Part shown: one piece after another, positions 1-59,730 of the stretch
Numbering within the stretch: position 1 is the first letter of the stretch
Layout of the letters: each line of letters opens with the position of its first letter
Source: a virus
IMG/VR virus record: IMGVR_UViG_3300020395_000008
Location: 1 to 59,730 of that record
Direction: 5' to 3' (one strand)
DNA: 59,730 nucleotides
Translations under genes and position numbers: made by a program
The notes under the pieces: generated by a model
Databases searched by the model: none
Told to the model about the DNA's origin: nothing
The model's input: the letters and a program-made list of their open reading frames with translations, nothing else

Positions 1-237
1 ACCGCACCAGACCAATTCAAGTCATATGATGACCTGAAGAAGCGTTTGGACTATGTTTTAGGTAATAAGCAACCTGTTCGTCGTATAGATGAAGAGGTAG
101 TAGAAGAGGATAGTAATCGTTCTTATGCACCTGATTTTGGTGCTCGTAAAGAACCTGTAGCTGCTGCTCCTGTAGCATCTGCTAGTTCAGATGAGGATGA
201 TGCTCTTTCTTATTTCCAAAAACTCGCAGAGGAATAA
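1..237 (+). CDS. 32: gp32-like single-stranded DNA-binding protein, C-terminal fragment
   Basis: The frame is open from base 1, so the gene begins outside the window and only its last 78 codons are present. The visible part starts with a short charged helix (FKSYDDLKKRLDYVLG), followed by an acidic run (EEVVEEDS), an Ala/Pro/Ser linker and the acidic end SDEDDALSYFQKLAEE. This matches the acidic C-terminal domain of T4 gp32, which recruits replication and recombination partners to ssDNA-bound gp32. The zinc-binding OB-fold core is outside the window. The stop codon (235-237) directly abuts the stop of the convergent gp53 gene with no spacer. The call rests on the tail composition and on the T4-type neighbours. 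Confidence 0.75.
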   Translation, partial: TAPDQFKSYDDLKKRLDYVLGNKQPVRRIDEEVVEEDSNRSYAPDFGARKEPVAAAPVASASSDEDDALSYFQKLAEE

Positions 238-906
238 CTAAGAATATATTACAATATTTTCTCCTCGTACCAAGGTTTCACTCACATACTGGGTGGAACC
301 TTCTTTGTATGTCATGGCATCTTCCATATCATTAAGGATAAGATTAACATAATTTGGTTTTAGGACAAATATATTTCTTTTTTCATCTTCAATTTTATTT
401 TCATAAGTATAATTGGTTATTTCAGTTGTTATATTTGAAACTGTTGTAGTAGTTTCGAGTCGAGAGTCATAAAATTCAATAGAATAGTTTTTAGGAACTT
501 CTAAACCTTCAGGAACAATAATAACACCATCAGTATTTCTTATTTCTATTGTTTCATAGTGATGAACCGCATGAATTTGTTCTTCACTCCCATATTTGTC
601 AATGAGAAAATTGTAAAAAGATTGATGATCTAGAGGCCATTCAGTTTGGATATTTGTGACATTATTAGATAGAAGAACAATCCAATCTAAGGTTTCGTCA
701 CCATACATCTCAAATGCAACATTATCAGGTCTATCATCCCCTACAATTTTATATTTGGTAAATTTGGTTAAATCTTTAAAAATATCATTCTTTAATTTTC
801 CTCTTCTAAAGAGGTTTTTTACTTTTCTATAATCGGAGATCTTTTTGGAATTAGATTCTCTACTTACATATTCAAAGTCTGGTATATTTCTGAAATAAGA
901 GGACAT
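238..906 (-). CDS. 53: Baseplate wedge protein gp53
   Basis: This 222-aa protein is close to T4 gp53 (196 aa), which joins adjacent baseplate wedges to each other. The N-terminus MSSYFRNIPDFEYVSR and the following DVAFEMYG-like and DETLDWIVLL segments are typical of gp53 in T4-like marine phages. The second half is rich in Thr/Asn and ends in a YVSETLVRGENIVIYS strand. The start codon lies one base after the stop of the upstream gp48-like gene, so the two are almost certainly translated from one minus-strand transcript. That transcript probably comes from the late promoters at 3188 and 2321. The 3' end abuts the gp32 gene tail to tail, and I see no convincing terminator between them. Confidence 0.85.
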   Translation of the reverse strand: MSSYFRNIPDFEYVSRESNSKKISDYRKVKNLFRRGKLKNDIFKDLTKFTKYKIVGDDRPDNVAFEMYGDETLDWIVLLSNNVTNIQTEWPLDHQSFYNFLIDKYGSEEQIHAVHHYETIEIRNTDGVIIVPEGLEVPKNYSIEFYDSRLETTTTVSNITTEITNYTYENKIEDEKRNIFVLKPNYVNLILNDMEDAMTYKEGSTQYVSETLVRGENIVIYS

Positions 907-907
907 T

Positions 908-2305
908 TTAGTAACCTAAGGTAGTGTCTTGATTTTCATCTAAATCTTTATAGTCAGTATCATATATAGGATCAAGTTCATTGAATTGAAGATTTAATTG
1001 ATATGATGTCATTGTTCTGTCTGGATCATCATATGTCATATAGGTTCCATCAGGGGTATATTGAACATCACATGAAAGAAGAGCACAAGTTTTAATTTTA
1101 TTAATGGATGGATGAGTTATTTCAGTATTCCCCTCAAATGTTTGGTAATTTATATCAAATACATTAGGAGCTTTAAGGAAAACATTAGAATCCGATGTTT
1201 TAACAGACATTCCTTGTTTAAAGAATCTAATAATCTTTTTTACTTGATTTGCTTCTGATGCATCTCTTGGTGATAATTTAAAAGTAAATGTAAAATTTCT
1301 TAATTGAGGAGAATTAAAAAGCATCTCTAAGTTGGGATTAAGAACTGCCCCCGTGGTTCTTGAGAGTAAACTTTGAGCTCCTACTGCTTGTTGTGCAAGA
1401 TAGGTATTCATAGCAGTTGCAATATCAGTACCTGCATTCTTCTGTCTTAGTTCTCTACCTAATGCACCTGCAGCACCTCCAATTCCTCTCACTGCCTCTG
1501 CAATACCTGCATCTTTTGCAGTTTCAAAGAGGTTGATTGCTGCTCCTGCACCTAGTGCTTGGAGGGGATTAAGTTCTGCTCCTTTCCAATCTACACTATT
1601 TTGATCACTAATACCTGATACAATTGGAAGAGTTACTGATCCACCAATTTTAGTAGGTTCTCTTCGTTGAAATACTCTTGATGCTGAGTCAATGGTGGCA
1701 TTAACAACGGTTCCTTCACTAAATTTCATCGTAAATCTAATTCTATCTTGCTTATTTGCTGCTAAGTCTTCAGGGTAATAATAGTTTCCATAGGAAGATC
1801 TATAATTTCTTCCTTTAACGTTTATATTAATATCTTTGAGATCATTTAGAGTTACAGCTGGTGGGGCATCTCCACCATTTTGTTCTCCATCTTTTTTAAT
1901 TGTTACTCCATCGGCTGTTGTACTATTAATAAGAGCTTGACTCCCATTTCCTCCTCTTAGATTATATGTTTCTTGTTCGGATGCAGTTAAACCTCCAGGT
2001 TTAAGGTTAGTTGCTTGACTTTTTGTTTGTTTATTAACTTTATCATAATATTTTCTTTCTGTATCATTCTCATTATTATTGTAAGTTAATTCTCCTCTTT
2101 TATTTCTGGTTCCTATTTTAGTGGCATTATTTATGGTGCAACTACCAAGTTTAGGACATCTGTATACATCAAATGTAAAATCTTTTTTACCGTCTACGGT
2201 TGTTTCAATAACATTAGTGGCATATTTATCACTCTTCCCACCACTAATAAGACCACTACCAGAAGCCCCTTCAAATGTTATGAGTTTTGATTTACTGATA
2301 GTCAT
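908..2305 (-). CDS. 48: Baseplate tail-tube cap protein gp48-like
   Basis: This 465-aa protein is longer than T4 gp48 (364 aa). The middle is Ala/Gly-rich and probably helical (ALGAGAAINLFETAKDAG). The C-terminal third follows the gp48 pattern: NPNLEMLFNSPQLRNFTF, then FTFKLSPRDASEANQVKKII (compare the FTWDLTPRS region of T4 gp48), then a beta-rich segment with CDVQYTPDGTYMTYDD. T4 gp48 caps the hub and seeds the tail tube together with gp54. The start at 2305 lies 15 bases downstream of a perfect minus-strand late promoter. The alternative would be gp54, but the 205-aa protein at 3202 fits gp54 better. Confidence 0.75.
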   Translation of the reverse strand: MTISKSKLITFEGASGSGLISGGKSDKYATNVIETTVDGKKDFTFDVYRCPKLGSCTINNATKIGTRNKRGELTYNNNENDTERKYYDKVNKQTKSQATNLKPGGLTASEQETYNLRGGNGSQALINSTTADGVTIKKDGEQNGGDAPPAVTLNDLKDININVKGRNYRSSYGNYYYPEDLAANKQDRIRFTMKFSEGTVVNATIDSASRVFQRREPTKIGGSVTLPIVSGISDQNSVDWKGAELNPLQALGAGAAINLFETAKDAGIAEAVRGIGGAAGALGRELRQKNAGTDIATAMNTYLAQQAVGAQSLLSRTTGAVLNPNLEMLFNSPQLRNFTFTFKLSPRDASEANQVKKIIRFFKQGMSVKTSDSNVFLKAPNVFDINYQTFEGNTEITHPSINKIKTCALLSCDVQYTPDGTYMTYDDPDRTMTSYQLNLQFNELDPIYDTDYKDLDENQDTTLGY

Positions 2306-2320
2306 TAAATTATTTTTAGT

Positions 2321-2328
2321 TATTTATA
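2321..2328 (-). promoter_or_regulatory. T4-type late promoter upstream of the gp48-like gene
   Basis: Read on the minus strand these eight bases are exactly TATAAATA, the T4-type late promoter element recognised through the phage sigma factor gp55. It lies 15 bases before the start codon at 2305 and overlaps the stop codon of the 132-aa gene upstream. Confidence 0.65.
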
Positions 2329-2722
2329 GGGTTCTTAAGAAATATGCATATGATACATTACGTAGGTCATTAATTTCACTGGGTCGAACGACATAGAGGA
2401 CTCCTCCAATCTCTTCCCATGTATAGTTTTTAAATTTACCCCAGTGGTAATTTATTCCTCTAAATCCCCATCTTTCTATATCAGTTACAGCAACGAGGGG
2501 ATGTTGATCATATGTGAGTCTAGGAGTTTTAGCAGTATATAAAAAAGTATAATACTGACCTACATCAGGTACTACTTCTACATCCTTTAAGGTATCCATA
2601 ATAAGAAGCATCATTTCTTCAGGATCACTCATCTCCTTTAATTCATCCATGATAGGTGCTATCCTGTTATCACCTACCTGTTGTTCATATTGTTCAAAGT
2701 AACCTTCTAATTCATCTGCCAT
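2324..2722 (-). CDS. Conserved-looking protein of unknown function in the baseplate cluster
   Basis: I do not recognise this 132-aa protein. Its first 50 residues are acidic and helical (MADELEGYFEQYEQQ, EMSDPEEMMLLIMDTL). The rest is predicted beta-rich with many aromatics (QYYTFLYTAKTP, RWGFRGINYHWGKF, GGVLYVVRPSEIND). It overlaps the 3' end of the upstream gp4 gene by 11 bases and is followed closely by the gp48-like gene, so it belongs to the same late structural operon. The T4 order in this area is 3-2-4-53, but length and sequence do not fit gp2 or gp3. A small structural or assembly factor is the most the context supports. Confidence 0.6.
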   Translation of the reverse strand: MADELEGYFEQYEQQVGDNRIAPIMDELKEMSDPEEMMLLIMDTLKDVEVVPDVGQYYTFLYTAKTPRLTYDQHPLVAVTDIERWGFRGINYHWGKFKNYTWEEIGGVLYVVRPSEINDLRNVSYAYFLRTL

Positions 2723-3164
2723 TATATATTCCTAGTTCTTGTTCGGTAATGATTTTAAATTCAATTTTTCTATCATTACAAAATTCTCTTGCTGCTTTCC
2801 ATTTAGCTGTATTAACAGCATAGGTCTTACATTCATAGAGATAGGATTGAGTCACTTTTTTTCTTTTCTTGGGAGGTTGAGTTTGTTTCTTGGGTTTTAC
2901 CTCAATCACATATGTTTTAATGGATCCATTGCTTTCTTTGACTTTAATAAGAAAGTCTGGATAGTAACGATGAAACCGATTATCAACAGGAGAGATATAT
3001 TTAATAAAAAATTCTTCACTGCCCCACTCAAGAATATTTTCATTTAGATCACAATAGTTGCAGAATTTGGTTTCCCAAGTGCTACGACATATAATATTAT
3101 TTGGATTTCCCTTGTATTTTTTGGGAAAAGAGGGTCTGAAGAAACTTTTTTTACTTTCTCCCAT
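2712..3164 (-). CDS. 4: Head completion nuclease-like protein gp4
   Basis: This 150-aa protein has exactly the length of T4 gp4 (gp50/gp4 head completion protein). The segments FFRPSFPKKYKGNP, IICRSTWETKFCNYCDL, RYYPDFLIKVK and KTYVIEVKPKKQ are the hallmarks of the family. The acidic and lysine residues in E-x-K-F, P-D-F and V-I-E-V-K form a TnsA/restriction-endonuclease-like active site. In T4 it acts on the DNA-filled head before tail joining. It is the first gene of the minus-strand operon and starts 23 bases from the late promoter at 3188-3195. The plus-strand gene at 3202 diverges from it. Confidence 0.85.
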   Translation of the reverse strand: MGESKKSFFRPSFPKKYKGNPNNIICRSTWETKFCNYCDLNENILEWGSEEFFIKYISPVDNRFHRYYPDFLIKVKESNGSIKTYVIEVKPKKQTQPPKKRKKVTQSYLYECKTYAVNTAKWKAAREFCNDRKIEFKIITEQELGIYNGR

Positions 3165-3187
3165 TATACATAATATATAAGCAAAAG

Positions 3188-3195
3188 TATTTATA
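3188..3195 (-). promoter_or_regulatory. T4-type late promoter for the minus-strand gp4-gp53 operon
   Basis: The minus-strand reading is a perfect TATAAATA. It lies in the 37-base divergent gap between gp4 (start 3164) and the plus-strand gene at 3202. This places the gp4, unknown, gp48 and gp53 genes under late control. I see no equally good late promoter for the plus-strand direction in this gap. Confidence 0.7.
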
Positions 3196-3201
3196 GATCC
3201 G

Positions 3202-3819
3202 ATGGGGACTCCGAAGCCACATAAAAAAGTATTATCAGATTTAAAGGCATCTATTTTAAGTCCTGCACTTACTTCTCATTTCCAATGCTGGTTTTATCCA
3301 CCTCCTCAAGTAAGAAGTTTATTAGAAGGTGATGAAAGGGATGATAGATTTATTTCATTATCATGTTCTGAAGCATCATTACCTGGAACTTCATTAGCCA
3401 CTAATGAAATGATTAATGATCATACAGGAGTCACAGAAAGACATGCTTATAGAAGACAATATGATGCAACTTCTTCTTTTACTTTTTATGTAGATCATGA
3501 TTATACAATGCTTACTTTTTTTGAAAAATGGATAGGGTTTATTGTGAATGAACCAAATTTAGATTTATCTGAAAGATCTGAATTTGGATTAAATCGGGAT
3601 GATTATTTTTATAGGGTCAATTTCCCTAAAGAATATCAAACTGCTATTTACATTAAAAAGTTTGAAAAGGATTATAATAATGGAAAGATGCTACAATATA
3701 AGTTTTTAAAATCTTATCCTGTCAGTATTGATTCAATGCCAGTTACATATGAGGCATCTCAGGTGCTTAAATGTACTGTTAATTTTAACTTCTCCCGTTA
3801 TTGGGTAGAGACCACCTAA
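3202..3819 (+). CDS. 54: Tail-tube-fold baseplate protein, gp54-like tail-tube initiator
   Basis: This 205-aa protein carries a phage tail-tube fold pattern: SHFQCWFYPP, then LSCSEASLPGTSL, then a long strand with FTFYVDHDYTMLTFFEKWI, and a final pair of strands (YPVSIDSMPVTYE, CTVNFNFSRYW). T4 gp54 (320 aa) shows the same order: a membrane/tube-contact strand, D-x-E-A followed by a W-helix, then a closing beta-sheet. T4 gp54 initiates polymerisation of the gp19 tail tube on the gp48-capped hub. The protein here lacks the long helical C-terminus of T4 gp54. A gp19-type tube protein is the alternative, but the neighbours (gp26, tape measure, gp27, gp5) favour a baseplate role. I see no clear ribosome binding site before the ATG. 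Confidence 0.6.
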   Translation: MGTPKPHKKVLSDLKASILSPALTSHFQCWFYPPPQVRSLLEGDERDDRFISLSCSEASLPGTSLATNEMINDHTGVTERHAYRRQYDATSSFTFYVDHDYTMLTFFEKWIGFIVNEPNLDLSERSEFGLNRDDYFYRVNFPKEYQTAIYIKKFEKDYNNGKMLQYKFLKSYPVSIDSMPVTYEASQVLKCTVNFNFSRYWVETT

Positions 3820-3822
3820 ATA
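3815..3822 (+). promoter_or_regulatory. Possible degenerate late promoter before gp26
   Basis: CCTAAATA overlaps the stop codon of the gp54-like gene, 28 bases before the gp26 start. It differs from TATAAATA at the first two positions, so it is only a weak candidate. Confidence 0.3.
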
Positions 3823-3850
3823 AAACACGCTGAAATTTTTGTAAGATATT

Positions 3851-4570
3851 ATGCCTTTACCAAAGATTGCGACACCGACGTATGAGTTGGAATTACCTTC
3901 GACCAAAAAACCTATTCATTATAGACCATTTTTAGTTAAAGAAGAAAAACTTTTAGTTCTTGCCTTAGAAAGTGAGGATATAAAGGAGATAACAACTGCA
4001 ATTAAAAATGTAATTAAAGCTTGTATTAAAACACGAGGGATTAAAGTAGAGAGTCTTCCTACTTTTGATATTGAATATTTGTTCCTTAACATTCGTGGTA
4101 AGTCTGTTGGAGAAGATATTGAAGTTAATCTTATGTGTCCTGATGATGGTAAAACTCAAGTTCCTGTAACTATTAGTATTGATGATGTTCAAATTCAACG
4201 AACTGAAGGGCATACTAATAAGATTAAATTAGATGATTCTCTAATGATGGAGATGAAGTATCCATCTCTGGGTGAGTTTATTAAAAATAATTTTGATTTT
4301 AGTGAAGAGAATGTGATGACTCAATCTTTTGATTTAATTGCTTCTTGTATTGATAAAATTTATAATGAAGAAGAAGTATGGAGTATGGGTGATTGTACTA
4401 AGAAAGAAATTAATACTTTCTTAGAGTCAATGAATTCATCTCAGTTTAAAGAGATTGAAAAGTTCTTTGAGACAATGCCTAAACTTTCACATACGGTGAA
4501 ACTCACTAATCCGAATACTAAGGTAGAAAGTGAAGTTGTAATGGAGGGTTTATCCAGTTTTTTCGGTTAG
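3851..4570 (+). CDS. 26: gp26-like baseplate hub assembly protein and likely tail-assembly chaperone
   Basis: This 239-aa protein resembles the T4 gp26 family (208 aa in T4). Typical features are the opening LPKIATPTYELELPSTKK, IHYRPFLVKEEKLL with a following helical segment (ALESEDIKEITTAIKNVI), FDIEYLFLNIRGKSVGE, and a helical C-terminal half (EEEVWSMGDCTKKEINTFLE). It sits directly upstream of the tape measure, where tail-assembly chaperones usually lie. The last codons read AGT-TTT-TTC-GGT-TAG, a heptameric -1 slippery site just before the stop. About 238 residues would be shared with a 299-residue frameshift product that continues to 4749 (see the recoding entry). The assignment of the zero-frame protein to gp26 is good; the chaperone role is an inference from gene order and the frameshift. 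Confidence 0.75.
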   Translation: MPLPKIATPTYELELPSTKKPIHYRPFLVKEEKLLVLALESEDIKEITTAIKNVIKACIKTRGIKVESLPTFDIEYLFLNIRGKSVGEDIEVNLMCPDDGKTQVPVTISIDDVQIQRTEGHTNKIKLDDSLMMEMKYPSLGEFIKNNFDFSEENVMTQSFDLIASCIDKIYNEEEVWSMGDCTKKEINTFLESMNSSQFKEIEKFFETMPKLSHTVKLTNPNTKVESEVVMEGLSSFFG

Positions 4571-4593
4571 CTCTAGTCCACATGGATCTAGAG
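4543..4593 (+). promoter_or_regulatory. Programmed -1 ribosomal frameshift signal at the end of gp26
   Basis: All the parts of a classical bacterial -1 recoding signal are present in order. There is a Shine-Dalgarno-like GGAGGG (4543-4548), then nine bases later the slippery heptamer T-TTT-TTC in the correct register (4558-4564). The zero-frame stop TAG (4568-4570) lies in a 6-base spacer. A stem-loop follows, in which CTCTAGTCC (4571-4579) pairs with GGATCTAGAG (4584-4593) with one bulged T. A -1 shift joins the gp26 frame to an open frame ending at 4749 and gives a product of about 299 aa. The geometry resembles E. coli dnaX (upstream SD-like element, slippery site, hairpin) and serves the same purpose as lambda G/GT. 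No experiment supports it here, but chance co-occurrence seems unlikely. Confidence 0.8.
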
Positions 4594-4749
4594 AGTTATT
4601 ATAAGTTGAATTTTTCCTTGATTCAGTACCATAAATATTCATTAACAGAGATTGAAAACTTGATCCCTTGGGAAAGAGACATTTATGTTGAACTACTTCG
4701 AGCACATCTTGAAGAGGAGAAATTAAAACAGCAGCAAGCATCATCTTAA
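4582..4749 (+). CDS. Frameshift extension of gp26 (55 codons, probably not made alone)
   Basis: An open frame continues in the -1 register of gp26. Counted from its first ATG (4582) it encodes 55 residues beginning MDLESYYKLNFSLIQYHKYS and ending in a Lys/Gln/Glu-rich helix (LRAHLEEEKLKQQQASS). The ATG has no upstream Shine-Dalgarno sequence and lies inside the hairpin of the frameshift signal, so independent initiation looks poor. The frame is open back to the slippery site (codons CGG TTA GCT CTA GTC CAC precede the ATG). Its stop overlaps the tape-measure start (TAATG). I therefore read it as the T-like extension of a G/GT-type chaperone pair. A separately translated small hub protein remains possible. 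Confidence 0.75.
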   Translation: MDLESYYKLNFSLIQYHKYSLTEIENLIPWERDIYVELLRAHLEEEKLKQQQASS

Positions 4750-6275
4750 TGGCAGTAGCAGCTAAACCAGAAATTGCACGAATTCTATTGGATCTTGGGA
4801 TTGATCCAGTGGATGTTTATGCTGTTGATAATGCAGAACAAACTTATATCGCTGCATTAGTAGAAGGTATTAATACTCTTGAAGTTGCTAATAAAGGAGA
4901 GAGCACAAGATCAAAAATACTACGAGAGGAACTTAAAGGAGTAAGAGAGAAGAAAAGGAAAAAGGTAAGTGCTAGTAAATTATTTGCTCAGAAAAAAATA
5001 TTACCTGTTAGTAGGATTCGTTCTCAGGCATTACTTTCTCCAGCATCTGAAGGAGAATCATCTGCTGGAGAAGGAAAAGGTGTGGGTAACATATTAAATG
5101 GTATTTTAAATATTTTAAGATTGGGAAATAAGCAAGATAAAAAAGAATCTGCTGAAGATAGAAAAGAAAGACAAAGGCAAAGAAGAGAAAAAAGAGAAAG
5201 TGCAATAGAGTCATTGAAGGGAGGAACAAAAAAGGCTGCGAGTGCAGGTAAGAAAGCAGTAAGTTCTTTAATTTCTCCTTTTAAAAATATGTTGGATGGA
5301 TTAATTAATTTTCTTAAGGTTACTCTTTTAGGAACGTTGATTAATGGTGCTTTGAACTGGTTTAGTAAAAAAGAAAATCAGAGGAAGATAACAAATTTGG
5401 GAAGATTTTTTAAAGATTGGTGGCCTTCATTACTAGCAGGATTTTTATTATTTTTTACACCTATAGGTACTTTAGTTTCTGCAACTGCAACTTTATTAGC
5501 ATGGGCTCTTCCTGCACTTGCAGCTCTTGCTAAAAATCCTCTTATAGCAGGAGCAGCCTTATTCAGTGCAGGAAAAATTGCTCCTGAATTATTTCCTGAT
5601 CTTGTAAAAGATGAAGCGGATACGGCAATTGATGACTCTGTAAATAAACAAGGTTCAGATAAAACTATCACTGATTTAAAAGAACAACAAGAGAATAGGG
5701 GTCCGTTGCAGAGAATAGGTGATTTTATTACTGGTGCAGGAGCAGAAAGAGAAGAACAAATACAAAAATTAGAAACGGGAGAAGAAAAGAAATTTGGATT
5801 CTTTGGGGAAATAAAACCAAAGAAAATGAATGAAGGTGGAATAGTACCTGCTCCTTATCCTGTAGATAATGTATTGGGTACGGTTGGATTGACTGATGCG
5901 GAGAATACTCCTCCTATTATAACGGGATATAATAAAGGCGGGGTTGTTCCTGGAATGGGCAATAAAGATACAGTTCCTGCCATGTTAACTCCAGGTGAAC
6001 TGGTTATTCCTAAAAATTTGCTGGAAGGTCCAACTAATCCAACTAATGTTGATAGATCTTTTATGACTCCTGTAAAGAGTACTGCTAGAACTCCTGTCGG
6101 TACTCCTGTAAAAGTTAAGTCTATGAGTACTACTACAGTATTACCTCCAATTAAAAAACCTAAACCTTCTCAAAGGATAAGAGAAGGAAGTACTATTCCT
6201 GTCTTTAGAGTTGCTAGTAAATCTAATGCTAGAGAAATTACAATAAGATCATTGGGGATTGAAGAGGCATTATAA
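4749..6275 (+). CDS. 29: Tape-measure-like protein (gp29 equivalent)
   Basis: This 508-aa protein has the layout of a tail-length or tape-measure protein. There is a charged, helical N-terminal half with a basic/acidic stretch at about 125-160 (EDRKERQRQRREKRES). Strong hydrophobic helices follow at about 185-205 and 225-285 (LLAGFLLFFTPIGTLVSATA, LAWALPALAALAKNPLIAGA). The C-terminal part is Gly/Pro-rich and contains GGIVPAPYP at about 362 and GGVVPGMGNKDTVPAMLTPG at about 396. The latter motif recurs in tape-measure proteins of many phages. T4 gp29 (590 aa) is the ruler that sets tail length and lies inside the tube. The gene follows the gp26 chaperone pair and overlaps it by one base, which suggests translational coupling. 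Confidence 0.7.
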   Translation: MAVAAKPEIARILLDLGIDPVDVYAVDNAEQTYIAALVEGINTLEVANKGESTRSKILREELKGVREKKRKKVSASKLFAQKKILPVSRIRSQALLSPASEGESSAGEGKGVGNILNGILNILRLGNKQDKKESAEDRKERQRQRREKRESAIESLKGGTKKAASAGKKAVSSLISPFKNMLDGLINFLKVTLLGTLINGALNWFSKKENQRKITNLGRFFKDWWPSLLAGFLLFFTPIGTLVSATATLLAWALPALAALAKNPLIAGAALFSAGKIAPELFPDLVKDEADTAIDDSVNKQGSDKTITDLKEQQENRGPLQRIGDFITGAGAEREEQIQKLETGEEKKFGFFGEIKPKKMNEGGIVPAPYPVDNVLGTVGLTDAENTPPIITGYNKGGVVPGMGNKDTVPAMLTPGELVIPKNLLEGPTNPTNVDRSFMTPVKSTARTPVGTPVKVKSMSTTTVLPPIKKPKPSQRIREGSTIPVFRVASKSNAREITIRSLGIEEAL

Positions 6276-7540
6276 TGACTGTAGTTACTCAAAAACTTTT
6301 ACCTTCGGCTAAGATAGTTGCTAAAAAGAAAACTATTCCTGTTAGTACTCTTAAATCCGTTGAAATAGAGAATTCAACTGAGACTTCTTCTCTTAAAGAG
6401 AAATTGATCTTAATCAAGAATTTTTTAGGAGAAAAATATGAACGTGGATTAACTTCTTGGAGAATGAAACGAAGGCAAAGACAAGAAGAGAAACGTAAGT
6501 TAAGAGAAGAAAAGATAGAAAAAAAGAAAGAAACTAAGGTGACTTTACCTAAAGTTTCTAATCCTTTCTCAAATATTTTTAAATCTATCAGTAATTTTCT
6601 TTTATTTTTAGGAGGAGGGATTCTCCTTAATGCGTTTTTGGATTTGCAGGATTTATTTATTGTTCTTGAAGAGAAAATTTTACCTGCAATAAAGACAGGA
6701 ATTTTAATCTTTGCTGGTGTAATATCAAATACAACTGATTTTATTGATTCTGCCTATGCGGGTTATGATAAGTTTAAAAAACAAATTTTAGATATAACTG
6801 GAGTAAAGGAAGAAGATGTTGAAAAATTTTCGGGTCTTTTGAATAAGGTAATTAATGGAACTATTATTGCCGCAATGATAACTTTGAGAGCCCTTCCAGG
6901 TATTTTAAGCCGAAGGGGATTAAATTCAGGTAGGGGTGGTGGTAGTCCTAGAATAACACGAGGTAGAGGTACTCCTCGACCTTTTTTAGATCGTTTTAGA
7001 AGTAATCGTCGTATATCATCTCCATCTTTAGCAACTACTAAATCATTACCAAGAGGAGGTCGTCCGAAAGTGACAGGTTTTACACCTGGAAAATTTGGAA
7101 GGTCTGCTGTTACTAATTTTTCAAGAAAAACTCTTGTTAGAACTTTAGGTAAACCTGCTACTAAAACCTTATTAAAGTTCACTAAGAAGTTTATTACTCC
7201 TGCTGTTAGCAAGATTCCTTTAATTGGGGGTTTAATTGATTTTGCCTTAAATTATTTTGTATTTGGAGATCCTGCAGGTCAAGCCGCATTTAAAGCAATA
7301 GGTGCAGGATTAGGATTATGGATCGGGGGTTTACTTGGTAGTATTCCTGTTCTTTTGCCTTGGGGTCCGTGGGTTGGATCAATGATAGGTAGTACAGCTG
7401 GTGATGCACTAGGGGGACTCATATATGATAGTCTTTTTGGTGATAAAACCTTAGATCTATCTTCAGATTTAAATGAAAATGCGTCTTATGATTTAATTAG
7501 TGATATTACTACTAATATTATCCAACCAATAGAAGTATGA
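6275..7540 (+). CDS. Second tape-measure-like hydrophobic tail protein
   Basis: This 421-aa protein appears to be a diverged relative of the upstream tape-measure protein. Both have an N-terminal segment with a K-x-L-P-V-S pattern (KKTIPVSTLKSVEI here; KKILPVSRIRSQ there), then a Lys/Arg/Glu-rich region (RRQRQEEKRKLREEKIEKKK), then hydrophobic helices (FLLFLGGGILLNAF, IKTGILIFAGVISN, NGTIIAAMITL). The C-terminus is a long Gly-rich hydrophobic segment (AIGAGLGLWIGGLLGSIP, VGSMIGSTAGDALGGLIY) that could insert into the host membrane when DNA is ejected. Start and stop overlaps with both neighbours (TAATG and ATGA) indicate coupled translation. It could be a hub component or the second half of a split tape measure. 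Confidence 0.5.
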   Translation: MTVVTQKLLPSAKIVAKKKTIPVSTLKSVEIENSTETSSLKEKLILIKNFLGEKYERGLTSWRMKRRQRQEEKRKLREEKIEKKKETKVTLPKVSNPFSNIFKSISNFLLFLGGGILLNAFLDLQDLFIVLEEKILPAIKTGILIFAGVISNTTDFIDSAYAGYDKFKKQILDITGVKEEDVEKFSGLLNKVINGTIIAAMITLRALPGILSRRGLNSGRGGGSPRITRGRGTPRPFLDRFRSNRRISSPSLATTKSLPRGGRPKVTGFTPGKFGRSAVTNFSRKTLVRTLGKPATKTLLKFTKKFITPAVSKIPLIGGLIDFALNYFVFGDPAGQAAFKAIGAGLGLWIGGLLGSIPVLLPWGPWVGSMIGSTAGDALGGLIYDSLFGDKTLDLSSDLNENASYDLISDITTNIIQPIEV

Positions 7541-8895
7541 CTGCTAATCCATTACAATTTAATAAGTTTGAGATTAAGTCTAATGTAGATAGTAGGACTG
7601 TGGATCTACGTGGATCAGGAACTCCTATTATTGAATATCGTGAGAGTATTTTTATGCCTTATGTTGAAGTAACAGCATATATTGTTGATACTGGTAATAC
7701 TTTACCTGCAGATGATGGAACTGATGCTGGTATTGGTTTATTAGAGTCTGGTTTTTGCCAAGGAACAGAAACTATATTGTTTAATATTGCCGATCAAAGA
7801 GGAAATAAAATTAACTTGTCTAATGATAATGATTTAAGAGTTTCTTCTATATCAGATACTCATCAATCTTTTAAGAATACTACTTTTGTTCTTACTGCTG
7901 TTTCTAAGGAAGCATTTGATAATACTTTAGTAGATAATAGATGTAATCTTAAGTATAGTGGACCTATATCTGATATTGCTCGATCCATCGTAAGAGCAAA
8001 TTTAAAATCTCCTAAATGGAGATCGATGAATGTTGATGTTACTTCTAATCAATATCATGAATGGGGTCAAAATAGGTATCCATTTGAGATGATTCTAGAT
8101 CTACAACAATTGGCCATTCCTTATGGAATACAGACTTCAAAAGGTAAAGCACCTGATGGTAAAACTGCAGGATATCTTTTCTGGCAAACCTCTAATGGTT
8201 ATCAATTTAAATCCTTAGATAAATTATTTGACACTAAAGATAAGGTAATTAAAAAATATATTGAGAATAGTAAATCAGGATCTGATCTGTTGCCTGTAGT
8301 AAAAGATCATGAAGTTTATAATGGTAAAATTCTTTGGTCTACCATGTCTAGAAATATTGATGCTCTTAATCAATTTGAATGTGGTGCATGGGGATCTCAG
8401 GTACAGGTGTTTAATGATGTAACCAAGGAATATGAAAAAGTAGATTTATCTTCAGATGGTAAAGGAAATGGTATTAGTGCAGGAAAACATTTACCTCAAC
8501 TAAATTCTGAGTATAAGGATGCAATTACCACCATTGAAAGAATAGATCAAGCAGTTGGCCAGACAGTAGTGGGATTTGATAGTGTAGAACAACAAGTTAG
8601 ACAGACTGGTCAACTTAACTTTGATGTAAAACATACCACTCAACAATCTCATCAAAATTATAGACAAAAGATGAATACTTCAATGGAGATTGTCATTGAG
8701 GCTGATTTAAGTTTACATGCAGGTGATTTGATATTTTGTGACTTTCCTGAACTTTCTACTAAAAAGACACTCAGAGAAAGTAGGGATCGATCAAGTGGCA
8801 TATATATGATAGCAGATCTCTGTCATTATGGTGATAAAGGAAATGCCTTTACTGGTCTGCATTTGGTAAGAGATTCTTATGGAGTTAAAACATGA
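7537..8895 (+). CDS. 27: Baseplate hub protein gp27
   Basis: This 452-aa protein is a little longer than T4 gp27 (391 aa). The opening NPLQFNKFEIKSNVDSRTVDL, the strand pair EYRESIFMPYVEVTAYIVDT, and later SKEAFDNTLVDNRCNLKY and PFEMILDLQQLAIPYG fit the gp27/VgrG-like hub fold. The C-terminal part (QMNTSMEIVIEADLSLHAGD-like strands, then DRSSGIYMIADLCHYGDKG) matches the end of hub proteins that form the trimeric torus bound by gp5. It overlaps both neighbours by an ATGA. A giant gp5-like protein follows after the small gene at 8892. Confidence 0.8.
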   Translation: MTANPLQFNKFEIKSNVDSRTVDLRGSGTPIIEYRESIFMPYVEVTAYIVDTGNTLPADDGTDAGIGLLESGFCQGTETILFNIADQRGNKINLSNDNDLRVSSISDTHQSFKNTTFVLTAVSKEAFDNTLVDNRCNLKYSGPISDIARSIVRANLKSPKWRSMNVDVTSNQYHEWGQNRYPFEMILDLQQLAIPYGIQTSKGKAPDGKTAGYLFWQTSNGYQFKSLDKLFDTKDKVIKKYIENSKSGSDLLPVVKDHEVYNGKILWSTMSRNIDALNQFECGAWGSQVQVFNDVTKEYEKVDLSSDGKGNGISAGKHLPQLNSEYKDAITTIERIDQAVGQTVVGFDSVEQQVRQTGQLNFDVKHTTQQSHQNYRQKMNTSMEIVIEADLSLHAGDLIFCDFPELSTKKTLRESRDRSSGIYMIADLCHYGDKGNAFTGLHLVRDSYGVKT

Positions 8896-9155
8896 CTATT
8901 AAACACGACTTAGAACACGAAGTTTACATTGATCCTAAAGATGGTAAGGAGCATACTAATCATGGTATGCATGAATATACTAAAGAAGACTTAGAGAATG
9001 TTCATGCTGATTATGATGTTTATCATAAAGATGACGTAGTGGATACGAATGAAGGTAAGATTAATGATTATCATACACGTCATGAAGATCATCATTTGGA
9101 AATTTATTGCGATAATCATCCAGATGCAGATGAATGTAAGGTATACGACGATTAA
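8892..9155 (+). CDS. Small His/Asp-rich protein with a CP12-type C-terminal motif
   Basis: This 87-aa protein is very acidic and has about a dozen histidines (HTNHGMHEYTKED, HTRHEDHHLEIY). It has no hydrophobic segment and is probably disordered. Its end, YCDNHPDADECKVYDD, closely matches the GAPDH-binding tail of CP12, the redox regulator of the Calvin cycle: two cysteines spaced C-x8-C (C73 and C82), a proline within the loop, and E-C-[RK]-V-Y-[DE]-[DN] at the extreme C-terminus. The CP12 core that binds phosphoribulokinase (AWD-x-VEEL) is absent. The gene is locked between gp27 and the gp5-like gene (ATGA overlap upstream, zero-base gap downstream). It may be a virion or hub accessory protein, a CP12 mimic, or a metal-binding peptide. 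Confidence 0.75.
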   Translation: MTIKHDLEHEVYIDPKDGKEHTNHGMHEYTKEDLENVHADYDVYHKDDVVDTNEGKINDYHTRHEDHHLEIYCDNHPDADECKVYDD

Positions 9156-12100
9156 ATGGAATCATTAAGCCAAAAAGTATTAAGAAAAAAATATGAGGGA
9201 TATAGTGAACTCATCTTGGCTCAGATTGCTGACAATTTGAGTTATACGGAGACTATTAATAGGACGAAGTTTAGTAAGACTGATGAAAAGAAAATTATTC
9301 TCCCTCGTTATAAAATAAGAATACCAGGAGAGCATGATGAAAGCATTCCTTCTGTTGCTTTGCCGTGGGCATATGCTAAGTATCTTACGGGTGGATTGAG
9401 AGGAGAGTCGATAGGTAATCCCGTGTATCCTAAAGGTACATGGGTTTATGTAGTGCGTGATTATAGGACTAATTTATATTATATTGATAGAATTTCTCCT
9501 AATACTTTATATAATCCTGAGATAACTGGTTTTACGACTGGTGGTAAAGATGATGTCTTAATTCCCAATACGATGACGACTCCCGATGGAGAGGGATTAG
9601 CAAAGGGAGCAAGTATCTATAATAATCTAGTAGAATCGGAACAGGATAAAAAACAAAATAGTCCAGAAGAAGATGCTGATTTATACTTACCTTCTTTTTG
9701 TGATGCTAAAAATACAAAATTAGCAGGGACTGGTATTCAGATTGAAATCGAGAATACTATTAAGATGACTGAGAGGTTAAAGGTAATTACTGATCCTCTT
9801 AAAGATTTACAAACTTCCATCTTAGATGCTAAAAGATCTAATGATGAAGTCATTAAAAGTTTTAATAACACCATTTCAATTTATCAAAAAAACCTTTCTC
9901 AAGCAGCAGCGGATATATCAAAATGGTTGGTTACTCTTTTTAATAATATCAAGAAAAATTTAATAAGAAAAGCATCAATAGCAAATAATGTTGCAAGAAG
10001 TGCTGTTCCCAACTCATCTAAACATGCTTGGCAGCAAGGATTTGATGTTATTATCAATGCAATTATTTGTATTTGGAATAAAATAATAACCTTAGCACCT
10101 GGTCTTATTGAAAAGGCACTTGCTTCTTTTTTAGGTAAAGTTGTAAATGCTACAACCTGTTTAGTAGAGAATTTTATTGGAGATTTTTTAGGTCAACTTT
10201 TAGGTCAAGTATCGGCACTAATTAACTCAGTATTAAAGGCAGTAAGTAGTTCGTTAGGACAAGCTGCCAAAACTCTTGGAGCAGGACTTGATTTTATTAG
10301 TGAAGTTGGAAAATTTTTAGACAGTCTTTTAAGTATTTTTGAGTGTGAATTTAAAAGTTGTATGGGTGCAGATAATAAAATTATTCGTTATAGTCTTATA
10401 AATGGTGCTAAACCAGAAAGAAAAACAATAAATTTTGATACAGTTTTTGAAAAGGCAAGAACTGTTGCATCTGAATTTGAAAAATTAACTAAAGTACCTG
10501 AGAATATTGATCTTTATGAGTTTGAGTTTGATGTTCAGAAAGAAATTGATGCGATATTTGATGAATGTGATCCAGGACCAATTTTTTGCGGAGGACCAGA
10601 TGTTATCATTTGGGGTGGTAATGGATCAGGAGCACAGGGTAATCCAGTTATAAGTATTGCTGGTGATCTTTTAGGTGTAGATGTAATTGCCTCTGGTGAA
10701 TATAAAGAACCTCCTTTAATTTCTTTTGAAGATGAATGTGGAAATGGTCAAGGGGCAATTGGGGAAGTTTTTATTGGCCCTGTAGTTGGTGGTATTGGTA
10801 CTCTAGGAGGTGCAACTCCTGGTATTGGTACAACTGGTATTATATCTGATTTAGATGACCCTACTTATGATGATACAGAGATTGGAACTGGTTCGGGTGC
10901 AGGGATAGGAATTACTCATTATGTAACAGTAAATGCAGTAGCAGCGGGTAATAGATTTTTTATTGATGAGAAACAACAAAAAACTCTTATATTTGAGAGA
11001 GGTAATACTTATATTTTAGATCAACAAGATTCTTCTAATGAAACTCATCCTCTTAGATTTTCTGAAACAAAAAATGGAACATGGGGAGGTGGTGATGAAT
11101 ATGAAAGAGGAGTAACTATAGATGGAGTTCCTGGTGAGATAGGTGCTTATTCTAGAATAGTAGTTAATAACAATACTCCTGATACTTTATATTATTATTG
11201 TGAAAATCATTCTAAGATGGGAGGAAAAATTAATGTTATTACCCCCACAACCCCCACAACTTTAGCAGAGCCTTCTCAAAAAGGTAAAGATGCTTCTGTT
11301 GAAGTTTCTGCTGTAAATTCTAAGGGTGGTGTAATTGCGATTAAGAATTTAGTAGGAGGTAGTGGATATAATCACTGTATGGCTAATGTTCCAACTCATG
11401 GTGGGAGTGGTAGTAGATTTACAGTTGAACTGAAAAAGGTAGAAAATGGAGTTATTAAATTACTATCGATTAATAATAAAGGATCTAATTATAAAATAGG
11501 TGATATTGTTACTCTTACAGCAAGATCATCTTCAGATGTTGTTTTAAAGGATTCTACAGGAGTAACCAAAGTTCTTATAAGAGAATCTGGTTACGGATAT
11601 TTGAGAGCACCTGATGGATCTATGGGTGGAATGAGAAGAACTTGGGCAAATAGATGTCAAACTATTGTAAGAAGAAAAAATTTAGATTGGGATAGTCCTT
11701 ATTCTACAGGAGATGTAATAACTTTGAACATTGGAGATATGGTGCAGTTACCAGGCAAATCTAAAGTGTATATCGGTGAGGATTTTGATGCCAATAAACT
11801 TCCTGGAGCTCAGATTACTGGTATAGGTACATATATTGCTAGAGATATGAGTAATTTTCCTTTAGCAACCAATCAAATTGTTGCAGGGGATTTATCTACG
11901 GTTCTTGATTTTGGTTTTGATAGTGTAGATTTAATTGCGGAGAAATGGCAATGGCTTCCTGATTATAGTATGGATGAGGCCTATGGAATAGTCAGAAAAG
12001 ATGGTAGAAATCCTGATCTTAGTGAAGATGGTATTGTAGGAGGAATCGGAATAGATCGTAATTTAATTGCAGAATGGGATTTTTATGCTGAAGGTGAGTT

Positions 12101-13313
12101 AATTGCTACTGTTCCGCAGACTAGTTTTTCTGAGGATCCTCAATATTATGATGAAGAAAAGAATATTTTATATCGGGTAGGATTTCCAAAAACTTATAAT
12201 CCTCCATCCGTAGTAGCACAACAAAAACCGTGGGTTAGAGCAGCAGATAATCTTCCTGTTGGGGTAAGAGGATTATGGTCACCATTCTTGATTAACTATG
12301 GAATTTTCCCTACTAATACTGAAACTTTATTAGAACAAAAGCAGGAAGCTACTTGGAGGGTAACTACTTATATTCCAGGAGATTATACATTTGAGATTCA
12401 GGCAGATAACCGAGGAACTATGTCATGGGATGGAGTTGAATTAGGAAAAACTCCTGATTATGAGGCTCATAATCTTAATACTATCTTTATGACAACTGTT
12501 CCCTCCGTGGAACCACAGGTGCATGAGATAACAGTTTCAATTACAAACTTGCGACATAGAGAACCTGAAAAACAAGCAACTACCCATTTATGGGATTTTA
12601 ACCCTGCTGCGGTGGCATGGACATTAAAGGATCCTCATGGAGTCATTATAAAATCCTCTTTGGATCCGTTTGAAGAGCAAGATAAAATAACATATGATTT
12701 TGATACTTATTTTAGTATTAGAATGTTTAGTGTGAATAAAGTAGAGGATCCTCTAATTCTTCCTGGTGATGAGTGGTTTGGATGTGTGAATGATTATAAT
12801 AATGCACGACTTTTAGGGTTCAGTGATTGTGATATCCGACATTTCCTTGAGGCAAATCCTGACATAAAGTTAGATCAGTGTATGCAAGATAAATTAAATG
12901 ATGAAAATTGGGGTAATTGTGATGGTGATTTGACGGTATCTATTACTGCACCTGCATGTCCTCCTGATCCTTGTCTTCCAGAAGGTACTTATCCTGTTAT
13001 TGCATGTTTAGATGAAATAGTTGTAGATAATCCTGGATTTGGATTTAATTGTTGTGATGATACGGTAGTAATTATTCCTGATAATGGTGCAAAGGCTGAG
13101 ATTGCTGAGTGTGAACAGGGTAAAATATTAAGAATTAAGGTTACTGATTGTGGGTCAGGATTTACTGAACTTCCTCAGGTGTTTATAAATACTGAAACAG
13201 GTTATAATTCGGTTTTGAAACCTATTTTAAAATTCCATAGACCTGAAGAGATTGATGTTCCTAAAGGTACTAACGTGGTTCAAGTTATTGATTGTGTGGG
13301 GAAGGTTAACTAA
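9156..13313 (+). CDS. 5: Giant gp5-like baseplate hub/spike protein with cupredoxin-like and PA14-like regions
   Basis: This 1385-aa protein starts like the OB-fold of T4 gp5 (KIILPRYKIRIPGEHDES, VALPWAYAKYLTGG, GTWVYVVRDYRTNLYYID). No T4-type lysozyme domain is evident. Residues about 200-450 are helical and partly hydrophobic. Residues about 600-700 look like a cupredoxin: H631 in ETHPLRF, then YYYCENHSKMGG with C682-x2-H685-x2-M688, the ligand set of a type-1 copper site. Residues about 960-1170 resemble a PA14-type beta-sandwich (GDYTFEIQADNRGTMSWDG). The C-terminus is Cys-rich (PACPPDPCLPEG, NCCDDTVVIIPD). It starts directly after the stop of the CP12-like gene and overlaps the next gene by one base. 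The hub assignment rests on position and the N-terminal pattern; the domain calls beyond that are moderate. Confidence 0.6.
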   Translation: MESLSQKVLRKKYEGYSELILAQIADNLSYTETINRTKFSKTDEKKIILPRYKIRIPGEHDESIPSVALPWAYAKYLTGGLRGESIGNPVYPKGTWVYVVRDYRTNLYYIDRISPNTLYNPEITGFTTGGKDDVLIPNTMTTPDGEGLAKGASIYNNLVESEQDKKQNSPEEDADLYLPSFCDAKNTKLAGTGIQIEIENTIKMTERLKVITDPLKDLQTSILDAKRSNDEVIKSFNNTISIYQKNLSQAAADISKWLVTLFNNIKKNLIRKASIANNVARSAVPNSSKHAWQQGFDVIINAIICIWNKIITLAPGLIEKALASFLGKVVNATTCLVENFIGDFLGQLLGQVSALINSVLKAVSSSLGQAAKTLGAGLDFISEVGKFLDSLLSIFECEFKSCMGADNKIIRYSLINGAKPERKTINFDTVFEKARTVASEFEKLTKVPENIDLYEFEFDVQKEIDAIFDECDPGPIFCGGPDVIIWGGNGSGAQGNPVISIAGDLLGVDVIASGEYKEPPLISFEDECGNGQGAIGEVFIGPVVGGIGTLGGATPGIGTTGIISDLDDPTYDDTEIGTGSGAGIGITHYVTVNAVAAGNRFFIDEKQQKTLIFERGNTYILDQQDSSNETHPLRFSETKNGTWGGGDEYERGVTIDGVPGEIGAYSRIVVNNNTPDTLYYYCENHSKMGGKINVITPTTPTTLAEPSQKGKDASVEVSAVNSKGGVIAIKNLVGGSGYNHCMANVPTHGGSGSRFTVELKKVENGVIKLLSINNKGSNYKIGDIVTLTARSSSDVVLKDSTGVTKVLIRESGYGYLRAPDGSMGGMRRTWANRCQTIVRRKNLDWDSPYSTGDVITLNIGDMVQLPGKSKVYIGEDFDANKLPGAQITGIGTYIARDMSNFPLATNQIVAGDLSTVLDFGFDSVDLIAEKWQWLPDYSMDEAYGIVRKDGRNPDLSEDGIVGGIGIDRNLIAEWDFYAEGELIATVPQTSFSEDPQYYDEEKNILYRVGFPKTYNPPSVVAQQKPWVRAADNLPVGVRGLWSPFLINYGIFPTNTETLLEQKQEATWRVTTYIPGDYTFEIQADNRGTMSWDGVELGKTPDYEAHNLNTIFMTTVPSVEPQVHEITVSITNLRHREPEKQATTHLWDFNPAAVAWTLKDPHGVIIKSSLDPFEEQDKITYDFDTYFSIRMFSVNKVEDPLILPGDEWFGCVNDYNNARLLGFSDCDIRHFLEANPDIKLDQCMQDKLNDENWGNCDGDLTVSITAPACPPDPCLPEGTYPVIACLDEIVVDNPGFGFNCCDDTVVIIPDNGAKAEIAECEQGKILRIKVTDCGSGFTELPQVFINTETGYNSVLKPILKFHRPEEIDVPKGTNVVQVIDCVGKVN

Positions 13314-13951
13314 TGGCAGAGACTTCAGTTTCAAATTATCAGGCATTTAATAATACTGATGGAGGATTATTCTGCAGTTATGTTAATAAAAATAATGCTA
13401 AGGTAGCAACTGCTCTTAGACGTATTTTTCCATCTCCAGGTTGCCGACGTGCTCAATCTATAGAGTTGATAGAGAGTGGTAATTTGGAGGGTGGTATTTT
13501 GTGTAGTGCTCCAGGTGTATTTTCTATTGGATGTGGAGAAAAACCTACAGGTGTAACATGGGATGATAGAGGAATTGGTGGAATATGGTATGCTGAAAAT
13601 GGTGATATTGTATTACATGCACCCAAAGGAAGAGTGAGAATTGTTGCAGAAGGAATTGATCTTATTTCTAAGGGAGATCCTCAGAGTGAGAAAGGAGGTG
13701 TAAATGTTGCTGCACCAGATGGAGCATTTGAAGTGAAATCTAATAATATTATTATGGAAGCTGATGAGACAGTATCAATTGATGCAACTGGTAAAATACA
13801 AATATCTTCTATATCTGCTACTAAAATAGAGGGTGGTGAAGTTGAGGTTACTGAAGGTGATAATGCACTGATTCCACCTGGTAGTGGTGCGAAGACTGTG
13901 TTACAAGATGCTCTTGATAAAGCAAAGATGGTTGGTAAATTCTTGAAATAA
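13313..13951 (+). CDS. gp5 needle-like beta-structured spike protein
   Basis: This 212-aa protein begins with a Cys-containing domain (GLFCSYVNKNNAKVATALRR, GGILCSAPGVFSIGCGEKP). It continues with short repetitive strands typical of the gp5/VgrG beta-prism: NGDIVLHAPKGRVRIVAEGI, DGAFEVKSNNIIMEADETVS, DATGKIQISS. In T4 the needle is the C-terminal part of gp5 itself; here it seems to be a separate gene immediately after the giant hub protein, overlapping it by TAATG. The C-terminal helix (LQDALDKAKMVGKFLK) may mediate trimerisation. The role as part of the central spike is inferred from the repeat pattern and gene order. Confidence 0.6.
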   Translation: MAETSVSNYQAFNNTDGGLFCSYVNKNNAKVATALRRIFPSPGCRRAQSIELIESGNLEGGILCSAPGVFSIGCGEKPTGVTWDDRGIGGIWYAENGDIVLHAPKGRVRIVAEGIDLISKGDPQSEKGGVNVAAPDGAFEVKSNNIIMEADETVSIDATGKIQISSISATKIEGGEVEVTEGDNALIPPGSGAKTVLQDALDKAKMVGKFLK

Positions 13952-13968
13952 TGAGAGGTATTTTATAA

Positions 13969-14979
13969 ATGAGAGTACAAAACATACAAACTGGAATGCA
14001 ACTCCATGTTGCTTCGGCAACACCTGGACTTAATGAGAGTCCTGCAACTCCAGGTAGAGATCCTACGGCTTTGGGAATCGGACCTGCTGCTATTCCAGGA
14101 TCGATATATGCCAATGGTTGTGTATTGATTGGTAACCCTCTAGCATTTCCTGCTATTGCTGAAGCAACGTGTATGATTGCACCAGCAAATCCAGTGGTAA
14201 ATCCGCTGGCATTTAAAACTCCATCTATTTTAAAAGTAACAAATAGACTTACAAGACCACCTAATCCTTTTGATGTATGGTTTGGAGATCCTGCTGGATT
14301 GGTAGGAGTTACTATGAATACTGCAACGATTAATATTACAGAGACGGTAGCTATTAATATTGCTACTCCTACTATTAATATTACTGGGGTTAAGAATCAA
14401 GCAGGAGCACAGAATGATGTAGGTGCTCAAACTGAAACAGGAGCTCAGGTTCAATCGGGAACCAAGGTAATATCTGGTTCATCTAAAGATAATGGAAAAA
14501 GAGCCACTACAGTCCTAAGAGCAGATAAAATAATTTGCCCTAATATTTCAGGGAGAATCAATGTACAGTCTTGGAAAAAATTTGATATTCCTCATCCCAA
14601 TAAAAAAGGATATAGATTAACTCATGTATGTGTTGAAGGTCCAGAGGCAGCTGTTTATATAAGAGGTAGATTAAATAATACCCATATTATTGACTTACCA
14701 GACTATTGGCAAGGATTGGTAGACTATGATACAATTACAGTAAATCTTACACCATGCGGAAAACCTGATTTGTCTTTATATGTAAAAGAAATTAAAGAGG
14801 ATAAAATTATTCTTTCTTCGGATCATTTGACTCAAGTAGAATGTTTTTATCAGGTATGGGCAAATAGAATTGGTCCAGAATTGCATGTTGAGTATGAAGG
14901 AGAATCACCAGCAGATTATCCAGGAGATGATTCTCTACATTCTATTGTAGGTTATCATTATGATGTTAGGGAGGATTAA
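13969..14979 (+). CDS. Virion structural protein with a repetitive beta segment and a conserved C-terminal domain
   Basis: This 336-aa protein has a Gly/Pro/Ala-rich start (ATPGLNESPATPGRDPT, NGCVLIGNP) loosely like a spike-tip PAAR protein. A repetitive beta segment follows (NTATINITETVAINIATPT, then NQAGAQNDVGAQTETGAQ). The C-terminal domain has the pattern HPNKKGYRLTHVCVEGPE, VYIRGRLNNTHIIDLPDYW and VDYDTITVNLTPCG. I associate that pattern with tail structural proteins of T4-like marine phages. The same domain in reduced form makes up the 80-aa protein at 16684. A Shine-Dalgarno-like AGAGG precedes the ATG. Cap or tip of the spike, or a short tail-fibre attachment protein, are the most likely roles. 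Confidence 0.55.
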   Translation: MRVQNIQTGMQLHVASATPGLNESPATPGRDPTALGIGPAAIPGSIYANGCVLIGNPLAFPAIAEATCMIAPANPVVNPLAFKTPSILKVTNRLTRPPNPFDVWFGDPAGLVGVTMNTATINITETVAINIATPTINITGVKNQAGAQNDVGAQTETGAQVQSGTKVISGSSKDNGKRATTVLRADKIICPNISGRINVQSWKKFDIPHPNKKGYRLTHVCVEGPEAAVYIRGRLNNTHIIDLPDYWQGLVDYDTITVNLTPCGKPDLSLYVKEIKEDKIILSSDHLTQVECFYQVWANRIGPELHVEYEGESPADYPGDDSLHSIVGYHYDVRED

Positions 14980-14981
14980 AA

Positions 14982-16691
14982 ATGTTATCTAAAGATATTA
15001 AAGACGCAATTTCCGACAGTTTACAAGAATCTTTTGATACTGTTCGATTTTTTCAAGATCAAGTGGTTATTTCCGATGATAAAAAGTCTAAATGGGACAA
15101 TGCCATTTTTAAATTAGATAATGAGATTTTAGGAGAAATAGAAATTGTAAATAGAGCACTGGATGATGTTAAAGATGCATATCAAGACAGAATCGTATCT
15201 GGTTGTAGAACAGATATGTTTTGGATGCTTACTAATGTGGATACTACGGGGGATACTGAATGGACGTTTAGATGTACGAGACTGAATGGAAGAGGATATA
15301 CTGAGATAGTGCATGATGTGGTGGGTATTGATAGTACTCATTTTTATATGTTAGAACCAGGAGCTTCTAGTGAGGCAGGAATAACAACTCGACCTCTTAC
15401 AGGTGATTTATTTGGATTTGATCCTAGAAATTATTTTGGAATCAAATATTATGATCAGGCTTTTGCTCAAGATATTGGAGACACTTTTGTTACTAGTTTC
15501 ATTGGAACGATGAAACAATCTTCTAATCTTTTAACAGTAATGAATCCAGTAAGTGCAGGATCATCGGAAGTTTTGGAAGCAGGTCAACTTGTGATATGTG
15601 GGAAGGATGGAGTTTTCCCAACTACAACTAGAATTGTTGGTGTTGATACCACTCAAGTAGATCTTCAAGGAATTCCCACTTTAGTTGGAATTGGAACTTC
15701 TCTTACAACAGTTAATATTCTTAATTTAAGTAGTAATGCAGGAGTCGCAGTCAGTGCTCCTGAAGCTGATGGAAGTTTTGTGTCATTTAGAGTGCTTGAT
15801 GATCCTGATGCTGGTCCTCTTGTTTCAATTAGTACGGTAACTTCTAATGGAAATGCTTATGGTGTTTCTCAAGTATATGAAGAGATTGTTACTACATCTA
15901 ATAGGCAAGGATTTGGATGTTTAATAAAAGTTGAAACAAATGCCAGTGGAGGAATTAGTACTGTAATTCCCCAAACAGGAGGGATGAGTTATACAAGAGG
16001 TGAGACTATTACTATTTCGGGAGATTTGTTGGGAGGAATTGCTGGAACCGATGATGTTACTGTTTTAGTTGACTGGTTACAATCTACTATAGGGAGTAGA
16101 CATCAGTATATGTTACCATTTGAAGCAGATCCATTTTCTCCTCAGACTGTAGGAATAATGCAGACATCTAATCTTGGAATTGGAGTTTCTACTGTGTTAG
16201 ATCATTCTGGGAATCCTAAAGGTACTCAAAGTTGGAATCTTTGGTTAGATGGAGTTGATCTTGGTAATGGAGTTACGGTTAGTCCTCCTAATGTGGGTTC
16301 AGATATATCTTGGTGGACTGTAGGTTTTTCAACTAGACCGATAGATGGGGTGTCAGCAGCAGAGGAAGGTGATATAGTAACCACAGATGATTTGAGTGAC
16401 TTATATGGATCTTTACCATCTTGTGCGGCTGCATTAGAAACTGCTATTACTAATGCAGGGACAGCGGCTAGCACCAGTGAAACTTCCTTTCTTGCAGAGG
16501 GGGGTAAAAATAATACATTGATCGGTGCGTCAAATGGATTAAGGAATATGCGTAATGATGTATCTTTACAGATATGGGGAACGAGACAATCTATAGGAGC
16601 TGAAAATGCGAATATTGATAAACAAGAAAAATTAAATCAATATATAGGTATTACAACTGTTAAAATGGTAGTGGATGATTTAAATGAATAA
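14982..16691 (+). CDS. Virion structural protein, tail module (unknown function)
   Basis: This 569-aa protein begins with about 70 helical, charged residues (LSKDIKDAISDSLQESFDTV, IVNRALDDVKDAYQDR). A long beta-rich Gly/Thr/Ser middle follows. The last 90 residues are helical again (LPSCAAALETAITNAGTAAS, ENANIDKQEKLNQYIGI). Helical ends around a beta-rich core suggest a trimeric fibre-like or wedge protein. The gene starts two bases after the previous stop and overlaps the next gene by eight bases, so it is in the same late operon. I cannot assign it to a T4 gene. Confidence 0.55.
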   Translation: MLSKDIKDAISDSLQESFDTVRFFQDQVVISDDKKSKWDNAIFKLDNEILGEIEIVNRALDDVKDAYQDRIVSGCRTDMFWMLTNVDTTGDTEWTFRCTRLNGRGYTEIVHDVVGIDSTHFYMLEPGASSEAGITTRPLTGDLFGFDPRNYFGIKYYDQAFAQDIGDTFVTSFIGTMKQSSNLLTVMNPVSAGSSEVLEAGQLVICGKDGVFPTTTRIVGVDTTQVDLQGIPTLVGIGTSLTTVNILNLSSNAGVAVSAPEADGSFVSFRVLDDPDAGPLVSISTVTSNGNAYGVSQVYEEIVTTSNRQGFGCLIKVETNASGGISTVIPQTGGMSYTRGETITISGDLLGGIAGTDDVTVLVDWLQSTIGSRHQYMLPFEADPFSPQTVGIMQTSNLGIGVSTVLDHSGNPKGTQSWNLWLDGVDLGNGVTVSPPNVGSDISWWTVGFSTRPIDGVSAAEEGDIVTTDDLSDLYGSLPSCAAALETAITNAGTAASTSETSFLAEGGKNNTLIGASNGLRNMRNDVSLQIWGTRQSIGAENANIDKQEKLNQYIGITTVKMVVDDLNE

Positions 16692-16926
16692 AATACTAAT
16701 TGAACATGGGAGAACCCAAAAGAAACTAATTAACCTTCCAGAAGAATGGGAGGAGTTAGTTGACTTATCTACCGTCACAGTGCATCTTACAGAAGTAGGA
16801 TCCAAACAAAATCTTGTAGTAAAAAGAGTACAAGGCCTTGAAGTTCATTTACAGACTCAGGGATTGCCTGTGGACTGTTATTATATGATCGTTGGTGACC
16901 TGCTTGACATCAAGGACTCGGTATGA
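16684..16926 (+). CDS. Small protein paralogous to the C-terminal domain of the 13969 protein
   Basis: This 80-aa protein aligns by eye with the last third of the protein at 13969: INLPEEWEELVDLSTVTVHL here versus IDLPDYWQGLVDYDTITVNL there, and the closing VDCYYMIVG versus VECFYQVWA. It therefore looks like a free-standing copy of that beta domain. It overlaps the upstream gene by eight bases. Its last codons contain the -35 box, and its stop codon (TGA) runs into the -10 box, of a sigma-70 consensus promoter for the next gene. Function unknown, probably structural. Confidence 0.6.
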   Translation: MNKILIEHGRTQKKLINLPEEWEELVDLSTVTVHLTEVGSKQNLVVKRVQGLEVHLQTQGLPVDCYYMIVGDLLDIKDSV

Positions 16927-16932
16927 TATAAT
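16904..16932 (+). promoter_or_regulatory. Perfect consensus sigma-70 promoter
   Basis: TTGACA (16904-16909), a 17-base spacer, and TATAAT (16927-16932) match the bacterial housekeeping consensus at every position. A TG dinucleotide at the extended -10 position is also present (16924-16925). It starts transcription about 18 bases before the ATG of the 63-aa gene at 16957. It is unusual because it lies inside a long block of late genes and overlaps the 3' end of the upstream coding region. Confidence 0.85.
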
Positions 16933-16956
16933 ACATAGACCTATATAAGGTTTACA

Positions 16957-17148
16957 ATGGAAGATGATTACCTTTCCCGTTGTGTGGTGGATACGATTCA
17001 ACGAAAAGTACACCTATATTCAGATGAAGGAGAGGCAAGAACAGTAGAGTGTGAGACGGTGGAAGAGTTTATGAATGTGTTGCATTTTGTACGTGAAAAT
17101 TGTCCAGACGATATGCTCTCATATACCAATCCTTTGGATGATAAATAA
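16957..17148 (+). CDS. Small acidic protein of unknown function under a host-type promoter
   Basis: This 63-aa protein starts MEDDYLSRCVVDTIQRKVHL, continues with a second charged stretch (DEGEARTVECETVEEFMNVL) and ends acidic (PLDDK). It looks like a compact alpha/beta protein with no membrane segment and no motif I recognise. It has an AAGG Shine-Dalgarno 8 bases before its ATG. A perfect sigma-70 promoter just upstream implies expression as soon as DNA enters the cell, in contrast with the late structural genes on both sides. A small early host-takeover factor is a plausible guess, not more. Confidence 0.6.
   Translation: MEDDYLSRCVVDTIQRKVHLYSDEGEARTVECETVEEFMNVLHFVRENCPDDMLSYTNPLDDK
17140..17147 (+). 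promoter_or_regulatory. Near-consensus late promoter before the 1960-aa structural gene
   Basis: GATAAATA (one mismatch to TATAAATA) overlaps the stop codon of the 63-aa gene and lies 29 bases before the ATG at 17177. It would restart late transcription after the early-type unit. Confidence 0.5.
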
Positions 17149-17176
17149 ATCATAATAGAACTACCGTGCAAATAAG

Positions 17177-20100
17177 ATGCCTCTCAGTCGTCTAGATAAT
17201 TTCCTTAAGAATGTTCGTGGTAATATTCTGTACGTTAATCCGAATGATTTGGATGCCACAGACAGTATTGAGAATCAAGGAAATTCATTAACCCGTCCAT
17301 TTAAAACCATTCAAAGAGCTCTTGTTGAAGCATCAAGGTTTTCATATCAGAAAGGTTTAGATAATGATAGATTTGGTAAGACTACTATTCTTCTTTATCC
17401 TGGTGAACATATTGTAGATAATAGGCCTGGATGGATTCCTGATGGTGCAGATAATTATAAATTAAGAGATGGTACTACGTCAGATAATTTCCCTGCATGG
17501 TCTCTTACAACTAATTTTGATTTAACTACAGACGATAATGCTCTGTATAAGATGAATAGTGTCTACGGGGGTATTATCCTTCCTCGTGGTACTTCTCTTG
17601 TTGGTTTAGACTTAAGAAAGACAAAGATAAGACCGAGATATGTTCCTAATCCTGAAAATGATAATATTGAGAAGTCTGCTATTTTCAGAGTAACAGGTTC
17701 TTGTTATCTTTGGCAGTTTACTATCTTTGATGGCAATCCTAATGGTTCTGTATATAAGGATTATACTGCTAATAGATTTGTTCCTAACTTCTCTCACCAT
17801 AAGTTAACAGTATTTGAATATGCTGATGGTGTAAATGATGTTAAGATCGATGATGCATTCATATCTGATTATGATGCAGCCAGAACTGACCTTGATATGT
17901 ATTATGAGAAGGTTGGTCTTGCATATGGACCTTCCTCTGGTAGAGAGATTGAACCAGATTATCCTTCATCAGGTCTTGATATTCAACCCAAGGTTGATGA
18001 GTATAGAATTGTTGGTCCTTTAGGTGGAACAGTAGGTATAACCAGCATTAAAGCAGGTGATGGATCTACCACTTCTACTGATATTACTGTTGAATTGACA
18101 ACAGCTCTTTCTGGTTTAGATGTAGATACTGCGTTCCAGTTAGAAGGAATTAGTGCGGCGGGTTATAGTGGAGAGTTTGTTGTTAGTGATGTTGTCACTA
18201 CAGATTCAACAGGAACTACAGAATTTAAGTATAAAGTACTAAGTGCTCCTGTTAATCCATTACCTTCTGTAACTGGTTCAACTGTTACTCTTCAGATTGA
18301 TACTGTTACCTCTTCTTCTCCATATATCTTTAACATCTCTTTGAGATCGGTTTATGGTATGTGTGGTATGTATGCTGATGGAAACAAGGCCACAGGATTT
18401 AAATCAATGGTTGTGGCACAATACACTGGTATTGGTCTGCAGAAGGATAATAATGCCTTTGTTAAGTATGATGAGACTAGTGGAGAATATAAGGATAGTA
18501 CGTTTGCAGGAAATGAAAATATAAATTCCGATTCTCTAGCCGTATATAAACCTTCTTATAGGAACTATCATATTAAAGCAAGCAATGATGCTGTTATTCA
18601 GGTAGTTTCCGTTTTTGCTATTGGTTATTCCCAACATATGCTTGCGGAGAGTGGTGGTGATTTATCGGTTACTAACTCTAACTCTAACTTTGGTGCAAAA
18701 TCATTAGTTTCTGAAGGATTTAAGAAGGATGCTTTTGCAAGAGATGATGTTGGATACATTACTCATATTATTCCTCCTAAGGAGATAGAAACATCAACCA
18801 TAGCTATTGAATATGATGCTATTGATGTTAATAAAACTGGATCAGCAGTTGGTGTAGGTTCTACAAGTCGGTTATATCTGTATAATCAAACTAACTCAGA
18901 TGTAAAACCAAGTAGTGTTATAGAGGGATATAGAATTGGTGCGAAAGAAAATGATAAATTAAATGTATTAATTTCTGTTGCACCAGGAACAACTAATCAG
19001 TATGCAGCACGAATTGTGATGCCAGATACTGAGTTGAATGATGCTCCAACATCTTTTGAGAAGACATTTCAGGTTGGTAGATCTGCAGCAGGTATTAGTA
19101 GTATTTCTGCTTCTACTTTAACTTTAACTTCAGATCATACTTTATTAGAAGGTGAAAGTATTCGTGTTGTTTCTGAGAATGGTCATCTTCCTGATGGATT
19201 AGATTCTAATACTGTATACTATGCTATAACTTCTAGTTTAGATGATAATCAAGTTAAGGTTGCCCAGACATTAAATGATGCAGTTTCTGGAGATAATATA
19301 ACCATTAATAATAAGGGTGGTATTCTTCATATTCAAAGTAGGGTTTCGGATAAGGTTGCAGGAGATTTAGGTCATCCAATTCAGTATGATAGTGATGAAA
19401 GTCAGTGGTATGTAACTGTTGGAACTGCTTCTACTGAGAATGATATCTATTCTACAATTGTTGGACTTGGATCAACTACCTTAGGTACGGCAACTCCAAG
19501 AACATTTATTAAAAGAACACCTGATACAAGAAATATTATTGATACGGTTTACAGAGCTCGTTATGTAATTCCTGCAGGTAGTGGAATTACCTCTGCTCGT
19601 CCTCCTGTAGATGGTTATATTTTAGAAGAATCTAGTTCTGTTACTGGTGCAACTGATACTGAAGTCCAAACATACTTTAGTCCTACCGCAGTCAGTTTAA
19701 GTAATAAGAGTGAACAAAGAAACTTTAGTTTCCTTGCTCATGCTCATTGGGCAAGTAATACTGGATATTACTTATCAGAACTTCCTCATGGATTAAAAGT
19801 TGGTTCTCAAGTAGAAGTAAAGGATATTGTTAGTTCTAATAATCCAGTTGGAACAGCTAATTCAGGATTCAATGGTACATTTAACGTTACTGGGATCAGT
19901 AGTGCAAGAGAATTTACTGTAACTATTACAAGTAGCACTGGACCTGGAACAATGACTAATAACATTGATTCTAGAACTACTAGTCTTCCTACTTTTACGC
20001 AGAAGAAGTATGCTGGTACATTCCAAGTTTATAGATCACAACAGATTCAAGAGTATATCTCTGGAAGTCAGGATGGAATCTATCATTTACTCTTAGTCAA

Positions 20101-23059
20101 TTCATCTAACAAACCAACTGCGAGTCCTTTCTCTACTGAAAGATATTCTCAACCAATTCAGAATCTTTATCCTCAACTTAATAGGGATAATCCTACATCA
20201 GATCCTCAAGAGGCATCATCTTATGCTCTTCCTACTCCTGTTGGCCAGGTTGTAGTGGATGAACTTCAGCATAGTGTTACTAAAGAAACTATTGAGGAAG
20301 GAATATTTGATTGGAGTATTGGTATGGGAATTACCGATATTACTTCAAATACTGCTGGTACTGCTCATACTATCTTTACCACTATTAGTCATGGATTGAA
20401 TAGAATGACTACAGTTGGTATTGCAAGTAGTGGTACAAACTATGGTCATGGAACTGCTGGTTATCTTTATAATGCAGAGTTTATTTCTGCGGCAGGTATT
20501 TCCAGTCAAGGTCATTTTGCAACAGGTAGAATTCAAGTTAACTCTTCTGGTAATATAGTTGCTGTGAAGGTTATGGATGGAGGTAGTGCTTATGCGGTAG
20601 GTGATTGTTTACATGTTGTTGGTGTTGCTACTACAGGTGCAACTCATGCTATTGGTATTGTTACTGTTACATCCATATATGATAATGTAGGTGACACTAT
20701 TGAACTTAAGGGAATTGTTCCTGATAGTAATAATCCATATAATACTCTTTATAGAATTACAGGTATTGGGGAAGGAGCAACTGGAGCAATTCAGGTAGCA
20801 TCAGCAGCTACGATTGGAGTTACTAATACTACGGGGCTCGGAGTAACGGATACATCTGTAGCAACTGCTTATGTTACTGGTCAATCATTAAATGTAAGTG
20901 CATTTAATTTTAATAAAGACACAGGAGTTGGTGTTGTTACCACTACTCAACGACATGGTTTAAGTGTAGATAATAAAGTGAAGTTAGGGGGATCTGATAT
21001 ACCTCTTTATCGTGGTGATTTCATTGTTAAGAAGATTAATGATCAAACTTCATTTAATCTTAGCATCGGTATAGGTACAACAGGCCCTGATCCTAGTGGT
21101 ACAATGTATGCATATAAGTTTGGATATGCATCTGCTGGTGGTAATATTTCTGTTGATAATGAGAATCTTTCAGGTAGACAAGTTGCAGAGTATGCTGGTA
21201 TTACAACTACTCTTTCTTCTGCTGTTCTTACCGAATCTACCACTAGTGTTTCTATAACTGGTATTACTGATCTTGATATTAATATTGGAGATTATCTGAA
21301 GATTGGTTCTGAAATTGTAAGGGTGAAATCTACTGTTACTGGAAATCCAATCACGGTATTCAGAGGAGTTCAAGGAACCGAACCAACGACTCATGTAGTG
21401 GATACAGTAGTAACCAGAATTAAGTGTCGTCCAGTTGAATTTAGACGTAACTCTATCATTCGTGCATCAGGTCAGACATTTGAGTATGTAGGATTTGGAC
21501 CAGGAAATTATTCCACTGCTCTTCCTGAAAAGCAAGATCGTAGTTTAAGTGCTCAAGAAGAACTCTTAGCACAATCAACTAAGAAAGATGGTGGTGTGAA
21601 TGTTTACACTGGTATGAATGATGCTGGTGACTTCTATATTGGTAATAAGAAAGTAAGTTCTGCAACAGGACAGGAAGAAGTATTTGATGCTCCTATTCCT
21701 ACCACAACAGGTGAGGATGCAACTGAGCAAGGAATTAACATTGGATTTGATGTTCTTACTCCACTTGAAGCATCAATCAGTAGATCACTAAGAGTTGAAG
21801 GTGGTCCAAATGCAAATATTATCTCTGAGTTTGATGGCCCAGTCGTCTTTAACAACAAACTTACGTCCACATCTACTAAAGGTATTGAGGCAGGATCATT
21901 ATTCTTACAAGGTGATGCAACTGTTTCTAGAAAGCAAACGATTGGGGTGGGAACTCCTTCTCTTGCTGGTAATCCTGGTGATATAACATACTTTGCTAAT
22001 CCTACTAAGGGTGGTTACAGTGGTTGGATTTATACTACAGATAATGATTGGTATCGTTTTGGTAATGTAAGTCTATCTAAGACTCTTGATATTGGAGTCT
22101 TTGATCAGTTAGGTATTGGAACTACTTCACCTGGTTTGAATACGCTTCAGGTTGGTTCTGCATCTTCTCTATTCTCAGTAGATGGAACGGGTGTTGGTAT
22201 TGGAACCACTGCAAATGGATATAAACTTCATGCGATTGGTAATGTAAATGTAGTTGGTATTGTAACTGCTACAAGCTTTAAGGGTGATGGTTCTGCGTTA
22301 ACTAATCTGGCAACAGATAGTCTTTGGGAGACAGTTGGATCGGGAGACACTGCAGGATATGCTCCTGTTCTTGCAGCATCCAAGTATATTGGTATTGGTA
22401 ATTCTAATCCAGAGTTCTTACTTGATGTGGGTAAGACTGGTATTGGTACGACTGCCTTATATGTAAGAAATACCGCATTCTTTGCAGGATTTACTACAAC
22501 TAAGGATCTTCAGGTGGGTGGAGCATTAAGTGCAACCACTTATAATCTAAATGGTTCTTCCAGTAATATAGTAACAGGTATTGTAACTGCTACTACTTTG
22601 ATAGTAGGAACTGCAGTTACTACTTCTTCTGGTCAAGTTGGTTTGGGAACAGGATCTCCCAGAGCAGATATAGATCTTGAGGGTTCAACTAAACTTAAGA
22701 CTTACTCCCAATTCGTACAGGATCTGGATATTTCGGGTGGAGTAGTAACAATTGATTTATCTATTGCACAATCATTTACATTGACTGTAGATGAGGCAAT
22801 TGATAACTTTAAACTTACTAATCCTCCAACAGAGGCAACATCATTTACAATTAAAATTACTCAAGATAGTACAGGTTACTCTGTAGGTATAGATACATTC
22901 AAAGATAACGGTGGGTCAACAATCCCCGTATATTGGCCTGGTGGAGGTACTCTTCCTGAGGTAACTCAGACGGCATCCAAGACGGATATCTATTCCTTCA
23001 TGACCTTTGACGGTGGTTCATCACTTTACGGTGTAGTAGGAGGACAAAACTTCGCATGA
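17177..23059 (+). CDS. Very large virion structural protein with N-terminal beta-helix-like region
   Basis: At 1960 aa this is the longest gene in the window. The opening (LSRLDNFLKNVRGNILYVNP, LTRPFKTIQRALVEASRF, TTILLYPGEHIVDNRPG) is characteristic of a giant structural protein of T4-like cyanophages. It resembles the entry of a right-handed beta-helix of the pectate-lyase type. The middle is Thr/Ser/Gly-rich beta structure with repeated V-G-I-A-T/G-I-V-T-V-T elements. The last 450 residues contain tail-fibre-like stretches (GIGTTSPGLNTLQVGSAS, GIVTATSFKGDGSALTN), and the end is SFMTFDGGSSLYGVVGGQNF. It overlaps the following gene by ATGA. Host-contact or baseplate-peripheral fibre is the likely role. 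Confidence 0.65.
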   Translation: MPLSRLDNFLKNVRGNILYVNPNDLDATDSIENQGNSLTRPFKTIQRALVEASRFSYQKGLDNDRFGKTTILLYPGEHIVDNRPGWIPDGADNYKLRDGTTSDNFPAWSLTTNFDLTTDDNALYKMNSVYGGIILPRGTSLVGLDLRKTKIRPRYVPNPENDNIEKSAIFRVTGSCYLWQFTIFDGNPNGSVYKDYTANRFVPNFSHHKLTVFEYADGVNDVKIDDAFISDYDAARTDLDMYYEKVGLAYGPSSGREIEPDYPSSGLDIQPKVDEYRIVGPLGGTVGITSIKAGDGSTTSTDITVELTTALSGLDVDTAFQLEGISAAGYSGEFVVSDVVTTDSTGTTEFKYKVLSAPVNPLPSVTGSTVTLQIDTVTSSSPYIFNISLRSVYGMCGMYADGNKATGFKSMVVAQYTGIGLQKDNNAFVKYDETSGEYKDSTFAGNENINSDSLAVYKPSYRNYHIKASNDAVIQVVSVFAIGYSQHMLAESGGDLSVTNSNSNFGAKSLVSEGFKKDAFARDDVGYITHIIPPKEIETSTIAIEYDAIDVNKTGSAVGVGSTSRLYLYNQTNSDVKPSSVIEGYRIGAKENDKLNVLISVAPGTTNQYAARIVMPDTELNDAPTSFEKTFQVGRSAAGISSISASTLTLTSDHTLLEGESIRVVSENGHLPDGLDSNTVYYAITSSLDDNQVKVAQTLNDAVSGDNITINNKGGILHIQSRVSDKVAGDLGHPIQYDSDESQWYVTVGTASTENDIYSTIVGLGSTTLGTATPRTFIKRTPDTRNIIDTVYRARYVIPAGSGITSARPPVDGYILEESSSVTGATDTEVQTYFSPTAVSLSNKSEQRNFSFLAHAHWASNTGYYLSELPHGLKVGSQVEVKDIVSSNNPVGTANSGFNGTFNVTGISSAREFTVTITSSTGPGTMTNNIDSRTTSLPTFTQKKYAGTFQVYRSQQIQEYISGSQDGIYHLLLVNSSNKPTASPFSTERYSQPIQNLYPQLNRDNPTSDPQEASSYALPTPVGQVVVDELQHSVTKETIEEGIFDWSIGMGITDITSNTAGTAHTIFTTISHGLNRMTTVGIASSGTNYGHGTAGYLYNAEFISAAGISSQGHFATGRIQVNSSGNIVAVKVMDGGSAYAVGDCLHVVGVATTGATHAIGIVTVTSIYDNVGDTIELKGIVPDSNNPYNTLYRITGIGEGATGAIQVASAATIGVTNTTGLGVTDTSVATAYVTGQSLNVSAFNFNKDTGVGVVTTTQRHGLSVDNKVKLGGSDIPLYRGDFIVKKINDQTSFNLSIGIGTTGPDPSGTMYAYKFGYASAGGNISVDNENLSGRQVAEYAGITTTLSSAVLTESTTSVSITGITDLDINIGDYLKIGSEIVRVKSTVTGNPITVFRGVQGTEPTTHVVDTVVTRIKCRPVEFRRNSIIRASGQTFEYVGFGPGNYSTALPEKQDRSLSAQEELLAQSTKKDGGVNVYTGMNDAGDFYIGNKKVSSATGQEEVFDAPIPTTTGEDATEQGINIGFDVLTPLEASISRSLRVEGGPNANIISEFDGPVVFNNKLTSTSTKGIEAGSLFLQGDATVSRKQTIGVGTPSLAGNPGDITYFANPTKGGYSGWIYTTDNDWYRFGNVSLSKTLDIGVFDQLGIGTTSPGLNTLQVGSASSLFSVDGTGVGIGTTANGYKLHAIGNVNVVGIVTATSFKGDGSALTNLATDSLWETVGSGDTAGYAPVLAASKYIGIGNSNPEFLLDVGKTGIGTTALYVRNTAFFAGFTTTKDLQVGGALSATTYNLNGSSSNIVTGIVTATTLIVGTAVTTSSGQVGLGTGSPRADIDLEGSTKLKTYSQFVQDLDISGGVVTIDLSIAQSFTLTVDEAIDNFKLTNPPTEATSFTIKITQDSTGYSVGIDTFKDNGGSTIPVYWPGGGTLPEVTQTASKTDIYSFMTFDGGSSLYGVVGGQNFA

Positions 23060-24648
23060 TAGGATTTCAAATATTTTCCAGTATTCCTACCAGCATTGAT
23101 TTAAACGGTCCTACCCTTTCTTTTTTAGAACAACCAGTAGGAATTACAACTATTGAATCAACTGCTAGTTTTACTGGAATTGTAACATCAACTCCAGTAG
23201 GAACAGGGCATCTCTCTTATCAGTGGTATGAGGTTGGTGTGGGTGCAGTAGGATCTGCATCTACTGCTGAAGTTGGGATAGGAACAACTCTTACTCTAAC
23301 AGGACTTGTTGATCCTGATGATAGTGGAAGACAGTTTTATCTTCAATCAAGTTATGTTGCTTCTGCATATGGAAGTGGTCCTATCACTGCAGGAACAGCA
23401 AGATCTACAGGTAAGGCACTCAATGGGCCTTTAAATTCTAATACTATTGCATTAGGTATTTCACCTACAATTTCTATCACTACACAACCAGGAATTTCTA
23501 CTGTTGTCACATCTGCTAATGCTTCATTCGGGATTGCAGCTACAGTTACAGATGGAACAATCAATAATCTTACTTATCAGTGGCAAGAAGATGGTAGTGA
23601 TCTGAGTGATAGCACAACTGTTGCAGGATCAGCAACTACTTCTCTTACTATTTCGTCTGCTACGGTGGGAGTATCAACAATTAGATGTGTGGTATCTCAT
23701 CCAAATGCCTCTAATTCTCCATTGAACTCCAATACAGTTGACTTTAATGTAGTATCACCAACGGCAAGAAAGATTCTTTATATTGAAGAGTTTGATGTGA
23801 ATGCTACTTTACATAGCACTCAAGAGGTTGATTTGGTGGATGGAGCACTGGAAATAATTCCTGATCAAACAGGTATTGCTGCTACATCTAATTGGAATAG
23901 AATATATTCAATCTATGCACCAGAGGATGATCTCAGTGTGAAAGTAACATTATCAGGTGCTGAAGGTGAAGATTTTGGATCATTTGTTGCAGGACAAGGA
24001 GGAGTAACTACTTTTAATTTAACTCTTACTCAGAGTCAAGAGTATGTTGCCAACTTAGGAGCAGCAATCTGGCCATCAGGTGGTTTTGGTAGTGGTTCTA
24101 ATGGGGGAGGAGGATCCTTCTTCTATAAAGGTGGTGAATTATTAGTTGCATCGGGCGGTGGCGGTGGTGCTGGTGCTACCTTGAATGGTGGTGCAGGAGT
24201 GGGTGGAGGTCTTGGGGTAAATCCAACTTTAACTCCTATTGGTGAATTTTCTAGTGGAACAACAACTCCCGATACTATACATACGGGTGGTGGAAGAGTT
24301 GGTGGATGTACTATCGGTAATTATTGGCAAACTCAGGGAGTTGCTCCTTGTGCATCGATTGGATCAACCACATTCTTTACAGGACAAGATGGTCAAAAAA
24401 CTTCTAACATGAATGGAGTAACTGTAACCAGAGGATATAAGGCAGGATTGAATTATCAATTTAATGGTGGAAATGGAAGTGGTACAGATAGTGCGGGAGG
24501 AGGAGGTGGAGCTCTTGGTGGTGATGGAGGACTTGGATCTTCTGGATCTGGTGGAGGTGGACAAGGATTTGATGGTCTTGGAAGTGCCACAGGAACTGTT
24601 GGGGGTAATACCAGAAAAGTAGGTGTCATTAAGATCGAAGCAGTATAA
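23056..24648 (+). CDS. Ig-like domain and glycine-rich tail tip protein
   Basis: This 530-aa protein has two immunoglobulin-like regions: one around residues 25-140 with LSYQWYEVG, the other around 150-250 with LTYQWQEDG and STIRCVVSHPNAS. A transition segment follows, then a C-terminal glycine-rich part (about 330-530) with runs such as GGGGSFFYKGGE, SGGGGGAGATLNGGAG and SAGGGGGALGGDGG. Glycine-rich tips of this kind resemble the receptor-binding loops of T-even gp38 adhesins, and Ig-like domains on virions often add weak surface binding. The stop codon is part of the late promoter TATAAATA at 24644. It is coupled to the upstream gene by ATGA. A distal adhesin is the best reading. Confidence 0.65.
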   Translation: MIGFQIFSSIPTSIDLNGPTLSFLEQPVGITTIESTASFTGIVTSTPVGTGHLSYQWYEVGVGAVGSASTAEVGIGTTLTLTGLVDPDDSGRQFYLQSSYVASAYGSGPITAGTARSTGKALNGPLNSNTIALGISPTISITTQPGISTVVTSANASFGIAATVTDGTINNLTYQWQEDGSDLSDSTTVAGSATTSLTISSATVGVSTIRCVVSHPNASNSPLNSNTVDFNVVSPTARKILYIEEFDVNATLHSTQEVDLVDGALEIIPDQTGIAATSNWNRIYSIYAPEDDLSVKVTLSGAEGEDFGSFVAGQGGVTTFNLTLTQSQEYVANLGAAIWPSGGFGSGSNGGGGSFFYKGGELLVASGGGGGAGATLNGGAGVGGGLGVNPTLTPIGEFSSGTTTPDTIHTGGGRVGGCTIGNYWQTQGVAPCASIGSTTFFTGQDGQKTSNMNGVTVTRGYKAGLNYQFNGGNGSGTDSAGGGGGALGGDGGLGSSGSGGGGQGFDGLGSATGTVGGNTRKVGVIKIEAV

Positions 24649-24651
24649 ATA
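24644..24651 (+). promoter_or_regulatory. T4-type late promoter before the 815-aa tail fibre
   Basis: A perfect TATAAATA overlaps the stop codon of the Ig/glycine-rich gene and lies 31 bases before the ATG at 24683. Confidence 0.75.
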
Positions 24652-24682
24652 ATAAAAAATAACGGGGGAGAGTGAACCCAAA

Positions 24683-27130
24683 ATGGCTGTAAATAAGAAT
24701 TTTGTAGTAAAGAACGGCCTAGAAGTAGATACCGATCTTATTTTCGCTGATGCGAGTACGGATAAAGTAGGTATAGGAAGTACAATTCCGAGCACCAAGT
24801 TTGATGTTATAGGTGGAATTGGTGCGTCGGAGTTAAATGTAACTGGTGTAGGTACAATTGTTACTATTAATGGTACTACGGGAATTGTAAGTACTGTTGT
24901 TGGTCATTCGATACAAGCAAATAATTTAAATGTAGCAGGTATTACGAGTGTTGTTGATCTATCTCCTGTTAATTTAAATGTTACTGGGGTTACCACTACT
25001 CCTAGTATAGATGTAATAGGTACTGGTAATATGACGGTTGGTATTATTACCAACGCTCAGGGTACTAATTTAGAATATTCGGGTATAGGTACAATTGTTA
25101 CTGGTATTGTAACCCATTTAACTGCTGAGAATTCAAAGGTTAATGGTATAAGTACAGTTGCTACTGGTGTTGCCACTCATCTGATTGCAAATAATTTAAA
25201 TGTTGGTGGAATTAGTAGTATTAGGTCGGGTGTTGTTACTCATTTAGCAGTTAATAATCTAAATGTTGGTGGAATAAGTACGATTGGTAATTTTATAGTT
25301 ACTCCGAGTGCAGGTGGTATCGGTGCAACGGTAGGAGCTAATGTTGGTGTTATAACATATTATGGTGATGGTGCGAATCTTATCAATACTGGTGGTGGAG
25401 TTGGTATTGGATCTACTCTTGGTGTTGTTGGTTATGGATTTACCTTCATAAATTTTGTTGGAACAGGAAATACTTTTAAGGTTACAGGAACAACGGTAGA
25501 TATTGGTATCTCTGGTGGTGGAGGAGGAAGTGGAAGTGTAAGTATTAGTAGTGTAGCACCTGCACTTCCCACTAATGGTGATTTATGGTACAGTACAGAA
25601 TATGGTAGAACATTTGTATGGTTTGATGAAGATGAGTTAGGAATAGGAAATACTGCGGTGTGGGTTGATGCTGCACCATTTAATGCAGGTGGTAAGTTCA
25701 TAGGTAAGTACGGAGATAATGCTTATGGTGCTATTGGATATACTGGTGGTACTACTTCTCAGGCAAGTATTTACTTCACTGGTGATCCTAACACTGGTTT
25801 ATATCAACCTTCTGCAGATCATTTAGGTGTTGTTGCTGGTGGAACAGCATCATTAGTAGTTAATCCTCATGGTGTGACTGTAGTTGGTGTTCTTACTGGA
25901 GATGGTACAGGACTAACTGGTGTTGCATCTACAGATAATATCATCACAACCACTGAGGCTAAGTTACTTGGTGGTGTGGTGATGCAAGGAATTACCACTG
26001 CTGCTGCACTGAAGGTAACAGGAGTATCTACCTTTAGTGGTAACATCGCACTTTCAGGTAATCTTGATATGTCAAGTGGTTCCATAGGAATAACTGATAG
26101 CGAAAAAGTTACTTTCGGCACGGGAACAGATCTGGAGATCTACCATGATCCAGCATCAACAGGGACAAATAAAATAGTCAGTACTGCTGGTCAGTTCGCT
26201 ATCTATACAAATGGTAACTTACAAATATTTAATGAAAACGGCTTTGCAAATCTAGCTGATTTTATTGAAGGAGGTGCTTGTAATTTATACTTTGATGCAA
26301 CTAAGCAATTTGAGACGGCTGCGGGGGGTGTTATAATAACGGGTATTCATTCAGTTGGTACGGGTGCAACGATTAGTAGTCAAGGTAATGCTGCCTTTGC
26401 TGGTGTTTGTACTGCATCATACTTCTATGGTGATGGTGCTAATTTAACTAATCTTCCTTCTAGTGGTGGCGGTGGATCAGGAGACTTTAATACTGGTATT
26501 AGTAGTGCTCAACAGTATGATGTTACTAACTCAATGGCAACAGCATATACTGCAAATGCAAGTTCAAGTTATAGAACAATCGTCCATTCTATTCATATTT
26601 GTAATATTACGGGTAATGAAGTTAGTATTAGTGGTGAGATGCAAACTGATTTCTCTTTTGCTCATACAATACCAGTTCCTGCAGGTTCAGCAGTTGAACT
26701 GCTTAAACAACCTAAGGTTCTTGGACCTAGTGAGACAATAGAACTTCAAGCAAGTTCTGGTTCATCATTAGAAGCAACTATTATTACTGAACTCAAAGAA
26801 GATACTGCGTATTGGGATGCTCAACTTGCTCTTTCTTCTGCTGAAACAATGACGGATCTTTATACTTCGTCTTCTAATCCTTCTGTTGTTCAAAGTATTC
26901 TTCTTTGTAATAATGATGGTACTAATGACGTGAAGGCAAGAGTGGTATGGACAGATGAAGGTGATAATATTCAATCTTATTTGGTATATGATATGATTAT
27001 TCCTGCTGATTCAACAGTTGAGATATGTGAGACCCCTAAGTATCTTATGACAGGATATAAGTTACGAGCATATGCTAACCAAGCAAACAGGTTAGAAATT
27101 ACTGCATCTGGTAAACAGATAGTATCATAA
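24683..27130 (+). CDS. Tail fibre protein
   Basis: This 815-aa protein begins MAVNKNFVVKNGLEVDTDL, an opening I associate with tail fibres of T4-like cyanophages. The first 230 residues are a shaft of short repeats (NNLNVAGITS, NNLNVGGISS, NNLNVGGIST). A glycine-rich hinge follows (GGGGGSGSVSISS). Next come a domain with NGDLWYSTEYGRTFVWFDED, more GIGT/GVST shaft elements, and a C-terminal head of about 190 residues (YRTIVHSIHICNITGNEVSI). The shaft repeats are also visible in the DNA at about 24920, 25192 and 25254. A late promoter precedes it. Receptor-proximal fibre is a confident general call; the specific position on the virion is not known. Confidence 0.7.
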   Translation: MAVNKNFVVKNGLEVDTDLIFADASTDKVGIGSTIPSTKFDVIGGIGASELNVTGVGTIVTINGTTGIVSTVVGHSIQANNLNVAGITSVVDLSPVNLNVTGVTTTPSIDVIGTGNMTVGIITNAQGTNLEYSGIGTIVTGIVTHLTAENSKVNGISTVATGVATHLIANNLNVGGISSIRSGVVTHLAVNNLNVGGISTIGNFIVTPSAGGIGATVGANVGVITYYGDGANLINTGGGVGIGSTLGVVGYGFTFINFVGTGNTFKVTGTTVDIGISGGGGGSGSVSISSVAPALPTNGDLWYSTEYGRTFVWFDEDELGIGNTAVWVDAAPFNAGGKFIGKYGDNAYGAIGYTGGTTSQASIYFTGDPNTGLYQPSADHLGVVAGGTASLVVNPHGVTVVGVLTGDGTGLTGVASTDNIITTTEAKLLGGVVMQGITTAAALKVTGVSTFSGNIALSGNLDMSSGSIGITDSEKVTFGTGTDLEIYHDPASTGTNKIVSTAGQFAIYTNGNLQIFNENGFANLADFIEGGACNLYFDATKQFETAAGGVIITGIHSVGTGATISSQGNAAFAGVCTASYFYGDGANLTNLPSSGGGGSGDFNTGISSAQQYDVTNSMATAYTANASSSYRTIVHSIHICNITGNEVSISGEMQTDFSFAHTIPVPAGSAVELLKQPKVLGPSETIELQASSGSSLEATIITELKEDTAYWDAQLALSSAETMTDLYTSSSNPSVVQSILLCNNDGTNDVKARVVWTDEGDNIQSYLVYDMIIPADSTVEICETPKYLMTGYKLRAYANQANRLEITASGKQIVS

Positions 27131-27144
27131 GGAGGTATTGAATT

Positions 27145-28404
27145 ATGACTAGAAGAGGGGTATGGGACATTCAGGATGTAAGGGATAAACTCCTTGCAGG
27201 AGATCCTTGGAATAGATATAATGCTCTGTTTACATCAGGAATTAATATCTATGGGGAATTAGGACAAAATAATCAAGATGGTACTGGAATAGGAACAAAA
27301 CTTGCACAGGTTGATTCACAAGAGAATTTTGCACATGTTGGTGGATGTGATAATACTTCATTTGGAGTTACGGAAGATGGAAAATTATATTCATGGGGAG
27401 CTTCACAGGCGGGAAGATTAGCAAATGGTGGACCAAATTTTAAATATTATTCATCACCAGTTCAAGTACCTGGTACAACATGGGCTGCTACTTGTTATTC
27501 TGACACCTATTCTATGATGGCAACCAAGACTGATGGATCCGCATGGTTTTGGGGAGGTTCAGGTCCAAGCAACTATGCAAGAAGTATAGCGGGATGGCCG
27601 TATAATAATAGTTGTTCTTCTCCAGTTTTGATACCTGGTACTTGGACAGCAAATCCTAATAGAATAGATCAGCAAAAAATGATATTCACAGAAAAATCAG
27701 GATTTGCCATTGATGCAAGTGGTAATTTATATTCATGGGGAAGTAATGGTCATGGATGCTTGGGACTCAATGCACCAGATACTGTGGTTGCTAAAACTCA
27801 AGTAGGTACTGATTCTACTTGGCAATGGGTTACTGGTTATCATCATAGTCCTTCTTCTAATACTGCGGCCGTTAAAACTGACGGTACACTGTGGATGGTA
27901 GGTGGAGGAGGAGCTCCTAATGGATGTTTAGGATTAGGACCATATAAACCAGATGGACTTTCCTCCCCAACTCAAATAGGTACTCTTGATCATTGGACGA
28001 GTGTTACTTCTGGACAGATGTATTGGCTCGGAGGAGGTTTTGCTGCATGTGATAATTCAGGAAAAATATTTGTATGGGGAGCAACTGATACAGGGACGTT
28101 TGGGACAAATCAAGCAGATGTCCAAATTTCTTCCCCATATAATTTACCTGGTGGACCTTATAAAATGGTTCAGATATGTGAAAAGACTATGATTCGTATG
28201 AAAGGCGATGACACTTTATGGGTAAGTGGTGATGTTCATGCTGCTGGAATGGTTCCCGAAACAGGACATCAGTATATGTCATCACCAGTTCAAGTACCTG
28301 GTGCTGTTGTTGGATTCTCTAGTGATAAGATTGGTATGTGGGGCAGCGGTACTTACCTGAATATAGGAGTTATCGGTCCTAACTTGACCCCTGCTCAATT
28401 ATAA
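27145..28404 (+). CDS. RCC1-type beta-propeller protein (adhesin candidate) 1
   Basis: This 419-aa protein is built of about seven RCC1-type repeats, enough for one seven-bladed propeller. Each repeat follows the pattern D-G-x-L-Y/W-S-W-G-x-N-x3-G-x-L-G, then S-S-P-x-Q-V-P-G-T-x-W (examples: GKLYSWGASQAGRL, YYSSPVQVPGTTW, GNLYSWGSNGHGCLGLN). A short N-terminal tag, GVWDIQDVRDKLLAGDPW, precedes the propeller and recurs in the genes at 29150 and, more loosely, 34190. A perfect AAGGAGG ribosome binding site lies nine bases before the ATG. It follows a tail fibre gene and lacks a shaft of its own, so it may attach to a fibre as a separate tip. The RCC1 fold call is strong; the adhesin role is inferred. 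Confidence 0.75.
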   Translation: MTRRGVWDIQDVRDKLLAGDPWNRYNALFTSGINIYGELGQNNQDGTGIGTKLAQVDSQENFAHVGGCDNTSFGVTEDGKLYSWGASQAGRLANGGPNFKYYSSPVQVPGTTWAATCYSDTYSMMATKTDGSAWFWGGSGPSNYARSIAGWPYNNSCSSPVLIPGTWTANPNRIDQQKMIFTEKSGFAIDASGNLYSWGSNGHGCLGLNAPDTVVAKTQVGTDSTWQWVTGYHHSPSSNTAAVKTDGTLWMVGGGGAPNGCLGLGPYKPDGLSSPTQIGTLDHWTSVTSGQMYWLGGGFAACDNSGKIFVWGATDTGTFGTNQADVQISSPYNLPGGPYKMVQICEKTMIRMKGDDTLWVSGDVHAAGMVPETGHQYMSSPVQVPGAVVGFSSDKIGMWGSGTYLNIGVIGPNLTPAQL

Positions 28405-28407
28405 ATA
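28400..28407 (+). promoter_or_regulatory. T4-type late promoter before the 28439 gene
   Basis: A perfect TATAAATA overlaps the stop codon of the first RCC1 gene and lies 31 bases before the next ATG. Confidence 0.75.
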
Positions 28408-28438
28408 CAAACAAAGAAAGGATTAAATTTAAACAATT

Positions 28439-29146
28439 ATGGCTAAGAATATTAAATGGATACAGGTTGATGCAGATACTCAAGTATCCATAGCTATTAC
28501 TCCTCCTAAAACAGGTGCTACTAATCCTAACCTAACAGATTTGGTTGAGCAGTTTGATTGGGGACAGTATAAGTATGGAACTGTTGCTGATAGTGTAACT
28601 GTAGATAATTCTAATTTTATATTTGAAATAAGTGATGCAGAATATATTGCTGATATTGTAGCAAAAATTAATGAATATGTGAGTGAATGGAAAGTGGATG
28701 TATATAAGGAAGAGAAAGAAGTGCGTAAGCAACAATTAGGAACCTATGCGGATAGTGTTTATGCATCAGCATCTGGTTATAAGTATGATGCTGCAGTTGC
28801 ATTTATTAGTAGTGCAACACCTAATGCAGGATTAACTACAGAAGCATTCTATCGTGGGTGTACTGTCAGTACTCTTGCTAATAAGATTAAAACTAATCAT
28901 GAAGCATATATTACTGATGAGGCTAGAATTGCTGGAGTGCGTGGACTGATTTATGATAGAATAGATGGGATTAATGCAGGACTCGATACTTCTACTGTGA
29001 CAAAAGCACTGGAATCATATGCTGGTATTCATACTAATGAGAAGGTTGGAACCAGATCTATAGGAATAGGGACTGAAACCGAAGATGTAAATGTAGGATA
29101 TTATAAACCCTCTGGAATGGCAGAGCGTATCCAATATAGTATTTAA
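28439..29146 (+). CDS. Unknown protein between two RCC1 propeller genes
   Basis: I do not recognise this 235-aa protein. The N-terminal half contains beta strands (NIKWIQVDADTQVSIAITPP, NSNFIFEISDAEYIADIV). A charged helix follows (EWKVDVYKEEKEVRKQQLG), then a helical stretch (YADSVYASASGYKYDAAVAF, LANKIKTNHEAYITDEARIA), and a Gly/Thr-rich end (GTRSIGIGTETEDVN). It is expressed from its own late promoter and is followed three bases later by another RCC1 gene. Size, mixed fold and location would suit a fibre-assembly chaperone or a connector that carries the propeller, but this is a guess from context. Confidence 0.5.
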   Translation: MAKNIKWIQVDADTQVSIAITPPKTGATNPNLTDLVEQFDWGQYKYGTVADSVTVDNSNFIFEISDAEYIADIVAKINEYVSEWKVDVYKEEKEVRKQQLGTYADSVYASASGYKYDAAVAFISSATPNAGLTTEAFYRGCTVSTLANKIKTNHEAYITDEARIAGVRGLIYDRIDGINAGLDTSTVTKALESYAGIHTNEKVGTRSIGIGTETEDVNVGYYKPSGMAERIQYSI

Positions 29147-29149
29147 CTT

Positions 29150-30379
29150 ATGGCTATAACTGATAAAGAACAGGGAGTCTGGGATGTTGATCAGGTTTAT
29201 AATAAAATAAACCAAGGTGGCATCTGGAAATATAATGGTGCAGCAGGGGAACCTGGTGGTGTATGGCAGTGGTACTACGATAATTATGGAAGATTAGGAA
29301 TTAATGAGGAACCCACTACTCCGAATACTTATTATTCTTCTCCTGTTATGGCTAATGGAACATTTGATGATAGTTGGGGGCAGACTATTACTACGTTTGC
29401 AAGGGGAAATGATGGATCACTGTGGGCATGGGGATATAATGGTATGGGATTATTAGGACAAAATGATACTGCCAGTCGTTCTGTACCAGTTCAAATAGGA
29501 ACTGATACTGATTGGGCTAAGAATGGTAGTATTGGGAGGTGGGTCAAAACTAATGGAGCAATGTATGTTTGTGGCCCCAATAGTGATGGAGCACTTGGTC
29601 TTAATATGCATTATGGTTCTGGGGAGGTGACTTCAAGTACTGGAAAATCATCACCAGTTCAACTAGGAACTGAGACTACATGGGCCCAATCAGAATATTC
29701 CCATTCAAAGTTGTTTAGTCTTAAAACTGATGGAACCGCATGGTATTGGGGAGGTTGGAGTTTTGGATGTGCAGGAAATGGAACAACATCTGGAACTCGT
29801 TCATCACCAACTCAACTTGCTGGATATACTTTTGCCAGTATGGGAAATTGTGGTGCTCCTACTACTCATCATTATGGGGGAGTTACTCCAACTGGATCTT
29901 TGTATATGTGGGGAGCAAATGCTTCTGGACAATTAGGACTTAATGAAGGCCCTTATAGAGCTCCTTGGCAACCTAACTGGGGTAGAACTAACAGAGATAA
30001 ATCTACTCCTAATAGTGTGCCTGGTACTACATGGAAATACATGCAGAACGGTCTAAGCACTACTCTTGCAAGTAAAACTGATGGTACATTATGGGCATGG
30101 GGATATGGTGCTCCTGGAGGATTGGGACTTAATAGCACAGGACAATATTCATCACCCACCCAAATCGGAACTGACACTACATGGACAGGAAAGATATTCC
30201 AATCTGGTTATAGGTCTGCTGCTGTCAAGACTGATGGATCAATATGGGTATGGGGAGCTAATAGTTATGGTGGTTTAGGGGTTAATGATAATACAAGTTA
30301 TTCATCACCTATTCAATTACCTGGATCGTGGACAGATATGGGAGATGGTTACTATATGAACCTCATCAAAGCTGGATAA
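29150..30379 (+). CDS. RCC1-type beta-propeller protein (adhesin candidate) 2
   Basis: This 409-aa protein has an N-terminal tag EQGVWDVDQVYNKINQGGIW, like that of the 27145 protein, followed by about seven RCC1 repeats. Clear copies are GSLWAWGYNGMGLLGQND, GTAWYWGGWSFGCAGNG, GSLYMWGANASGQLGLN, GTLWAWGYGAPGGLGLN and GSIWVWGANSYGGLGVND, each followed by a S-S-P-x-Q strand. The blades are nearly identical in the sequence that forms the core and vary in the loops. It starts three bases after the 28439 gene and probably shares its late transcript. Receptor binding is inferred from virion context and the propeller fold. Confidence 0.75.
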   Translation: MAITDKEQGVWDVDQVYNKINQGGIWKYNGAAGEPGGVWQWYYDNYGRLGINEEPTTPNTYYSSPVMANGTFDDSWGQTITTFARGNDGSLWAWGYNGMGLLGQNDTASRSVPVQIGTDTDWAKNGSIGRWVKTNGAMYVCGPNSDGALGLNMHYGSGEVTSSTGKSSPVQLGTETTWAQSEYSHSKLFSLKTDGTAWYWGGWSFGCAGNGTTSGTRSSPTQLAGYTFASMGNCGAPTTHHYGGVTPTGSLYMWGANASGQLGLNEGPYRAPWQPNWGRTNRDKSTPNSVPGTTWKYMQNGLSTTLASKTDGTLWAWGYGAPGGLGLNSTGQYSSPTQIGTDTTWTGKIFQSGYRSAAVKTDGSIWVWGANSYGGLGVNDNTSYSSPIQLPGSWTDMGDGYYMNLIKAG

Positions 30380-30382
30380 ATA
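30375..30382 (+). promoter_or_regulatory. Near-consensus late promoter at the start of the modification island
   Basis: GATAAATA (one mismatch to TATAAATA) overlaps the stop codon of the second RCC1 gene and precedes the first oxygenase gene by 21 bases. It implies that the following enzyme genes are expressed late, with the virion proteins. Confidence 0.55.
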
Positions 30383-30403
30383 AGTAAAAATTGCTTTTTT
30401 ATT

Positions 30404-31039
30404 ATGCAAAATCTATATGACTTGATTATAATTAGAGAAAATGTGGTTCCTCAAGAACATATAGAGGAATTGATGTTTTTGACTAATAGTGAGGATACAT
30501 CCCAAGCAACGGTTTTTAAGGAAGAAACTGAAGGAAAAAGCATAGATAGAAAAGAAGATAAAGGAAGGGAAGATTTAAAAATTAGAAATACTTTATGGTA
30601 TCCCATACCTGATGAACAGTGTGCTAAATTGGAAGGAGGTATTTCTCAAGCTTATTTTAATCATGTTCAACCAAAGTATAATTGTGAGTTTAAGAATTAT
30701 GAACCAGCACAATTTCTTGGTTATCCAGTAGGAGGACATTATCTGCAGCATATTGATGGAGAACAAATAAATCGTCAAACTGGAGAATGGGAACCAGCTT
30801 TAGATAGAGATGTTTCCTTTTTATTTTATTTGAACAATGAGTATGGAGGAGGAGAAATTGAGTTTCCTACTTTAGGGTTGACTATTAAACCCAAAAAAGG
30901 TATGATGATAGCATTCCCTTCTTATAAGGAATTTCCTCATAAGGTACATCCTGTTACATGGGGACATAGATACACATTGGTTAGTTGGATATCAACAAAA
31001 GAAAAACTTTATGACACCATTCCAAAAACAGGGGTTTGA
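30404..31039 (+). CDS. 2-oxoglutarate/Fe(II) oxygenase, prolyl 4-hydroxylase type
   Basis: This 211-aa protein has the double-stranded beta-helix of the prolyl 4-hydroxylase family. The iron site is H116-x-D118 (HYLQHIDGE) with the distal H179, and R189 in HKVHPVTWGHRYTLVSW binds 2-oxoglutarate. The strand pair SFLFYLNNEYGGGEIEFPTL is typical. Such enzymes hydroxylate proline or other residues of proteins, using O2 and 2-oxoglutarate. The gene opens the modification island directly after an RCC1 gene and overlaps the next oxygenase gene by 29 bases. The substrate is unknown; a virion protein or a nucleotide sugar or glycan are all possible. Confidence 0.85.
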   Translation: MQNLYDLIIIRENVVPQEHIEELMFLTNSEDTSQATVFKEETEGKSIDRKEDKGREDLKIRNTLWYPIPDEQCAKLEGGISQAYFNHVQPKYNCEFKNYEPAQFLGYPVGGHYLQHIDGEQINRQTGEWEPALDRDVSFLFYLNNEYGGGEIEFPTLGLTIKPKKGMMIAFPSYKEFPHKVHPVTWGHRYTLVSWISTKEKLYDTIPKTGV

Positions 31040-31571
31040 GGTAGTAAAGGGGTATATTCCTCCTTTTTTTTCCACTTACCTTAGAAATTATTTTACTCTT
31101 AGAGCACAAATTGATCCTACTTTAACGGGTGATCCTCAAGCTCCTAACTCTCATTGTGTTTATGGAGATCCTGCATTTGAAATGGTAATGGCTATGTCAA
31201 CCATTGATATACAAAATATAGTAGGTAAGAATCTTATACCACAATATACCTATGCAAGAATCTATAAGAATGGTTCTGTCCTTAAAAGGCATAGTGATAG
31301 ACCTGAGTGTCAATACTCCATCACTCTATGCTTAGGTGGAGAGTATGATAAGCACTGGCCTATATGGATAAATGATTATTCTGGTAAAAGTCATGAGGTT
31401 CCACTTGACGAGGGAGACATGGTGGTCTATCATGGGACAGCGTTAGAACATTGGAGAGATAAATTTGAAGGTACTACACAGTATCAACTCTTTATGCATT
31501 ATGTGGATGCACAGGGTGAATTTAAGGATAGAGTATTTGATGGTAGACCTAATCTTGGAATGGAAAAATGA
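31011..31571 (+). CDS. 2-oxoglutarate/Fe(II) oxygenase 2
   Basis: This 186-aa protein shows a second oxygenase fold with metal residues H94-x-D96 (LKRHSDRPECQYSITLCL) and distal H147 (ALEHWRDKF), followed by a closing strand YQLFMHYVD. The usual arginine of the 2-oxoglutarate site is not obvious, so the cosubstrate contact may differ. It resembles small oxygenases common in marine T4-like phages. The start overlaps the upstream gene by 29 bases and has no clear ribosome binding site, so it may depend on coupled translation. It overlaps the downstream TPR-glycosyltransferase gene by four bases. The substrate is unknown. Confidence 0.75.
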   Translation: MTPFQKQGFEVVKGYIPPFFSTYLRNYFTLRAQIDPTLTGDPQAPNSHCVYGDPAFEMVMAMSTIDIQNIVGKNLIPQYTYARIYKNGSVLKRHSDRPECQYSITLCLGGEYDKHWPIWINDYSGKSHEVPLDEGDMVVYHGTALEHWRDKFEGTTQYQLFMHYVDAQGEFKDRVFDGRPNLGMEK

Positions 31572-32878
31572 ACATGATACCTCAGTTAATTGGAGAACTT
31601 TTTCAGGGAAGGGAATATCCTGCTGCACGAGAACTTGCTATTGCATATTTGAGGCAAAAGGAAGATGATGATATAAGATTTATGCTTGCAGGAATTTACC
31701 ATGAGGAAAAGAAATATGAAGAAGCATTAAAATGTATAGAGAAAGTTCCTCTCAGTGAGATGGTTATTGTTCATAAAGCAAAAATTCTTTATTATCTAGA
31801 AAGAGCACCAGAAGCAGAAGCACTTCTTCGATCTCTTCCTAAAAAATGGAAAAAGGATGAATCATATATGATAGATCTTGGATTGTATATGACAGCTCAA
31901 GGTAAATTAAATCAGACTAGAAAATTAATAGGTCCGATTGCTGATACAAATGTACGTGCTTCATTTAATTATGGTTGGCATTTATTAGCAGAGGACAAAT
32001 TTCAGGAAGGTTATAGGTATATTCGTGCAGGTGCTATAGATGAATTAAGAGTATGGGGACATGAGTGGATATTAAGAAAGGACTATAATATAGGTGAACA
32101 ATATCGGTGGAAACTTGGGGAGGAAGTAGATACGATTGCTTTTTACCTTGAAGGTGGTATGGGTGATGGAATGATATTTGTTCGTTATGTAGAACATCTT
32201 AAAAAGTATTGTAAGACAGTAAAAATATTCTCTCCAAAACAATTGATACCTTTATTAGGGGCATGTGGGTTTCAGAATTTGTATGAACCAAAACAGATAG
32301 TAAAGACTAAGTGGGATAAGTATGTACCTGCTATGTCAGCTCCTTACTTCTTAGGACTCAATGATCCTATGGAAGGTGTGACTTTTCCATATTTTAAAAA
32401 GAAAGCAAATCCTGTTCCAGAAATGAATCGGATTGCAAATGGTAAAAAGAAAATTTGTATTCGTTGGAAAGGAAGTGCTCAGTTTGAACATGAGCAGTTT
32501 AGAAGTATTCCTATAGAAAAGATGTTGGGACTTGAAAAGTTTGGACAGTTATTTTCTATTCAACTTGAAGATAGTGATTTACCTAAGAATGCAAATGTAT
32601 GGGATCTTGCTCCTAGTATTAAAACATGGAATGATACCTATGATATCTTTGCAGAATCTGATTTGGTGATTACTTCTTGTACTTCTGTTGCTCATTTAGC
32701 TGGTGCAATGGGAGTACGGGTGATAGTATTACCTCCTTTAAATTCATATATTACATGGAATACAAAAGAGATGAGATGGTATCCTGATAACGTTGTGGTA
32801 TTGCAGCAAATGGAGTATAATAGTTGGGATAAGACCATAGATAAACTATACGAAATGATGGAGAACTGGGAATGGTAG
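31568..32878 (+). CDS. TPR-repeat protein with GT9 (heptosyltransferase-like) domain
   Basis: This 436-aa protein has TPR-like helical repeats over about 1-175 (YPAARELAIAYLRQKEDDD, KKYEEALKCIEKVPLSEM, PEAEALLRSLPKKW). A Rossmann-type glycosyltransferase region follows: FYLEGGMGDGMIFVRYVEHL, KICIRWKGSAQFEHEQFRS, and near the end DLVITSCTSVAHLAGAMGVR. That last stretch is the acceptor/donor pattern of GT9 ADP-heptose transferases. TPR domains fused to glycosyltransferases usually grip protein substrates, as in O-GlcNAc transferase. The ADP-heptose genes 11 kb downstream make a heptosyl donor a reasonable guess. It is coupled to both neighbours by short overlaps. Confidence 0.75.
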   Translation: MNMIPQLIGELFQGREYPAARELAIAYLRQKEDDDIRFMLAGIYHEEKKYEEALKCIEKVPLSEMVIVHKAKILYYLERAPEAEALLRSLPKKWKKDESYMIDLGLYMTAQGKLNQTRKLIGPIADTNVRASFNYGWHLLAEDKFQEGYRYIRAGAIDELRVWGHEWILRKDYNIGEQYRWKLGEEVDTIAFYLEGGMGDGMIFVRYVEHLKKYCKTVKIFSPKQLIPLLGACGFQNLYEPKQIVKTKWDKYVPAMSAPYFLGLNDPMEGVTFPYFKKKANPVPEMNRIANGKKKICIRWKGSAQFEHEQFRSIPIEKMLGLEKFGQLFSIQLEDSDLPKNANVWDLAPSIKTWNDTYDIFAESDLVITSCTSVAHLAGAMGVRVIVLPPLNSYITWNTKEMRWYPDNVVVLQQMEYNSWDKTIDKLYEMMENWEW

Positions 32879-33495
32879 AACAAATAGAAACTATGAAATA
32901 TGACTTATTCCCTACTCATATAGTAAGGAGTAAGTGTCCATCCATCACACCAGAGGATAAGCAAGAGATGATGGCTTGCACTGACTGGATGATAGAGCAG
33001 AAGATGTATACTGAGAGTGAATTAGTACCTAAGTATCAAACTCATGTAATGTTATTCAGAGATGATGCACCACCTATCTGGAAGAAGTTGAGAGAAGAAT
33101 TTTATAATGCATGTAGGAATTATCTGCAGAATGTAGATAGTTTTTGTAGTAATCAGGATGCATTGGACTTTACTGGTTCAGGTGCATGGGTATATAAAGG
33201 ATGGAAGTCTATAGATCAGCAAGAAACTAATCCTTGGCATGATCATAACCCTTCATTCTTATCTGGTGTATATTATCTACATGATCCTGGTGATGGAACC
33301 ACTGGAGGCACTGAGTTTCATGATCCAAGAAAGGCAGAAGCACAGGGAACCAGAATGCAAGAGATCTTACCAATAGAGAATACATGGATTATATTTCCTG
33401 GTTGGTTGGCTCATCGGAGTAGACAGTTACCATTAGAAGCACCAAGATATGTGGTTTCGGGTAATTTGTATGTGAAAGTAAGGGATGGATTATGA
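32872..33495 (+). CDS. 2-oxoglutarate/Fe(II) oxygenase 3
   Basis: This 207-aa protein has the pattern of the phage-type oxygenases that carry H-x-H instead of H-x-D: NPWHDHNPSFLSGVYYLHD (H123, H125), GGTEFHDPR, then IIFPGWLAHRSRQ (H181) and PRYVVSGNLYVKV with R192 for 2-oxoglutarate. The first start codon overlaps the upstream gene by seven bases; a second ATG seven codons in is possible. The enzyme would hydroxylate an unknown target. Its neighbours, a GT9-like transferase upstream and a GT-A transferase downstream, suggest that hydroxylation and glycosylation act on the same product. Confidence 0.8.
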   Translation: MVEQIETMKYDLFPTHIVRSKCPSITPEDKQEMMACTDWMIEQKMYTESELVPKYQTHVMLFRDDAPPIWKKLREEFYNACRNYLQNVDSFCSNQDALDFTGSGAWVYKGWKSIDQQETNPWHDHNPSFLSGVYYLHDPGDGTTGGTEFHDPRKAEAQGTRMQEILPIENTWIIFPGWLAHRSRQLPLEAPRYVVSGNLYVKVRDGL

Positions 33496-34190
33496 AAAGA
33501 GCCATATTTACATTTTATAATCTTTCTCTTGATATTGATATCGTAAGACTTCAGGCAGAGGTAGTTAATAAACTTAATACAACAGCAGACTTTCTTCCGT
33601 TATGTTCTCAGACACATGGAGAGGAAGTTATTCATCCTGATGCGGTTGATTATGGATTTACTCAATTGTTTGTAGAGAAGAAGTATGATACTGTTCTTTT
33701 ATTAGATGTGGATTGTATTCCTTTAAATGCTTATGCACTTGAATATACTTTTGAGCAAGCAGAGAAAGGTAAGTTGATTGGTAATGTACAGAGAGGAATG
33801 CATTTAGACAATGATGAGCATAATTATGTTGCACCATCAGCATTTTGTTTGACACGTCAGATGTATGAAGACTTTGGAAGAATGACAGTGAAACCTGATC
33901 ATAGGAAGGCTGATACTTGTGGATATTATACTTATAGAGCACAGGAAAATGGAATAGATGTTGAGATGTACCAACCCACTCACTTTCAACGTAGACCTAA
34001 AGAGGGTGTATGGGATCTTGGGAAAGGTCGTGGAGAATGGGGTATAGGTACTACATATTCAAATCATCTAGGAGTAGAAATGTTCTATCATTTATTTTCT
34101 GCTCGTGAAAAAATATATAATGTTTACTTCTATGATAAATGTGAGAAGATTGTAGGAATAAATAGGTTGAAAGGATCCTCTCAGGTATAA
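33492..34190 (+). CDS. GT-A-fold glycosyltransferase-like protein
   Basis: This 232-aa protein begins with a strand-helix (KRAIFTFYNLSLDIDIVRLQ). It carries a metal/nucleotide-binding D-x-D at 72-74 in the stretch YDTVLLLDVDCIPLNAYALE, as in GT-A enzymes that use nucleotide sugars. Later elements are APSAFCLTRQMYEDFG and a C-terminal part with GRGEWGIGTTYSNHLGVEM. The family could not be fixed. It is coupled to the oxygenase upstream by ATGA and to the RCC1 propeller gene downstream by TAATG. A propeller adhesin is therefore translated from the same message as these enzymes. Confidence 0.65.
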   Translation: MKRAIFTFYNLSLDIDIVRLQAEVVNKLNTTADFLPLCSQTHGEEVIHPDAVDYGFTQLFVEKKYDTVLLLDVDCIPLNAYALEYTFEQAEKGKLIGNVQRGMHLDNDEHNYVAPSAFCLTRQMYEDFGRMTVKPDHRKADTCGYYTYRAQENGIDVEMYQPTHFQRRPKEGVWDLGKGRGEWGIGTTYSNHLGVEMFYHLFSAREKIYNVYFYDKCEKIVGINRLKGSSQV

Positions 34191-35419
34191 TGGCAGAACT
34201 TAGACAAAATACTTGGACATTAAATCAATGGTATGATCAGGATGTGGCAGGAGATGCGAAGTATGCGGCCGCAGGTAAATTATGGGCATGGGGATATAAT
34301 TTATATGGACAATTAGGACAGAATCAAAGTGGACCTACAGCAAGTTATTCATCACCAATTCAAATAGGAACTGATACTAATTGGAGTAAGGTAGCGAATA
34401 ATGGTTACAACAATATGTTTGGCATGAAACAGGATGGAAGTTTATGGGCATGGGGAAGGAACTCAACTTACATAGGAGGTGGATCTTTAGGACTTAATGA
34501 TGCTATAGATCGTTCATCACCAACTCAATTACCTGGTACAGGGTGGCAGATGACTCGTGATACTTTTAATTCGGGTTATGGGGCTACAAGTGCCATAAAA
34601 GAAAATGGATCATTATGGATATGGGGATCTAATCAAGAGGCACAATTAGGTCTTCCAAGAGTTGCACCTTATTGGTATTATCTATTAGAGTATTCATCAC
34701 CTGTTCAACTTCCTGGAAATTATTCCAAAACGAGATATGGGAGTAGACTGAGTACTGGTGGAGCATTGTCGATGTGGGGTGCTAATCAATTTGGTGAATG
34801 TGGGCAAAACACTGGTCCTACAACACCAATGGGTGCTTATTCATCACCTGTTCAAATACCAGGTACTTGGTCTGATTTTATGAGAACTAATAATGCACCC
34901 TATCAATCTTGTAGTGGAATTAAAAGTGATGGAACCTTATGGGCATGGGGATATGGTGGTGAGGGAGCATTGGGACTAAATGATAGATCATATCGTTCAT
35001 CACCAACTCAAGTACCAGGTACGTGGTTAAGATGTGCTAGTGGAAATCAAGGCGTTTATCAAGCATGGCAAAAACCTGATGGATCTATATGGTTTGCAGG
35101 AGGTTCTACATCCCCCTACATTAACTTTGGATATCCTGGTAAGAGATCCTCACCCACACAAGTTCCTGGTACAATGATACCATCAATAAGTCATTTTGTT
35201 ATTGGTGGTCAAGGACTCTTTTTAGATGTACCTAATAGTAAAAATTATGTTACTGGTCCTAATGGTCAAGGTAAACAGGGAAATAATACTACCCCTGGTG
35301 GATATGCAGATGTAACTTATGTTCCTTCGGTATGGGATAAGTTTAAAGATAGTGGGATGGGTATAGATCAGATAGGAAATGCAAATTCTGACTCAAACTT
35401 TGCCATTGAACAACAATAA
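34190..35419 (+). CDS. RCC1-type beta-propeller protein (adhesin candidate) 3
   Basis: This 409-aa protein has a short N-terminal segment RQNTWTLNQWYDQDVAGDAK and then about seven RCC1 repeats. Examples are GKLWAWGYNLYGQLGQN, GSLWAWGRNSTYIGGGSLGL, GSLWIWGSNQEAQLGLP, GALSMWGANQFGECGQN and GTLWAWGYGGEGALGLND, with the linking strands YSSPIQIGTDTNW and RSSPTQLPGTGW. The last blades are more diverged (TGPNGQGKQGNNTTPGGYAD). It begins inside the stop codon of the glycosyltransferase gene, which is unusual for a virion protein and ties it to the modification enzymes. Confidence 0.75.
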   Translation: MAELRQNTWTLNQWYDQDVAGDAKYAAAGKLWAWGYNLYGQLGQNQSGPTASYSSPIQIGTDTNWSKVANNGYNNMFGMKQDGSLWAWGRNSTYIGGGSLGLNDAIDRSSPTQLPGTGWQMTRDTFNSGYGATSAIKENGSLWIWGSNQEAQLGLPRVAPYWYYLLEYSSPVQLPGNYSKTRYGSRLSTGGALSMWGANQFGECGQNTGPTTPMGAYSSPVQIPGTWSDFMRTNNAPYQSCSGIKSDGTLWAWGYGGEGALGLNDRSYRSSPTQVPGTWLRCASGNQGVYQAWQKPDGSIWFAGGSTSPYINFGYPGKRSSPTQVPGTMIPSISHFVIGGQGLFLDVPNSKNYVTGPNGQGKQGNNTTPGGYADVTYVPSVWDKFKDSGMGIDQIGNANSDSNFAIEQQ

Positions 35420-35422
35420 ATA
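35415..35422 (+). promoter_or_regulatory. Near-consensus late promoter before the sulfotransferase gene
   Basis: AATAAATA (one mismatch to TATAAATA) overlaps the stop codon of the third RCC1 gene and lies 17 bases before the next ATG. Confidence 0.45.
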
Positions 35423-35439
35423 ATCAAAATCACTTTATT

Positions 35440-36273
35440 ATGCAACAACTTCATTATTGTCTAGGTCTTCCTAGAACTTGCTCATCAGTCATTATGAACA
35501 TACTGAATGAGAATCCAAGAATATTTACAACAGGCACATGCTGTACGCCTTATCTGGTAGATGCATGTCAGAAAAGATCAGGAGAAGTATCTGAATTTTT
35601 AGCATTAGATAAAGAGGTATTAAAGAAGTCATATATTAACTTCCTACGTCAGGGAATGAAGGGATGGTTTGAGGCGATGACTGATAAACCTATTGTCTTT
35701 TCCAAGTCAAGGGTATGGTCAGAGTGGCTTCCTCATACTTTTGCAATAGATCCTAACTCTAAGTATCTGGTGATACTGAGAGATCTAAGAGATATTATTT
35801 GTTCTTTTGATTCTCTTCTATGGAAGTTTCCTCAAGTCACTTATGGTGATAGAGAGAAACAATTCTATCAAGAATCATTTGAGCATAGAATGGAGATGTA
35901 TTGTCGGGATATAACATCTCTTTTAGGTCGGCCATTAAAAGTGCTTCCACATGTATTAGAAGTAGCACAGAAGAATCCAGGTAGTTTTTTCATATGTAAA
36001 CATGAGCATTTCAATGAGAATCCAAGAGAAACATTGAGAATGATATATGAATGGATAGGAGAACCAAACTTTGAACATGATTTTGATAATATTCCAGAAC
36101 CAGATTATAAGGAGAATGATTCAGTTTACAGATCTTTAGTGTATCATAAGACAGGAACTAAATTAAAGAAGTTAGAACCAAGATGGCCAAAGATTATGAC
36201 AGAAGAGCAATCTAAGGCAGTCATTACAAACAATCTATCTTACTATCAAACATTTTATCCTGAAGTATTATGA
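35440..36273 (+). CDS. Sulfotransferase-like protein
   Basis: This 277-aa protein matches the PAPS-dependent sulfotransferase fold. The N-terminal strand-loop LHYCLGLPRTCSSVIMNIL (P11-R12) corresponds to the 5'-phosphosulfate loop, although the usual Gly/Thr-rich part is replaced by C-S-S. The strand YLVILRDLRDIICSFDSLL gives R114 and S122 for the 3'-phosphate site. The helix NPRETLRMIYEWIGEPNFEH is typical near the C-terminus. The enzyme would transfer sulfate to a hydroxyl of a sugar or of tyrosine. In this island, sulfation of a glycan made by the adjacent transferases is the natural inference. It is coupled by ATGA to the GT25-like gene that follows. Confidence 0.8.
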   Translation: MQQLHYCLGLPRTCSSVIMNILNENPRIFTTGTCCTPYLVDACQKRSGEVSEFLALDKEVLKKSYINFLRQGMKGWFEAMTDKPIVFSKSRVWSEWLPHTFAIDPNSKYLVILRDLRDIICSFDSLLWKFPQVTYGDREKQFYQESFEHRMEMYCRDITSLLGRPLKVLPHVLEVAQKNPGSFFICKHEHFNENPRETLRMIYEWIGEPNFEHDFDNIPEPDYKENDSVYRSLVYHKTGTKLKKLEPRWPKIMTEEQSKAVITNNLSYYQTFYPEVL

Positions 36274-36998
36274 ATTATTTTAATCATTATAAGATGGAGG
36301 TAGAGGGAACTTATATTATTTCTATTCAAGGTAATGAACTTTCTCACCAACTAACTCACCAATGTCTTGATTCTTGTGAAAAGGTAGGACAACCTAATGT
36401 TCGTTTATTTCCTGCATTTGATGCTACTGATTCTCCAATTGAACAACAAGATTATGATTTGGGTCAACCTATAGGTGAATTGGGAAGCATTAAGGTTCCT
36501 GAAATGCTTAAGGATCAATCATTTATTAATTTTTTAAGATTACGTAGATCTGATCTTTTAATGACTCAGATTGCGTGTTTTCTTTCTCATTATTCATTAT
36601 GGTGTAGGTGTTTAGAACTTGATAAACCTATTGTAATCTTAGAACATGATGCTATAATGGTAAAACCTTATCTCAAGCATATGTATTATAATAATATAGT
36701 ATACTTAGGTGGTATAGAGCAAGTAGAAGGGGATTTTCATTCTAATACTCCTATTCCTCCTCATGCATCGGATCAGAAAGGATTAGATAGATTTATTTGT
36801 AGGGCTCATGCATATGCTATTGATCCTGCGATTGCTAAGAATTTGGTAGCATATTCTATACATCATGGTATTATAACTACTGCAGACGCAATTATGAGAT
36901 GTGACATGTTTGGAATTGTTCAGGATGGAGTATATGCTTATGATAATAATCATGGGTTATCTACAATCACAGAAGATGGGAAGGTAGCAAACACATGA
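36270..36998 (+). CDS. Glycosyltransferase family 25-like protein
   Basis: This 242-aa protein has the family-25 signature: an opening EGTYIISIQGNELSHQLTHQ with RLFPAFDAT, then TQIACFLSHYSLWCRCLELD (S106-H107) and PIVILEHDAIM with E125-H126-D127 in place of the usual E-D-D. A later segment, FICRAHAYAIDPAIAKNLV, also fits. GT25 includes lipooligosaccharide galactosyltransferases and the enzymes that glucosylate or galactosylate hydroxylysine in collagen-like proteins. The family therefore accepts hydroxylated amino acids, which is notable next to seven oxygenases. It is coupled by ATGA to the oxygenase that follows. Confidence 0.8.
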   Translation: MNYFNHYKMEVEGTYIISIQGNELSHQLTHQCLDSCEKVGQPNVRLFPAFDATDSPIEQQDYDLGQPIGELGSIKVPEMLKDQSFINFLRLRRSDLLMTQIACFLSHYSLWCRCLELDKPIVILEHDAIMVKPYLKHMYYNNIVYLGGIEQVEGDFHSNTPIPPHASDQKGLDRFICRAHAYAIDPAIAKNLVAYSIHHGIITTADAIMRCDMFGIVQDGVYAYDNNHGLSTITEDGKVANT

Positions 36999-37573
36999 CC
37001 AGTCGATTTGAGATACAACATGTTAATAAACCAATGGCAGTTTTTACTACCATTTTAGATGGTCATGTAGAACTTAATAAGTATCTAAAGGAAGTGATAC
37101 TGGAACACCGACAGAAATTTCCAGAGTCAATTAAGAGTAATGTTAAGGCATGGCACAGTTCATGGGTAACTCACCAACAGAATCCAAAGTTTCAACCACT
37201 TGTAGATCTAACTCTTGATGCATGTAACTTTATTACTGAAGGATATTATAATACTGCATCTGATCTTCGATTTAGGGTTCTTAATTTCTGGGCTATGATG
37301 TATGAAGATACTGAGTGGACAAAGAGACATTCCCATTTTCCGTCTGATTTTGCTGCTGTATATTATGTGGATGTAGAACCAGGTTGTGCTCCTGTTATTT
37401 TTGAAAGTGTGCAAAAAGATGGAATTAATGATAATAATCAACCATTGACACTTCAACCCCAAAATGGTATGCTTGCAATATGGCCAGCGATTTTACATCA
37501 TGAAGTTCCACCTACAAAAGGAAGAAGAATGTGTATTTCTATGAATATTGATAAAGGAGAAAGAAATGTTTAA
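36995..37573 (+). CDS. 2-oxoglutarate/Fe(II) oxygenase 4
   Basis: This 192-aa protein carries the H-x-H metal pattern WTKRHSHFPSDFAAVYYVD (H112, H114), then GCAPVIFES, and a distal site in MLAIWPAILHHEVPPTKGRR (H168 or H169, R177) followed by CISMNI. The same layout occurs in the 32872 and 37566 proteins, so these three are probably paralogues of one phage oxygenase type. It is coupled to the GT25 gene upstream and overlaps the next oxygenase gene by eight bases. The substrate is unknown. Confidence 0.8.
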   Translation: MTSRFEIQHVNKPMAVFTTILDGHVELNKYLKEVILEHRQKFPESIKSNVKAWHSSWVTHQQNPKFQPLVDLTLDACNFITEGYYNTASDLRFRVLNFWAMMYEDTEWTKRHSHFPSDFAAVYYVDVEPGCAPVIFESVQKDGINDNNQPLTLQPQNGMLAIWPAILHHEVPPTKGRRMCISMNIDKGERNV

Positions 37574-38177
37574 TCATTCCCATTTACCTAATCCAGGTGT
37601 TACTAATGGTACAATTCCTATAGAGATATATCAGGCTCTTAACCAAGAGATAGTAGATATTAATACTGATGATAGTAATACTATGAAGATGAATATGCAT
37701 CTTGCAGGACAGATCACAAAAGAATATCAAATTACAAAAAGTAGACAACTTCTTGATCCATATCTAGAAGAGATGGGTAGAGCATATCAAAAAGAATGGG
37801 ATTATTATCCTAAAGAGAATCCAAATGCAGATTTAAAAGTTGAATCAGTATGGGTTAATATGCAAAGGAAATTAGAGGTGAATCCTCTCCATAATCATGA
37901 TGGTACTCTTAGTTTTGTTGCATGGTTACATGTTCCATTTAAATTAGAAGATGAAAGAAACATGCAGAATTGTAAAAACTCAAGAACAGTGAAATTAGCA
38001 TCTACTTTTCAGTTTGTTTATACTCAGGTATTAGGTAATGTTGTAAATTTTCCATTGTTCGTTGAAAATGGGTGGGAAGGAAGAATCGTAATGTTCCCTT
38101 CTTCGCTTTTACATATAGTATATCCTTTTCAGAGTAGTGACGATTATAGAATTTCTATTGCAGGTAACTTACATTAA
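37566..38177 (+). CDS. 2-oxoglutarate/Fe(II) oxygenase 5
   Basis: I place the start at the ATG 37566 (203 aa), seven bases after an AAGGAG Shine-Dalgarno sequence. An in-frame TTG six codons earlier is less likely. The metal site is NPLHNHDGTLSFVAWLHVP (H109, H111 with D112 next to it). The distal part is RIVMFPSSLLHIVYPF (H183), and DDYRISIAGNLH supplies R195. It is the fifth oxygenase in 7 kb and follows another one directly, an arrangement that suggests successive hydroxylation of related sites or redundancy. It overlaps the glycosyltransferase gene that follows by one base (TAATG). Confidence 0.8.
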   Translation: MFNHSHLPNPGVTNGTIPIEIYQALNQEIVDINTDDSNTMKMNMHLAGQITKEYQITKSRQLLDPYLEEMGRAYQKEWDYYPKENPNADLKVESVWVNMQRKLEVNPLHNHDGTLSFVAWLHVPFKLEDERNMQNCKNSRTVKLASTFQFVYTQVLGNVVNFPLFVENGWEGRIVMFPSSLLHIVYPFQSSDDYRISIAGNLH

Positions 38178-39133
38178 TGCTTCATATTATTACCAGAACA
38201 TGTGATAAAGCTTCAATCCAATCAGAAAGGATTGTGAATAAGACAGAGTGTGCTCTTCGGTGTGTCAACTCTGTTCTTAAGAATATGGAGAATCTTGAGG
38301 AGGTAGATTATCATATTATTGATGATCGATCTAGTGAATATTTTAGAGATAGTCTTAAAAAAATATGCGACGAGTCAAAGCAGAAAGTTACATTTAATTT
38401 TTTAGAAGATAGAGATACGGAAGGACAAAATCCTCATATACAGTCAAGATTTTCTGTAAAGGTGGCTTATGATTACATTTATAATTTACCTGATGAAGAT
38501 TTTGTATATATTGTAGATGATGATCATCTTCATTATCCTGATGCCCTTAAAAAGATGATGGTAACATGGGAATATTTAGATAATTTAGTAAATTTTATCA
38601 CTCCTCGTGATCAATATAGAAAAAAATTATGGGCAGAAGGAGTGAGTTATGAGGATACAGACTTGAAAGTGGAAAAGTTTAATGAAAGAACTGACGAAGA
38701 TATTGGTATCTTTCCTCAGTGTTTTGTTCAGATGTTTCCTTATGATAAAAATTTAACTCTTGATTTTTATGTAGGTTCCTGTGTAGTAGTCCCTACACCA
38801 ACAGGGTATTATAGAACAACATGGTATACTCACGAAACATTTATGCTTAAGGCAAAGGTATTTAAGAAACATAAAGAAACTTTTGATAGATTGCAATTAA
38901 CAGGAACTCCTGCAGCTGGATGGGAAGGTGATACTATTAGTAAGTTATGGGAAAACCATGTTAGAATGTTTATGCCTTTAAATCCATCGGTAATGCACAT
39001 GTCAGTTTCAAGAGATCTTCCCTTTACATGGCAACCTCAAGATCTTATGGCGTTATGGGACGAAAACCAAACATCATATTCAATACCTGAAAATTCAATT
39101 GTTAAATTAGACCCTACGGAGATTATTTTATAA
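38177..39133 (+). CDS. GT-A (family 2-like) glycosyltransferase
   Basis: This 318-aa protein looks like a GT-A enzyme. The N-terminus is LHIITRTCDKASIQSERI, the nucleotide-binding strand YHIIDDRSSEYFRDSL, and the catalytic D-x-D region FVYIVDDDHLHYPDALKKM with D114-D115-D116. The second half has DFYVGSCVVVPTPTGYY and a helical region with GWEGDTISKLWENHVRMF, where the acidic residues could be the catalytic base. The donor and acceptor are not known. It is part of a tightly coupled run of genes that share one-base overlaps. Confidence 0.75.
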   Translation: MLHIITRTCDKASIQSERIVNKTECALRCVNSVLKNMENLEEVDYHIIDDRSSEYFRDSLKKICDESKQKVTFNFLEDRDTEGQNPHIQSRFSVKVAYDYIYNLPDEDFVYIVDDDHLHYPDALKKMMVTWEYLDNLVNFITPRDQYRKKLWAEGVSYEDTDLKVEKFNERTDEDIGIFPQCFVQMFPYDKNLTLDFYVGSCVVVPTPTGYYRTTWYTHETFMLKAKVFKKHKETFDRLQLTGTPAAGWEGDTISKLWENHVRMFMPLNPSVMHMSVSRDLPFTWQPQDLMALWDENQTSYSIPENSIVKLDPTEIIL

Positions 39134-39813
39134 TGAGAAAACTTATTCATGTTGTTAATATTAATAATTTCTTTCCAGAATTATTTGCATTAACATATCC
39201 TACCATAAGAACTTATGCAGAAAAGCATGGTTATATGATTAATATGATAACAGAGAGAAAGTTCCCTGATTATCCTCTTCATTATGAGAAGTTTCAGGTG
39301 TATGAGGATGGTAAAGAAGCAGAGGTGAATATTTTATGTGATGCTGATATGCTCATACATCCAGAATTTCCTGATGTAGTAAGTAGATTAAGAAGAGATT
39401 CTATTGCATTCAATGATAATTATAATATTAGTTGGAAGTATCATGTTGAGAGAATACCCTATTTTATGCGAGATGGTAGAGATGTGGGCATAGCAACTAA
39501 CTTTGTTGTAACATCTGATTGGACACATGATGCATGGAAACCTATTCCATTAAGTCCAAAAGAGATTGAAGATCTTGCAAAGAAAGAAGTGACTGAAGGG
39601 GGAAGTGATTCTTCACAAAGAGGATGGGGACACTATGCAGATGAGTTTGCAATATCTTATAACTTAGCAAAGTATGGACTTAAATATACTGGAGTTACGT
39701 GGGAAGATTGGATGAGACCTTGGCTTGTACATACAGGTACGGGTGATAAGAATGAAGCACTTGAGATTGCAAGGAGAACATTAGCACAATGGGCAACTTT
39801 AGAGAACTCTTAG
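39133..39813 (+). CDS. GT-A-type glycosyltransferase-like protein
   Basis: This 226-aa protein starts RKLIHVVNINNFFPELFAL and has a D-x-D at 70-72 in VNILCDADMLIHPEFPDVV. Later motifs include DVGIATNFVVTSDWTHDAW and a C-terminal HYADEFAISYNLAKYGLKYT. The fold seems to be the nucleotide-diphospho-sugar type, with some similarity to families 8 and 34. The protein ends next to a GT9-like gene that overlaps it by 25 bases. The product could be a peptide or lipid glycan; nothing visible decides it. Confidence 0.65.
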   Translation: MRKLIHVVNINNFFPELFALTYPTIRTYAEKHGYMINMITERKFPDYPLHYEKFQVYEDGKEAEVNILCDADMLIHPEFPDVVSRLRRDSIAFNDNYNISWKYHVERIPYFMRDGRDVGIATNFVVTSDWTHDAWKPIPLSPKEIEDLAKKEVTEGGSDSSQRGWGHYADEFAISYNLAKYGLKYTGVTWEDWMRPWLVHTGTGDKNEALEIARRTLAQWATLENS

Positions 39814-40679
39814 AAAAGATGCACTCTGAGAGGATGAGTGATTGTTGGGGTTCATATACACGTCCCCATAAAAAACCTATTTGGGATGGAAAATTTGAAA
39901 AAGGAAAAACAATATTAATTGATGGTGAAGGTGGGAAAGGTGATGAGTTATTTGGTGCAAAGTTCTCTCATAATTTTGTTGAGAGGGGAATGAAAGTTGT
40001 TTTTGCAACTAATTATTGGTCATCCTATAATGTTATTGCAAGAATTAAAAGTATTGATAAGGTGGTTCATGTGTTTGAGTTAGAAGATTATGAGGATTAT
40101 GACTATTGGGTTCCTGTGGGTGAGGTTCCTGTTGCATTGGAGATGACTCAAGATCAAGTACCTACTCATCCATATCTTGAGCCTAATGAAGAGTATCTTA
40201 CTAAATGGAAAAGGATTATACCCTCAAGTGATAAATTTAAGATTGGTGTGAGATGGACAGGCCATCCTAATTTTGAGGATAAAACTATAATTCCTGTAAA
40301 ATATTTTGAAGAATTAGGTTCTCTTCCGAATGTTGAATTATATTCTTTATGCAAGGAACATGGAGTTGATGATGTATCAGACCATTCTAATATTATTCCT
40401 TTATATGAAGAGAATGGTACAGAGTGGTTAGAAACATGGGATGATACATTTGCAGCTATCTCTCAGTTAGATTTAACGATCAGTAGTTCTACATGTATTC
40501 CTATTATATGTGCAGGATTAAATAAACCTATATGGACAGTAGTTCCTGAAGATCCTTATTATTTGTGGTTGCAAGACTTTTGGTTTGGTGATAAAATGAG
40601 AATATATACACAGTCAGTAAAAGGAGATTGGAATCACCCTTTTGAAGATGTTAAAAATGATTTATTAAAGATACTATGA
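39789..40679 (+). CDS. GT9 heptosyltransferase-like protein
   Basis: This 296-aa protein carries the hallmarks of ADP-heptose:LPS heptosyltransferases: ILIDGEGGKGDELFGAKF (the donor-domain glycine loop), KFKIGVRWTGHPNFEDKTI, and LDLTISSSTCIPIICAGLNK with PIWTVVPEDPYYLW. The ATG at 39789 would overlap the upstream gene by 25 bases; a second ATG at 39819 lies five bases after that gene's stop and is about equally likely. It is the second GT9-type gene here and the one closest to the ADP-heptose genes at 43051-45684. A role in transferring heptose is a fair inference but the acceptor is unknown. Confidence 0.75.
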   Translation: MGNFRELLEKMHSERMSDCWGSYTRPHKKPIWDGKFEKGKTILIDGEGGKGDELFGAKFSHNFVERGMKVVFATNYWSSYNVIARIKSIDKVVHVFELEDYEDYDYWVPVGEVPVALEMTQDQVPTHPYLEPNEEYLTKWKRIIPSSDKFKIGVRWTGHPNFEDKTIIPVKYFEELGSLPNVELYSLCKEHGVDDVSDHSNIIPLYEENGTEWLETWDDTFAAISQLDLTISSSTCIPIICAGLNKPIWTVVPEDPYYLWLQDFWFGDKMRIYTQSVKGDWNHPFEDVKNDLLKIL

Positions 40680-41287
40680 TACGTAGAAATTTAATTGTTG
40701 TTGATGATTTTTTACAGAACCCTGATGCTGTAAGAGAGTATGCTCTAGAGCAACAGTTTGAATTTTTTGGAGGAAAGAATTGGCCTGGTAGAGATAGTGC
40801 TGAGTGTCATGGTGAGGAGGAGATGACTGAAGCATGTTCTCAGGTAGTAGGGGAGAAACTTACTATCAAACCAGAGAACAAGTGTTCTTACTTTAGATTA
40901 ACTAAAGAAGGACAGTATGGAAGACAGCATATTCACTTTGATCCCAATCCAGGATTGATATGGGCTGGTGTTCTTTATCTCACACCTACTATTCATCCTA
41001 CAGGAGGTACAAAGTTCTGGAAACATAAAGAAACAGGATGGGAGAGTTCTCCTACTACCCACGAGGGTGCAAAGTATGGTGTGCATTCTCACCAGGATAT
41101 GGTAAAATTTTTTGATATTGAAGGAAAGGATGAGTCCAAATGGATAGAACTAGATAATGTTGCTTTTAAATATAATCGTTTGGTTATGTTTAATCCTTCT
41201 CTTTGGCATTCAAATGGTGATTTGTTTGGAACTATGGAAGAAGATGCAAGACTAGTACAACTATTTTTCTTTCATGGAGCAGATTAG
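40676..41287 (+). CDS. 2-oxoglutarate/Fe(II) oxygenase-like protein 6 (DUF6445-like)
   Basis: This 203-aa protein has an N-terminal NLIVVDDFLQNPDAVREYAL and a metal motif QHIHFDPNPGLIWAGVLYL (H87-F-D89). GGTKFWKHKETGW follows, and the distal RLVMFNPSLWHSNGDLFG (H178) precedes EDARLVQLFFFHG with R192. That is the layout of DUF6445-type oxygenases found in phages and marine bacteria. It is coupled by ATGA to the GT9 gene upstream and overlaps the YkgJ-like gene by 14 bases. The substrate is unknown. Confidence 0.75.
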   Translation: MIRRNLIVVDDFLQNPDAVREYALEQQFEFFGGKNWPGRDSAECHGEEEMTEACSQVVGEKLTIKPENKCSYFRLTKEGQYGRQHIHFDPNPGLIWAGVLYLTPTIHPTGGTKFWKHKETGWESSPTTHEGAKYGVHSHQDMVKFFDIEGKDESKWIELDNVAFKYNRLVMFNPSLWHSNGDLFGTMEEDARLVQLFFFHGAD

Positions 41288-41711
41288 AGAGTGTGGTGAG
41301 TGCGACCTATGTTGTAATTGGTTGTCTCATAATGTCTATGGGCAACAGATAACCTTAGACAGTCCATGTAGGTTTTTAAATAATGGATGTTCTATTCATC
41401 CTAATAGACCTGCTCAATGCAAGAGATACTTCTGTATGTGGGCTCAAGGAGTTCTACCTGAGTGGATGTTTCCTAAAGATATAGGTATTATAGTGAGTGT
41501 CAAGAATTGGCCATATGGTCAATGGTTAGAGGTAATTGAGGCAGGAAAGCCAATAACAGATGAAATATTGGCAGAGTTAGGTAAGTTTAATGTGCCTGTT
41601 AAATATACGAGGGAGGGAAAAGAATATATACTCGGAGGATCTGAATTTGAAGAGTTCTACCAAGATTATGTCACAAAAAATCGCCATCTTTTATCACCTG
41701 TATCAGACTGA
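41274..41711 (+). CDS. YkgJ-type cysteine cluster protein
   Basis: This 145-aa protein has the cysteine pattern of the YkgJ family of zinc/iron-chelating proteins: C-x2-C-x2-CC at the start (RECGECDLCCNW), then PCRFLNNGCSIHPNRPAQC and CKRYFCMW. Members of this family are often encoded near enzymes that modify proteins or glycans and may deliver metal. In this window it sits among Fe(II) oxygenases, so a metal-supply role would be logical. That is an inference from the neighbourhood. It overlaps the previous gene by 14 bases and the next by 44. Confidence 0.8.
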   Translation: MEQIRECGECDLCCNWLSHNVYGQQITLDSPCRFLNNGCSIHPNRPAQCKRYFCMWAQGVLPEWMFPKDIGIIVSVKNWPYGQWLEVIEAGKPITDEILAELGKFNVPVKYTREGKEYILGGSEFEEFYQDYVTKNRHLLSPVSD

Positions 41712-42300
41712 ACTATCTGGTCTAATATATCAACAACAGATGCATAGATTACGCACATCTGGATTGATGGATGCATGTGAGTTTATTCATATTGGAACCG
41801 TGGGTGAGAATGAACTTTTTTCATTACCTAAGAAAGCAAAGGTTCATAAGAATGAAAGACTGACTAAGGATGAGGGTGAGACAGTAGAGTCAATGTATAA
41901 ATTCTCTAAGGAGAATCCAGACTATAAAGTATTATTCTTTCATGCAAAAGGAGCAAGCAGACAATTTGTTCCTCAACTTCATGCATGGAGATTATTCTTA
42001 GAGTATTATGTAATTGATAAATGGAAAGAATGTATTAGTTATCTGGATGAATATAATGTAGTGGGAGCCAAGTTAAGAATGAAACCTTACCCACATTTTA
42101 GTGGTAATTTTTGGTGGGGAAATTCGGATTATCTTGCTACATTAGATGAGAACTTTTTGTATACTCAAGGAGAACATGGTAAAATTGATAGGGAGTTGAT
42201 GATTGGAACTGGACCTAAGTTTGACCCTTATAATATTCATCATGTTCACATAGACACCAACATGTATGATACAATATTTACAGAAGACAATTATATATGA
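41668..42300 (+). CDS. Glycosyltransferase-like protein
   Basis: I choose the ATG at 41668 (210 aa; MSQKIAIFYHLYQ), because an upstream in-frame ATG at 41590 would add 26 residues that only translate the preceding gene in another frame. Recognisable features are LMDACEFIHIGTVGENELF, YKVLFFHAKGASR, and NVVGAKLRMKPYPHFSGNFW followed by SDYLATLDENFL. This pattern, with H-A-K-G-A and S-G-N-F-W-W, recurs in glycosyltransferase-like proteins from surface-polysaccharide loci. No classical D-x-D is clear, so the call is weaker than for its neighbours. It is coupled by ATGA to the next oxygenase gene. Confidence 0.55.
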   Translation: MSQKIAIFYHLYQTELSGLIYQQQMHRLRTSGLMDACEFIHIGTVGENELFSLPKKAKVHKNERLTKDEGETVESMYKFSKENPDYKVLFFHAKGASRQFVPQLHAWRLFLEYYVIDKWKECISYLDEYNVVGAKLRMKPYPHFSGNFWWGNSDYLATLDENFLYTQGEHGKIDRELMIGTGPKFDPYNIHHVHIDTNMYDTIFTEDNYI

Positions 42301-43058
42301 TCAACAGACTTGAAGTTTCTAAATTAAAATCTGAGTTTATTAAGGGACAACCATTTCATCATGTAGTAATAGATAATTTTTTTGATGATGAAACTGCTAT
42401 GTCATTGAGTCGGGAGTTTCCTGATTATAATTCTGATGTGTGGTATGTATATAATAATCCCCTAGAGAATAAGAAGGCTTGTAATACATGGAACCTCTTT
42501 CCACGGAACTTATATTCTACATTTTGTTATTTGAATTCTCCTTCCTTTATCTCTAAACTGCAGAAGATTACTGGCATCAAGAAATTATATCCTGATGTAG
42601 GACTGCATGGAGGAGGGTTGCATATGCATGGTAAAGGTGGTAAACTGAACGTGCATTTAGATTATTCTATTCACCCTAAACTTAAACTTCAAAGGAAATT
42701 AAATCTCATTGTTTATCTTGCTGAGAACTGGAATCCTGAGTGGAAAGGCCAATTAGAGTTCTGGTCAGCAGATAGAAAACAATGCATAACTTCCACTGAT
42801 ACACTCTTTAATCGTGCAGTAATGTTCGATACTACCCAAAACTCATATCATGGACTTCCAACTCCTCTGGAGTGTCCTGAGGGTCGTTATAGAAAGAGTA
42901 TAGCAGTTTATTATCTTACTGATCCCGTAGAGAATTGTCCTGTTAATTCCAAGGCAATATACATACCAACTGAGGATCAGAAAGATGACCCTGAAGTGAA
43001 TAGAATCATCAGCAAGAGGGCAAGTATGGTAACTGTAGACGAGGTTTATCGTGTCTAA
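42297..43058 (+). CDS. 2-oxoglutarate/Fe(II) oxygenase 7 (prolyl hydroxylase type)
   Basis: This 253-aa protein has the opening FHHVVIDNFFDDETAMSLSR that is typical of prolyl-4-hydroxylase-like proteins. The metal site is KLNVHLDYSIHPKLKLQRK (H120-L-D122), followed by LNLIVYLAENWNPEWKGQLE. The distal part has NRAVMFDTTQNSYHGLPTP with H185 and RYRKSIAVYYLT with R199. In bacteria this type of oxygenase is often found beside glycosyltransferases. It overlaps the RfaE2-like gene by eight bases, linking oxygenases and the ADP-heptose genes on one transcript. Confidence 0.85.
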   Translation: MINRLEVSKLKSEFIKGQPFHHVVIDNFFDDETAMSLSREFPDYNSDVWYVYNNPLENKKACNTWNLFPRNLYSTFCYLNSPSFISKLQKITGIKKLYPDVGLHGGGLHMHGKGGKLNVHLDYSIHPKLKLQRKLNLIVYLAENWNPEWKGQLEFWSADRKQCITSTDTLFNRAVMFDTTQNSYHGLPTPLECPEGRYRKSIAVYYLTDPVENCPVNSKAIYIPTEDQKDDPEVNRIISKRASMVTVDEVYRV

Positions 43059-43452
43059 AATTGTATGGACTAATGGTACATTTGATATCCTGCACCCTGG
43101 CCATATACAACTCTTCAAAGTTGCAAGGTCATTGGGTGATAAGGTTATAGTTGCTACTGATACTGATGAAAAGATAAAGAAAGATAAAGGTGATCATAAA
43201 CCAGTGAATGATTTAAAGTATAGAGTTGCTATGCTTGAATCAATTAAATATATTGATGTAGTATTGACATTTGGTGACAGACCAGAACTTGAGGGGTTGA
43301 TACAATTATATAATCCTGATATACTATTACTTGGTGATGACTGGAGGTATGGGGATGTGGTAGGTAGAGAGTATGCTAAGGAAGTTAGATTCCTTCCAAG
43401 AGTGGGAGGTTATGCAAGCAGTAACACTATTAAAAGGATTCACAACCTATGA
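43051..43452 (+). CDS. rfaE2: RfaE2/HldE-type nucleotidyltransferase domain protein
   Basis: This 133-aa protein starts with GTG. It carries the nucleotidyltransferase motif TNGTFDILHPGHIQLF (HxGH at 15-18), VIVATDTDEKIKKDKGD, LLGDDWRYGDVVGREYA and the closing SNTIKRI. The combination fits the C-terminal domain of HldE (RfaE2), which turns heptose-1-phosphate and ATP into ADP-heptose. Glycerol-phosphate cytidylyltransferases share the first motif but not the P-D-x-L-x-x-G-D-D and S-x-T-I-x-x-I pattern to the same extent. The kinase half of HldE follows directly as a separate gene (ATGA overlap). Confidence 0.8.
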   Translation: MSKIVWTNGTFDILHPGHIQLFKVARSLGDKVIVATDTDEKIKKDKGDHKPVNDLKYRVAMLESIKYIDVVLTFGDRPELEGLIQLYNPDILLLGDDWRYGDVVGREYAKEVRFLPRVGGYASSNTIKRIHNL

Positions 43453-44228
43453 AGGTATTATTAATTGGTGATAGTTGTGAAGACAGGTATTTCTATGGAG
43501 ATGTTAAGAGACTGAATCCAGAGGCTCCTGTTCCTATCTTAGAGTATAAGAGAGGAGTAACTACTGAGGGGATGGCATGGAATGTTTATAATAATTTGAA
43601 AGTATTTGGTGTGGATGTTTATATGTTGACGAATGAGGAGAAAATTATTAAGACAAGATTTATAGATGAGAAGTCTAATCAACAAATCTTACGTTCAGAT
43701 GAAGAACCAGAGATTACTCCTTTACCTCACAAACAACCCTTTATTGATGATAGGTCTGCATATCACAAACTACATCATAAAGTTCCCCCTGAAGATTGGT
43801 ATGACATCATGGTCATATCTGATTATAATAAAGGTTATATAACACAGGAAAAGTTATTTGAGTTAGTTGATTGGTTTGAGGGTCCAGTGATTATCGATAG
43901 TAAGAAGACAAATTTACCTGATAAATGTTATATTAAAGTCAATGATCTTGAGTATGAAAAGTTAGAAACTAAAACTAATAATGTGATTATAACTAAGGGT
44001 GGTATAGGTGCAGAGTATCAAGGTAAATTATATCCAGCAGAGAAAGTAAACGTCTTTGATGTAGTGGGTGCAGGTGATACGTTCCTTGCTGCCCTTACCT
44101 ATGGATACTTAAAGTATGGTACAATAGAGGAAGCAATACCTCTTGCAAACAAGGCAGCAGCAATGGCTGTATCACATAGAGGAACTTATGTATTAACGGA
44201 GGAAGATGTCAAAAAGATACTGCATTGA
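43449..44228 (+). CDS. rfaE1: RfaE1/HldE-type sugar kinase (PfkB family)
   Basis: This 259-aa protein matches the kinase domain of HldE, which makes heptose-1,7-bisphosphate. Signatures are VLLIGDSCEDRYFYGDVKRL with NPEAPVPILEY, IMVISDYNKGYI, VIIDSKKTN, NVIITKGGIGAEY, and NVFDVVGAGDTFLAALTYGY with the catalytic D210 in G-A-G-D. It is shorter than the E. coli kinase domain (about 318 aa), and the part corresponding to the N-terminal substrate lid is trimmed. Splitting of HldE into two genes in reverse order is notable. It overlaps the HAD gene by 23 bases. Confidence 0.8.
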   Translation: MKVLLIGDSCEDRYFYGDVKRLNPEAPVPILEYKRGVTTEGMAWNVYNNLKVFGVDVYMLTNEEKIIKTRFIDEKSNQQILRSDEEPEITPLPHKQPFIDDRSAYHKLHHKVPPEDWYDIMVISDYNKGYITQEKLFELVDWFEGPVIIDSKKTNLPDKCYIKVNDLEYEKLETKTNNVIITKGGIGAEYQGKLYPAEKVNVFDVVGAGDTFLAALTYGYLKYGTIEEAIPLANKAAAMAVSHRGTYVLTEEDVKKILH

Positions 44229-44556
44229 TATTGATGGTACTATTTGTACTCCAACTGTGGGTAGAGATTACCATAAAGCAGAACCTTGGAAAGATAGAAT
44301 CAAGGTACTAAATAAACTCTATGATGAGGGTAATTATATTATCTACTTTACTGCACGAGCAATGGGTAGATTTTCTGATCAAACTCATTTTGATGCTGCA
44401 ACAAAAGCAAAAGAAGTCTTATTTGAACTTACTGAAAAACAATTGAATGATTGGGGTGTTAAGTACCATGAGTTGATCATGGGTAAACCACATGCTGATT
44501 ATTTCATAGATGATAAAGCATGGCCTGATAAAGTATTCTTTAATGATAAACGATGA
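44206..44556 (+). CDS. HAD-superfamily phosphatase-like protein
   Basis: This 116-aa protein has all HAD motifs in reduced space: CIDIDGTIC with D8 and D10, YFTARAMGR (T49), MGKPHADYF with K94, and FIDDKAWPD with D102-D103. There is no cap domain. It is preceded by GGAGG four bases before the ATG. In the ADP-heptose pathway a HAD phosphatase (GmhB, about 190 aa) removes the C7 phosphate of heptose-1,7-bisphosphate between the two HldE reactions. This small protein sits exactly between the kinase and the rest of the pathway, so it could fill that step. A generic sugar-phosphate or polysaccharide-locus HAD is the alternative. Confidence 0.7.
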   Translation: MSKRYCIDIDGTICTPTVGRDYHKAEPWKDRIKVLNKLYDEGNYIIYFTARAMGRFSDQTHFDAATKAKEVLFELTEKQLNDWGVKYHELIMGKPHADYFIDDKAWPDKVFFNDKR

Positions 44557-44915
44557 GAGAAACTAAACCAAAATTTGTACCTAAAGGATGGGGTTGGGAG
44601 AAGTGGATTGCCAACTCTTCTGAGTACTGTGGTAAGTTATTGTTTATCAAAAAGAATCATAGATGTTCATGGCACTATCATGTTTTAAAGGATGAGACTT
44701 TTTATTTACAGTCAGGAAAGATTCATTTGTTCTATGGTAAGACTGATTCTTTGGATGAAGCAGAAAGTATGATATTAGAACCTGGTGATAGTTTTCATTG
44801 CTGTAGGAAGACTAGACACCAGATGGTTGCAATAGAAGATGCAGAATTATTTGAGTTCTCTACTCAGCATTTTGATGAAGATTCTCATAGGGTGATAGCT
44901 GGAGATACTCTTTAA
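44553..44915 (+). CDS. Cupin-domain sugar isomerase-like protein
   Basis: This 120-aa single-domain cupin has motif 1 in SWHYHVLKDETFYLQSGK (H41, H43, E48, G55) and motif 2 ending in the second-half histidine H89 (KTRHQMVAIED). The start GWGWEKWIANSS and the motif spacing resemble the C-terminal cupin of mannose-6-phosphate isomerase/GDP-mannose pyrophosphorylase and other sugar-phosphate isomerase-like proteins. The gene is coupled to the HAD gene by ATGA. Its last 56 bases overlap the end of the convergent HldD gene, so both C-termini share DNA. Confidence 0.7.
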   Translation: MRETKPKFVPKGWGWEKWIANSSEYCGKLLFIKKNHRCSWHYHVLKDETFYLQSGKIHLFYGKTDSLDEAESMILEPGDSFHCCRKTRHQMVAIEDAELFEFSTQHFDEDSHRVIAGDTL

Positions 44916-45684
44916 CACTAATAAATTTATTATCCCATTCTTTCTTAGCACATGTGTAAGTTTGATACTTACCTTTTAAGTGTTCAGGGAATGGGATATA
45001 TTCTATTGTACCGTTATATTTTTCTGCTATTAGTTCTCCTACTGTCTGGAAACTAATAGGATTACTAGTTCCTAAATCATATATACCTGATGGTTTATCA
45101 TTGTTAAGAACAGTCTCTACTATATCTCCTACCCATACAAAATCTCTTAGAAACTTATCTGATCCTTTAAATAGTTTGAGTCTCCCTGTTTCTTGAATCT
45201 GTTTGGTGAACTTATGCACAGGACTAGCTTGATCACCTTTATGATCTTCACCATCTCCATATACATTAAAGTATCTGAAACTTTGGATAGATGAGAACTC
45301 TTCTATGTGATCTTGAATATAATAATCCATCTGCAACTTAGTAATTGCATAATAGTTGAGTGGATTGATTATACCTTGTTGATTACCATAAACAGATGCA
45401 GAGGATGCAAATTTAACATCTATTTCATGCTCTATTGCCTTCTCAAACAACTCTATGGTGAACCAAACATTAGTTCCATGAAGTTTATCTATGTCTGTTT
45501 CTGTTGTATCTGAAATTGCTCCTTGATGTAGTATAAGAGATACTTCATCCCACTCCTCAAAGAATGTTATCCAATCCCAACAATCCTTTTCATCTACTGT
45601 AATTATTTTTTCATCCGAATGTTCTATGAGATATTTTAGGAAATTTTGACCTATGAAACCCTTTGAACCCGTAATTATTATCAT
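44860..45684 (-). CDS. hldD: ADP-glyceromanno-heptose 6-epimerase (HldD-like)
   Basis: This 274-aa short-chain epimerase matches HldD (about 310 aa). It has GxxGxxG in IIITGSKGFIGQNFL, SLILHQGAISDTTETD, KFASSASVYGNQQGI with S94/S95, and the catalytic Y112-x3-K116 (NYYAITK). Then come FRYFNVYGDGEDHKGDQAS, KGSDKFLRDFVWVGDIVE, GIYDLGTSNPISFQTVGEL and EYIPFPEHLKGKYQTYT. These stretches are nearly diagnostic for HldD. The enzyme converts ADP-D-glycero- to ADP-L-glycero-manno-heptose, the donor used by GT9 heptosyltransferases. It is the only minus-strand gene of the island, has its own sigma-70-like promoter (45699-45727), and ends inside the cupin gene. Confidence 0.9.
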   Translation of the reverse strand: MIIITGSKGFIGQNFLKYLIEHSDEKIITVDEKDCWDWITFFEEWDEVSLILHQGAISDTTETDIDKLHGTNVWFTIELFEKAIEHEIDVKFASSASVYGNQQGIINPLNYYAITKLQMDYYIQDHIEEFSSIQSFRYFNVYGDGEDHKGDQASPVHKFTKQIQETGRLKLFKGSDKFLRDFVWVGDIVETVLNNDKPSGIYDLGTSNPISFQTVGELIAEKYNGTIEYIPFPEHLKGKYQTYTCAKKEWDNKFISVKEYLQLSPYENLHQNAE

Positions 45685-45698
45685 ATCTTTTTCATTAG

Positions 45699-45727
45699 AT
45701 TATAACAGAGATAAATAAGAAAAGCAA
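45699..45727 (-). promoter_or_regulatory. Sigma-70-like promoter for hldD
   Basis: On the minus strand TATAAT lies at 45704-45699, preceded by the extended -10 TG dinucleotide. Seventeen bases further upstream is TTGCTT (45727-45722), a weak -35 match (TTG only). It points to the hldD start at 45684. On the plus strand the same region contains the late promoter GATAAATA for the next adhesin. Confidence 0.55.
45710..45717 (+). promoter_or_regulatory. Near-consensus late promoter before adhesin 4
   Basis: GATAAATA lies 33 bases before the ATG at 45750, inside the 65-base divergent gap with hldD. It falls within the spacer of the opposing sigma-70-like promoter. Confidence 0.55.
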
Positions 45728-45749
45728 GTAGTATTATCGTTGTCGTAAT

Positions 45750-48323
45750 ATGCCATCACGAAAGGCCCAATTAGTTTCACCTTTATCGGGAGATTATATT
45801 CCTATAGCAGGACTGAGTGTGACAGGAGTTATCACTGCTATAGGTGGAATATCTGGACCAGTAACAGGAGCTGCACAATCAATTACTGATGGTGCTAATT
45901 TAGATTTGGGAACCGTTACAGCAACTACTTTTGTTGGAGATTCTATTGGTACATATAGAGCAGCAGGATTAACTAATACAGGTGCAGGTACATCTAATTT
46001 AAATGTAGGAGTAGTTACTGCTACAAGTATTTCGGGAGTGGTTACAGGAAATATTACAGGTACAGCAAGTAGTATAATCAGTGGATCAGATTTAACAGTT
46101 GGTGTTGCTACTGCTGTAACATGGTTAGGTGATGGATCAGGAATTACAGGTGCTGGTTCAAGTGCATTTATAGGACAGTCTGTTAGTGCTGGAACAGGAA
46201 CTACTACAATTGATTTAAGTAGTGGTAATATAATTAATTTTACTCAAACAGTTAAAACCACTACTGTATCATTTGCAAATACTGGAACAGCGAATAGAGT
46301 TACTATTATTAGAAACCCTAATGCTGAAAATATAGACTGGAATATAAGTTACTCCACTGGTGGTGTAGAATTTGATGGTACTGATTATTTAAGTATTCCT
46401 GATGATAGTGATTTTACTTTTGGAACAGATGATTTTACTATTGAATTTTGGTATAAAACAAATAATATTTCTGGTCTAGCAAATGGTTATGACTACATTT
46501 TTTCTTCAGGATGGCCTGTTCAACTAGCACATCATGAGAGTGGTGGTAGTAAGATTGGTTTTTGGATGAGAGACAGTGCTACTGGTGATAGTGGTAGTTA
46601 TTTCATAAGTGATTTAAATACTGGTGGAGGTTCAATTGCTTCAACATCTGTTTGGTATCATATAGCAGTAACAAGAAGTGGTAGTACCTTTAGAATATTT
46701 TTAGATGGTGTATTAAAAAATACACAAACTTCTTCAAGTTCTGCTCCAGCACCTGGTGAAGCTGCACAAATAGGTCGATTCGCTGGTGGTATGGATAGTA
46801 TGTATGCGAATGGAACGCTATCTAACTTCAGGTATATAAAAGGAACTGCACTTTATACTCAAGATTTTGTACCCCCATCAGCAGCACTTACGAATGTAAC
46901 CAATACTAAACTTTTATGTTGTCAATCAGATAGTTCTACTACTACTGCTGCTGTTATTCCTACTGGATCTATAACAGCTGGTGGAGATCCAACCGCAGCT
47001 GCTGAAACTGTTGCTTCCTCTGGAACTACAGTAATACTTCCACAAAACATAGAATGGCCTAGTAGTATTAAATGGAATGATGACAGCACACCTACTTTAA
47101 TTTCTAACGTTAGAACTTCTGCATTCCAAGTTTTTAATTTAACTACTGCCGATGCGGGAGTAACTTGGTATGGATGGGAGAGTTTTGAGGATGATCCCCA
47201 AACATTTACTCTGTGGTCATGGGGATATAATTATAGGGGACAATTAGGACAAGATAATGTAACACCCCTTTCATCACCAAAACAAGTTCCTGGTACTACT
47301 TGGTTAATGACGAATAATGGATGTAGTTATGTAGCCAACAATGTATCTATAGCAACTAAAAGTGATGGAACTATATGGTCATGGGGATATGGTAGTCAAG
47401 GAATGTTAGGACTGAACCAGAGTACACCCTCTGCAAAAATCTCATCACCCACCCAAATCGGAAGTAATACTAATTGGGGAGTGGGAAGTTCGAGTAGATC
47501 AGTTCTATGGTCTAAAACTGATGGAACACTATGGGCATGGGGATATAATACTGGTGGACAATTAGGACTTAATGAATCAGGGCCTGGGACTCCTAAAAAA
47601 TCATCACCCACCCAAGTAGGAACTGATACTAATTGGTCAACTTCCCATTCTACGGGAGGAAAGTATGCATCGGATCAAAATTCACCATCTGGTCGCACAG
47701 GAGCAATTAAAACTGATGGATCGTTGTGGATGATGGGAAATGGAGACTTAGGACAAAATAATACGACAAGATATTCATCACCAGTTCAAATTCCTGGCAG
47801 TTGGAAATCAATTAGTCTGAGTGGAGGGGGTTCCATTGCTCTTAAAACTGATGGAACAGCATGGGCATGGGGAACTAATAGTAATGCAATGTTAGGACAA
47901 AATAATAGAACAACATATTCATCACCAATTCAAATACCTGGCAGTTGGGCATCAATTACTTCAGGAAGACAGAATTCTTCTGGAGTTAAAACTGATGGAA
48001 CACTGTGGTCATGGGGATATAATAATTATGGTCAATTAGGACTCGGTGATAAAACATCATATTCATCACCAGTTCAAGTAGGAGCCAACGACACATGGTC
48101 TACTAATGCTTTTGCTGCTGGTGCTATGGGATATTTGTATAATACTACATATCTTAAAACTAATGGAACATTATGGACATGGGGAAGGAATGATAAAGGA
48201 CAATTAGGTCAAAGTCTTCCAGTTAATTCTCATCGTTCATCACCAGTTCAAATTCCTGGTACTAATTGGGGAGGTGTCACAAAGAGTGGAGAGACAGTGG
48301 TAGCACACCAATTTACCGCATGA
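45750..48323 (+). CDS. RCC1 adhesin 4: shaft, LamG-like domain and beta-propeller
   Basis: This 857-aa protein has three parts. Residues 1-150 are a repetitive shaft (KAQLVSPLSGDYIPIAGLSV, DLGTVTATTFVGDSIGTY), also present in the genes at 48344 and 50515. About 205-400 is a laminin-G/concanavalin-like region (VEFDGTDYLSIPDDSDFTFG, FTIEFWYKTNNISGLANGYD, WYHIAVTRSGSTFRIFLDGV). About 487-857 is an RCC1 propeller (FTLWSWGYNYRGQLGQDN, GTLWAWGYNTGGQLGLNESG, GTLWSWGYNNYGQLGLGD). LamG folds often bind glycans, so the protein could contact a host polysaccharide. It is the only one of the seven RCC1 proteins with this insertion. Confidence 0.75.
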   Translation: MPSRKAQLVSPLSGDYIPIAGLSVTGVITAIGGISGPVTGAAQSITDGANLDLGTVTATTFVGDSIGTYRAAGLTNTGAGTSNLNVGVVTATSISGVVTGNITGTASSIISGSDLTVGVATAVTWLGDGSGITGAGSSAFIGQSVSAGTGTTTIDLSSGNIINFTQTVKTTTVSFANTGTANRVTIIRNPNAENIDWNISYSTGGVEFDGTDYLSIPDDSDFTFGTDDFTIEFWYKTNNISGLANGYDYIFSSGWPVQLAHHESGGSKIGFWMRDSATGDSGSYFISDLNTGGGSIASTSVWYHIAVTRSGSTFRIFLDGVLKNTQTSSSSAPAPGEAAQIGRFAGGMDSMYANGTLSNFRYIKGTALYTQDFVPPSAALTNVTNTKLLCCQSDSSTTTAAVIPTGSITAGGDPTAAAETVASSGTTVILPQNIEWPSSIKWNDDSTPTLISNVRTSAFQVFNLTTADAGVTWYGWESFEDDPQTFTLWSWGYNYRGQLGQDNVTPLSSPKQVPGTTWLMTNNGCSYVANNVSIATKSDGTIWSWGYGSQGMLGLNQSTPSAKISSPTQIGSNTNWGVGSSSRSVLWSKTDGTLWAWGYNTGGQLGLNESGPGTPKKSSPTQVGTDTNWSTSHSTGGKYASDQNSPSGRTGAIKTDGSLWMMGNGDLGQNNTTRYSSPVQIPGSWKSISLSGGGSIALKTDGTAWAWGTNSNAMLGQNNRTTYSSPIQIPGSWASITSGRQNSSGVKTDGTLWSWGYNNYGQLGLGDKTSYSSPVQVGANDTWSTNAFAAGAMGYLYNTTYLKTNGTLWTWGRNDKGQLGQSLPVNSHRSSPVQIPGTNWGGVTKSGETVVAHQFTA

Positions 48324-48329
48324 TAAATA
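48322..48329 (+). promoter_or_regulatory. Near-consensus late promoter before adhesin 5
   Basis: GATAAATA overlaps the stop codon of the previous adhesin and lies 14 bases before the ATG at 48344. Confidence 0.5.
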
Positions 48330-48343
48330 ACTAAAAAAGAAAT

Positions 48344-50497
48344 ATGAGTCAGACTAAAGCACAATTATTAGCACCTATAGGAGTAGTAACCGCACCAGGA
48401 CTTACTGTTACGGGTGTTTTAACTACGACGAGTGCTTTTGACGGACCTGTGACTGGTACGGCTAATAGTATTGTTCAAGGAAGTAATATAATTGTAGGAG
48501 TAATGACTGCAGCAGGGTTTGCGGGTGATTTTACAGGAACAGCAACAGGAATTAAAACAACTTCAAATTTAAATGTTGGTGTGGTTACTGCCTTAAGTTT
48601 TGTTGGTGATGTAACGGGAAATCTAACAGGATCAGCAGGTGGATTATCAGGTACTCCAAATGTTCATGTAGGAGTAGTTACTTCTTCTGCAATGTCAGGG
48701 GATGGTAGTAATTTAACAGGAATAGCAGCAACTGCTTTTACTTCTCAAACTGTTCCTGGAACAACATATGCAATAGATGTTACCTCTCCTGCTGGTGGAA
48801 ACTATACACTATCTGGAACTGATAGAAATGGTTCAGTTAGTGGTAGTGATCCAACAGTTACTGTTGAGGTAGGTGATACACTTAATTTTGTTGTGGATGC
48901 TTCAGGACATCCATTTTATATTAGAGTGTCAGATGGAGGTGCAAATGTAAGTACTCCTGCAGCAACCAATCAAGGTTCTCAAAGTGGCACTGTTTCTTGG
49001 ACACCTAACACTGCTGGTACTTATTATTATCAGTGTGGAAATCATGCTGGTATGATTGGAACCATTACTGTAACTGCTACAACGACAATAGATATAAGTG
49101 CTGGTAACAATATAGTTTTTAATCTAACTTCAAATACAACTGTTTCATTTGCAAATACAGGAACTACCGAAGTTATTAGTATTACTTTTCCCAATGCAAC
49201 TGGTAATATAATATGGCCTGATAGTGTTAGATGGAATGGTGGAGTCGCACCTAAGATGCAGCATTCAGATGATGCTAATCAATTTACTAATGAGTGGAAC
49301 GTCCTTAAATTATTAACTCGTGATTCAGGTCTATCATGGAAAGGATGGGAAGAATCATCATATAATGGTTCTTATTATGCATATGTAACGGGAAGTAATA
49401 CTTATGGAGCATTAGGACAAAATAATACAGTAAAATATTCATCACCAACTCAATTAGGAGCTGGATATAAAGGTATGAGAAGTTGTGCTATTTTCCAATA
49501 TGGTACTTCATATACAAAAACTGATGGAACACTGTGGGGTTCAGGGGCTAATTACTTTGGAATGTTAGGTCTTAATGATACAACATTCCGTTCATCACCA
49601 GTTCAAGTAGGAAGCGATAAGACATGGGATAAAGTATCATACATCTGGAAACACAAATATGGTATTAAAACTGATGGAACAATGTGGGCATGGGGACTTA
49701 ATGATTATGGATCATTAGGACTTAATCAGGCAAATAATCTAGCTCTATCATCACCAACTCAACTACCTGGTACTAATTGGAAAAGTGTAATGGGATCTTA
49801 TTACAACAATGCGGCCGTTAAAACTGACGGTACATTGTGGACATGGGGACTTAATTATGGTGGAGGATTAGGACTTAATCAAGGTTATACTCCTACATTT
49901 CAGGGAATAAGTTCACCTACACAACTTCCTGGTACTGGTTGGCTTAATACAGCATCGGCAGGTTATGAACATATGGCCGTTGATGATGGTGGTGGATTAT
50001 GGACATGGGGAAGTAATTCTTATGGTCAATTAGGACAGAATAATAACACAGCATATTCATCACCAGTTCAAATTTACTCTGGTTTTTCTGCAACTCCGTG
50101 GTCTGGGTGGGCTCAGGCGGCGAACTCTATGGTAGGAACTGTGGATGGTGCATATATGGCACTTAAAGCTGATGGAACAATGTGGTCATGGGGACACGGT
50201 GGTGCGGGAATATTGGGACAAAATGATGAAATAAAACGTTCATCACCAACTCAAGTAGGAACTGTAAGTCCTACATTATATTGGACTCATCTGGTGCAGT
50301 CGGGATGGAAGACTATATTCGGAATTAAAAATGATAATACATTATGGGGATGGGGATATAATGCTGATGGTCAACTAGGACTTAATAGCACATTGCCATA
50401 TTATTCATCACCAACTCAAATTCCTGGTGATTGGTATATGAAGGATGGGCAGATTTCAGCTGATGCTTATGCAACTCTTTGGCGTAAAGCTGACTAA
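48344..50497 (+). CDS. RCC1 adhesin 5: shaft, cupredoxin-like domain and beta-propeller
   Basis: This 717-aa protein shares the N-terminal shaft with its two neighbours (KAQLLAPIGVVTAPGLTVTG, NLNVGVVTALSFVGDVTGNL). About 150-245 is cupredoxin-like: TVEVGDTLNFVVDASGHPFY with H189, then GTYYYQCGNHAGMIGTITVT with C231-x2-H234-x2-M237, the full ligand set of a type-1 copper centre. About 342-717 is an RCC1 propeller (GTMWAWGLNDYGSLGLNQ, GTLWTWGLNYGGGLGLNQ, GLWTWGSNSYGQLGQNNN). An identical 25-base stretch around 49810 also occurs in the first RCC1 gene. Copper binding or use of the fold as a plain beta-sandwich are both possible. Confidence 0.7.
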   Translation: MSQTKAQLLAPIGVVTAPGLTVTGVLTTTSAFDGPVTGTANSIVQGSNIIVGVMTAAGFAGDFTGTATGIKTTSNLNVGVVTALSFVGDVTGNLTGSAGGLSGTPNVHVGVVTSSAMSGDGSNLTGIAATAFTSQTVPGTTYAIDVTSPAGGNYTLSGTDRNGSVSGSDPTVTVEVGDTLNFVVDASGHPFYIRVSDGGANVSTPAATNQGSQSGTVSWTPNTAGTYYYQCGNHAGMIGTITVTATTTIDISAGNNIVFNLTSNTTVSFANTGTTEVISITFPNATGNIIWPDSVRWNGGVAPKMQHSDDANQFTNEWNVLKLLTRDSGLSWKGWEESSYNGSYYAYVTGSNTYGALGQNNTVKYSSPTQLGAGYKGMRSCAIFQYGTSYTKTDGTLWGSGANYFGMLGLNDTTFRSSPVQVGSDKTWDKVSYIWKHKYGIKTDGTMWAWGLNDYGSLGLNQANNLALSSPTQLPGTNWKSVMGSYYNNAAVKTDGTLWTWGLNYGGGLGLNQGYTPTFQGISSPTQLPGTGWLNTASAGYEHMAVDDGGGLWTWGSNSYGQLGQNNNTAYSSPVQIYSGFSATPWSGWAQAANSMVGTVDGAYMALKADGTMWSWGHGGAGILGQNDEIKRSSPTQVGTVSPTLYWTHLVQSGWKTIFGIKNDNTLWGWGYNADGQLGLNSTLPYYSSPTQIPGDWYMKDGQISADAYATLWRKAD

Positions 50498-50500
50498 ATA
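50493..50500 (+). promoter_or_regulatory. Degenerate late promoter before adhesin 6
   Basis: ACTAAATA overlaps the stop codon of adhesin 5 and lies 14 bases before the next ATG. Two positions differ from TATAAATA. The flanking sequence is almost identical to that before adhesin 5, which supports a shared origin. Confidence 0.35.
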
Positions 50501-50514
50501 ACTAAAAAAGTAAT

Positions 50515-52356
50515 ATGAGTCAGGAAAAAGCCCAATTAATTGCTCCGATTGAGAATATTACAGCTACAGGAATGGTAGCTTCAGGAGTCATTACTGCTAC
50601 TTCTTTTGATGCAAATATAATTGGAAGTGCAAGTAGTATTATTCAAGGAGAAAATATAGTTGCAGGAGTAGTAACCTCTACTTCTTTGATTGGTAATTTA
50701 ACAGGTGATGCAGGTGGTCTTTCTGGTGATCCTGATATACATGTAGGAGTATTGACTGCTACCAGTTTTGTAGGAAATGTAACAGGTATTGTTACTGGTA
50801 GAGCAACAGGATTATCTAATACAGGTGCAGGTACATCTAATTTAAATATAGGAACTTTTACTGCCACTACTTTTTATGGTGATGGATCAAGTTTAAGTGG
50901 TGTTGCAGGTGCAGCATTTAGGCAACAATCTATTGGTATCACATCTGCGACTACAACAATCGATTTAAGTAATGGTAATGTAATAAATGCCAATCAGAGT
51001 GCTAGTACTACCGTTTCTTTTGCTAATACTGCTGGTACTAATGAAGTATATATTTTTAGAGATAAAGATGCTACGGCGACTGTTAGAACTATTACATGGC
51101 CTGCTAGTATCAAATGGGATGGTGGAATAGAACCTACGTTAACTAATGTTAGTGCGGCAACTACAGAAGGTCAAATATTTAAATTAACTACTCTTACCAA
51201 TGGTGAAACATGGTATGGGAAGCAAGTTTATGATGATAGGGGTTCTTATGCACTATTTGCATGGGGATACAATCAATTTGGTTACTTTGGAAATAATACA
51301 TCACAGGAGTATCGTTCATCACCCGTTCTAATTGGTGGAGGAAATCCTTGGACTGGATTGGTTAAACTTAGTGACTGGGCTTCTGCTGGTTTTGGTTATC
51401 AAAATGATGGATCAATATGGACAACAGGAGGAAATAACAGTTATGGAACGATGGGACTTAATACTGCCACTCCAGCTCCATTTATTTCTTCACCTACTCA
51501 AATAGGAACAGATACTGATTGGACCGAGGGGGGAGTTACATCTAGTACTTCTGTCTTCTCACTTAAAACTAATGGATCATTATGGGCATGGGGTAGAAAT
51601 GATCAGTATGGACACTTAGGAGTAAATGATATCATTCAACGTTCATCACCCACCCAAATACCTGGTACTACATGGTCTACAGTAGGAGCTGCAGAAAACA
51701 CGATACTTGCAACTAGATCTGATAATACAATGTGGGTATGGGGACTTAATAATTTTGGACAAGTAGGAAAAAATGATACAAATAGTGGATATTCATCACC
51801 AACTCAATTAGGAGGTGGTGGTGATTGGGCTTTTGGTTGTGGTAATAAATATTCTCTATATGCAAGCAAAACTGATAATACATTGTGGATATGGGGAGCT
51901 AATGAATATGGAATGTTAGGACTTAATCAATCTTGGGGTACGCCTTCATATGGGGCAATAAGTTCACCAACTCAAATACCAGGAACTAATTGGGGTAACA
52001 CTAGAATTACCATGTCTGCTGGTAATCGTTTAAACATGTTTAATATTAAAACTAATGGAACACTGTGGTCATGGGGATATGGTGGTCATGGAACATTAGG
52101 AGTTAATGATATCCTACATCGTTCATCACCAATTCAAGTAGGATCGGATAATACATGGGCGAGTATTGGTGTTGTTGGTAATTCGGCTTTTGCTACTAAA
52201 ACTGACGGAACTACATGGACATGGGGATCTGGGGGTTATGGATATCAAGGACACAATGATATTGTAAGTCGTTCATCACCAACTCTACTACCAGGTAAAT
52301 GGAGGCCTGACTGTGGTGGTGCTGGTAACTATGGAGGAATTCATCTTCAAGGTTAA
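50515..52356 (+). CDS. RCC1 adhesin 6: shaft and beta-propeller
   Basis: This 613-aa protein has the same shaft (KAQLIAPIENITATGMVASG, NIVAGVVTSTSLIGNLTGDA), a short connecting region with NTAGTNEVYIFRDKDATA, and an RCC1 propeller over about 244-613 (YALFAWGYNQFGYFGNNTS, GSLWAWGRNDQYGHLGVND, GTLWSWGYGGHGTLGVND, GTTWTWGSGGYGYQGHND). It lacks the inserted LamG or cupredoxin domain of the two preceding genes and represents the simplest version of this architecture. The last base pairs encode HLQG and precede a perfect late promoter. Confidence 0.75.
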   Translation: MSQEKAQLIAPIENITATGMVASGVITATSFDANIIGSASSIIQGENIVAGVVTSTSLIGNLTGDAGGLSGDPDIHVGVLTATSFVGNVTGIVTGRATGLSNTGAGTSNLNIGTFTATTFYGDGSSLSGVAGAAFRQQSIGITSATTTIDLSNGNVINANQSASTTVSFANTAGTNEVYIFRDKDATATVRTITWPASIKWDGGIEPTLTNVSAATTEGQIFKLTTLTNGETWYGKQVYDDRGSYALFAWGYNQFGYFGNNTSQEYRSSPVLIGGGNPWTGLVKLSDWASAGFGYQNDGSIWTTGGNNSYGTMGLNTATPAPFISSPTQIGTDTDWTEGGVTSSTSVFSLKTNGSLWAWGRNDQYGHLGVNDIIQRSSPTQIPGTTWSTVGAAENTILATRSDNTMWVWGLNNFGQVGKNDTNSGYSSPTQLGGGGDWAFGCGNKYSLYASKTDNTLWIWGANEYGMLGLNQSWGTPSYGAISSPTQIPGTNWGNTRITMSAGNRLNMFNIKTNGTLWSWGYGGHGTLGVNDILHRSSPIQVGSDNTWASIGVVGNSAFATKTDGTTWTWGSGGYGYQGHNDIVSRSSPTLLPGKWRPDCGGAGNYGGIHLQG

Positions 52357-52382
52357 TGATAGTAAGTCTTAATCTGATCTGA

Positions 52383-52390
52383 TATAAATA
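52383..52390 (+). promoter_or_regulatory. T4-type late promoter before the 633-aa tail fibre
   Basis: A perfect TATAAATA lies in the 60-base gap before the ATG at 52417. Confidence 0.75.
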
Positions 52391-52416
52391 CATAAAAAGT
52401 AGTGTAGTAGTGAAGA

Positions 52417-54318
52417 ATGGCAACACTTAATTTTCCAGATAATCCCACGACAGGTGACGTTTATACTGACAGTAACTCTGGATTTAGTTATGAGTGGAAT
52501 GGAACCGTATGGATAAGCACAGATCCTTCTACTGCATCTAATATTAGAGAACTGGATGATATTTCCTCAGGTTTTGATAATACAGAGACAGATTTTGCAT
52601 TAAGAGTATCAGGAGAGAGTGTAGAACCAGTCAATGCACAACAACTCATCATCAGTCTTGGTGGTGTGATGCAAAATGCTGGAGATGACTTTACTGTCTC
52701 TGGTTCTACTATTACTTTTACTACTGCTCCTCAATCATCATTATCATTCTTTGGTACTCTTTTAGGAACTGCTTTATCACTTAATACTATTGCTGATGGA
52801 ACTGTACTTCCTACATCATTATCTACAACCAGTAATTATTTGATGAATGGGCTTACTCTTGATCAGGGTGCTGGTATTATAACTGCATTTGCATTTCAAG
52901 GTGGATCTGTTGCTACTGATTTAGACTCATCCTTTGGAGCCGATGTAACATTTGCAGCCAATGTATCTATTGGCGGTTCTTTAACAGTTCAGGGTACTCA
53001 AACTATTATTAATGTTGATGAATTAAATATACAAGACAAAACTATTGGTATTGGATCTACTAATGCACCATCATCTGCTAGTCAAGATGGTTCTGGTGCT
53101 ATAATCTATGGACAAACTCATATTGATATTCTTTATGATAGAGACACAGCATCATTAGGTATTAGCACTGCGGTCACTGTTACTGGTGTTGTTACTGCTA
53201 CTAATATTACTGCTAATGATTCAAGTAAACCATCTCTTTCTCTTCACACGGGTTCAACACTACGTGCTGATTTAAGTGCCAACTCTGGTATAACCAGTAT
53301 TAGAAGTCATGCTAACAGTCCATTTTCCATAAACGTTGGGGGTTCTGGAGAGACTGAAGCACTTCGCATCACATCAGCAGGTAAAGTTGGTATCGGAACT
53401 GATGCTAGTCTAACACATATTTTAACAGTTAATGATACAAATCCAAAAATCTCTATGAGAGATGGAGGAGCAGAAAGAGCATTTTTACATGTTGATGGTT
53501 CGGATGATTTTATTATTAATAATAAATCTATATCAAATCTTATATTTAAAACACAAGATGCTGAAAGACTTCGCATCACATCTGATGGTGATGTGGGTAT
53601 AGGAACTTATGGTGATAGCACTTATAGAACCCACATCAAAAATGATACTTATGGTGTTTTAAAGTTAGAAACAGATCTTACAGGTGGAGATGGAGCTTAC
53701 CTTGATTTGTATCACAATTCAGCTTCTCCAGCAGATGATGATAATTTAGGTAGTATAGGTTTTAAAGGAAAGAATAGTGCAGATGAGGAAACAGATTATG
53801 CTCGAATTAGTGGTTATTCAGGTGATGTCACAGATGGAACAGAAGATGGATATTTCACAATTAATACGAAGTCTGCTGGTACTATGGGAGAAAGACTTCG
53901 CATCACATCAGGTGGTGGATTCTCCTTTAATAATGCTCAGTTAATAGAGAGAGTAGCAATAGTTGCTGGTAAGTTAAGTAATAATACTAATATTAATCTT
54001 GCAGATGGTATGGTTTATTACTTCTCTACTACTGAGACTGGTACATCCACCCCAAACATCAGAATTGATGGTAGTAATACCTTAAACAATGCAATGGATA
54101 CTGGTGATGTCATCTCTGTTACTCTTATAACTACTGCAGCCGCTGCTGCTTATAGTGCTGCATTAAATATTGATAGCAGTAGTGCAACAGTAGAGTGGAG
54201 TGGGGCAACAGCTCCAGCTGCTGGTGGAGCAAGTGGTCTCGATGTTTATGCATATACAATTATAAAAATAGGTAGTGGATCATATAAGGTATTAGGAAAC
54301 TACACCAATTTTGATTAA
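52417..54318 (+). CDS. Tail fibre protein with repeated LRITS segments
   Basis: This 633-aa protein begins LNFPDNPTTGDVYTDSNSGF, followed by SYEWNGTVWIS, as in fibres of marine phages. A region with VSGESVEPVNAQQLIISLGG and a shaft of GIGS/GVVTAT elements follows. The middle contains three copies of a segment ending in E-x-L-R-I-T-S (at about residues 316, 385 and 494), each followed by a short G-x-V-G-I-G-T turn. The C-terminal 130 residues are a compact beta domain (AVIVAGKLSNNTNINLADG-like, GASGLDVYAYTIIKIGSGS). It has its own late promoter. A receptor-binding fibre is likely. Confidence 0.7.
   Translation: MATLNFPDNPTTGDVYTDSNSGFSYEWNGTVWISTDPSTASNIRELDDISSGFDNTETDFALRVSGESVEPVNAQQLIISLGGVMQNAGDDFTVSGSTITFTTAPQSSLSFFGTLLGTALSLNTIADGTVLPTSLSTTSNYLMNGLTLDQGAGIITAFAFQGGSVATDLDSSFGADVTFAANVSIGGSLTVQGTQTIINVDELNIQDKTIGIGSTNAPSSASQDGSGAIIYGQTHIDILYDRDTASLGISTAVTVTGVVTATNITANDSSKPSLSLHTGSTLRADLSANSGITSIRSHANSPFSINVGGSGETEALRITSAGKVGIGTDASLTHILTVNDTNPKISMRDGGAERAFLHVDGSDDFIINNKSISNLIFKTQDAERLRITSDGDVGIGTYGDSTYRTHIKNDTYGVLKLETDLTGGDGAYLDLYHNSASPADDDNLGSIGFKGKNSADEETDYARISGYSGDVTDGTEDGYFTINTKSAGTMGERLRITSGGGFSFNNAQLIERVAIVAGKLSNNTNINLADGMVYYFSTTETGTSTPNIRIDGSNTLNNAMDTGDVISVTLITTAAAAAYSAALNIDSSSATVEWSGATAPAAGGASGLDVYAYTIIKIGSGSYKVLGNYTNFD
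53361..53909 (+). repeat. Three copies of a 15-base coding repeat in the 633-aa fibre
   Basis: ACTTCGCATCACATC is identical at 53361-53375, 53568-53582 and 53895-53909, always in the same reading frame (L-R-I-T-S). The spacing is 207 and 327 bases, both multiples of three, so recombination between copies would keep the frame. Confidence 0.8.
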
Positions 54319-54331
54319 GGAGGATTAAACA

Positions 54332-55717
54332 ATGTCTAATTGGGAACATAAAAAAGAAAAACCCTTCTTAGGGATGCAAGGAATGGGTGGAGGTGTGAGT
54401 TCTCTCATGTGGGCAGGAGCAGGGGGAACGGAAGTATTTGATTTATATGCATGGGGAGCTGGTGAGCATGGAATATTGGGTTTAAATTACGGTGTTCCTG
54501 GATGGCCAGGTTTACCTTGGCAAGGCAACCAACCTGCTTCAATAAATGATAAATCATCTCCTGTTCAAGTACCTGGTGATTATTATTCGATATATGGAGG
54601 AGCAGGTTATACCCTTGGCCATATGTTGGCAGAAAAAGATGAAGAAGGAACCCTATGGGCATGGGGATCTAATTCTTATGGACAATTGGGAATGAATGAT
54701 AACAACGATGGCCCCCATGAAAGAAGAAAATCAAAACCTACTCAAATAGGAACAGATACCAATTGGGTAATGGCAGGATGCTCAGCTGGTAAATCTCTTG
54801 GTCTTAAAGATGATAATACATTATGGGGATGGGGAGAAGGTCATCATGCGATTTGGGGTGGTCAGACCCCGACTTCAGGAACACATAAAAGTTCACCAAC
54901 ACAACTTCCATCTAATTTTAACTTTCCTGGAAAAACGTGGTCAACTAGTCAATTGGCAATGGATGTTGGTCGTGAATCATTTCTGATGATTAATACGGAT
55001 GGAGAATTATGGGGTTGGGGACAAAATTATTCTGGAGAATTGGGACAAAATACAAGTGCTGATAGTGCTGCTCCTTGGGGTGGATATACGTTCTCATCTC
55101 CTGTTCAAATACCTGGTACTTGGGTAACTTGTCGCTCTTGGGATCGTTATGCTATGAAGGGTGGTACTAAAACTGATGGATCACTGTGGTTATGGGGAGG
55201 ATCAGTAGTATGGTCAGGGGCTGGTTCACCCTATTTTCGTGGATATTCATCACCCGTTCAAGTGCCTGGTACTACATGGACTAGTTTGAATACCATTCCT
55301 GGAAATTATTTTGCTACTAAAACTGATGGTACTATGTGGTATGCGGGTAGTAAGGAATATGGACTCCAAGGAATCAATGAGGATGCACCAGGACAGTATG
55401 AATCACCTATTCAAGTGGGTGGCCCAACAAGTACGGATTGGAGTACAAGTATATTATTATCTGAAGGTCAGGGTGGAAAGTCAGCAATGGCACTCAAGAC
55501 TAATGGCTCCTTATGGACATGGGGAGTAAATTATAGAGGAGTATTGGGGCATAATGAGGCAGGAACAATAACCCCTAGTCCAGTTAGTTCACAGGAACAA
55601 GACTCTAAATCATCACCCACTCAAGTAGGTTCTGATAGTACGTGGGGTGGAAGTGATAGTGATAAAGTATATATTGCTGAATCTTATAATTCCTTCTTTG
55701 CTTTAAAAAAGCAATAA
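54332..55717 (+). CDS. RCC1-type beta-propeller protein (adhesin candidate) 7
   Basis: This 461-aa protein has a Gly/Met-rich N-terminal stretch (EKPFLGMQGMGGGVSSLMWA) instead of the VWD tag, then about seven or eight RCC1 repeats: DLYAWGAGEHGILGLN, GTLWAWGSNSYGQLGMND, GELWGWGQNYSGELGQN, GSLWLWGGSVVWSGAG and GSLWTWGVNYRGVLGHNE. Loops between blades are longer than in the other copies. A strong AAGGAGG ribosome binding site lies nine bases before the ATG. The gene follows a fibre gene, as the first RCC1 gene (27145) does, and ends the late block: a strong terminator follows at 55744. Confidence 0.75.
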   Translation: MSNWEHKKEKPFLGMQGMGGGVSSLMWAGAGGTEVFDLYAWGAGEHGILGLNYGVPGWPGLPWQGNQPASINDKSSPVQVPGDYYSIYGGAGYTLGHMLAEKDEEGTLWAWGSNSYGQLGMNDNNDGPHERRKSKPTQIGTDTNWVMAGCSAGKSLGLKDDNTLWGWGEGHHAIWGGQTPTSGTHKSSPTQLPSNFNFPGKTWSTSQLAMDVGRESFLMINTDGELWGWGQNYSGELGQNTSADSAAPWGGYTFSSPVQIPGTWVTCRSWDRYAMKGGTKTDGSLWLWGGSVVWSGAGSPYFRGYSSPVQVPGTTWTSLNTIPGNYFATKTDGTMWYAGSKEYGLQGINEDAPGQYESPIQVGGPTSTDWSTSILLSEGQGGKSAMALKTNGSLWTWGVNYRGVLGHNEAGTITPSPVSSQEQDSKSSPTQVGSDSTWGGSDSDKVYIAESYNSFFALKKQ

Positions 55718-55743
55718 TCAGATCAATTAAACAACTGTCACAC

Positions 55744-55775
55744 AACCCCTTGCCAGAAATGGTGAGGGGTTTTAT
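55744..55775 (+). terminator. Intrinsic terminator after the late adhesin block
   Basis: AACCCCTTGCC (55744-55754) and GGTGAGGGGTT (55761-55771) form an 11-pair stem with two G-T wobbles and a six-base loop, followed by TTTTATAAT. It closes the late structural region. A sigma-70-like promoter lies in the same bases (see 55750). Confidence 0.8.
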
Positions 55776-55778
55776 AAT
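55750..55778 (+). promoter_or_regulatory. Sigma-70-like promoter superimposed on the terminator
   Basis: TTGCCA (55750-55755), a 17-base spacer, and TATAAT (55773-55778). The -35 box is inside the left arm and loop of the terminator and the -10 box in its U tract. The predicted start near 55785 lies after the hairpin, so the new transcript would not carry it. Confidence 0.65.
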
Positions 55779-55798
55779 ACCTTTGTTCGTGGATTATT

Positions 55799-55906
55799 AT
55801 GCAACTCACTGGATCTGAAAAATTGATTTTCATCACATCTTTCATGGTTCTTATGAACTGGGGTGTACGTGTTTCTCAACTAGTGATTAACAATGCTCTT
55901 TCTTAG
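55799..55906 (+). CDS. Small membrane-type peptide (35 aa), tentative
   Basis: This short frame encodes 35 residues, MQLTGSEKLIFITSFMVLMN and then WGVRVSQLVINNALS. A hydrophobic segment of about 14 residues could span a membrane. It begins 14 bases after the predicted transcription start of the promoter at 55750 and overlaps the next gene by 14 bases, so it is in the right place to be translated first. The ribosome binding site is poor. It may be a real small membrane protein or just a leader. Confidence 0.4.
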   Translation: MQLTGSEKLIFITSFMVLMNWGVRVSQLVINNALS

Positions 55907-56306
55907 TCACTCTGGTTACAAATATTCCACGAACAGATGTGAGAGCATCGTTACTTGGTTCGTGGATAAGTATCTCCCACGCCATAAGATCTTCGTGCAT
56001 GTAGACCATAAGGGCCTACTTCGAGAGGGTGTATTTGGTTGGCAGTGGATTACTGATTCTGATTCCAGACCTCGTGAATTTGAGATCGAGATCCACAATC
56101 GCTTATCAGTGGAAGAGTACACTAAAACCCTTCTACATGAACTCTGGCACATATTACAGCATGTGCGTGGTGATTTAAGAGATAAGCGTAATCAACGCCT
56201 CTGGAAGGGCATAGACCACTCTCAGACGGACTATAGTGACCAGCCATGGGAACTAGAGGCACAACACATGGAAAAAGTATTATATGAAGAATATACAAAG
56301 ACATAG
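55893..56306 (+). CDS. Zinc metalloprotease-like protein (HExxH)
   Basis: This 137-aa protein carries LLHELWHILQHVRGDL, the zincin motif H82-E-x-x-H86, with an additional PWELEAQHM region that could supply a third metal ligand (E120). The N-terminal part is a compact alpha/beta region (RHKIFVHVDHKGLLREGVFG). Similar small proteins with an H-E-x-x-H and a downstream W-E-x-E-A motif resemble SprT or M48-type folds. Possible roles are a host-protein-processing early protease or a regulatory zinc protein. It overlaps the next gene by 23 bases. Confidence 0.6.
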   Translation: MLFLSHSGYKYSTNRCESIVTWFVDKYLPRHKIFVHVDHKGLLREGVFGWQWITDSDSRPREFEIEIHNRLSVEEYTKTLLHELWHILQHVRGDLRDKRNQRLWKGIDHSQTDYSDQPWELEAQHMEKVLYEEYTKT

Positions 56307-56766
56307 ATATAAAGATAAGAAGATCTTTGAGACTAGAACTCTCACATTTGATGCTTATCCCTACTCTGAAATAGATCAGGTAATAAGATTAATTCAAGAC
56401 AATCTTACGTCTGATTTATTGAAGGGAAGGAAGTCGTTAATGTATCCTAGTGATGTATTAACTAACAAATATTATGGTCATTGTTATCATTCATCACAGG
56501 CCTTGCATTATCTGATGGACTGTGATATACTTATTCCCATGAGTGGAGAAGACTATCGAGGTGAAAAGCATTGGTGGTTACAGGATGGTCAAAAGATTTA
56601 TGACTGTACCGCAAAGCAATACCTTGACAAAGGAAAACTTCCACCCTATAATACAGGAAAGAAATCAGTTTGGTATGGTTGGAAACAACGACCACAACAA
56701 GTTTCTCTCAAACTAATGAAACGAGTATTGAAAGATCGTTTGGTTAGTGATACTATTACTAAATAG
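56284..56766 (+). CDS. Papain-like-fold candidate of unknown function
   Basis: This 160-aa protein is unfamiliar as a whole. It has the order of residues expected from a papain-like cysteine enzyme: C67 in YYGHCYHSSQALHYL, H96 in EKHWWLQDGQ, and D107 in KIYDCTAKQY. The helix after the cysteine and the strand around the histidine fit a transglutaminase/protease-type core. The C-terminus is basic (RVLKDRLVSDTITK). It overlaps the metalloprotease-like gene, so two potential peptidases are translated together. The active-site reading is an inference from spacing. Confidence 0.45.
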   Translation: MKNIQRHRYKDKKIFETRTLTFDAYPYSEIDQVIRLIQDNLTSDLLKGRKSLMYPSDVLTNKYYGHCYHSSQALHYLMDCDILIPMSGEDYRGEKHWWLQDGQKIYDCTAKQYLDKGKLPPYNTGKKSVWYGWKQRPQQVSLKLMKRVLKDRLVSDTITK

Positions 56767-56771
56767 TATCA
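56748..56771 (+). other. Perfect 10-bp inverted repeat over the stop codon
   Basis: TGATACTATT (56748-56757) and AATAGTATCA (56762-56771) form a 10-pair stem with a four-base loop ACTA. The stop codon TAG of the papain-like gene lies in the right arm. No U tract follows, so it is not an ordinary intrinsic terminator. It could stabilise the mRNA 3' end or be a protein-binding site. Confidence 0.6.
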
Positions 56772-56837
56772 TACCACTCTGGTGTATGTCAGAGTTGGTT
56801 TTACAACTTTCAAATTGTTCTTACGAATTTACCCCCG

Positions 56838-58079
56838 ATGACAACAACATCTAAACCACCATTAGCGGTGGGACAACAAGCTGCTGATAATTTAACAGCA
56901 GTACTAGCAACCGATTTGGTTAAAGGAACCAAATTTAAGATTTTATTAAAAACAGTTAAAGATAATATTGATAGAGCAGGGATTCGCTATCCAGTAGGTA
57001 GCGAGCCCTGCTTGTCTTTTGAGACATTTCAGAACCTTAGAGCATCTCAACTAGATGAGATGACTACTTACCTAGTAGAAGTTCCTGTATCTAAACTCAA
57101 CTATAAGCAAGGACAAATTCGTTTAGTCCGTCCTGAGTTTTGTGTACAGAACTTTAACCTATTTGGTCATGTGGTTGATTTTACACAATCAGAATTTCCA
57201 GTTGCTCACTATGATGAGACTACAGGTTTATGTGATCTTGTTAAGAAACAGCACCTTTCTGCTCAAGCAGCTGCTGTTGCTGTAGTTAAAGAAGAAGATC
57301 TTACTGTACGAGTAAGAGTAGTTGCTTTCCAAACAAAAGTAACTGCTCAAGAAAGAGATATTCTTAAGTCTAAACTCTTTTACTCCGAAGTTAAAGGTAT
57401 CAATGATACTAAAGAGTGGGAAAAACTTCTTCACCAATGTGCTTTGGATGAACCAGTTGCCCTTGCAACCAAATCATTCTATGAATCTATTCCTGGATTA
57501 ACATGGCAACCCTATGCGTTTCCATTCCCTTATGTTCAAGGTGTTCAGTTCTGCTGTACTAAAGTCTCTCAGATGACTAAAGTTATTCAGTATGCAACTA
57601 ATGATGATGCACTCGGTGAATTACGTGATATCGTTCAAACTTTGTGCAATACTTTTGATTGGGAAAGAGAAGCACCTAAGAAAGAACTTTCTGTTTATCT
57701 TATTAGAGCTTTCTACAACTTTGAGAAACGTTTACATCCTTTGATTGATGATGCAATGGGAGGATTGGGTTACCAATTCGATATCCTAGATCATATTGAA
57801 TCTTTCTTTGCAAAGAAACCTCAAAAAATGTATCTTGGTAGTACGACTACTGATAAGAAACCTTGGCAGCATCTTGTTAAGGTTGCCGATAGAGTGAATG
57901 AATCTCTAATCGAGAGTGGTCAAGGTATTAATACCCCATTCTTCCATCTTGGAAAACGTACATTTGTTGATGCTGTTTATGCACTAGCAAATCCAAATAT
58001 GGGTAAGAGAAGAACTGAGGCAGTCGATAGAGATCTTATTGAGAAGTATATTAAGGTTCATGTAAGAAACTTTAATTAA
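56838..58079 (+). CDS. 413-aa protein of unknown function
   Basis: I do not recognise this protein. It starts with a Thr/Ala-rich segment and a helix (NLTAVLATDLVKGTKFKILL). Beta-containing segments follow (GQIRLVRPEFCVQNFNLFG, EEDLTVRVRVVAFQTKVTA). The C-terminal half is helical (SVYLIRAFYNFEKRLHPLID, VNESLIESGQGINTPFFHL, KRRTEAVDRDLIEKYI). There is no membrane segment and no catalytic motif that I can name. The gene stands alone between a hairpin and a strong double-hairpin terminator, so it is probably a monocistronic unit. The promoter is not obvious in the 71-base upstream gap. Confidence 0.6.
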   Translation: MTTTSKPPLAVGQQAADNLTAVLATDLVKGTKFKILLKTVKDNIDRAGIRYPVGSEPCLSFETFQNLRASQLDEMTTYLVEVPVSKLNYKQGQIRLVRPEFCVQNFNLFGHVVDFTQSEFPVAHYDETTGLCDLVKKQHLSAQAAAVAVVKEEDLTVRVRVVAFQTKVTAQERDILKSKLFYSEVKGINDTKEWEKLLHQCALDEPVALATKSFYESIPGLTWQPYAFPFPYVQGVQFCCTKVSQMTKVIQYATNDDALGELRDIVQTLCNTFDWEREAPKKELSVYLIRAFYNFEKRLHPLIDDAMGGLGYQFDILDHIESFFAKKPQKMYLGSTTTDKKPWQHLVKVADRVNESLIESGQGINTPFFHLGKRTFVDAVYALANPNMGKRRTEAVDRDLIEKYIKVHVRNFN

Positions 58080-58085
58080 TTACAT

Positions 58086-58130
58086 CCAGTTTCTAACTGG
58101 CACAAGGGGGATTTACTTCCCCCTTTTTTT
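58086..58130 (+). terminator. Double hairpin with intrinsic terminator
   Basis: A first perfect 6-pair stem (CCAGTT and AACTGG, 58086-58100) is followed by a second: AAGGGGGA (58104-58111) and TCCCCCTT (58118-58125) with a six-base loop and a run of seven T (58124-58130). It ends the transcript of the 413-aa gene. Confidence 0.85.
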
Positions 58131-58140
58131 ATGTTATACT
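58112..58140 (+). promoter_or_regulatory. Sigma-70-like promoter superimposed on the terminator
   Basis: TTTACT (58112-58117, four of six matches) lies exactly in the loop of the terminator hairpin. After a 17-base spacer comes TATACT (58135-58140) with an extended -10 TG at 58132-58133. The predicted start near 58147 is 15 bases before the next ATG and after the hairpin. Confidence 0.6.
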
Positions 58141-58161
58141 ATCGTTAATTCAAAACTTTCA

Positions 58162-58356
58162 ATGAAATCTGAATTCTTGTACGTCAAACCTAGATCACTT
58201 GAAGCCACTAATCGCTTCGTGAATAAAATGGATAGACTACATTCATGTCGCATAGATAAACGTGAGGATGGTAGAGTATTTTTATCATCTATTTCAGGTC
58301 GTTATCTATTCTCTATTATGGAAAGTGACGACAAAGATTGGGAGATTATTAAATGA
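58162..58356 (+). CDS. Small protein of unknown function (64 aa)
   Basis: This 64-aa protein reads MKSEFLYVKPRSLEATNRFV at the start, then HSCRIDKREDGRVFLSSISG and RYLFSIMESDDKDWEII. It is probably a small alpha-beta protein: the second half looks like three antiparallel strands. I know of no motif. It follows a short leader from the promoter in the terminator and overlaps the next gene by ATGA. Small genes of this kind fill the early regions of T4-like phages, where many act on host proteins. Confidence 0.5.
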   Translation: MKSEFLYVKPRSLEATNRFVNKMDRLHSCRIDKREDGRVFLSSISGRYLFSIMESDDKDWEIIK

Positions 58357-58685
58357 AAGATCAAAAATCATTAGACGAAAAGATAACAGATTTTGATAAG
58401 TGGGATAGAGCTCGTTCTATCTTTATTGAATCTTTAATGCGTCCTGATAATCATCTACGCAGTTGTGCTTACAATCAGCAATGTTATGATGAGTTGATGG
58501 AAATTAGGGATTATGTTATTGATAAAACAAGAAATATGATTAACCCTAGAGTTCCACCCTCAAAATTTGGAGCAAAAAATGATCACGTAGAACCTACAAT
58601 TACTACACCAAATGGTGAAATTAGTGAAACTTTAATGAGTGGAGCATTGCGTGAACATTACATGACAGACCATAGAGAGTATTAA
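58353..58685 (+). CDS. Protein of unknown function (110 aa)
   Basis: This 110-aa protein is hydrophilic. The first 65 residues are helical and charged (LDEKITDFDKWDRARSIFIE, YNQQCYDELMEIRDYVIDK). The rest is Pro/Thr/Glu-rich and looks flexible (INPRVPPSKFGAKNDHVEP, TTPNGEISETLMSGALREHY). There is no cysteine pair or metal motif that stands out. It is coupled to the 64-aa gene upstream by ATGA and followed two bases later by a membrane-protein gene, so all three are one early-type transcript. Confidence 0.5.
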   Translation: MKDQKSLDEKITDFDKWDRARSIFIESLMRPDNHLRSCAYNQQCYDELMEIRDYVIDKTRNMINPRVPPSKFGAKNDHVEPTITTPNGEISETLMSGALREHYMTDHREY

Positions 58686-58687
58686 TT

Positions 58688-58882
58688 ATGATTACTAAAG
58701 AAAAACAACGTAACCAAGTTAAATCTAAATTTTATTATATCTTTTGGGGTATCGCAACATTTTCTGTAGTAGCAGGCCAATTATATGTTGGATCTGGATA
58801 TAGAATATTTGCTCAATCATTAAATAGAATTTTTGATACCATTGAAGTTCAAGTTAGTGATGATTATGAGAGATTTTATTAA
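58688..58882 (+). CDS. Single-pass membrane protein of unknown function (64 aa)
   Basis: This 64-aa protein has a basic N-terminus (ITKEKQRNQVKSKFYYI) followed by a transmembrane helix at about 18-37 (YIFWGIATFSVVAGQLYVGS). An external or periplasmic segment with an acidic end follows (FDTIEVQVSDDYERFY). The positive-inside pattern suggests that the N-terminus is in the cytoplasm. It is the last gene of the unit that starts at the promoter near 58112. Phage-encoded small membrane proteins of this type can modify uptake or superinfection, but nothing specific is seen. Confidence 0.55.
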   Translation: MITKEKQRNQVKSKFYYIFWGIATFSVVAGQLYVGSGYRIFAQSLNRIFDTIEVQVSDDYERFY

Positions 58883-58939
58883 ATAGTATTGCATAACTCT
58901 AAAGAGAATATTAAAATCATAGATATATTACATACATTA

Positions 58940-58948
58940 TGTTATAAT
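58940..58948 (+). promoter_or_regulatory. Extended -10 promoter
   Basis: TGTTATAAT combines a perfect -10 box (58943-58948) with the extended -10 TG (58940-58941). No good -35 box is visible 17 bases upstream. The next ATG is at 58972. Confidence 0.6.
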
Positions 58949-58971
58949 ATCCTCACATACCTCTTAAAACC

Positions 58972-59190
58972 ATGATTAACTTAGACGAGCGATACCATTC
59001 TTACCTAGATGGCAGTAAGAAGATGAGAATAGATGGTGTTGAAGAACGAGTTAAGGCATATGGTTGGCATTGTGATGGCAATGACATTAAAGGACATTAT
59101 GTAACAACAGAGAATTATCAGTTGTATTATAATATGGATGGGCTTTTTACAAAGATGGTGGCACTTAGAGAACTGTCCACTGTTGGTTGA
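58972..59190 (+). CDS. Small protein of unknown function (72 aa)
   Basis: This 72-aa protein starts MINLDERYHSYLDGSKKMRI and continues with a region of likely strands (VKAYGWHCDGNDIKGHYVTT, ENYQLYYNMDGLFTKMVALR). Aromatic residues are frequent. I do not recognise it. It has its own extended -10 promoter. Its stop codon overlaps the -35 box of the promoter for the following structured leader, so its end and the next unit's start are packed together. Confidence 0.5.
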   Translation: MINLDERYHSYLDGSKKMRIDGVEERVKAYGWHCDGNDIKGHYVTTENYQLYYNMDGLFTKMVALRELSTVG

Positions 59191-59215
59191 CTTTTCCTCG
59201 TGAATGTAATATTAT
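59187..59215 (+). promoter_or_regulatory. Sigma-70 promoter in front of a structured leader
   Basis: TTGACT (59187-59192), a 17-base spacer, and TATTAT (59210-59215); each box has five of six consensus bases. The predicted start at about 59222 coincides with the first base pairs of the inverted repeat at 59221, so the RNA would begin with that helix. Confidence 0.7.
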
Positions 59216-59220
59216 ATAAA

Positions 59221-59287
59221 TGTTGAGAGGGATACTACAGGGTAACGTCCAACAGACTTCGCACGTGCTGTGACCCACTTCTCAACA
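59221..59287 (+). ncRNA. Structured 5' leader or small RNA candidate (unknown class)
   Basis: TGTTGAGA (59221-59228) is perfectly complementary to TCTCAACA (59280-59287) and closes a 67-base element. Inside, GGGT (59240-59243) can pair with ACCC (59273-59276) and ACAG (59252-59255) with CTGT (59268-59271), giving a nested, rod-like set of helices with internal loops. It sits directly at the predicted transcription start and about 25 bases before the next start codon. That arrangement suits a regulatory leader or a processed RNA. I see no strong match to a known riboswitch; the conserved glutamine-riboswitch bases are not present. Confidence 0.5.
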
Positions 59288-59312
59288 ACACACAACACAC
59301 ACTAACGAGGAG

Positions 59313-59564
59313 ATGGATGTGCCTCTGGGATCGCAACCCAAGAAAGAACTAACATCCGCTAGCCTTTTCATTATTTTATTAATGGCATACCATCACGAGT
59401 GGAGTCAATCTTATCTTAAAGATTATAGATTGACATTTGAAGAGCATCACATGAACAATGAGTGGTTCAATAGTATGCTATCTAAGTTAAAAGATGATGG
59501 CGAACTTTATGTGCCAATGTTAGACAAATCATTCAACAAATCAGGTGAGGAGGTATCTTCGTGA
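59313..59564 (+). CDS. Small protein of unknown function downstream of a structured leader (81-83 aa)
   Basis: Two in-frame starts are possible: the ATG at 59313 (83 aa) lies directly after the purine-rich GAGGAG, while the GTG at 59319 (81 aa) is six bases from that Shine-Dalgarno sequence and is spaced better. The protein has a short hydrophobic helix (LTSASLFIILLMAYHHEW), then an amphipathic C-terminal part (YRLTFEEHHMNNEWFNSML, KDDGELYVPMLDKSFNKSG). I do not recognise it. Its 3' end overlaps the next gene by four bases. The leader at 59221 implies RNA-level control. Confidence 0.5.
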   Translation: MDVPLGSQPKKELTSASLFIILLMAYHHEWSQSYLKDYRLTFEEHHMNNEWFNSMLSKLKDDGELYVPMLDKSFNKSGEEVSS

Positions 59565-59683
59565 ATAAAGATCATTTAAACCAAACTGATGAAATGATTG
59601 AGAAGTTTATTGAAGAATGTGAAAGAGAAGCAGCTTCGTTAGAAATCACTGTTGATTACTACATTGCTGAGTTCCTTGTTTGA
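59561..59683 (+). CDS. Small acidic protein (40 aa), GTG start
   Basis: This 40-residue frame begins with GTG at 59561, seven bases after a strong AGGAGG Shine-Dalgarno sequence (59548-59553). The sequence opens MNKDHLNQTDEMIEKFIEE, continues with CEREAASLEITVDYYIAEFL and ends in V. It is a predicted helix-strand-helix peptide with an excess of acidic residues. It overlaps the upstream gene by GTGA and is followed by a perfect terminator, which supports that it is real. Its stop codon lies within the -35 box of the promoter at 59680. Function unknown. Confidence 0.6.
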   Translation: MNKDHLNQTDEMIEKFIEECEREAASLEITVDYYIAEFLV

Positions 59684-59708
59684 CAAATAGTACCCTATCG
59701 GTTATACT
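59680..59708 (+). promoter_or_regulatory. Sigma-70 promoter superimposed on the terminator
   Basis: TTGACA (59680-59685, perfect) overlaps the stop codon of the 40-aa gene. After a 17-base spacer, TATACT (59703-59708) fills most of the terminator loop. The start at about 59715 would fall in the right arm of the hairpin, so the new transcript lacks the left arm. The gene it serves is beyond the window. Confidence 0.75.
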
Positions 59709-59721
59709 GATAGGGTATTTT
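59691..59721 (+). terminator. Intrinsic terminator at the end of the window
   Basis: TACCCTATC (59691-59699) pairs perfectly with GATAGGGTA (59709-59717), with a nine-base loop and a following TTTT run. It ends the small-gene unit that begins at the leader. Confidence 0.85.
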
Positions 59722-59730
59722 AATATATAC

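Follow-up and report, generated by a model that had tools for sequence, protein, structure and literature searches.

Frameshifted tail chaperones are classic in long-tailed phages, and the tail assembly chaperone (TAC) frameshift mechanism is itself well known. In phage λ, the chaperone products gpG and gpGT are reportedly made by a −1 frameshift. The locus described here lies in a 59,730-nt virus record of IMG/VR (the window), and it resembles the λ case in that the gene precedes a putative tape measure gene, carries a heptamer near its end, and is predicted to give a short and a long product with a common N terminus. It differs from λ in protein family (PF12322), in the T-run heptamer with a stop 3 nt after it, and in the SD-like element and hairpin that flank the heptamer. 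T4 gp26 and gp51 belong to the same family as the window protein, with gp26 corresponding to the short form and gp51, end to end, to the fused long form, but T4 uses two separate, divergent genes without a heptamer.

Related arrangements are mentioned in two articles. According to PMC10885494, citing Vladimirov, Gautam and Davidson 2022, some T4-like phages have short and fused long chaperone genes in place of frameshifting. PMC12846349, citing the same work, speaks of poly-T slippery sequences as already known from the TAC-N genes of T4-like phages. It also describes Vandenendeviridae and Andersonviridae, in which a TAC −1 frameshift takes place at GTTTTT; there the T-run ends TAC-N, the −1 frame is open in all genomes, and the downstream frame was formerly a separate hypothetical gene; these are families other than that of the window virus, and the T-run as printed there is not a canonical X_XXY_YYZ heptamer. 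Our search of the open literature found no direct description of a gp26 frameshift in cyanophages. An earlier note on this DNA suggested that the case may be undescribed for gp26-type genes of T4-like marine phages. Going by how these articles cite Vladimirov et al. 2022, which apparently treats TAC genes of T4-like phages including poly-T slippery sites, that work likely covers the cyanophage case as well, at least in part.

The gp26-type protein of the window is 77% identical to gp26 of Prochlorococcus phage P-TIM68, and the virus is therefore cyanophage-like, of the T4 superfamily (Kyanoviridae-type). The features of the locus are as follows.

3202–3819, + strand: tail-tube-type protein, upstream of gp26 (PF23849, phrog_45)
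3851–4570, + strand: gp26-type gene, short form of 239 aa, TAC-N equivalent (PF12322 T4_baseplate, phrog_150; aligns with T4 gp26)
4543–4548, + strand: SD-like internal element GGAGGG (from the sequence; codon enrichment in relatives)
4558–4564, + strand: slippery heptamer T_TTT_TTC in the phase of gp26 (from the sequence; kept in relatives)
4564–4749, + strand: −1 extension ("gp51", phrog_634), 61 codons and then TAA (matches the C terminus of T4 gp51)
4568–4570, + strand: zero-frame stop TAG, 3 nt past the heptamer (from the sequence)
4571–4593, + strand: downstream stem-loop, with core stem 4575–4579 paired to 4584–4588 (from folding; core covaries in relatives)
4582–4584, + strand: internal ATG within the hairpin, without an SD; the start that annotators would choose for "gp51"
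4749–6275, + strand: next ORF, 508 aa, probable tape-measure or tail-interior protein (weak tape-measure PHROG matches)

The zero frame of ORF 3851–4570 reads AGT TTT TTC GGT TAG at the slip site. Nine bases (4549–4557) lie between GGAGGG and the heptamer, and the six-base spacer GGTTAG (4565–4570) includes the zero-frame TAG. The earlier note had described this succession of GGAGGG, nine bases, in-register heptamer, stop-containing spacer and stem-loop, and every element was found again at the same position. The −1 frame is open for 61 codons from the heptamer (55 if counted from internal ATG 4582) and ends with the TAA at 4747–4749, which overlaps the ATG at 4749 of the next ORF (TAATG). The note's claim that this frame runs to the start of the tape measure therefore holds for the open frame and the overlap, while position and weak PHROG matches suggest that ORF 4749–6275 is the tape measure. 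The gene order is a tail-tube-type gene, two overlapping gp26 frames, and a weakly tape-measure-like ORF. Further along the tail gene block, a small ORF (8892–9155) has a C-terminal CP12 domain (PF02672, E 1e-06) and is probably a host-metabolism gene of a cyanophage.

By far the best explanation of the locus, in which we have high confidence on sequence grounds, is a G/GT-type −1 frameshift at T_TTT_TTC that would yield a C-terminally extended gp26; the locus is very probably a TAC-N/TAC-NC frameshift. Specifically, most ribosomes would stop at the TAG at 4568 and release the 239-aa short form (TAC-N, the equivalent of T4 gp26). Some ribosomes, slowed by the SD-like GGAGGG behind them and the hairpin ahead, would slip back one base at the heptamer, with both Phe tRNAs re-pairing from UUU/UUC to UUU/UUU. 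The shifted ribosomes would read 61 more codons and produce a 299-aa form (...LSSFF-RLALVHMDLESYYKLNF...; TAC-NC, the equivalent of T4 gp51), with the extension as its C-terminal domain. A fixed minority of the long form would connect the chaperone with both tape measure and hub at tail initiation. We infer the slippage, its rate and the chaperone role from the features of the locus and its relatives.

Relatives were picked by gp26 similarity, as the best 80 per scan. In all of the best 80 close relatives in IMG/VR, TTTTTTC sits in phase with a 3-nt gap to the stop and is followed by a homologous −1 frame. When distant seeds were added, again with the best 80 per scan, 187 of 190 gp26 loci had a T-run heptamer in phase, at 0, 3 or 6 nt upstream of the stop, with the extension in the −1 frame, so the heptamer is not a chance occurrence. 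These loci come from phages of cyanobacteria (Synechococcus), Methylophilales, Sinorhizobium, Stenotrophomonas, Aeromonas, Vibrio and Desulfovibrio (Nitratidesulfovibrio). The three loci without it are from a Vibrio phage (L089), a Serratia phage (L091) and a Stenotrophomonas phage (L181, around position 3250). L181 has T5 at the slip site versus T6 in the near-identical L180, which breaks both the end of gp26 and the extension and is probably a homopolymer indel of assembly. The comparison of gp26 ends proposed in the earlier note thus bears out the conserved heptamer and the open −1 frame, together with a covarying core hairpin (see below).

The pattern was resolved further in 140 non-redundant representatives. 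The codon before the slip encodes Ser, Asp, Asn or Gly, yet it ends in T in all 140; the first Phe codon is TTT in all 140, and the following codon is TTC, TTT, TTA or TTG (Phe/Leu). The amino acids thus vary while TTTTTT stays. Given the amino acids and codon usage, the chance of this codon pattern is ~1e-56 if rows are independent, which they are not entirely; the representatives are related, so the p-values from this set are indicative. The gap between heptamer and stop is 3 nt in 113 of the 140, 0 nt in 26 and 6 nt in one. In 11 of the 140, a −1 stop starts 10 nt ahead of the zero-frame stop, leaving only ~7 nt of heptamer between the two, and the shift must therefore happen at the heptamer. 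The window has 66 long ORFs; in 25 of them the −1 frame stays open for 40 or more codons past the stop, and gp26 alone among these carries a heptamer in phase within the overlap.

The flanking elements show their own signatures. The Glu-Gly pair upstream of the slip is encoded in relatives by GAG in 93/130 cases (background 32%) and by GGG in 40/138 (background 6%), an enrichment of SD-type codons with p of 3e-20 and 3e-17. This bias fits, as expected, a putative SD-like stimulator ~10 nt ahead of the slip. Downstream, the stem-loop of the window (CUCUAGUCC-ACAU-GGA(U)CUAGAG, 4571–4593) has a folding energy of −11.3 kcal/mol (z −1.7). Its 5-bp core (columns 18–22 with 27–31 of alignment A1) has two-sided changes at 5/5 pairs and is paired in 86% of cells; its covariation score is reached by 0/500 shuffles and lies above all slid controls. 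The full 9-bp stem of the window was rejected as a conserved structure, as it pairs in only 64% of cells, and the long outer stem is restricted to the window and near relatives. The nearly perfect stem-loop of the earlier note is therefore present, but only its inner 5-bp stem is conserved and covarying. In relatives, the downstream folding energy is lower than that of shuffles, with a mean z of −1.7 versus −0.54 in control stretches; the stems vary from clade to clade, those of the TTTTTTA clade being weak.

Both predicted products have counterparts in T4. The short form matches PF12322 (E 1e-74) and the extension matches phrog_634 (E 5.8e-28); T4 gp26 and gp51 are both PF12322 proteins, and the C terminus of T4 gp51 also matches phrog_634. 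T4 gp26 aligns with the short form (hhalign E 6e-20) and ends exactly at the junction (RGLKEFF), while the alignment of T4 gp51 to the profile of predicted fusions runs from end to end (E 8.7e-13). T4 therefore has two genes for what the phages with the slip site would make from one. The frameshift signal, its conservation and the homology of both products to T4 gp26 and gp51 can be read directly from the sequences.

Relatives that have gp26 without a slippery site, which the earlier note would have counted against the frameshift, do exist. In T4, 44RR, KPN6 and ZZ1, the heptamer is absent, yet gp26 and gene 51 are separate and divergent, with the long form as its own gene 51. Slip site and separate long gene are therefore complementary, which supports the frameshift model. 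T4 and KPN6 encode the same FF as TTC TTT, and the other Straboviridae PX29, CC2 and VmeM-32 retain the slip site. The T4 gene pair likely arose, as we infer, by duplication and fusion in T4-type Straboviridae. The 59.7-kb record, which is possibly a fragment, has one gp26 match and no second long-form gene as in T4, and no second PF12322 match was found among the tail-block ORFs tested.

A gp26 profile sequence search of the PDB found no relative, and NCBIfam gave no match. A structure model was built from the window and IMG/VR loci, with a mean pLDDT of 89. Its relatives in a viral structure library are baseplate hub/gp26 proteins, and the HK97 chaperone 2OB9 ranks third among its PDB matches, a weak match (E 1.4, probability 0.21) that at most hints at a chaperone fold.

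A different reading, and a very improbable one, is that the extension forms a small gene in its own right (gp51, "hub assembly catalyst"), started at the internal ATG by termination-reinitiation or coupling. Most close relatives do have an ATG at extension codon 4 or 7, just behind the gp26 stop, and GenBank annotates the extension as a separate gp51 gene from such an ATG, or leaves it out. However, only 1 of 139 relatives has an SD-like 4-mer ahead of the extension's first in-frame ATG, compared with 76 of 138 for gp26 starts. The earlier note had seen no ribosome binding site at the ATG in the hairpin, and there is indeed no SD at ATG 4582. Moreover, in about a quarter of representatives the first ATG is no earlier than codon 15, which places it within the conserved domain, and the residues A-L-x-H ahead of it are conserved. 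An independent gene also leaves the T-run and the codon bias unexplained. Regarding annotation, the "hub assembly" gene of Methylophilales phage Melnitz-3 (L084:3194–3393) begins ~20 codons inside the conserved extension and is probably truncated as annotated; no in-frame ATG lies further upstream in its clade, which carries a T8 run.

Still less probable is transcriptional slippage, by which an added base at the T-run would bring the fusion into frame in some mRNAs. T-runs of 6–8 occur, including T8 in 13 representatives, but the run is exactly T6 in 124 of the 140, and T6 is short for efficient polymerase slippage. A T6 interrupted by C or A is also conserved in phase, and the phase, SD-like element and hairpin are marks of ribosomal shifting. 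Least probable, and already refuted by conservation, is that a sequencing or assembly error, or gene decay, has split one long ORF: a homopolymer adjoins the break and L181 shows that such indels occur, but the same break is at the same place in 187 of 190 loci from many projects and hosts, and the T4 gene pair reproduces exactly both products. Ribosomal frameshifting, which the earlier note had taken as the best, G/GT-type route to the long product, is thus favored by conservation, codon bias, covariation and homology to T4.

The heptamer is not universal, since its canonical form is missing from Ackermannviridae (L193–L195, L205–L219) and several Vibrio phages (L089, L197, L198, L200) that have retained the −1 extension. 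These loci have a run of 4–5 T (ATT TTC or CTT TTT), often with 13–16 nt between the −1 and zero-frame stops, and the run is possibly a non-canonical −1 shift site.

We tentatively suggest a broader picture, which is rather less than an even bet. There would be no independent cyanophage "gp51"; in most of the T4 superfamily other than T4-type Straboviridae, one gene would give both chaperones by a −1 shift, and the T4 gp26/gp51 pair would have come later, by duplication and fusion with loss of the slip site. The superfamily-wide signal (heptamer, SD-like element and covarying hairpin) would be unrecorded. The frameshift reading itself would correct how hundreds of marine phage genomes are annotated, as the extension now appears there as a separate "hub assembly catalyst" gene or is omitted. 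T4 gp26 and gp51, long-debated hub proteins, would simply be one chaperone in a short and a long form, and frameshifting and gene duplication would be a natural pair of solutions for setting a protein ratio.

Follow-up and report, generated by a model that had tools for sequence, protein, structure and literature searches.

The stretch of DNA analysed here (the window; 59,730 nt, IMG/VR record IMGVR_UViG_3300020395_000008) is a fragment of a T4-like cyanomyovirus genome. Between 30.4 and 45.7 kb it carries an island of enzyme genes with RCC1-propeller tail-fibre genes interspersed (Table 1; genes are named by their lower coordinate). The enzymes include seven oxygenases of the 2OG type and as many as seven glycosyltransferases, together with one sulfotransferase, one YkgJ protein and a set of heptose-type sugar-nucleotide genes. 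All island genes share one strand except the HldD-like gene 44860. The fibre region is hypervariable and lies downstream of the baseplate genes, as synteny with S-SM2 and P-TIM68 indicates, and the island represents the hypervariable host-recognition cluster of this cyanomyovirus. The gene order of the whole island is kept in the window and its close relatives, among which the RCC1 genes have diverged fast (37–59% identity) and the enzymes mostly retain 62–98% identity.

Table 1 Promoter-like motifs, fibre genes and enzyme genes of the window.
Feature	Position	Strand	Evidence or remark
Tail-fibre protein, start of fibre region	17177..23059	+	phrog_529, PHROG E 2e-271 over first 666 aa
Fibre/baseplate-wedge-initiator-like protein	24683..27130	+	phrog_8215
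RCC1-propeller adhesin	27145..28404	+	RCC1 repeats above PF00415 cut-off, by RCC1 scan
RCC1-propeller adhesin	29150..30379	+	PF00415 E 2.7e-25
Late-promoter-like motif	30375..30382	+	28 nt upstream of first enzyme gene
2OG-Fe(II) oxygenase	30404..31039	+	PF13640 E 2.5e-16
2OG-like oxygenase, family often labelled ferrochelatase	31011..31571	+	phrog_2954 E 3.7e-46
TPR + GT-B (GT9-type) glycosyltransferase	31568..32878	+	AF2 model
2OG-Fe(II) oxygenase	32872..33495	+	PF13759, over cut-off
GT-A-fold glycosyltransferase	33492..34190	+	AF2 pLDDT 90.2
Late-promoter-like motif	34157..34164	+	within 33492; 32 nt before the start of RCC1 34190
RCC1-propeller adhesin within island	34190..35419	+	PF00415 E 1.8e-22
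Late-promoter-like motif	35415..35422	+	24 nt upstream of sulfotransferase
Sulfotransferase	35440..36273	+	PF13469 E 4.8e-10, over cut-off
GT25 glycosyltransferase	36270..36998	+	PF01755 E 2.6e-13, over cut-off
2OG-Fe(II) oxygenase	36995..37573	+	PF13759, over cut-off
2OG-Fe(II) oxygenase	37548..38177	+	PF13759, over cut-off
GT2-like glycosyltransferase	38177..39133	+	PF00535 E 2e-5, barely above cut-off
Putative GT-A-like protein	39133..39813	+	invariant DxD (D70, D72) only
Second GT9-type glycosyltransferase, without TPR	39789..40679	+	L015 relative matched by 31568 family profile
DUF6445, possibly 2OG-like	40676..41287	+	PF20043 E 3e-17; weak phrog_81 2OG match
YkgJ-like, CxxC-rich protein	41274..41711	+	sequence only; no Pfam hit
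Candidate GT-like protein (seventh of original prediction)	41665..42300	+	no Pfam or NCBIfam hit
2OG-Fe(II) oxygenase	42297..43058	+	PF13640 E 5.6e-15
HldE2/RfaE-II-like nucleotidyltransferase	43051..43452	+	PF01467; best NCBIfam TIGR02199, below cut-off
HldE1/RfaE-I-like PfkB sugar kinase	43449..44228	+	PF00294; best NCBIfam TIGR02198, below cut-off
HAD-type phosphatase (capsule-biosynthesis-like)	44206..44556	+	TIGR01689 E 6e-8, below cut-off
Cupin, sugar-nucleotide module	44553..44915	+	PF07883
HldD-like NAD epimerase	44860..45684	-	TIGR02197 E 7.7e-63, 212 bits vs cut-off 274.6
Tail fibre, laminin-G + RCC1 propeller	45750..48323	+	domain and PHROG matches
Tail fibre, cupredoxin-like + RCC1 domains	48344..50497	+	domain and PHROG matches
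Tail fibre, RCC1 propeller	50515..52356	+	domain and PHROG matches
RCC1-propeller protein	54332..55717	+	Pfam match

The enzyme inventory of the original prediction is largely recovered. Five of its seven 2OG oxygenases exceed Pfam cut-offs; 40676 is a weak candidate, and 31011, which has no Pfam hit, bears an HxD...H motif (H94-x-D96, H147) invariant in relatives, and its homologues are labelled both "ferrochelatase" and "2OG oxygenase". Five of the seven proposed glycosyltransferases (36270, 38177, 31568, 39789 and 33492) are supported, leaving 39133 with a DxD motif and 41665 with no match; a PDB sequence search with 31011, 39133 and 41665 yielded nothing useful. The GT-A model of 33492 finds CHSY3, Mimivirus R699 and LH3/COLGALT1 in Foldseek. 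The sulfotransferase is clear, the YkgJ assignment comes from sequence inspection, and the HldE1-, HldE2- and HldD-like assignments are best hits that all fall below NCBIfam cut-offs. By NCBIfam comparison no GmhA was found in the window, itself a genome fragment.

RCC1 genes with PF00415 matches over cut-off do stand before (27145, 29150), inside (34190), and after (45750, 48344, 50515, 54332) the enzyme set, as had been predicted. The large RCC1 proteins of the window bear tail-fibre N-termini, and relatives elsewhere adjoin collagen-like fibres and a Phage_tail_APC chaperone. A Ser-Ser-Pro signature in the RCC1 repeats was considered as a modification site and rejected because bacterial RCC1 repeats have it too.

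Late expression was also part of the prediction, and ATAAATA late-type motifs do precede three island units. Eleven of the 17 such motifs sit 15–60 nt 5' of a same-strand start, a strong enrichment (permutation mean 0.43, maximum 4 in 5000). The starts concerned include 30404, 34190, 35440, 45750, and 48344, and the fibre gene 17177 has a motif 36 nt upstream. The start of RCC1 gene 34190 overlaps the preceding stop codon by one base, as it does in the relative MH319737, but we discard the idea that this translational coupling is special evidence, since overlaps of 1–29 nt are the rule throughout the island.

The AF2 model of 31568 (pLDDT 94.9) consists of helices in residues 1–156 forming a TPR solenoid, followed by a GT-B domain. 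Compared as a whole protein, it best matches OGT/SPINDLY, which have the same TPR plus GT-B layout; the closest structures to its GT-B part are heptosyltransferases, among them GT9, WaaF, and TibC. In VIA-align this domain scores Z 16.1 to 3tov and 15.8 to 1psw over 234–240 residues, and, modelled as a monomer, it aligns to TibC (4rb4) with Z 15.4 and rmsd 3.0 over 239 residues. PF01075 gives no hit to 31568 and stays below its curated cut-off in a relative, L037 (E 0.025, 14.4 bits against 22), so we call the enzyme GT9-like rather than a GT9 member. On the basis of these models we propose 31568 as an adhesin glycosyltransferase.

This TPR-glycosyltransferase belongs to a virus-wide family, and the linkage of RCC1 with TPR-GT9 extends over diverse viruses and into some bacteria. 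RCC1 genes occur in 40 of 42 non-redundant viral GT9-family loci, and in 31 of the 42 an RCC1 gene lies directly upstream on the same strand (within-locus permutation mean 4.9, maximum 12). An RCC1 scan with a single protein gave one locus only, and alignments were used in its place. None of 80 gp26 control loci contained RCC1, a weak comparison alone since these loci are distant from the fibre region and come mostly from short records; whole-record Pfam counts were therefore added. PF00415 was present in 33/33 GT9-bearing records and in 1/41 baseplate-gene control records, the controls being shorter than the GT9 records. A GT9-type enzyme adjoins the RCC1 genes of that lone positive control, and the seven RCC1-negative controls checked for GT9, out of 40, all lacked it. 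Across 50,697 phage records RCC1 matched ten and the TPR-GT9 of the window four, all four among those ten. Conversely, a GT9-like gene is present in 51 of 79 RCC1 loci. There are exceptions: in two cyanophages (L258 and L260) a TPR-GT9 of the 31568 type stands directly behind a non-RCC1 fibre, and in L289-type loci GT9 follows a helicase. A literature search, made mostly outside subscription papers, found no paper linking RCC1 with phage glycosyltransferases.

Among bacterial contigs, RCC1 adjoins GT9 in 13 of 36 loci, for example in Bdellovibrionaceae and Methylococcales; some of these contigs may be proviral or misbinned. On visual inspection two of the partners have Tat-like signals, a feature consistent with an acceptor that is modified in the cytoplasm after folding. 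Bacterial relatives of 31568 include sulfotransferase-GT9 fusions in both orders, and one RCC1-adjacent bacterial protein combines sulfotransferase, GT9, methyltransferase, TPR, and GT41 (OGT) domains.

We consider it probable that the island is expressed late and serves to decorate adhesins, its products forming a cassette that acts in the cytoplasm to add sugars and sulfate to RCC1/tail-fibre proteins. In the scheme that we infer, including its acceptor, its order of steps, its sugar, and any role for hydroxylation, the RCC1-propeller proteins would be tail-fibre adhesins, bound by the TPR arm of 31568, which would add the first sugar in the cytoplasm before virion assembly. The GT25, GT2, and GT-A enzymes would then lengthen the glycan and the sulfotransferase cap it, with the phage HldE/HldD-like module providing an unusual donor, perhaps of heptose type. 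The 2OG oxygenases may hydroxylate fibres or glycan, possibly creating acceptor sites as lysyl hydroxylase and GT25 do in collagen. More tentatively, the island may exemplify a widespread, undescribed cassette that many phages share with some bacteria. A dedicated TPR-GT9 would O-glycosylate RCC1 adhesins and sometimes other large fibres, possibly with phage-made heptose; extension, methylation, and sulfation would follow, cyanophages would add hydroxylation, and the decorated propeller would form the receptor-binding surface.

How much of the island belongs to such a cassette is less certain. The original prediction had treated frequent occurrence of the enzyme cluster in phages without RCC1 as evidence against it, and this is what we find for the 2OG and heptose modules, which are widespread without RCC1, but not for GT9, GT25, or sulfotransferase. 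RCC1 accompanies GT9 in 75/80 loci, GT25 in 62/77, sulfotransferase in 53/77, and HldE1 in 15/79; the heptose block is common in RCC1-less cyanophages, and in S-SM2 and S-SCSM1, which lack RCC1, 2OG clusters adjoin ordinary tail fibres. This gradient and these fibre-associated clusters would suit two superposed systems, a true RCC1-GT9-GT25-sulfotransferase adhesin cassette and unrelated 2OG/heptose neighbours acting on other fibres or small molecules. We regard such a mixture as rather unlikely, given that the entire gene order is kept in the window and its relatives and that roughly one GT9 locus in four has sugar-supply genes close to GT9. It is compatible with the core of the adhesin-decoration view, differing only in the share of the island that belongs. 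The predicted coupled adhesin/modification system thus holds for the RCC1-TPR-GT9 linkage, the TPR glycosyltransferase layout, and the late-type motifs, and fails in making the whole set RCC1-specific. Because 2OG and heptose loci occur without RCC1 and TPR-GT9 can follow a non-RCC1 fibre, the substrate is better described as a tail-fibre adhesin, very often RCC1.

Alternatively, the enzymes could remodel host LPS or surface glycans in serotype conversion or superinfection exclusion, and lie near adhesins since both serve host recognition. This is the published view of similar pelagimyophage clusters, which hold glycosyltransferases and rfaE in a host-recognition cluster (PMC7029224); GT25, GT2, GT9, and HldE/HldD-type enzymes are families typical of LPS synthesis, and the frequency of the heptose block without RCC1 also agrees with it. 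We nevertheless find it distinctly improbable here. The promoter motifs are late-type, not early; the TPR arm matches OGT/SPY, whereas the resemblance of the 31568 model to WaaC/WaaF is confined to its GT-B part; RCC1 and GT9 are directly adjacent in unrelated backgrounds; and a GT9-sulfotransferase-GT41 fusion adjoins RCC1. Synechococcus LPS lacks heptose (PMC4515613), so that host LPS would be a poor acceptor if heptose is the donor. That adhesin and glycan genes merely gather in a known hypervariable island (PMC7029224), their linkage having no functional meaning, is already disfavoured and highly improbable, as RCC1-GT9 adjacency far exceeds the within-locus permutation, the pair also occurs in bacterial contigs, and enzyme fusions recur.

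If the adhesin-decoration reading is true, the receptor-binding surface of many uncultured phages bears phage-made sugars and sulfate, and adhesin sequence alone would be insufficient to understand receptor binding. Glycosyltransferase, sulfotransferase, and oxygenase genes now taken as host-LPS or auxiliary metabolic genes would gain a function. Phage RCC1 proteins, proposed to condense DNA in phAPEC6 (PMC7247149), would gain an attachment role. Cultured carriers, S-SRM01 and BUCT-ZZ01, make this reading directly testable, and a compact pair of TPR-glycosyltransferase and acceptor would be useful for protein glycosylation research.

Several known systems resemble parts of this arrangement. 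The TibC gene adjoins an adhesin gene, and TibC-type adhesin heptosyltransferases share a GT9-like GT-B fold with the 31568 model; their adhesins are of another class, and 31568 bears a TPR arm in addition. The cyano-/pelagimyophage host-recognition cluster (PMC7029224) is like the island in place, with fibre genes among glycosyltransferases and rfaE-type genes, but its enzymes are read as host O-chain modifiers and the words RCC1, oxygenase, and sulfotransferase are absent from the paper. Mycobacteriophage glycosyltransferases decorate the phages' own virion proteins, namely, as reported for Che8 and Rita, the capsid (Freeman et al. 2023, as related in PMC11256854); the acceptor in that account is the capsid, whereas an RCC1 adhesin is predicted here from the genes. 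In FlmG the TPR domain binds the acceptor, flagellin (PMC7591256). FlmG and OGT/SPINDLY (PDB 2jlb, 7y4i) combine an N-terminal TPR with a C-terminal GT-B and act on cytoplasmic protein acceptors, a layout like that of 31568, although the window GT-B is nearest GT9 and its proposed partner is an RCC1/fibre adhesin. Finally, collagen hydroxylysine glycosylation by LH3 and the GT25 enzyme COLGALT1 pairs 2OG hydroxylation with GT25, and the window GT-A model matches LH3/COLGALT1; the parallel is no more than an analogy.

The 59.7-kb IMG/VR record belongs among the T4-like cyanomyoviruses, because it starts with baseplate and tail genes and its gp26 is 75–77% identical to that of P-TIM68, S-SM2 and others. 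We focus on its host-recognition cluster, within which most enzyme assignments are backed by Pfam and some are weak.

Features of the host-recognition cluster
Feature	Position	Remark
Tail-fibre gene	17177	Opens the cluster; fibres and RCC1 genes follow
Enzyme island	30404-45684	Between two sets of fibre/RCC1 genes
phrog_2954 protein	31011-31571
TPR-GT9 glycosyltransferase	31568..32878 (+)
DUF6445 protein	40676-41287	PHROG 1644
HldD-like epimerase	44860-45684	Sole minus-strand gene within the island
Further RCC1 fibres	45750-55717	3' of the island
RCC1 tail fibre	48344-50497

Scanning IMG/VR with the TPR-GT9 family, RCC1 playing no part in selection, yielded 80 loci. With near-duplicates removed, RCC1 was present in 40/42 and was the gene immediately before TPR-GT9 in 31/42, against a mean of 4.9 and a maximum of 12 under within-locus permutation. 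The RCC1 repeat (PF00415) exceeded its cut-off in 33/33 TPR-GT9 records versus 1/41 records picked by a baseplate gene, a contrast somewhat inflated since the control records are shorter. In the sole positive control a GT9 gene also adjoins the RCC1 genes, and the seven negative controls checked held no GT9. The reverse scan from RCC1 found a GT9-like gene in 51 of 79 loci, many of the others being short or cut contigs. Of 36 bacterial and archaeal contigs retrieved with this family, 13 have RCC1 directly adjoining a GT9-family gene; some of the contigs may be viral. In three IMG/VR records (L064, L077 and L085), open frames with RCC1 repeats run to about 4,200 to 5,000 aa.

The pairing has exceptions. 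TPR-GT9 is directly preceded by a non-RCC1 fibre at L258 and L260, a helicase precedes GT9 in L289-type loci, and large repeat proteins of other kinds lie upstream at L050 and L093. In podovirus MW202512 a TPR-glycosyltransferase (L444, 7422-8999) lies two genes past the major capsid gene with an FkbM methyltransferase close by, which suggests capsid decoration.

The AF2 model of the island's TPR-GT9 protein (pLDDT 94.9) combines a TPR solenoid with a GT-B domain whose nearest structures are GT9 (3tov, Z 16.1), WaaF (15.8) and TibC with ADP-heptose (15.4); we call it GT9-like because it falls short of the Pfam GT9 cut-off. Whole-protein Foldseek placed OGT and SPINDLY at the top, and a TPR domain of this type can bind a protein acceptor in FlmG (PMC7591256). 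The protein encoded at 33492 was modelled as a GT-A fold.

Sulfotransferase-GT9 proteins are flanked on both sides by RCC1 genes at L112 and L114, and the two domains are fused in reverse order at L414. Directly behind an RCC1 gene in a Patescibacteria MAG, one 1349 aa protein (L416, 7296-11345, minus strand) unites sulfotransferase, GT9-like, methyltransferase, TPR and GT41 (O-GlcNAc transferase family) domains. Such fusions argue for a single pathway acting on protein. Two Bdellovibrionales RCC1 partners have N-termini that, by eye, look Tat-like, a feature that would be consistent with a folded protein being modified in the cytoplasm.

In four close relatives sharing the window's gene order (L015, L012, L031 and L027), RCC1 proteins are 37–59% identical and island enzymes mostly 62–98%, as expected if adhesins are under pressure to diversify and the modifying machinery stays constant. 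One RCC1 tail fibre of the window (48344-50497) holds a candidate plastocyanin/azurin-like domain between fibre repeats and propeller (residues 169-243, YYYQCGNHAGM; PF00127 E 0.0013, below its cut-off).

Island timing is likely late, since 11 of the window's 17 ATAAATA copies sit 15–60 nt 5' of a same-strand start (circular shifts: mean 0.43, maximum 4 in 5000 trials). The late promoters originally noted ahead of island units were borne out at motif level, upstream of 30404, 34190 (RCC1) and 35440 (sulfotransferase).

RCC1 linkage, the fusions and the predicted fold make glycosylation of the RCC1/tail-fibre adhesins the best reading of the island, and a reasonably probable one. Alternatively, a real RCC1-GT9-GT25-sulfotransferase cassette may lie beside unrelated 2OG oxygenase and heptose genes; this shares the same core, so the confidences overlap rather than adding up to one. 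RCC1 occurred in 62/77 loci scanned from GT25 and 53/77 from the sulfotransferase; its adjacency excess was clear for the sulfotransferase (18/22, permutation mean 2.7) and modest for GT25 (9/31, permutation mean 3.6, maximum 10). The co-occurrence originally proposed for RCC1 and the island enzymes held for these and TPR-GT9 but not for HldE1 (RCC1 in 15/79 loci), which forms one fixed module with HldE2, HAD and cupin in 74–77 of 79 loci. Under adhesin glycosylation, heptose is a plausible sugar given the window's HldE/HldD-like module, all three enzymes of which score below equivalog cut-offs, and the absence of heptose from Synechococcus LPS (PMC4515613). The HldD-like gene overlaps the end of the cupin gene by 56 nt.

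Two inherited labels deserve caution. The name of PHROG 1644, 'minor coat protein', looks doubtful for a gene whose neighbours are oxygenases, and phrog_2954, 'ferrochelatase' in many cyanophages, is probably mislabelled because the family resembles a 2OG oxygenase with an invariant HxD...H.

Among annotated phages, S-SRM01 repeats the window's layout (RCC1, TPR-GT9, 2OG ... RCC1, sulfotransferase) and BUCT-ZZ01 carries TPR-GT9 directly 3' of RCC1. S-SM2, with no RCC1 annotated at the equivalent position, has 2OG, 'ferrochelatase', 2OG and 2OG there amid its fibre genes.
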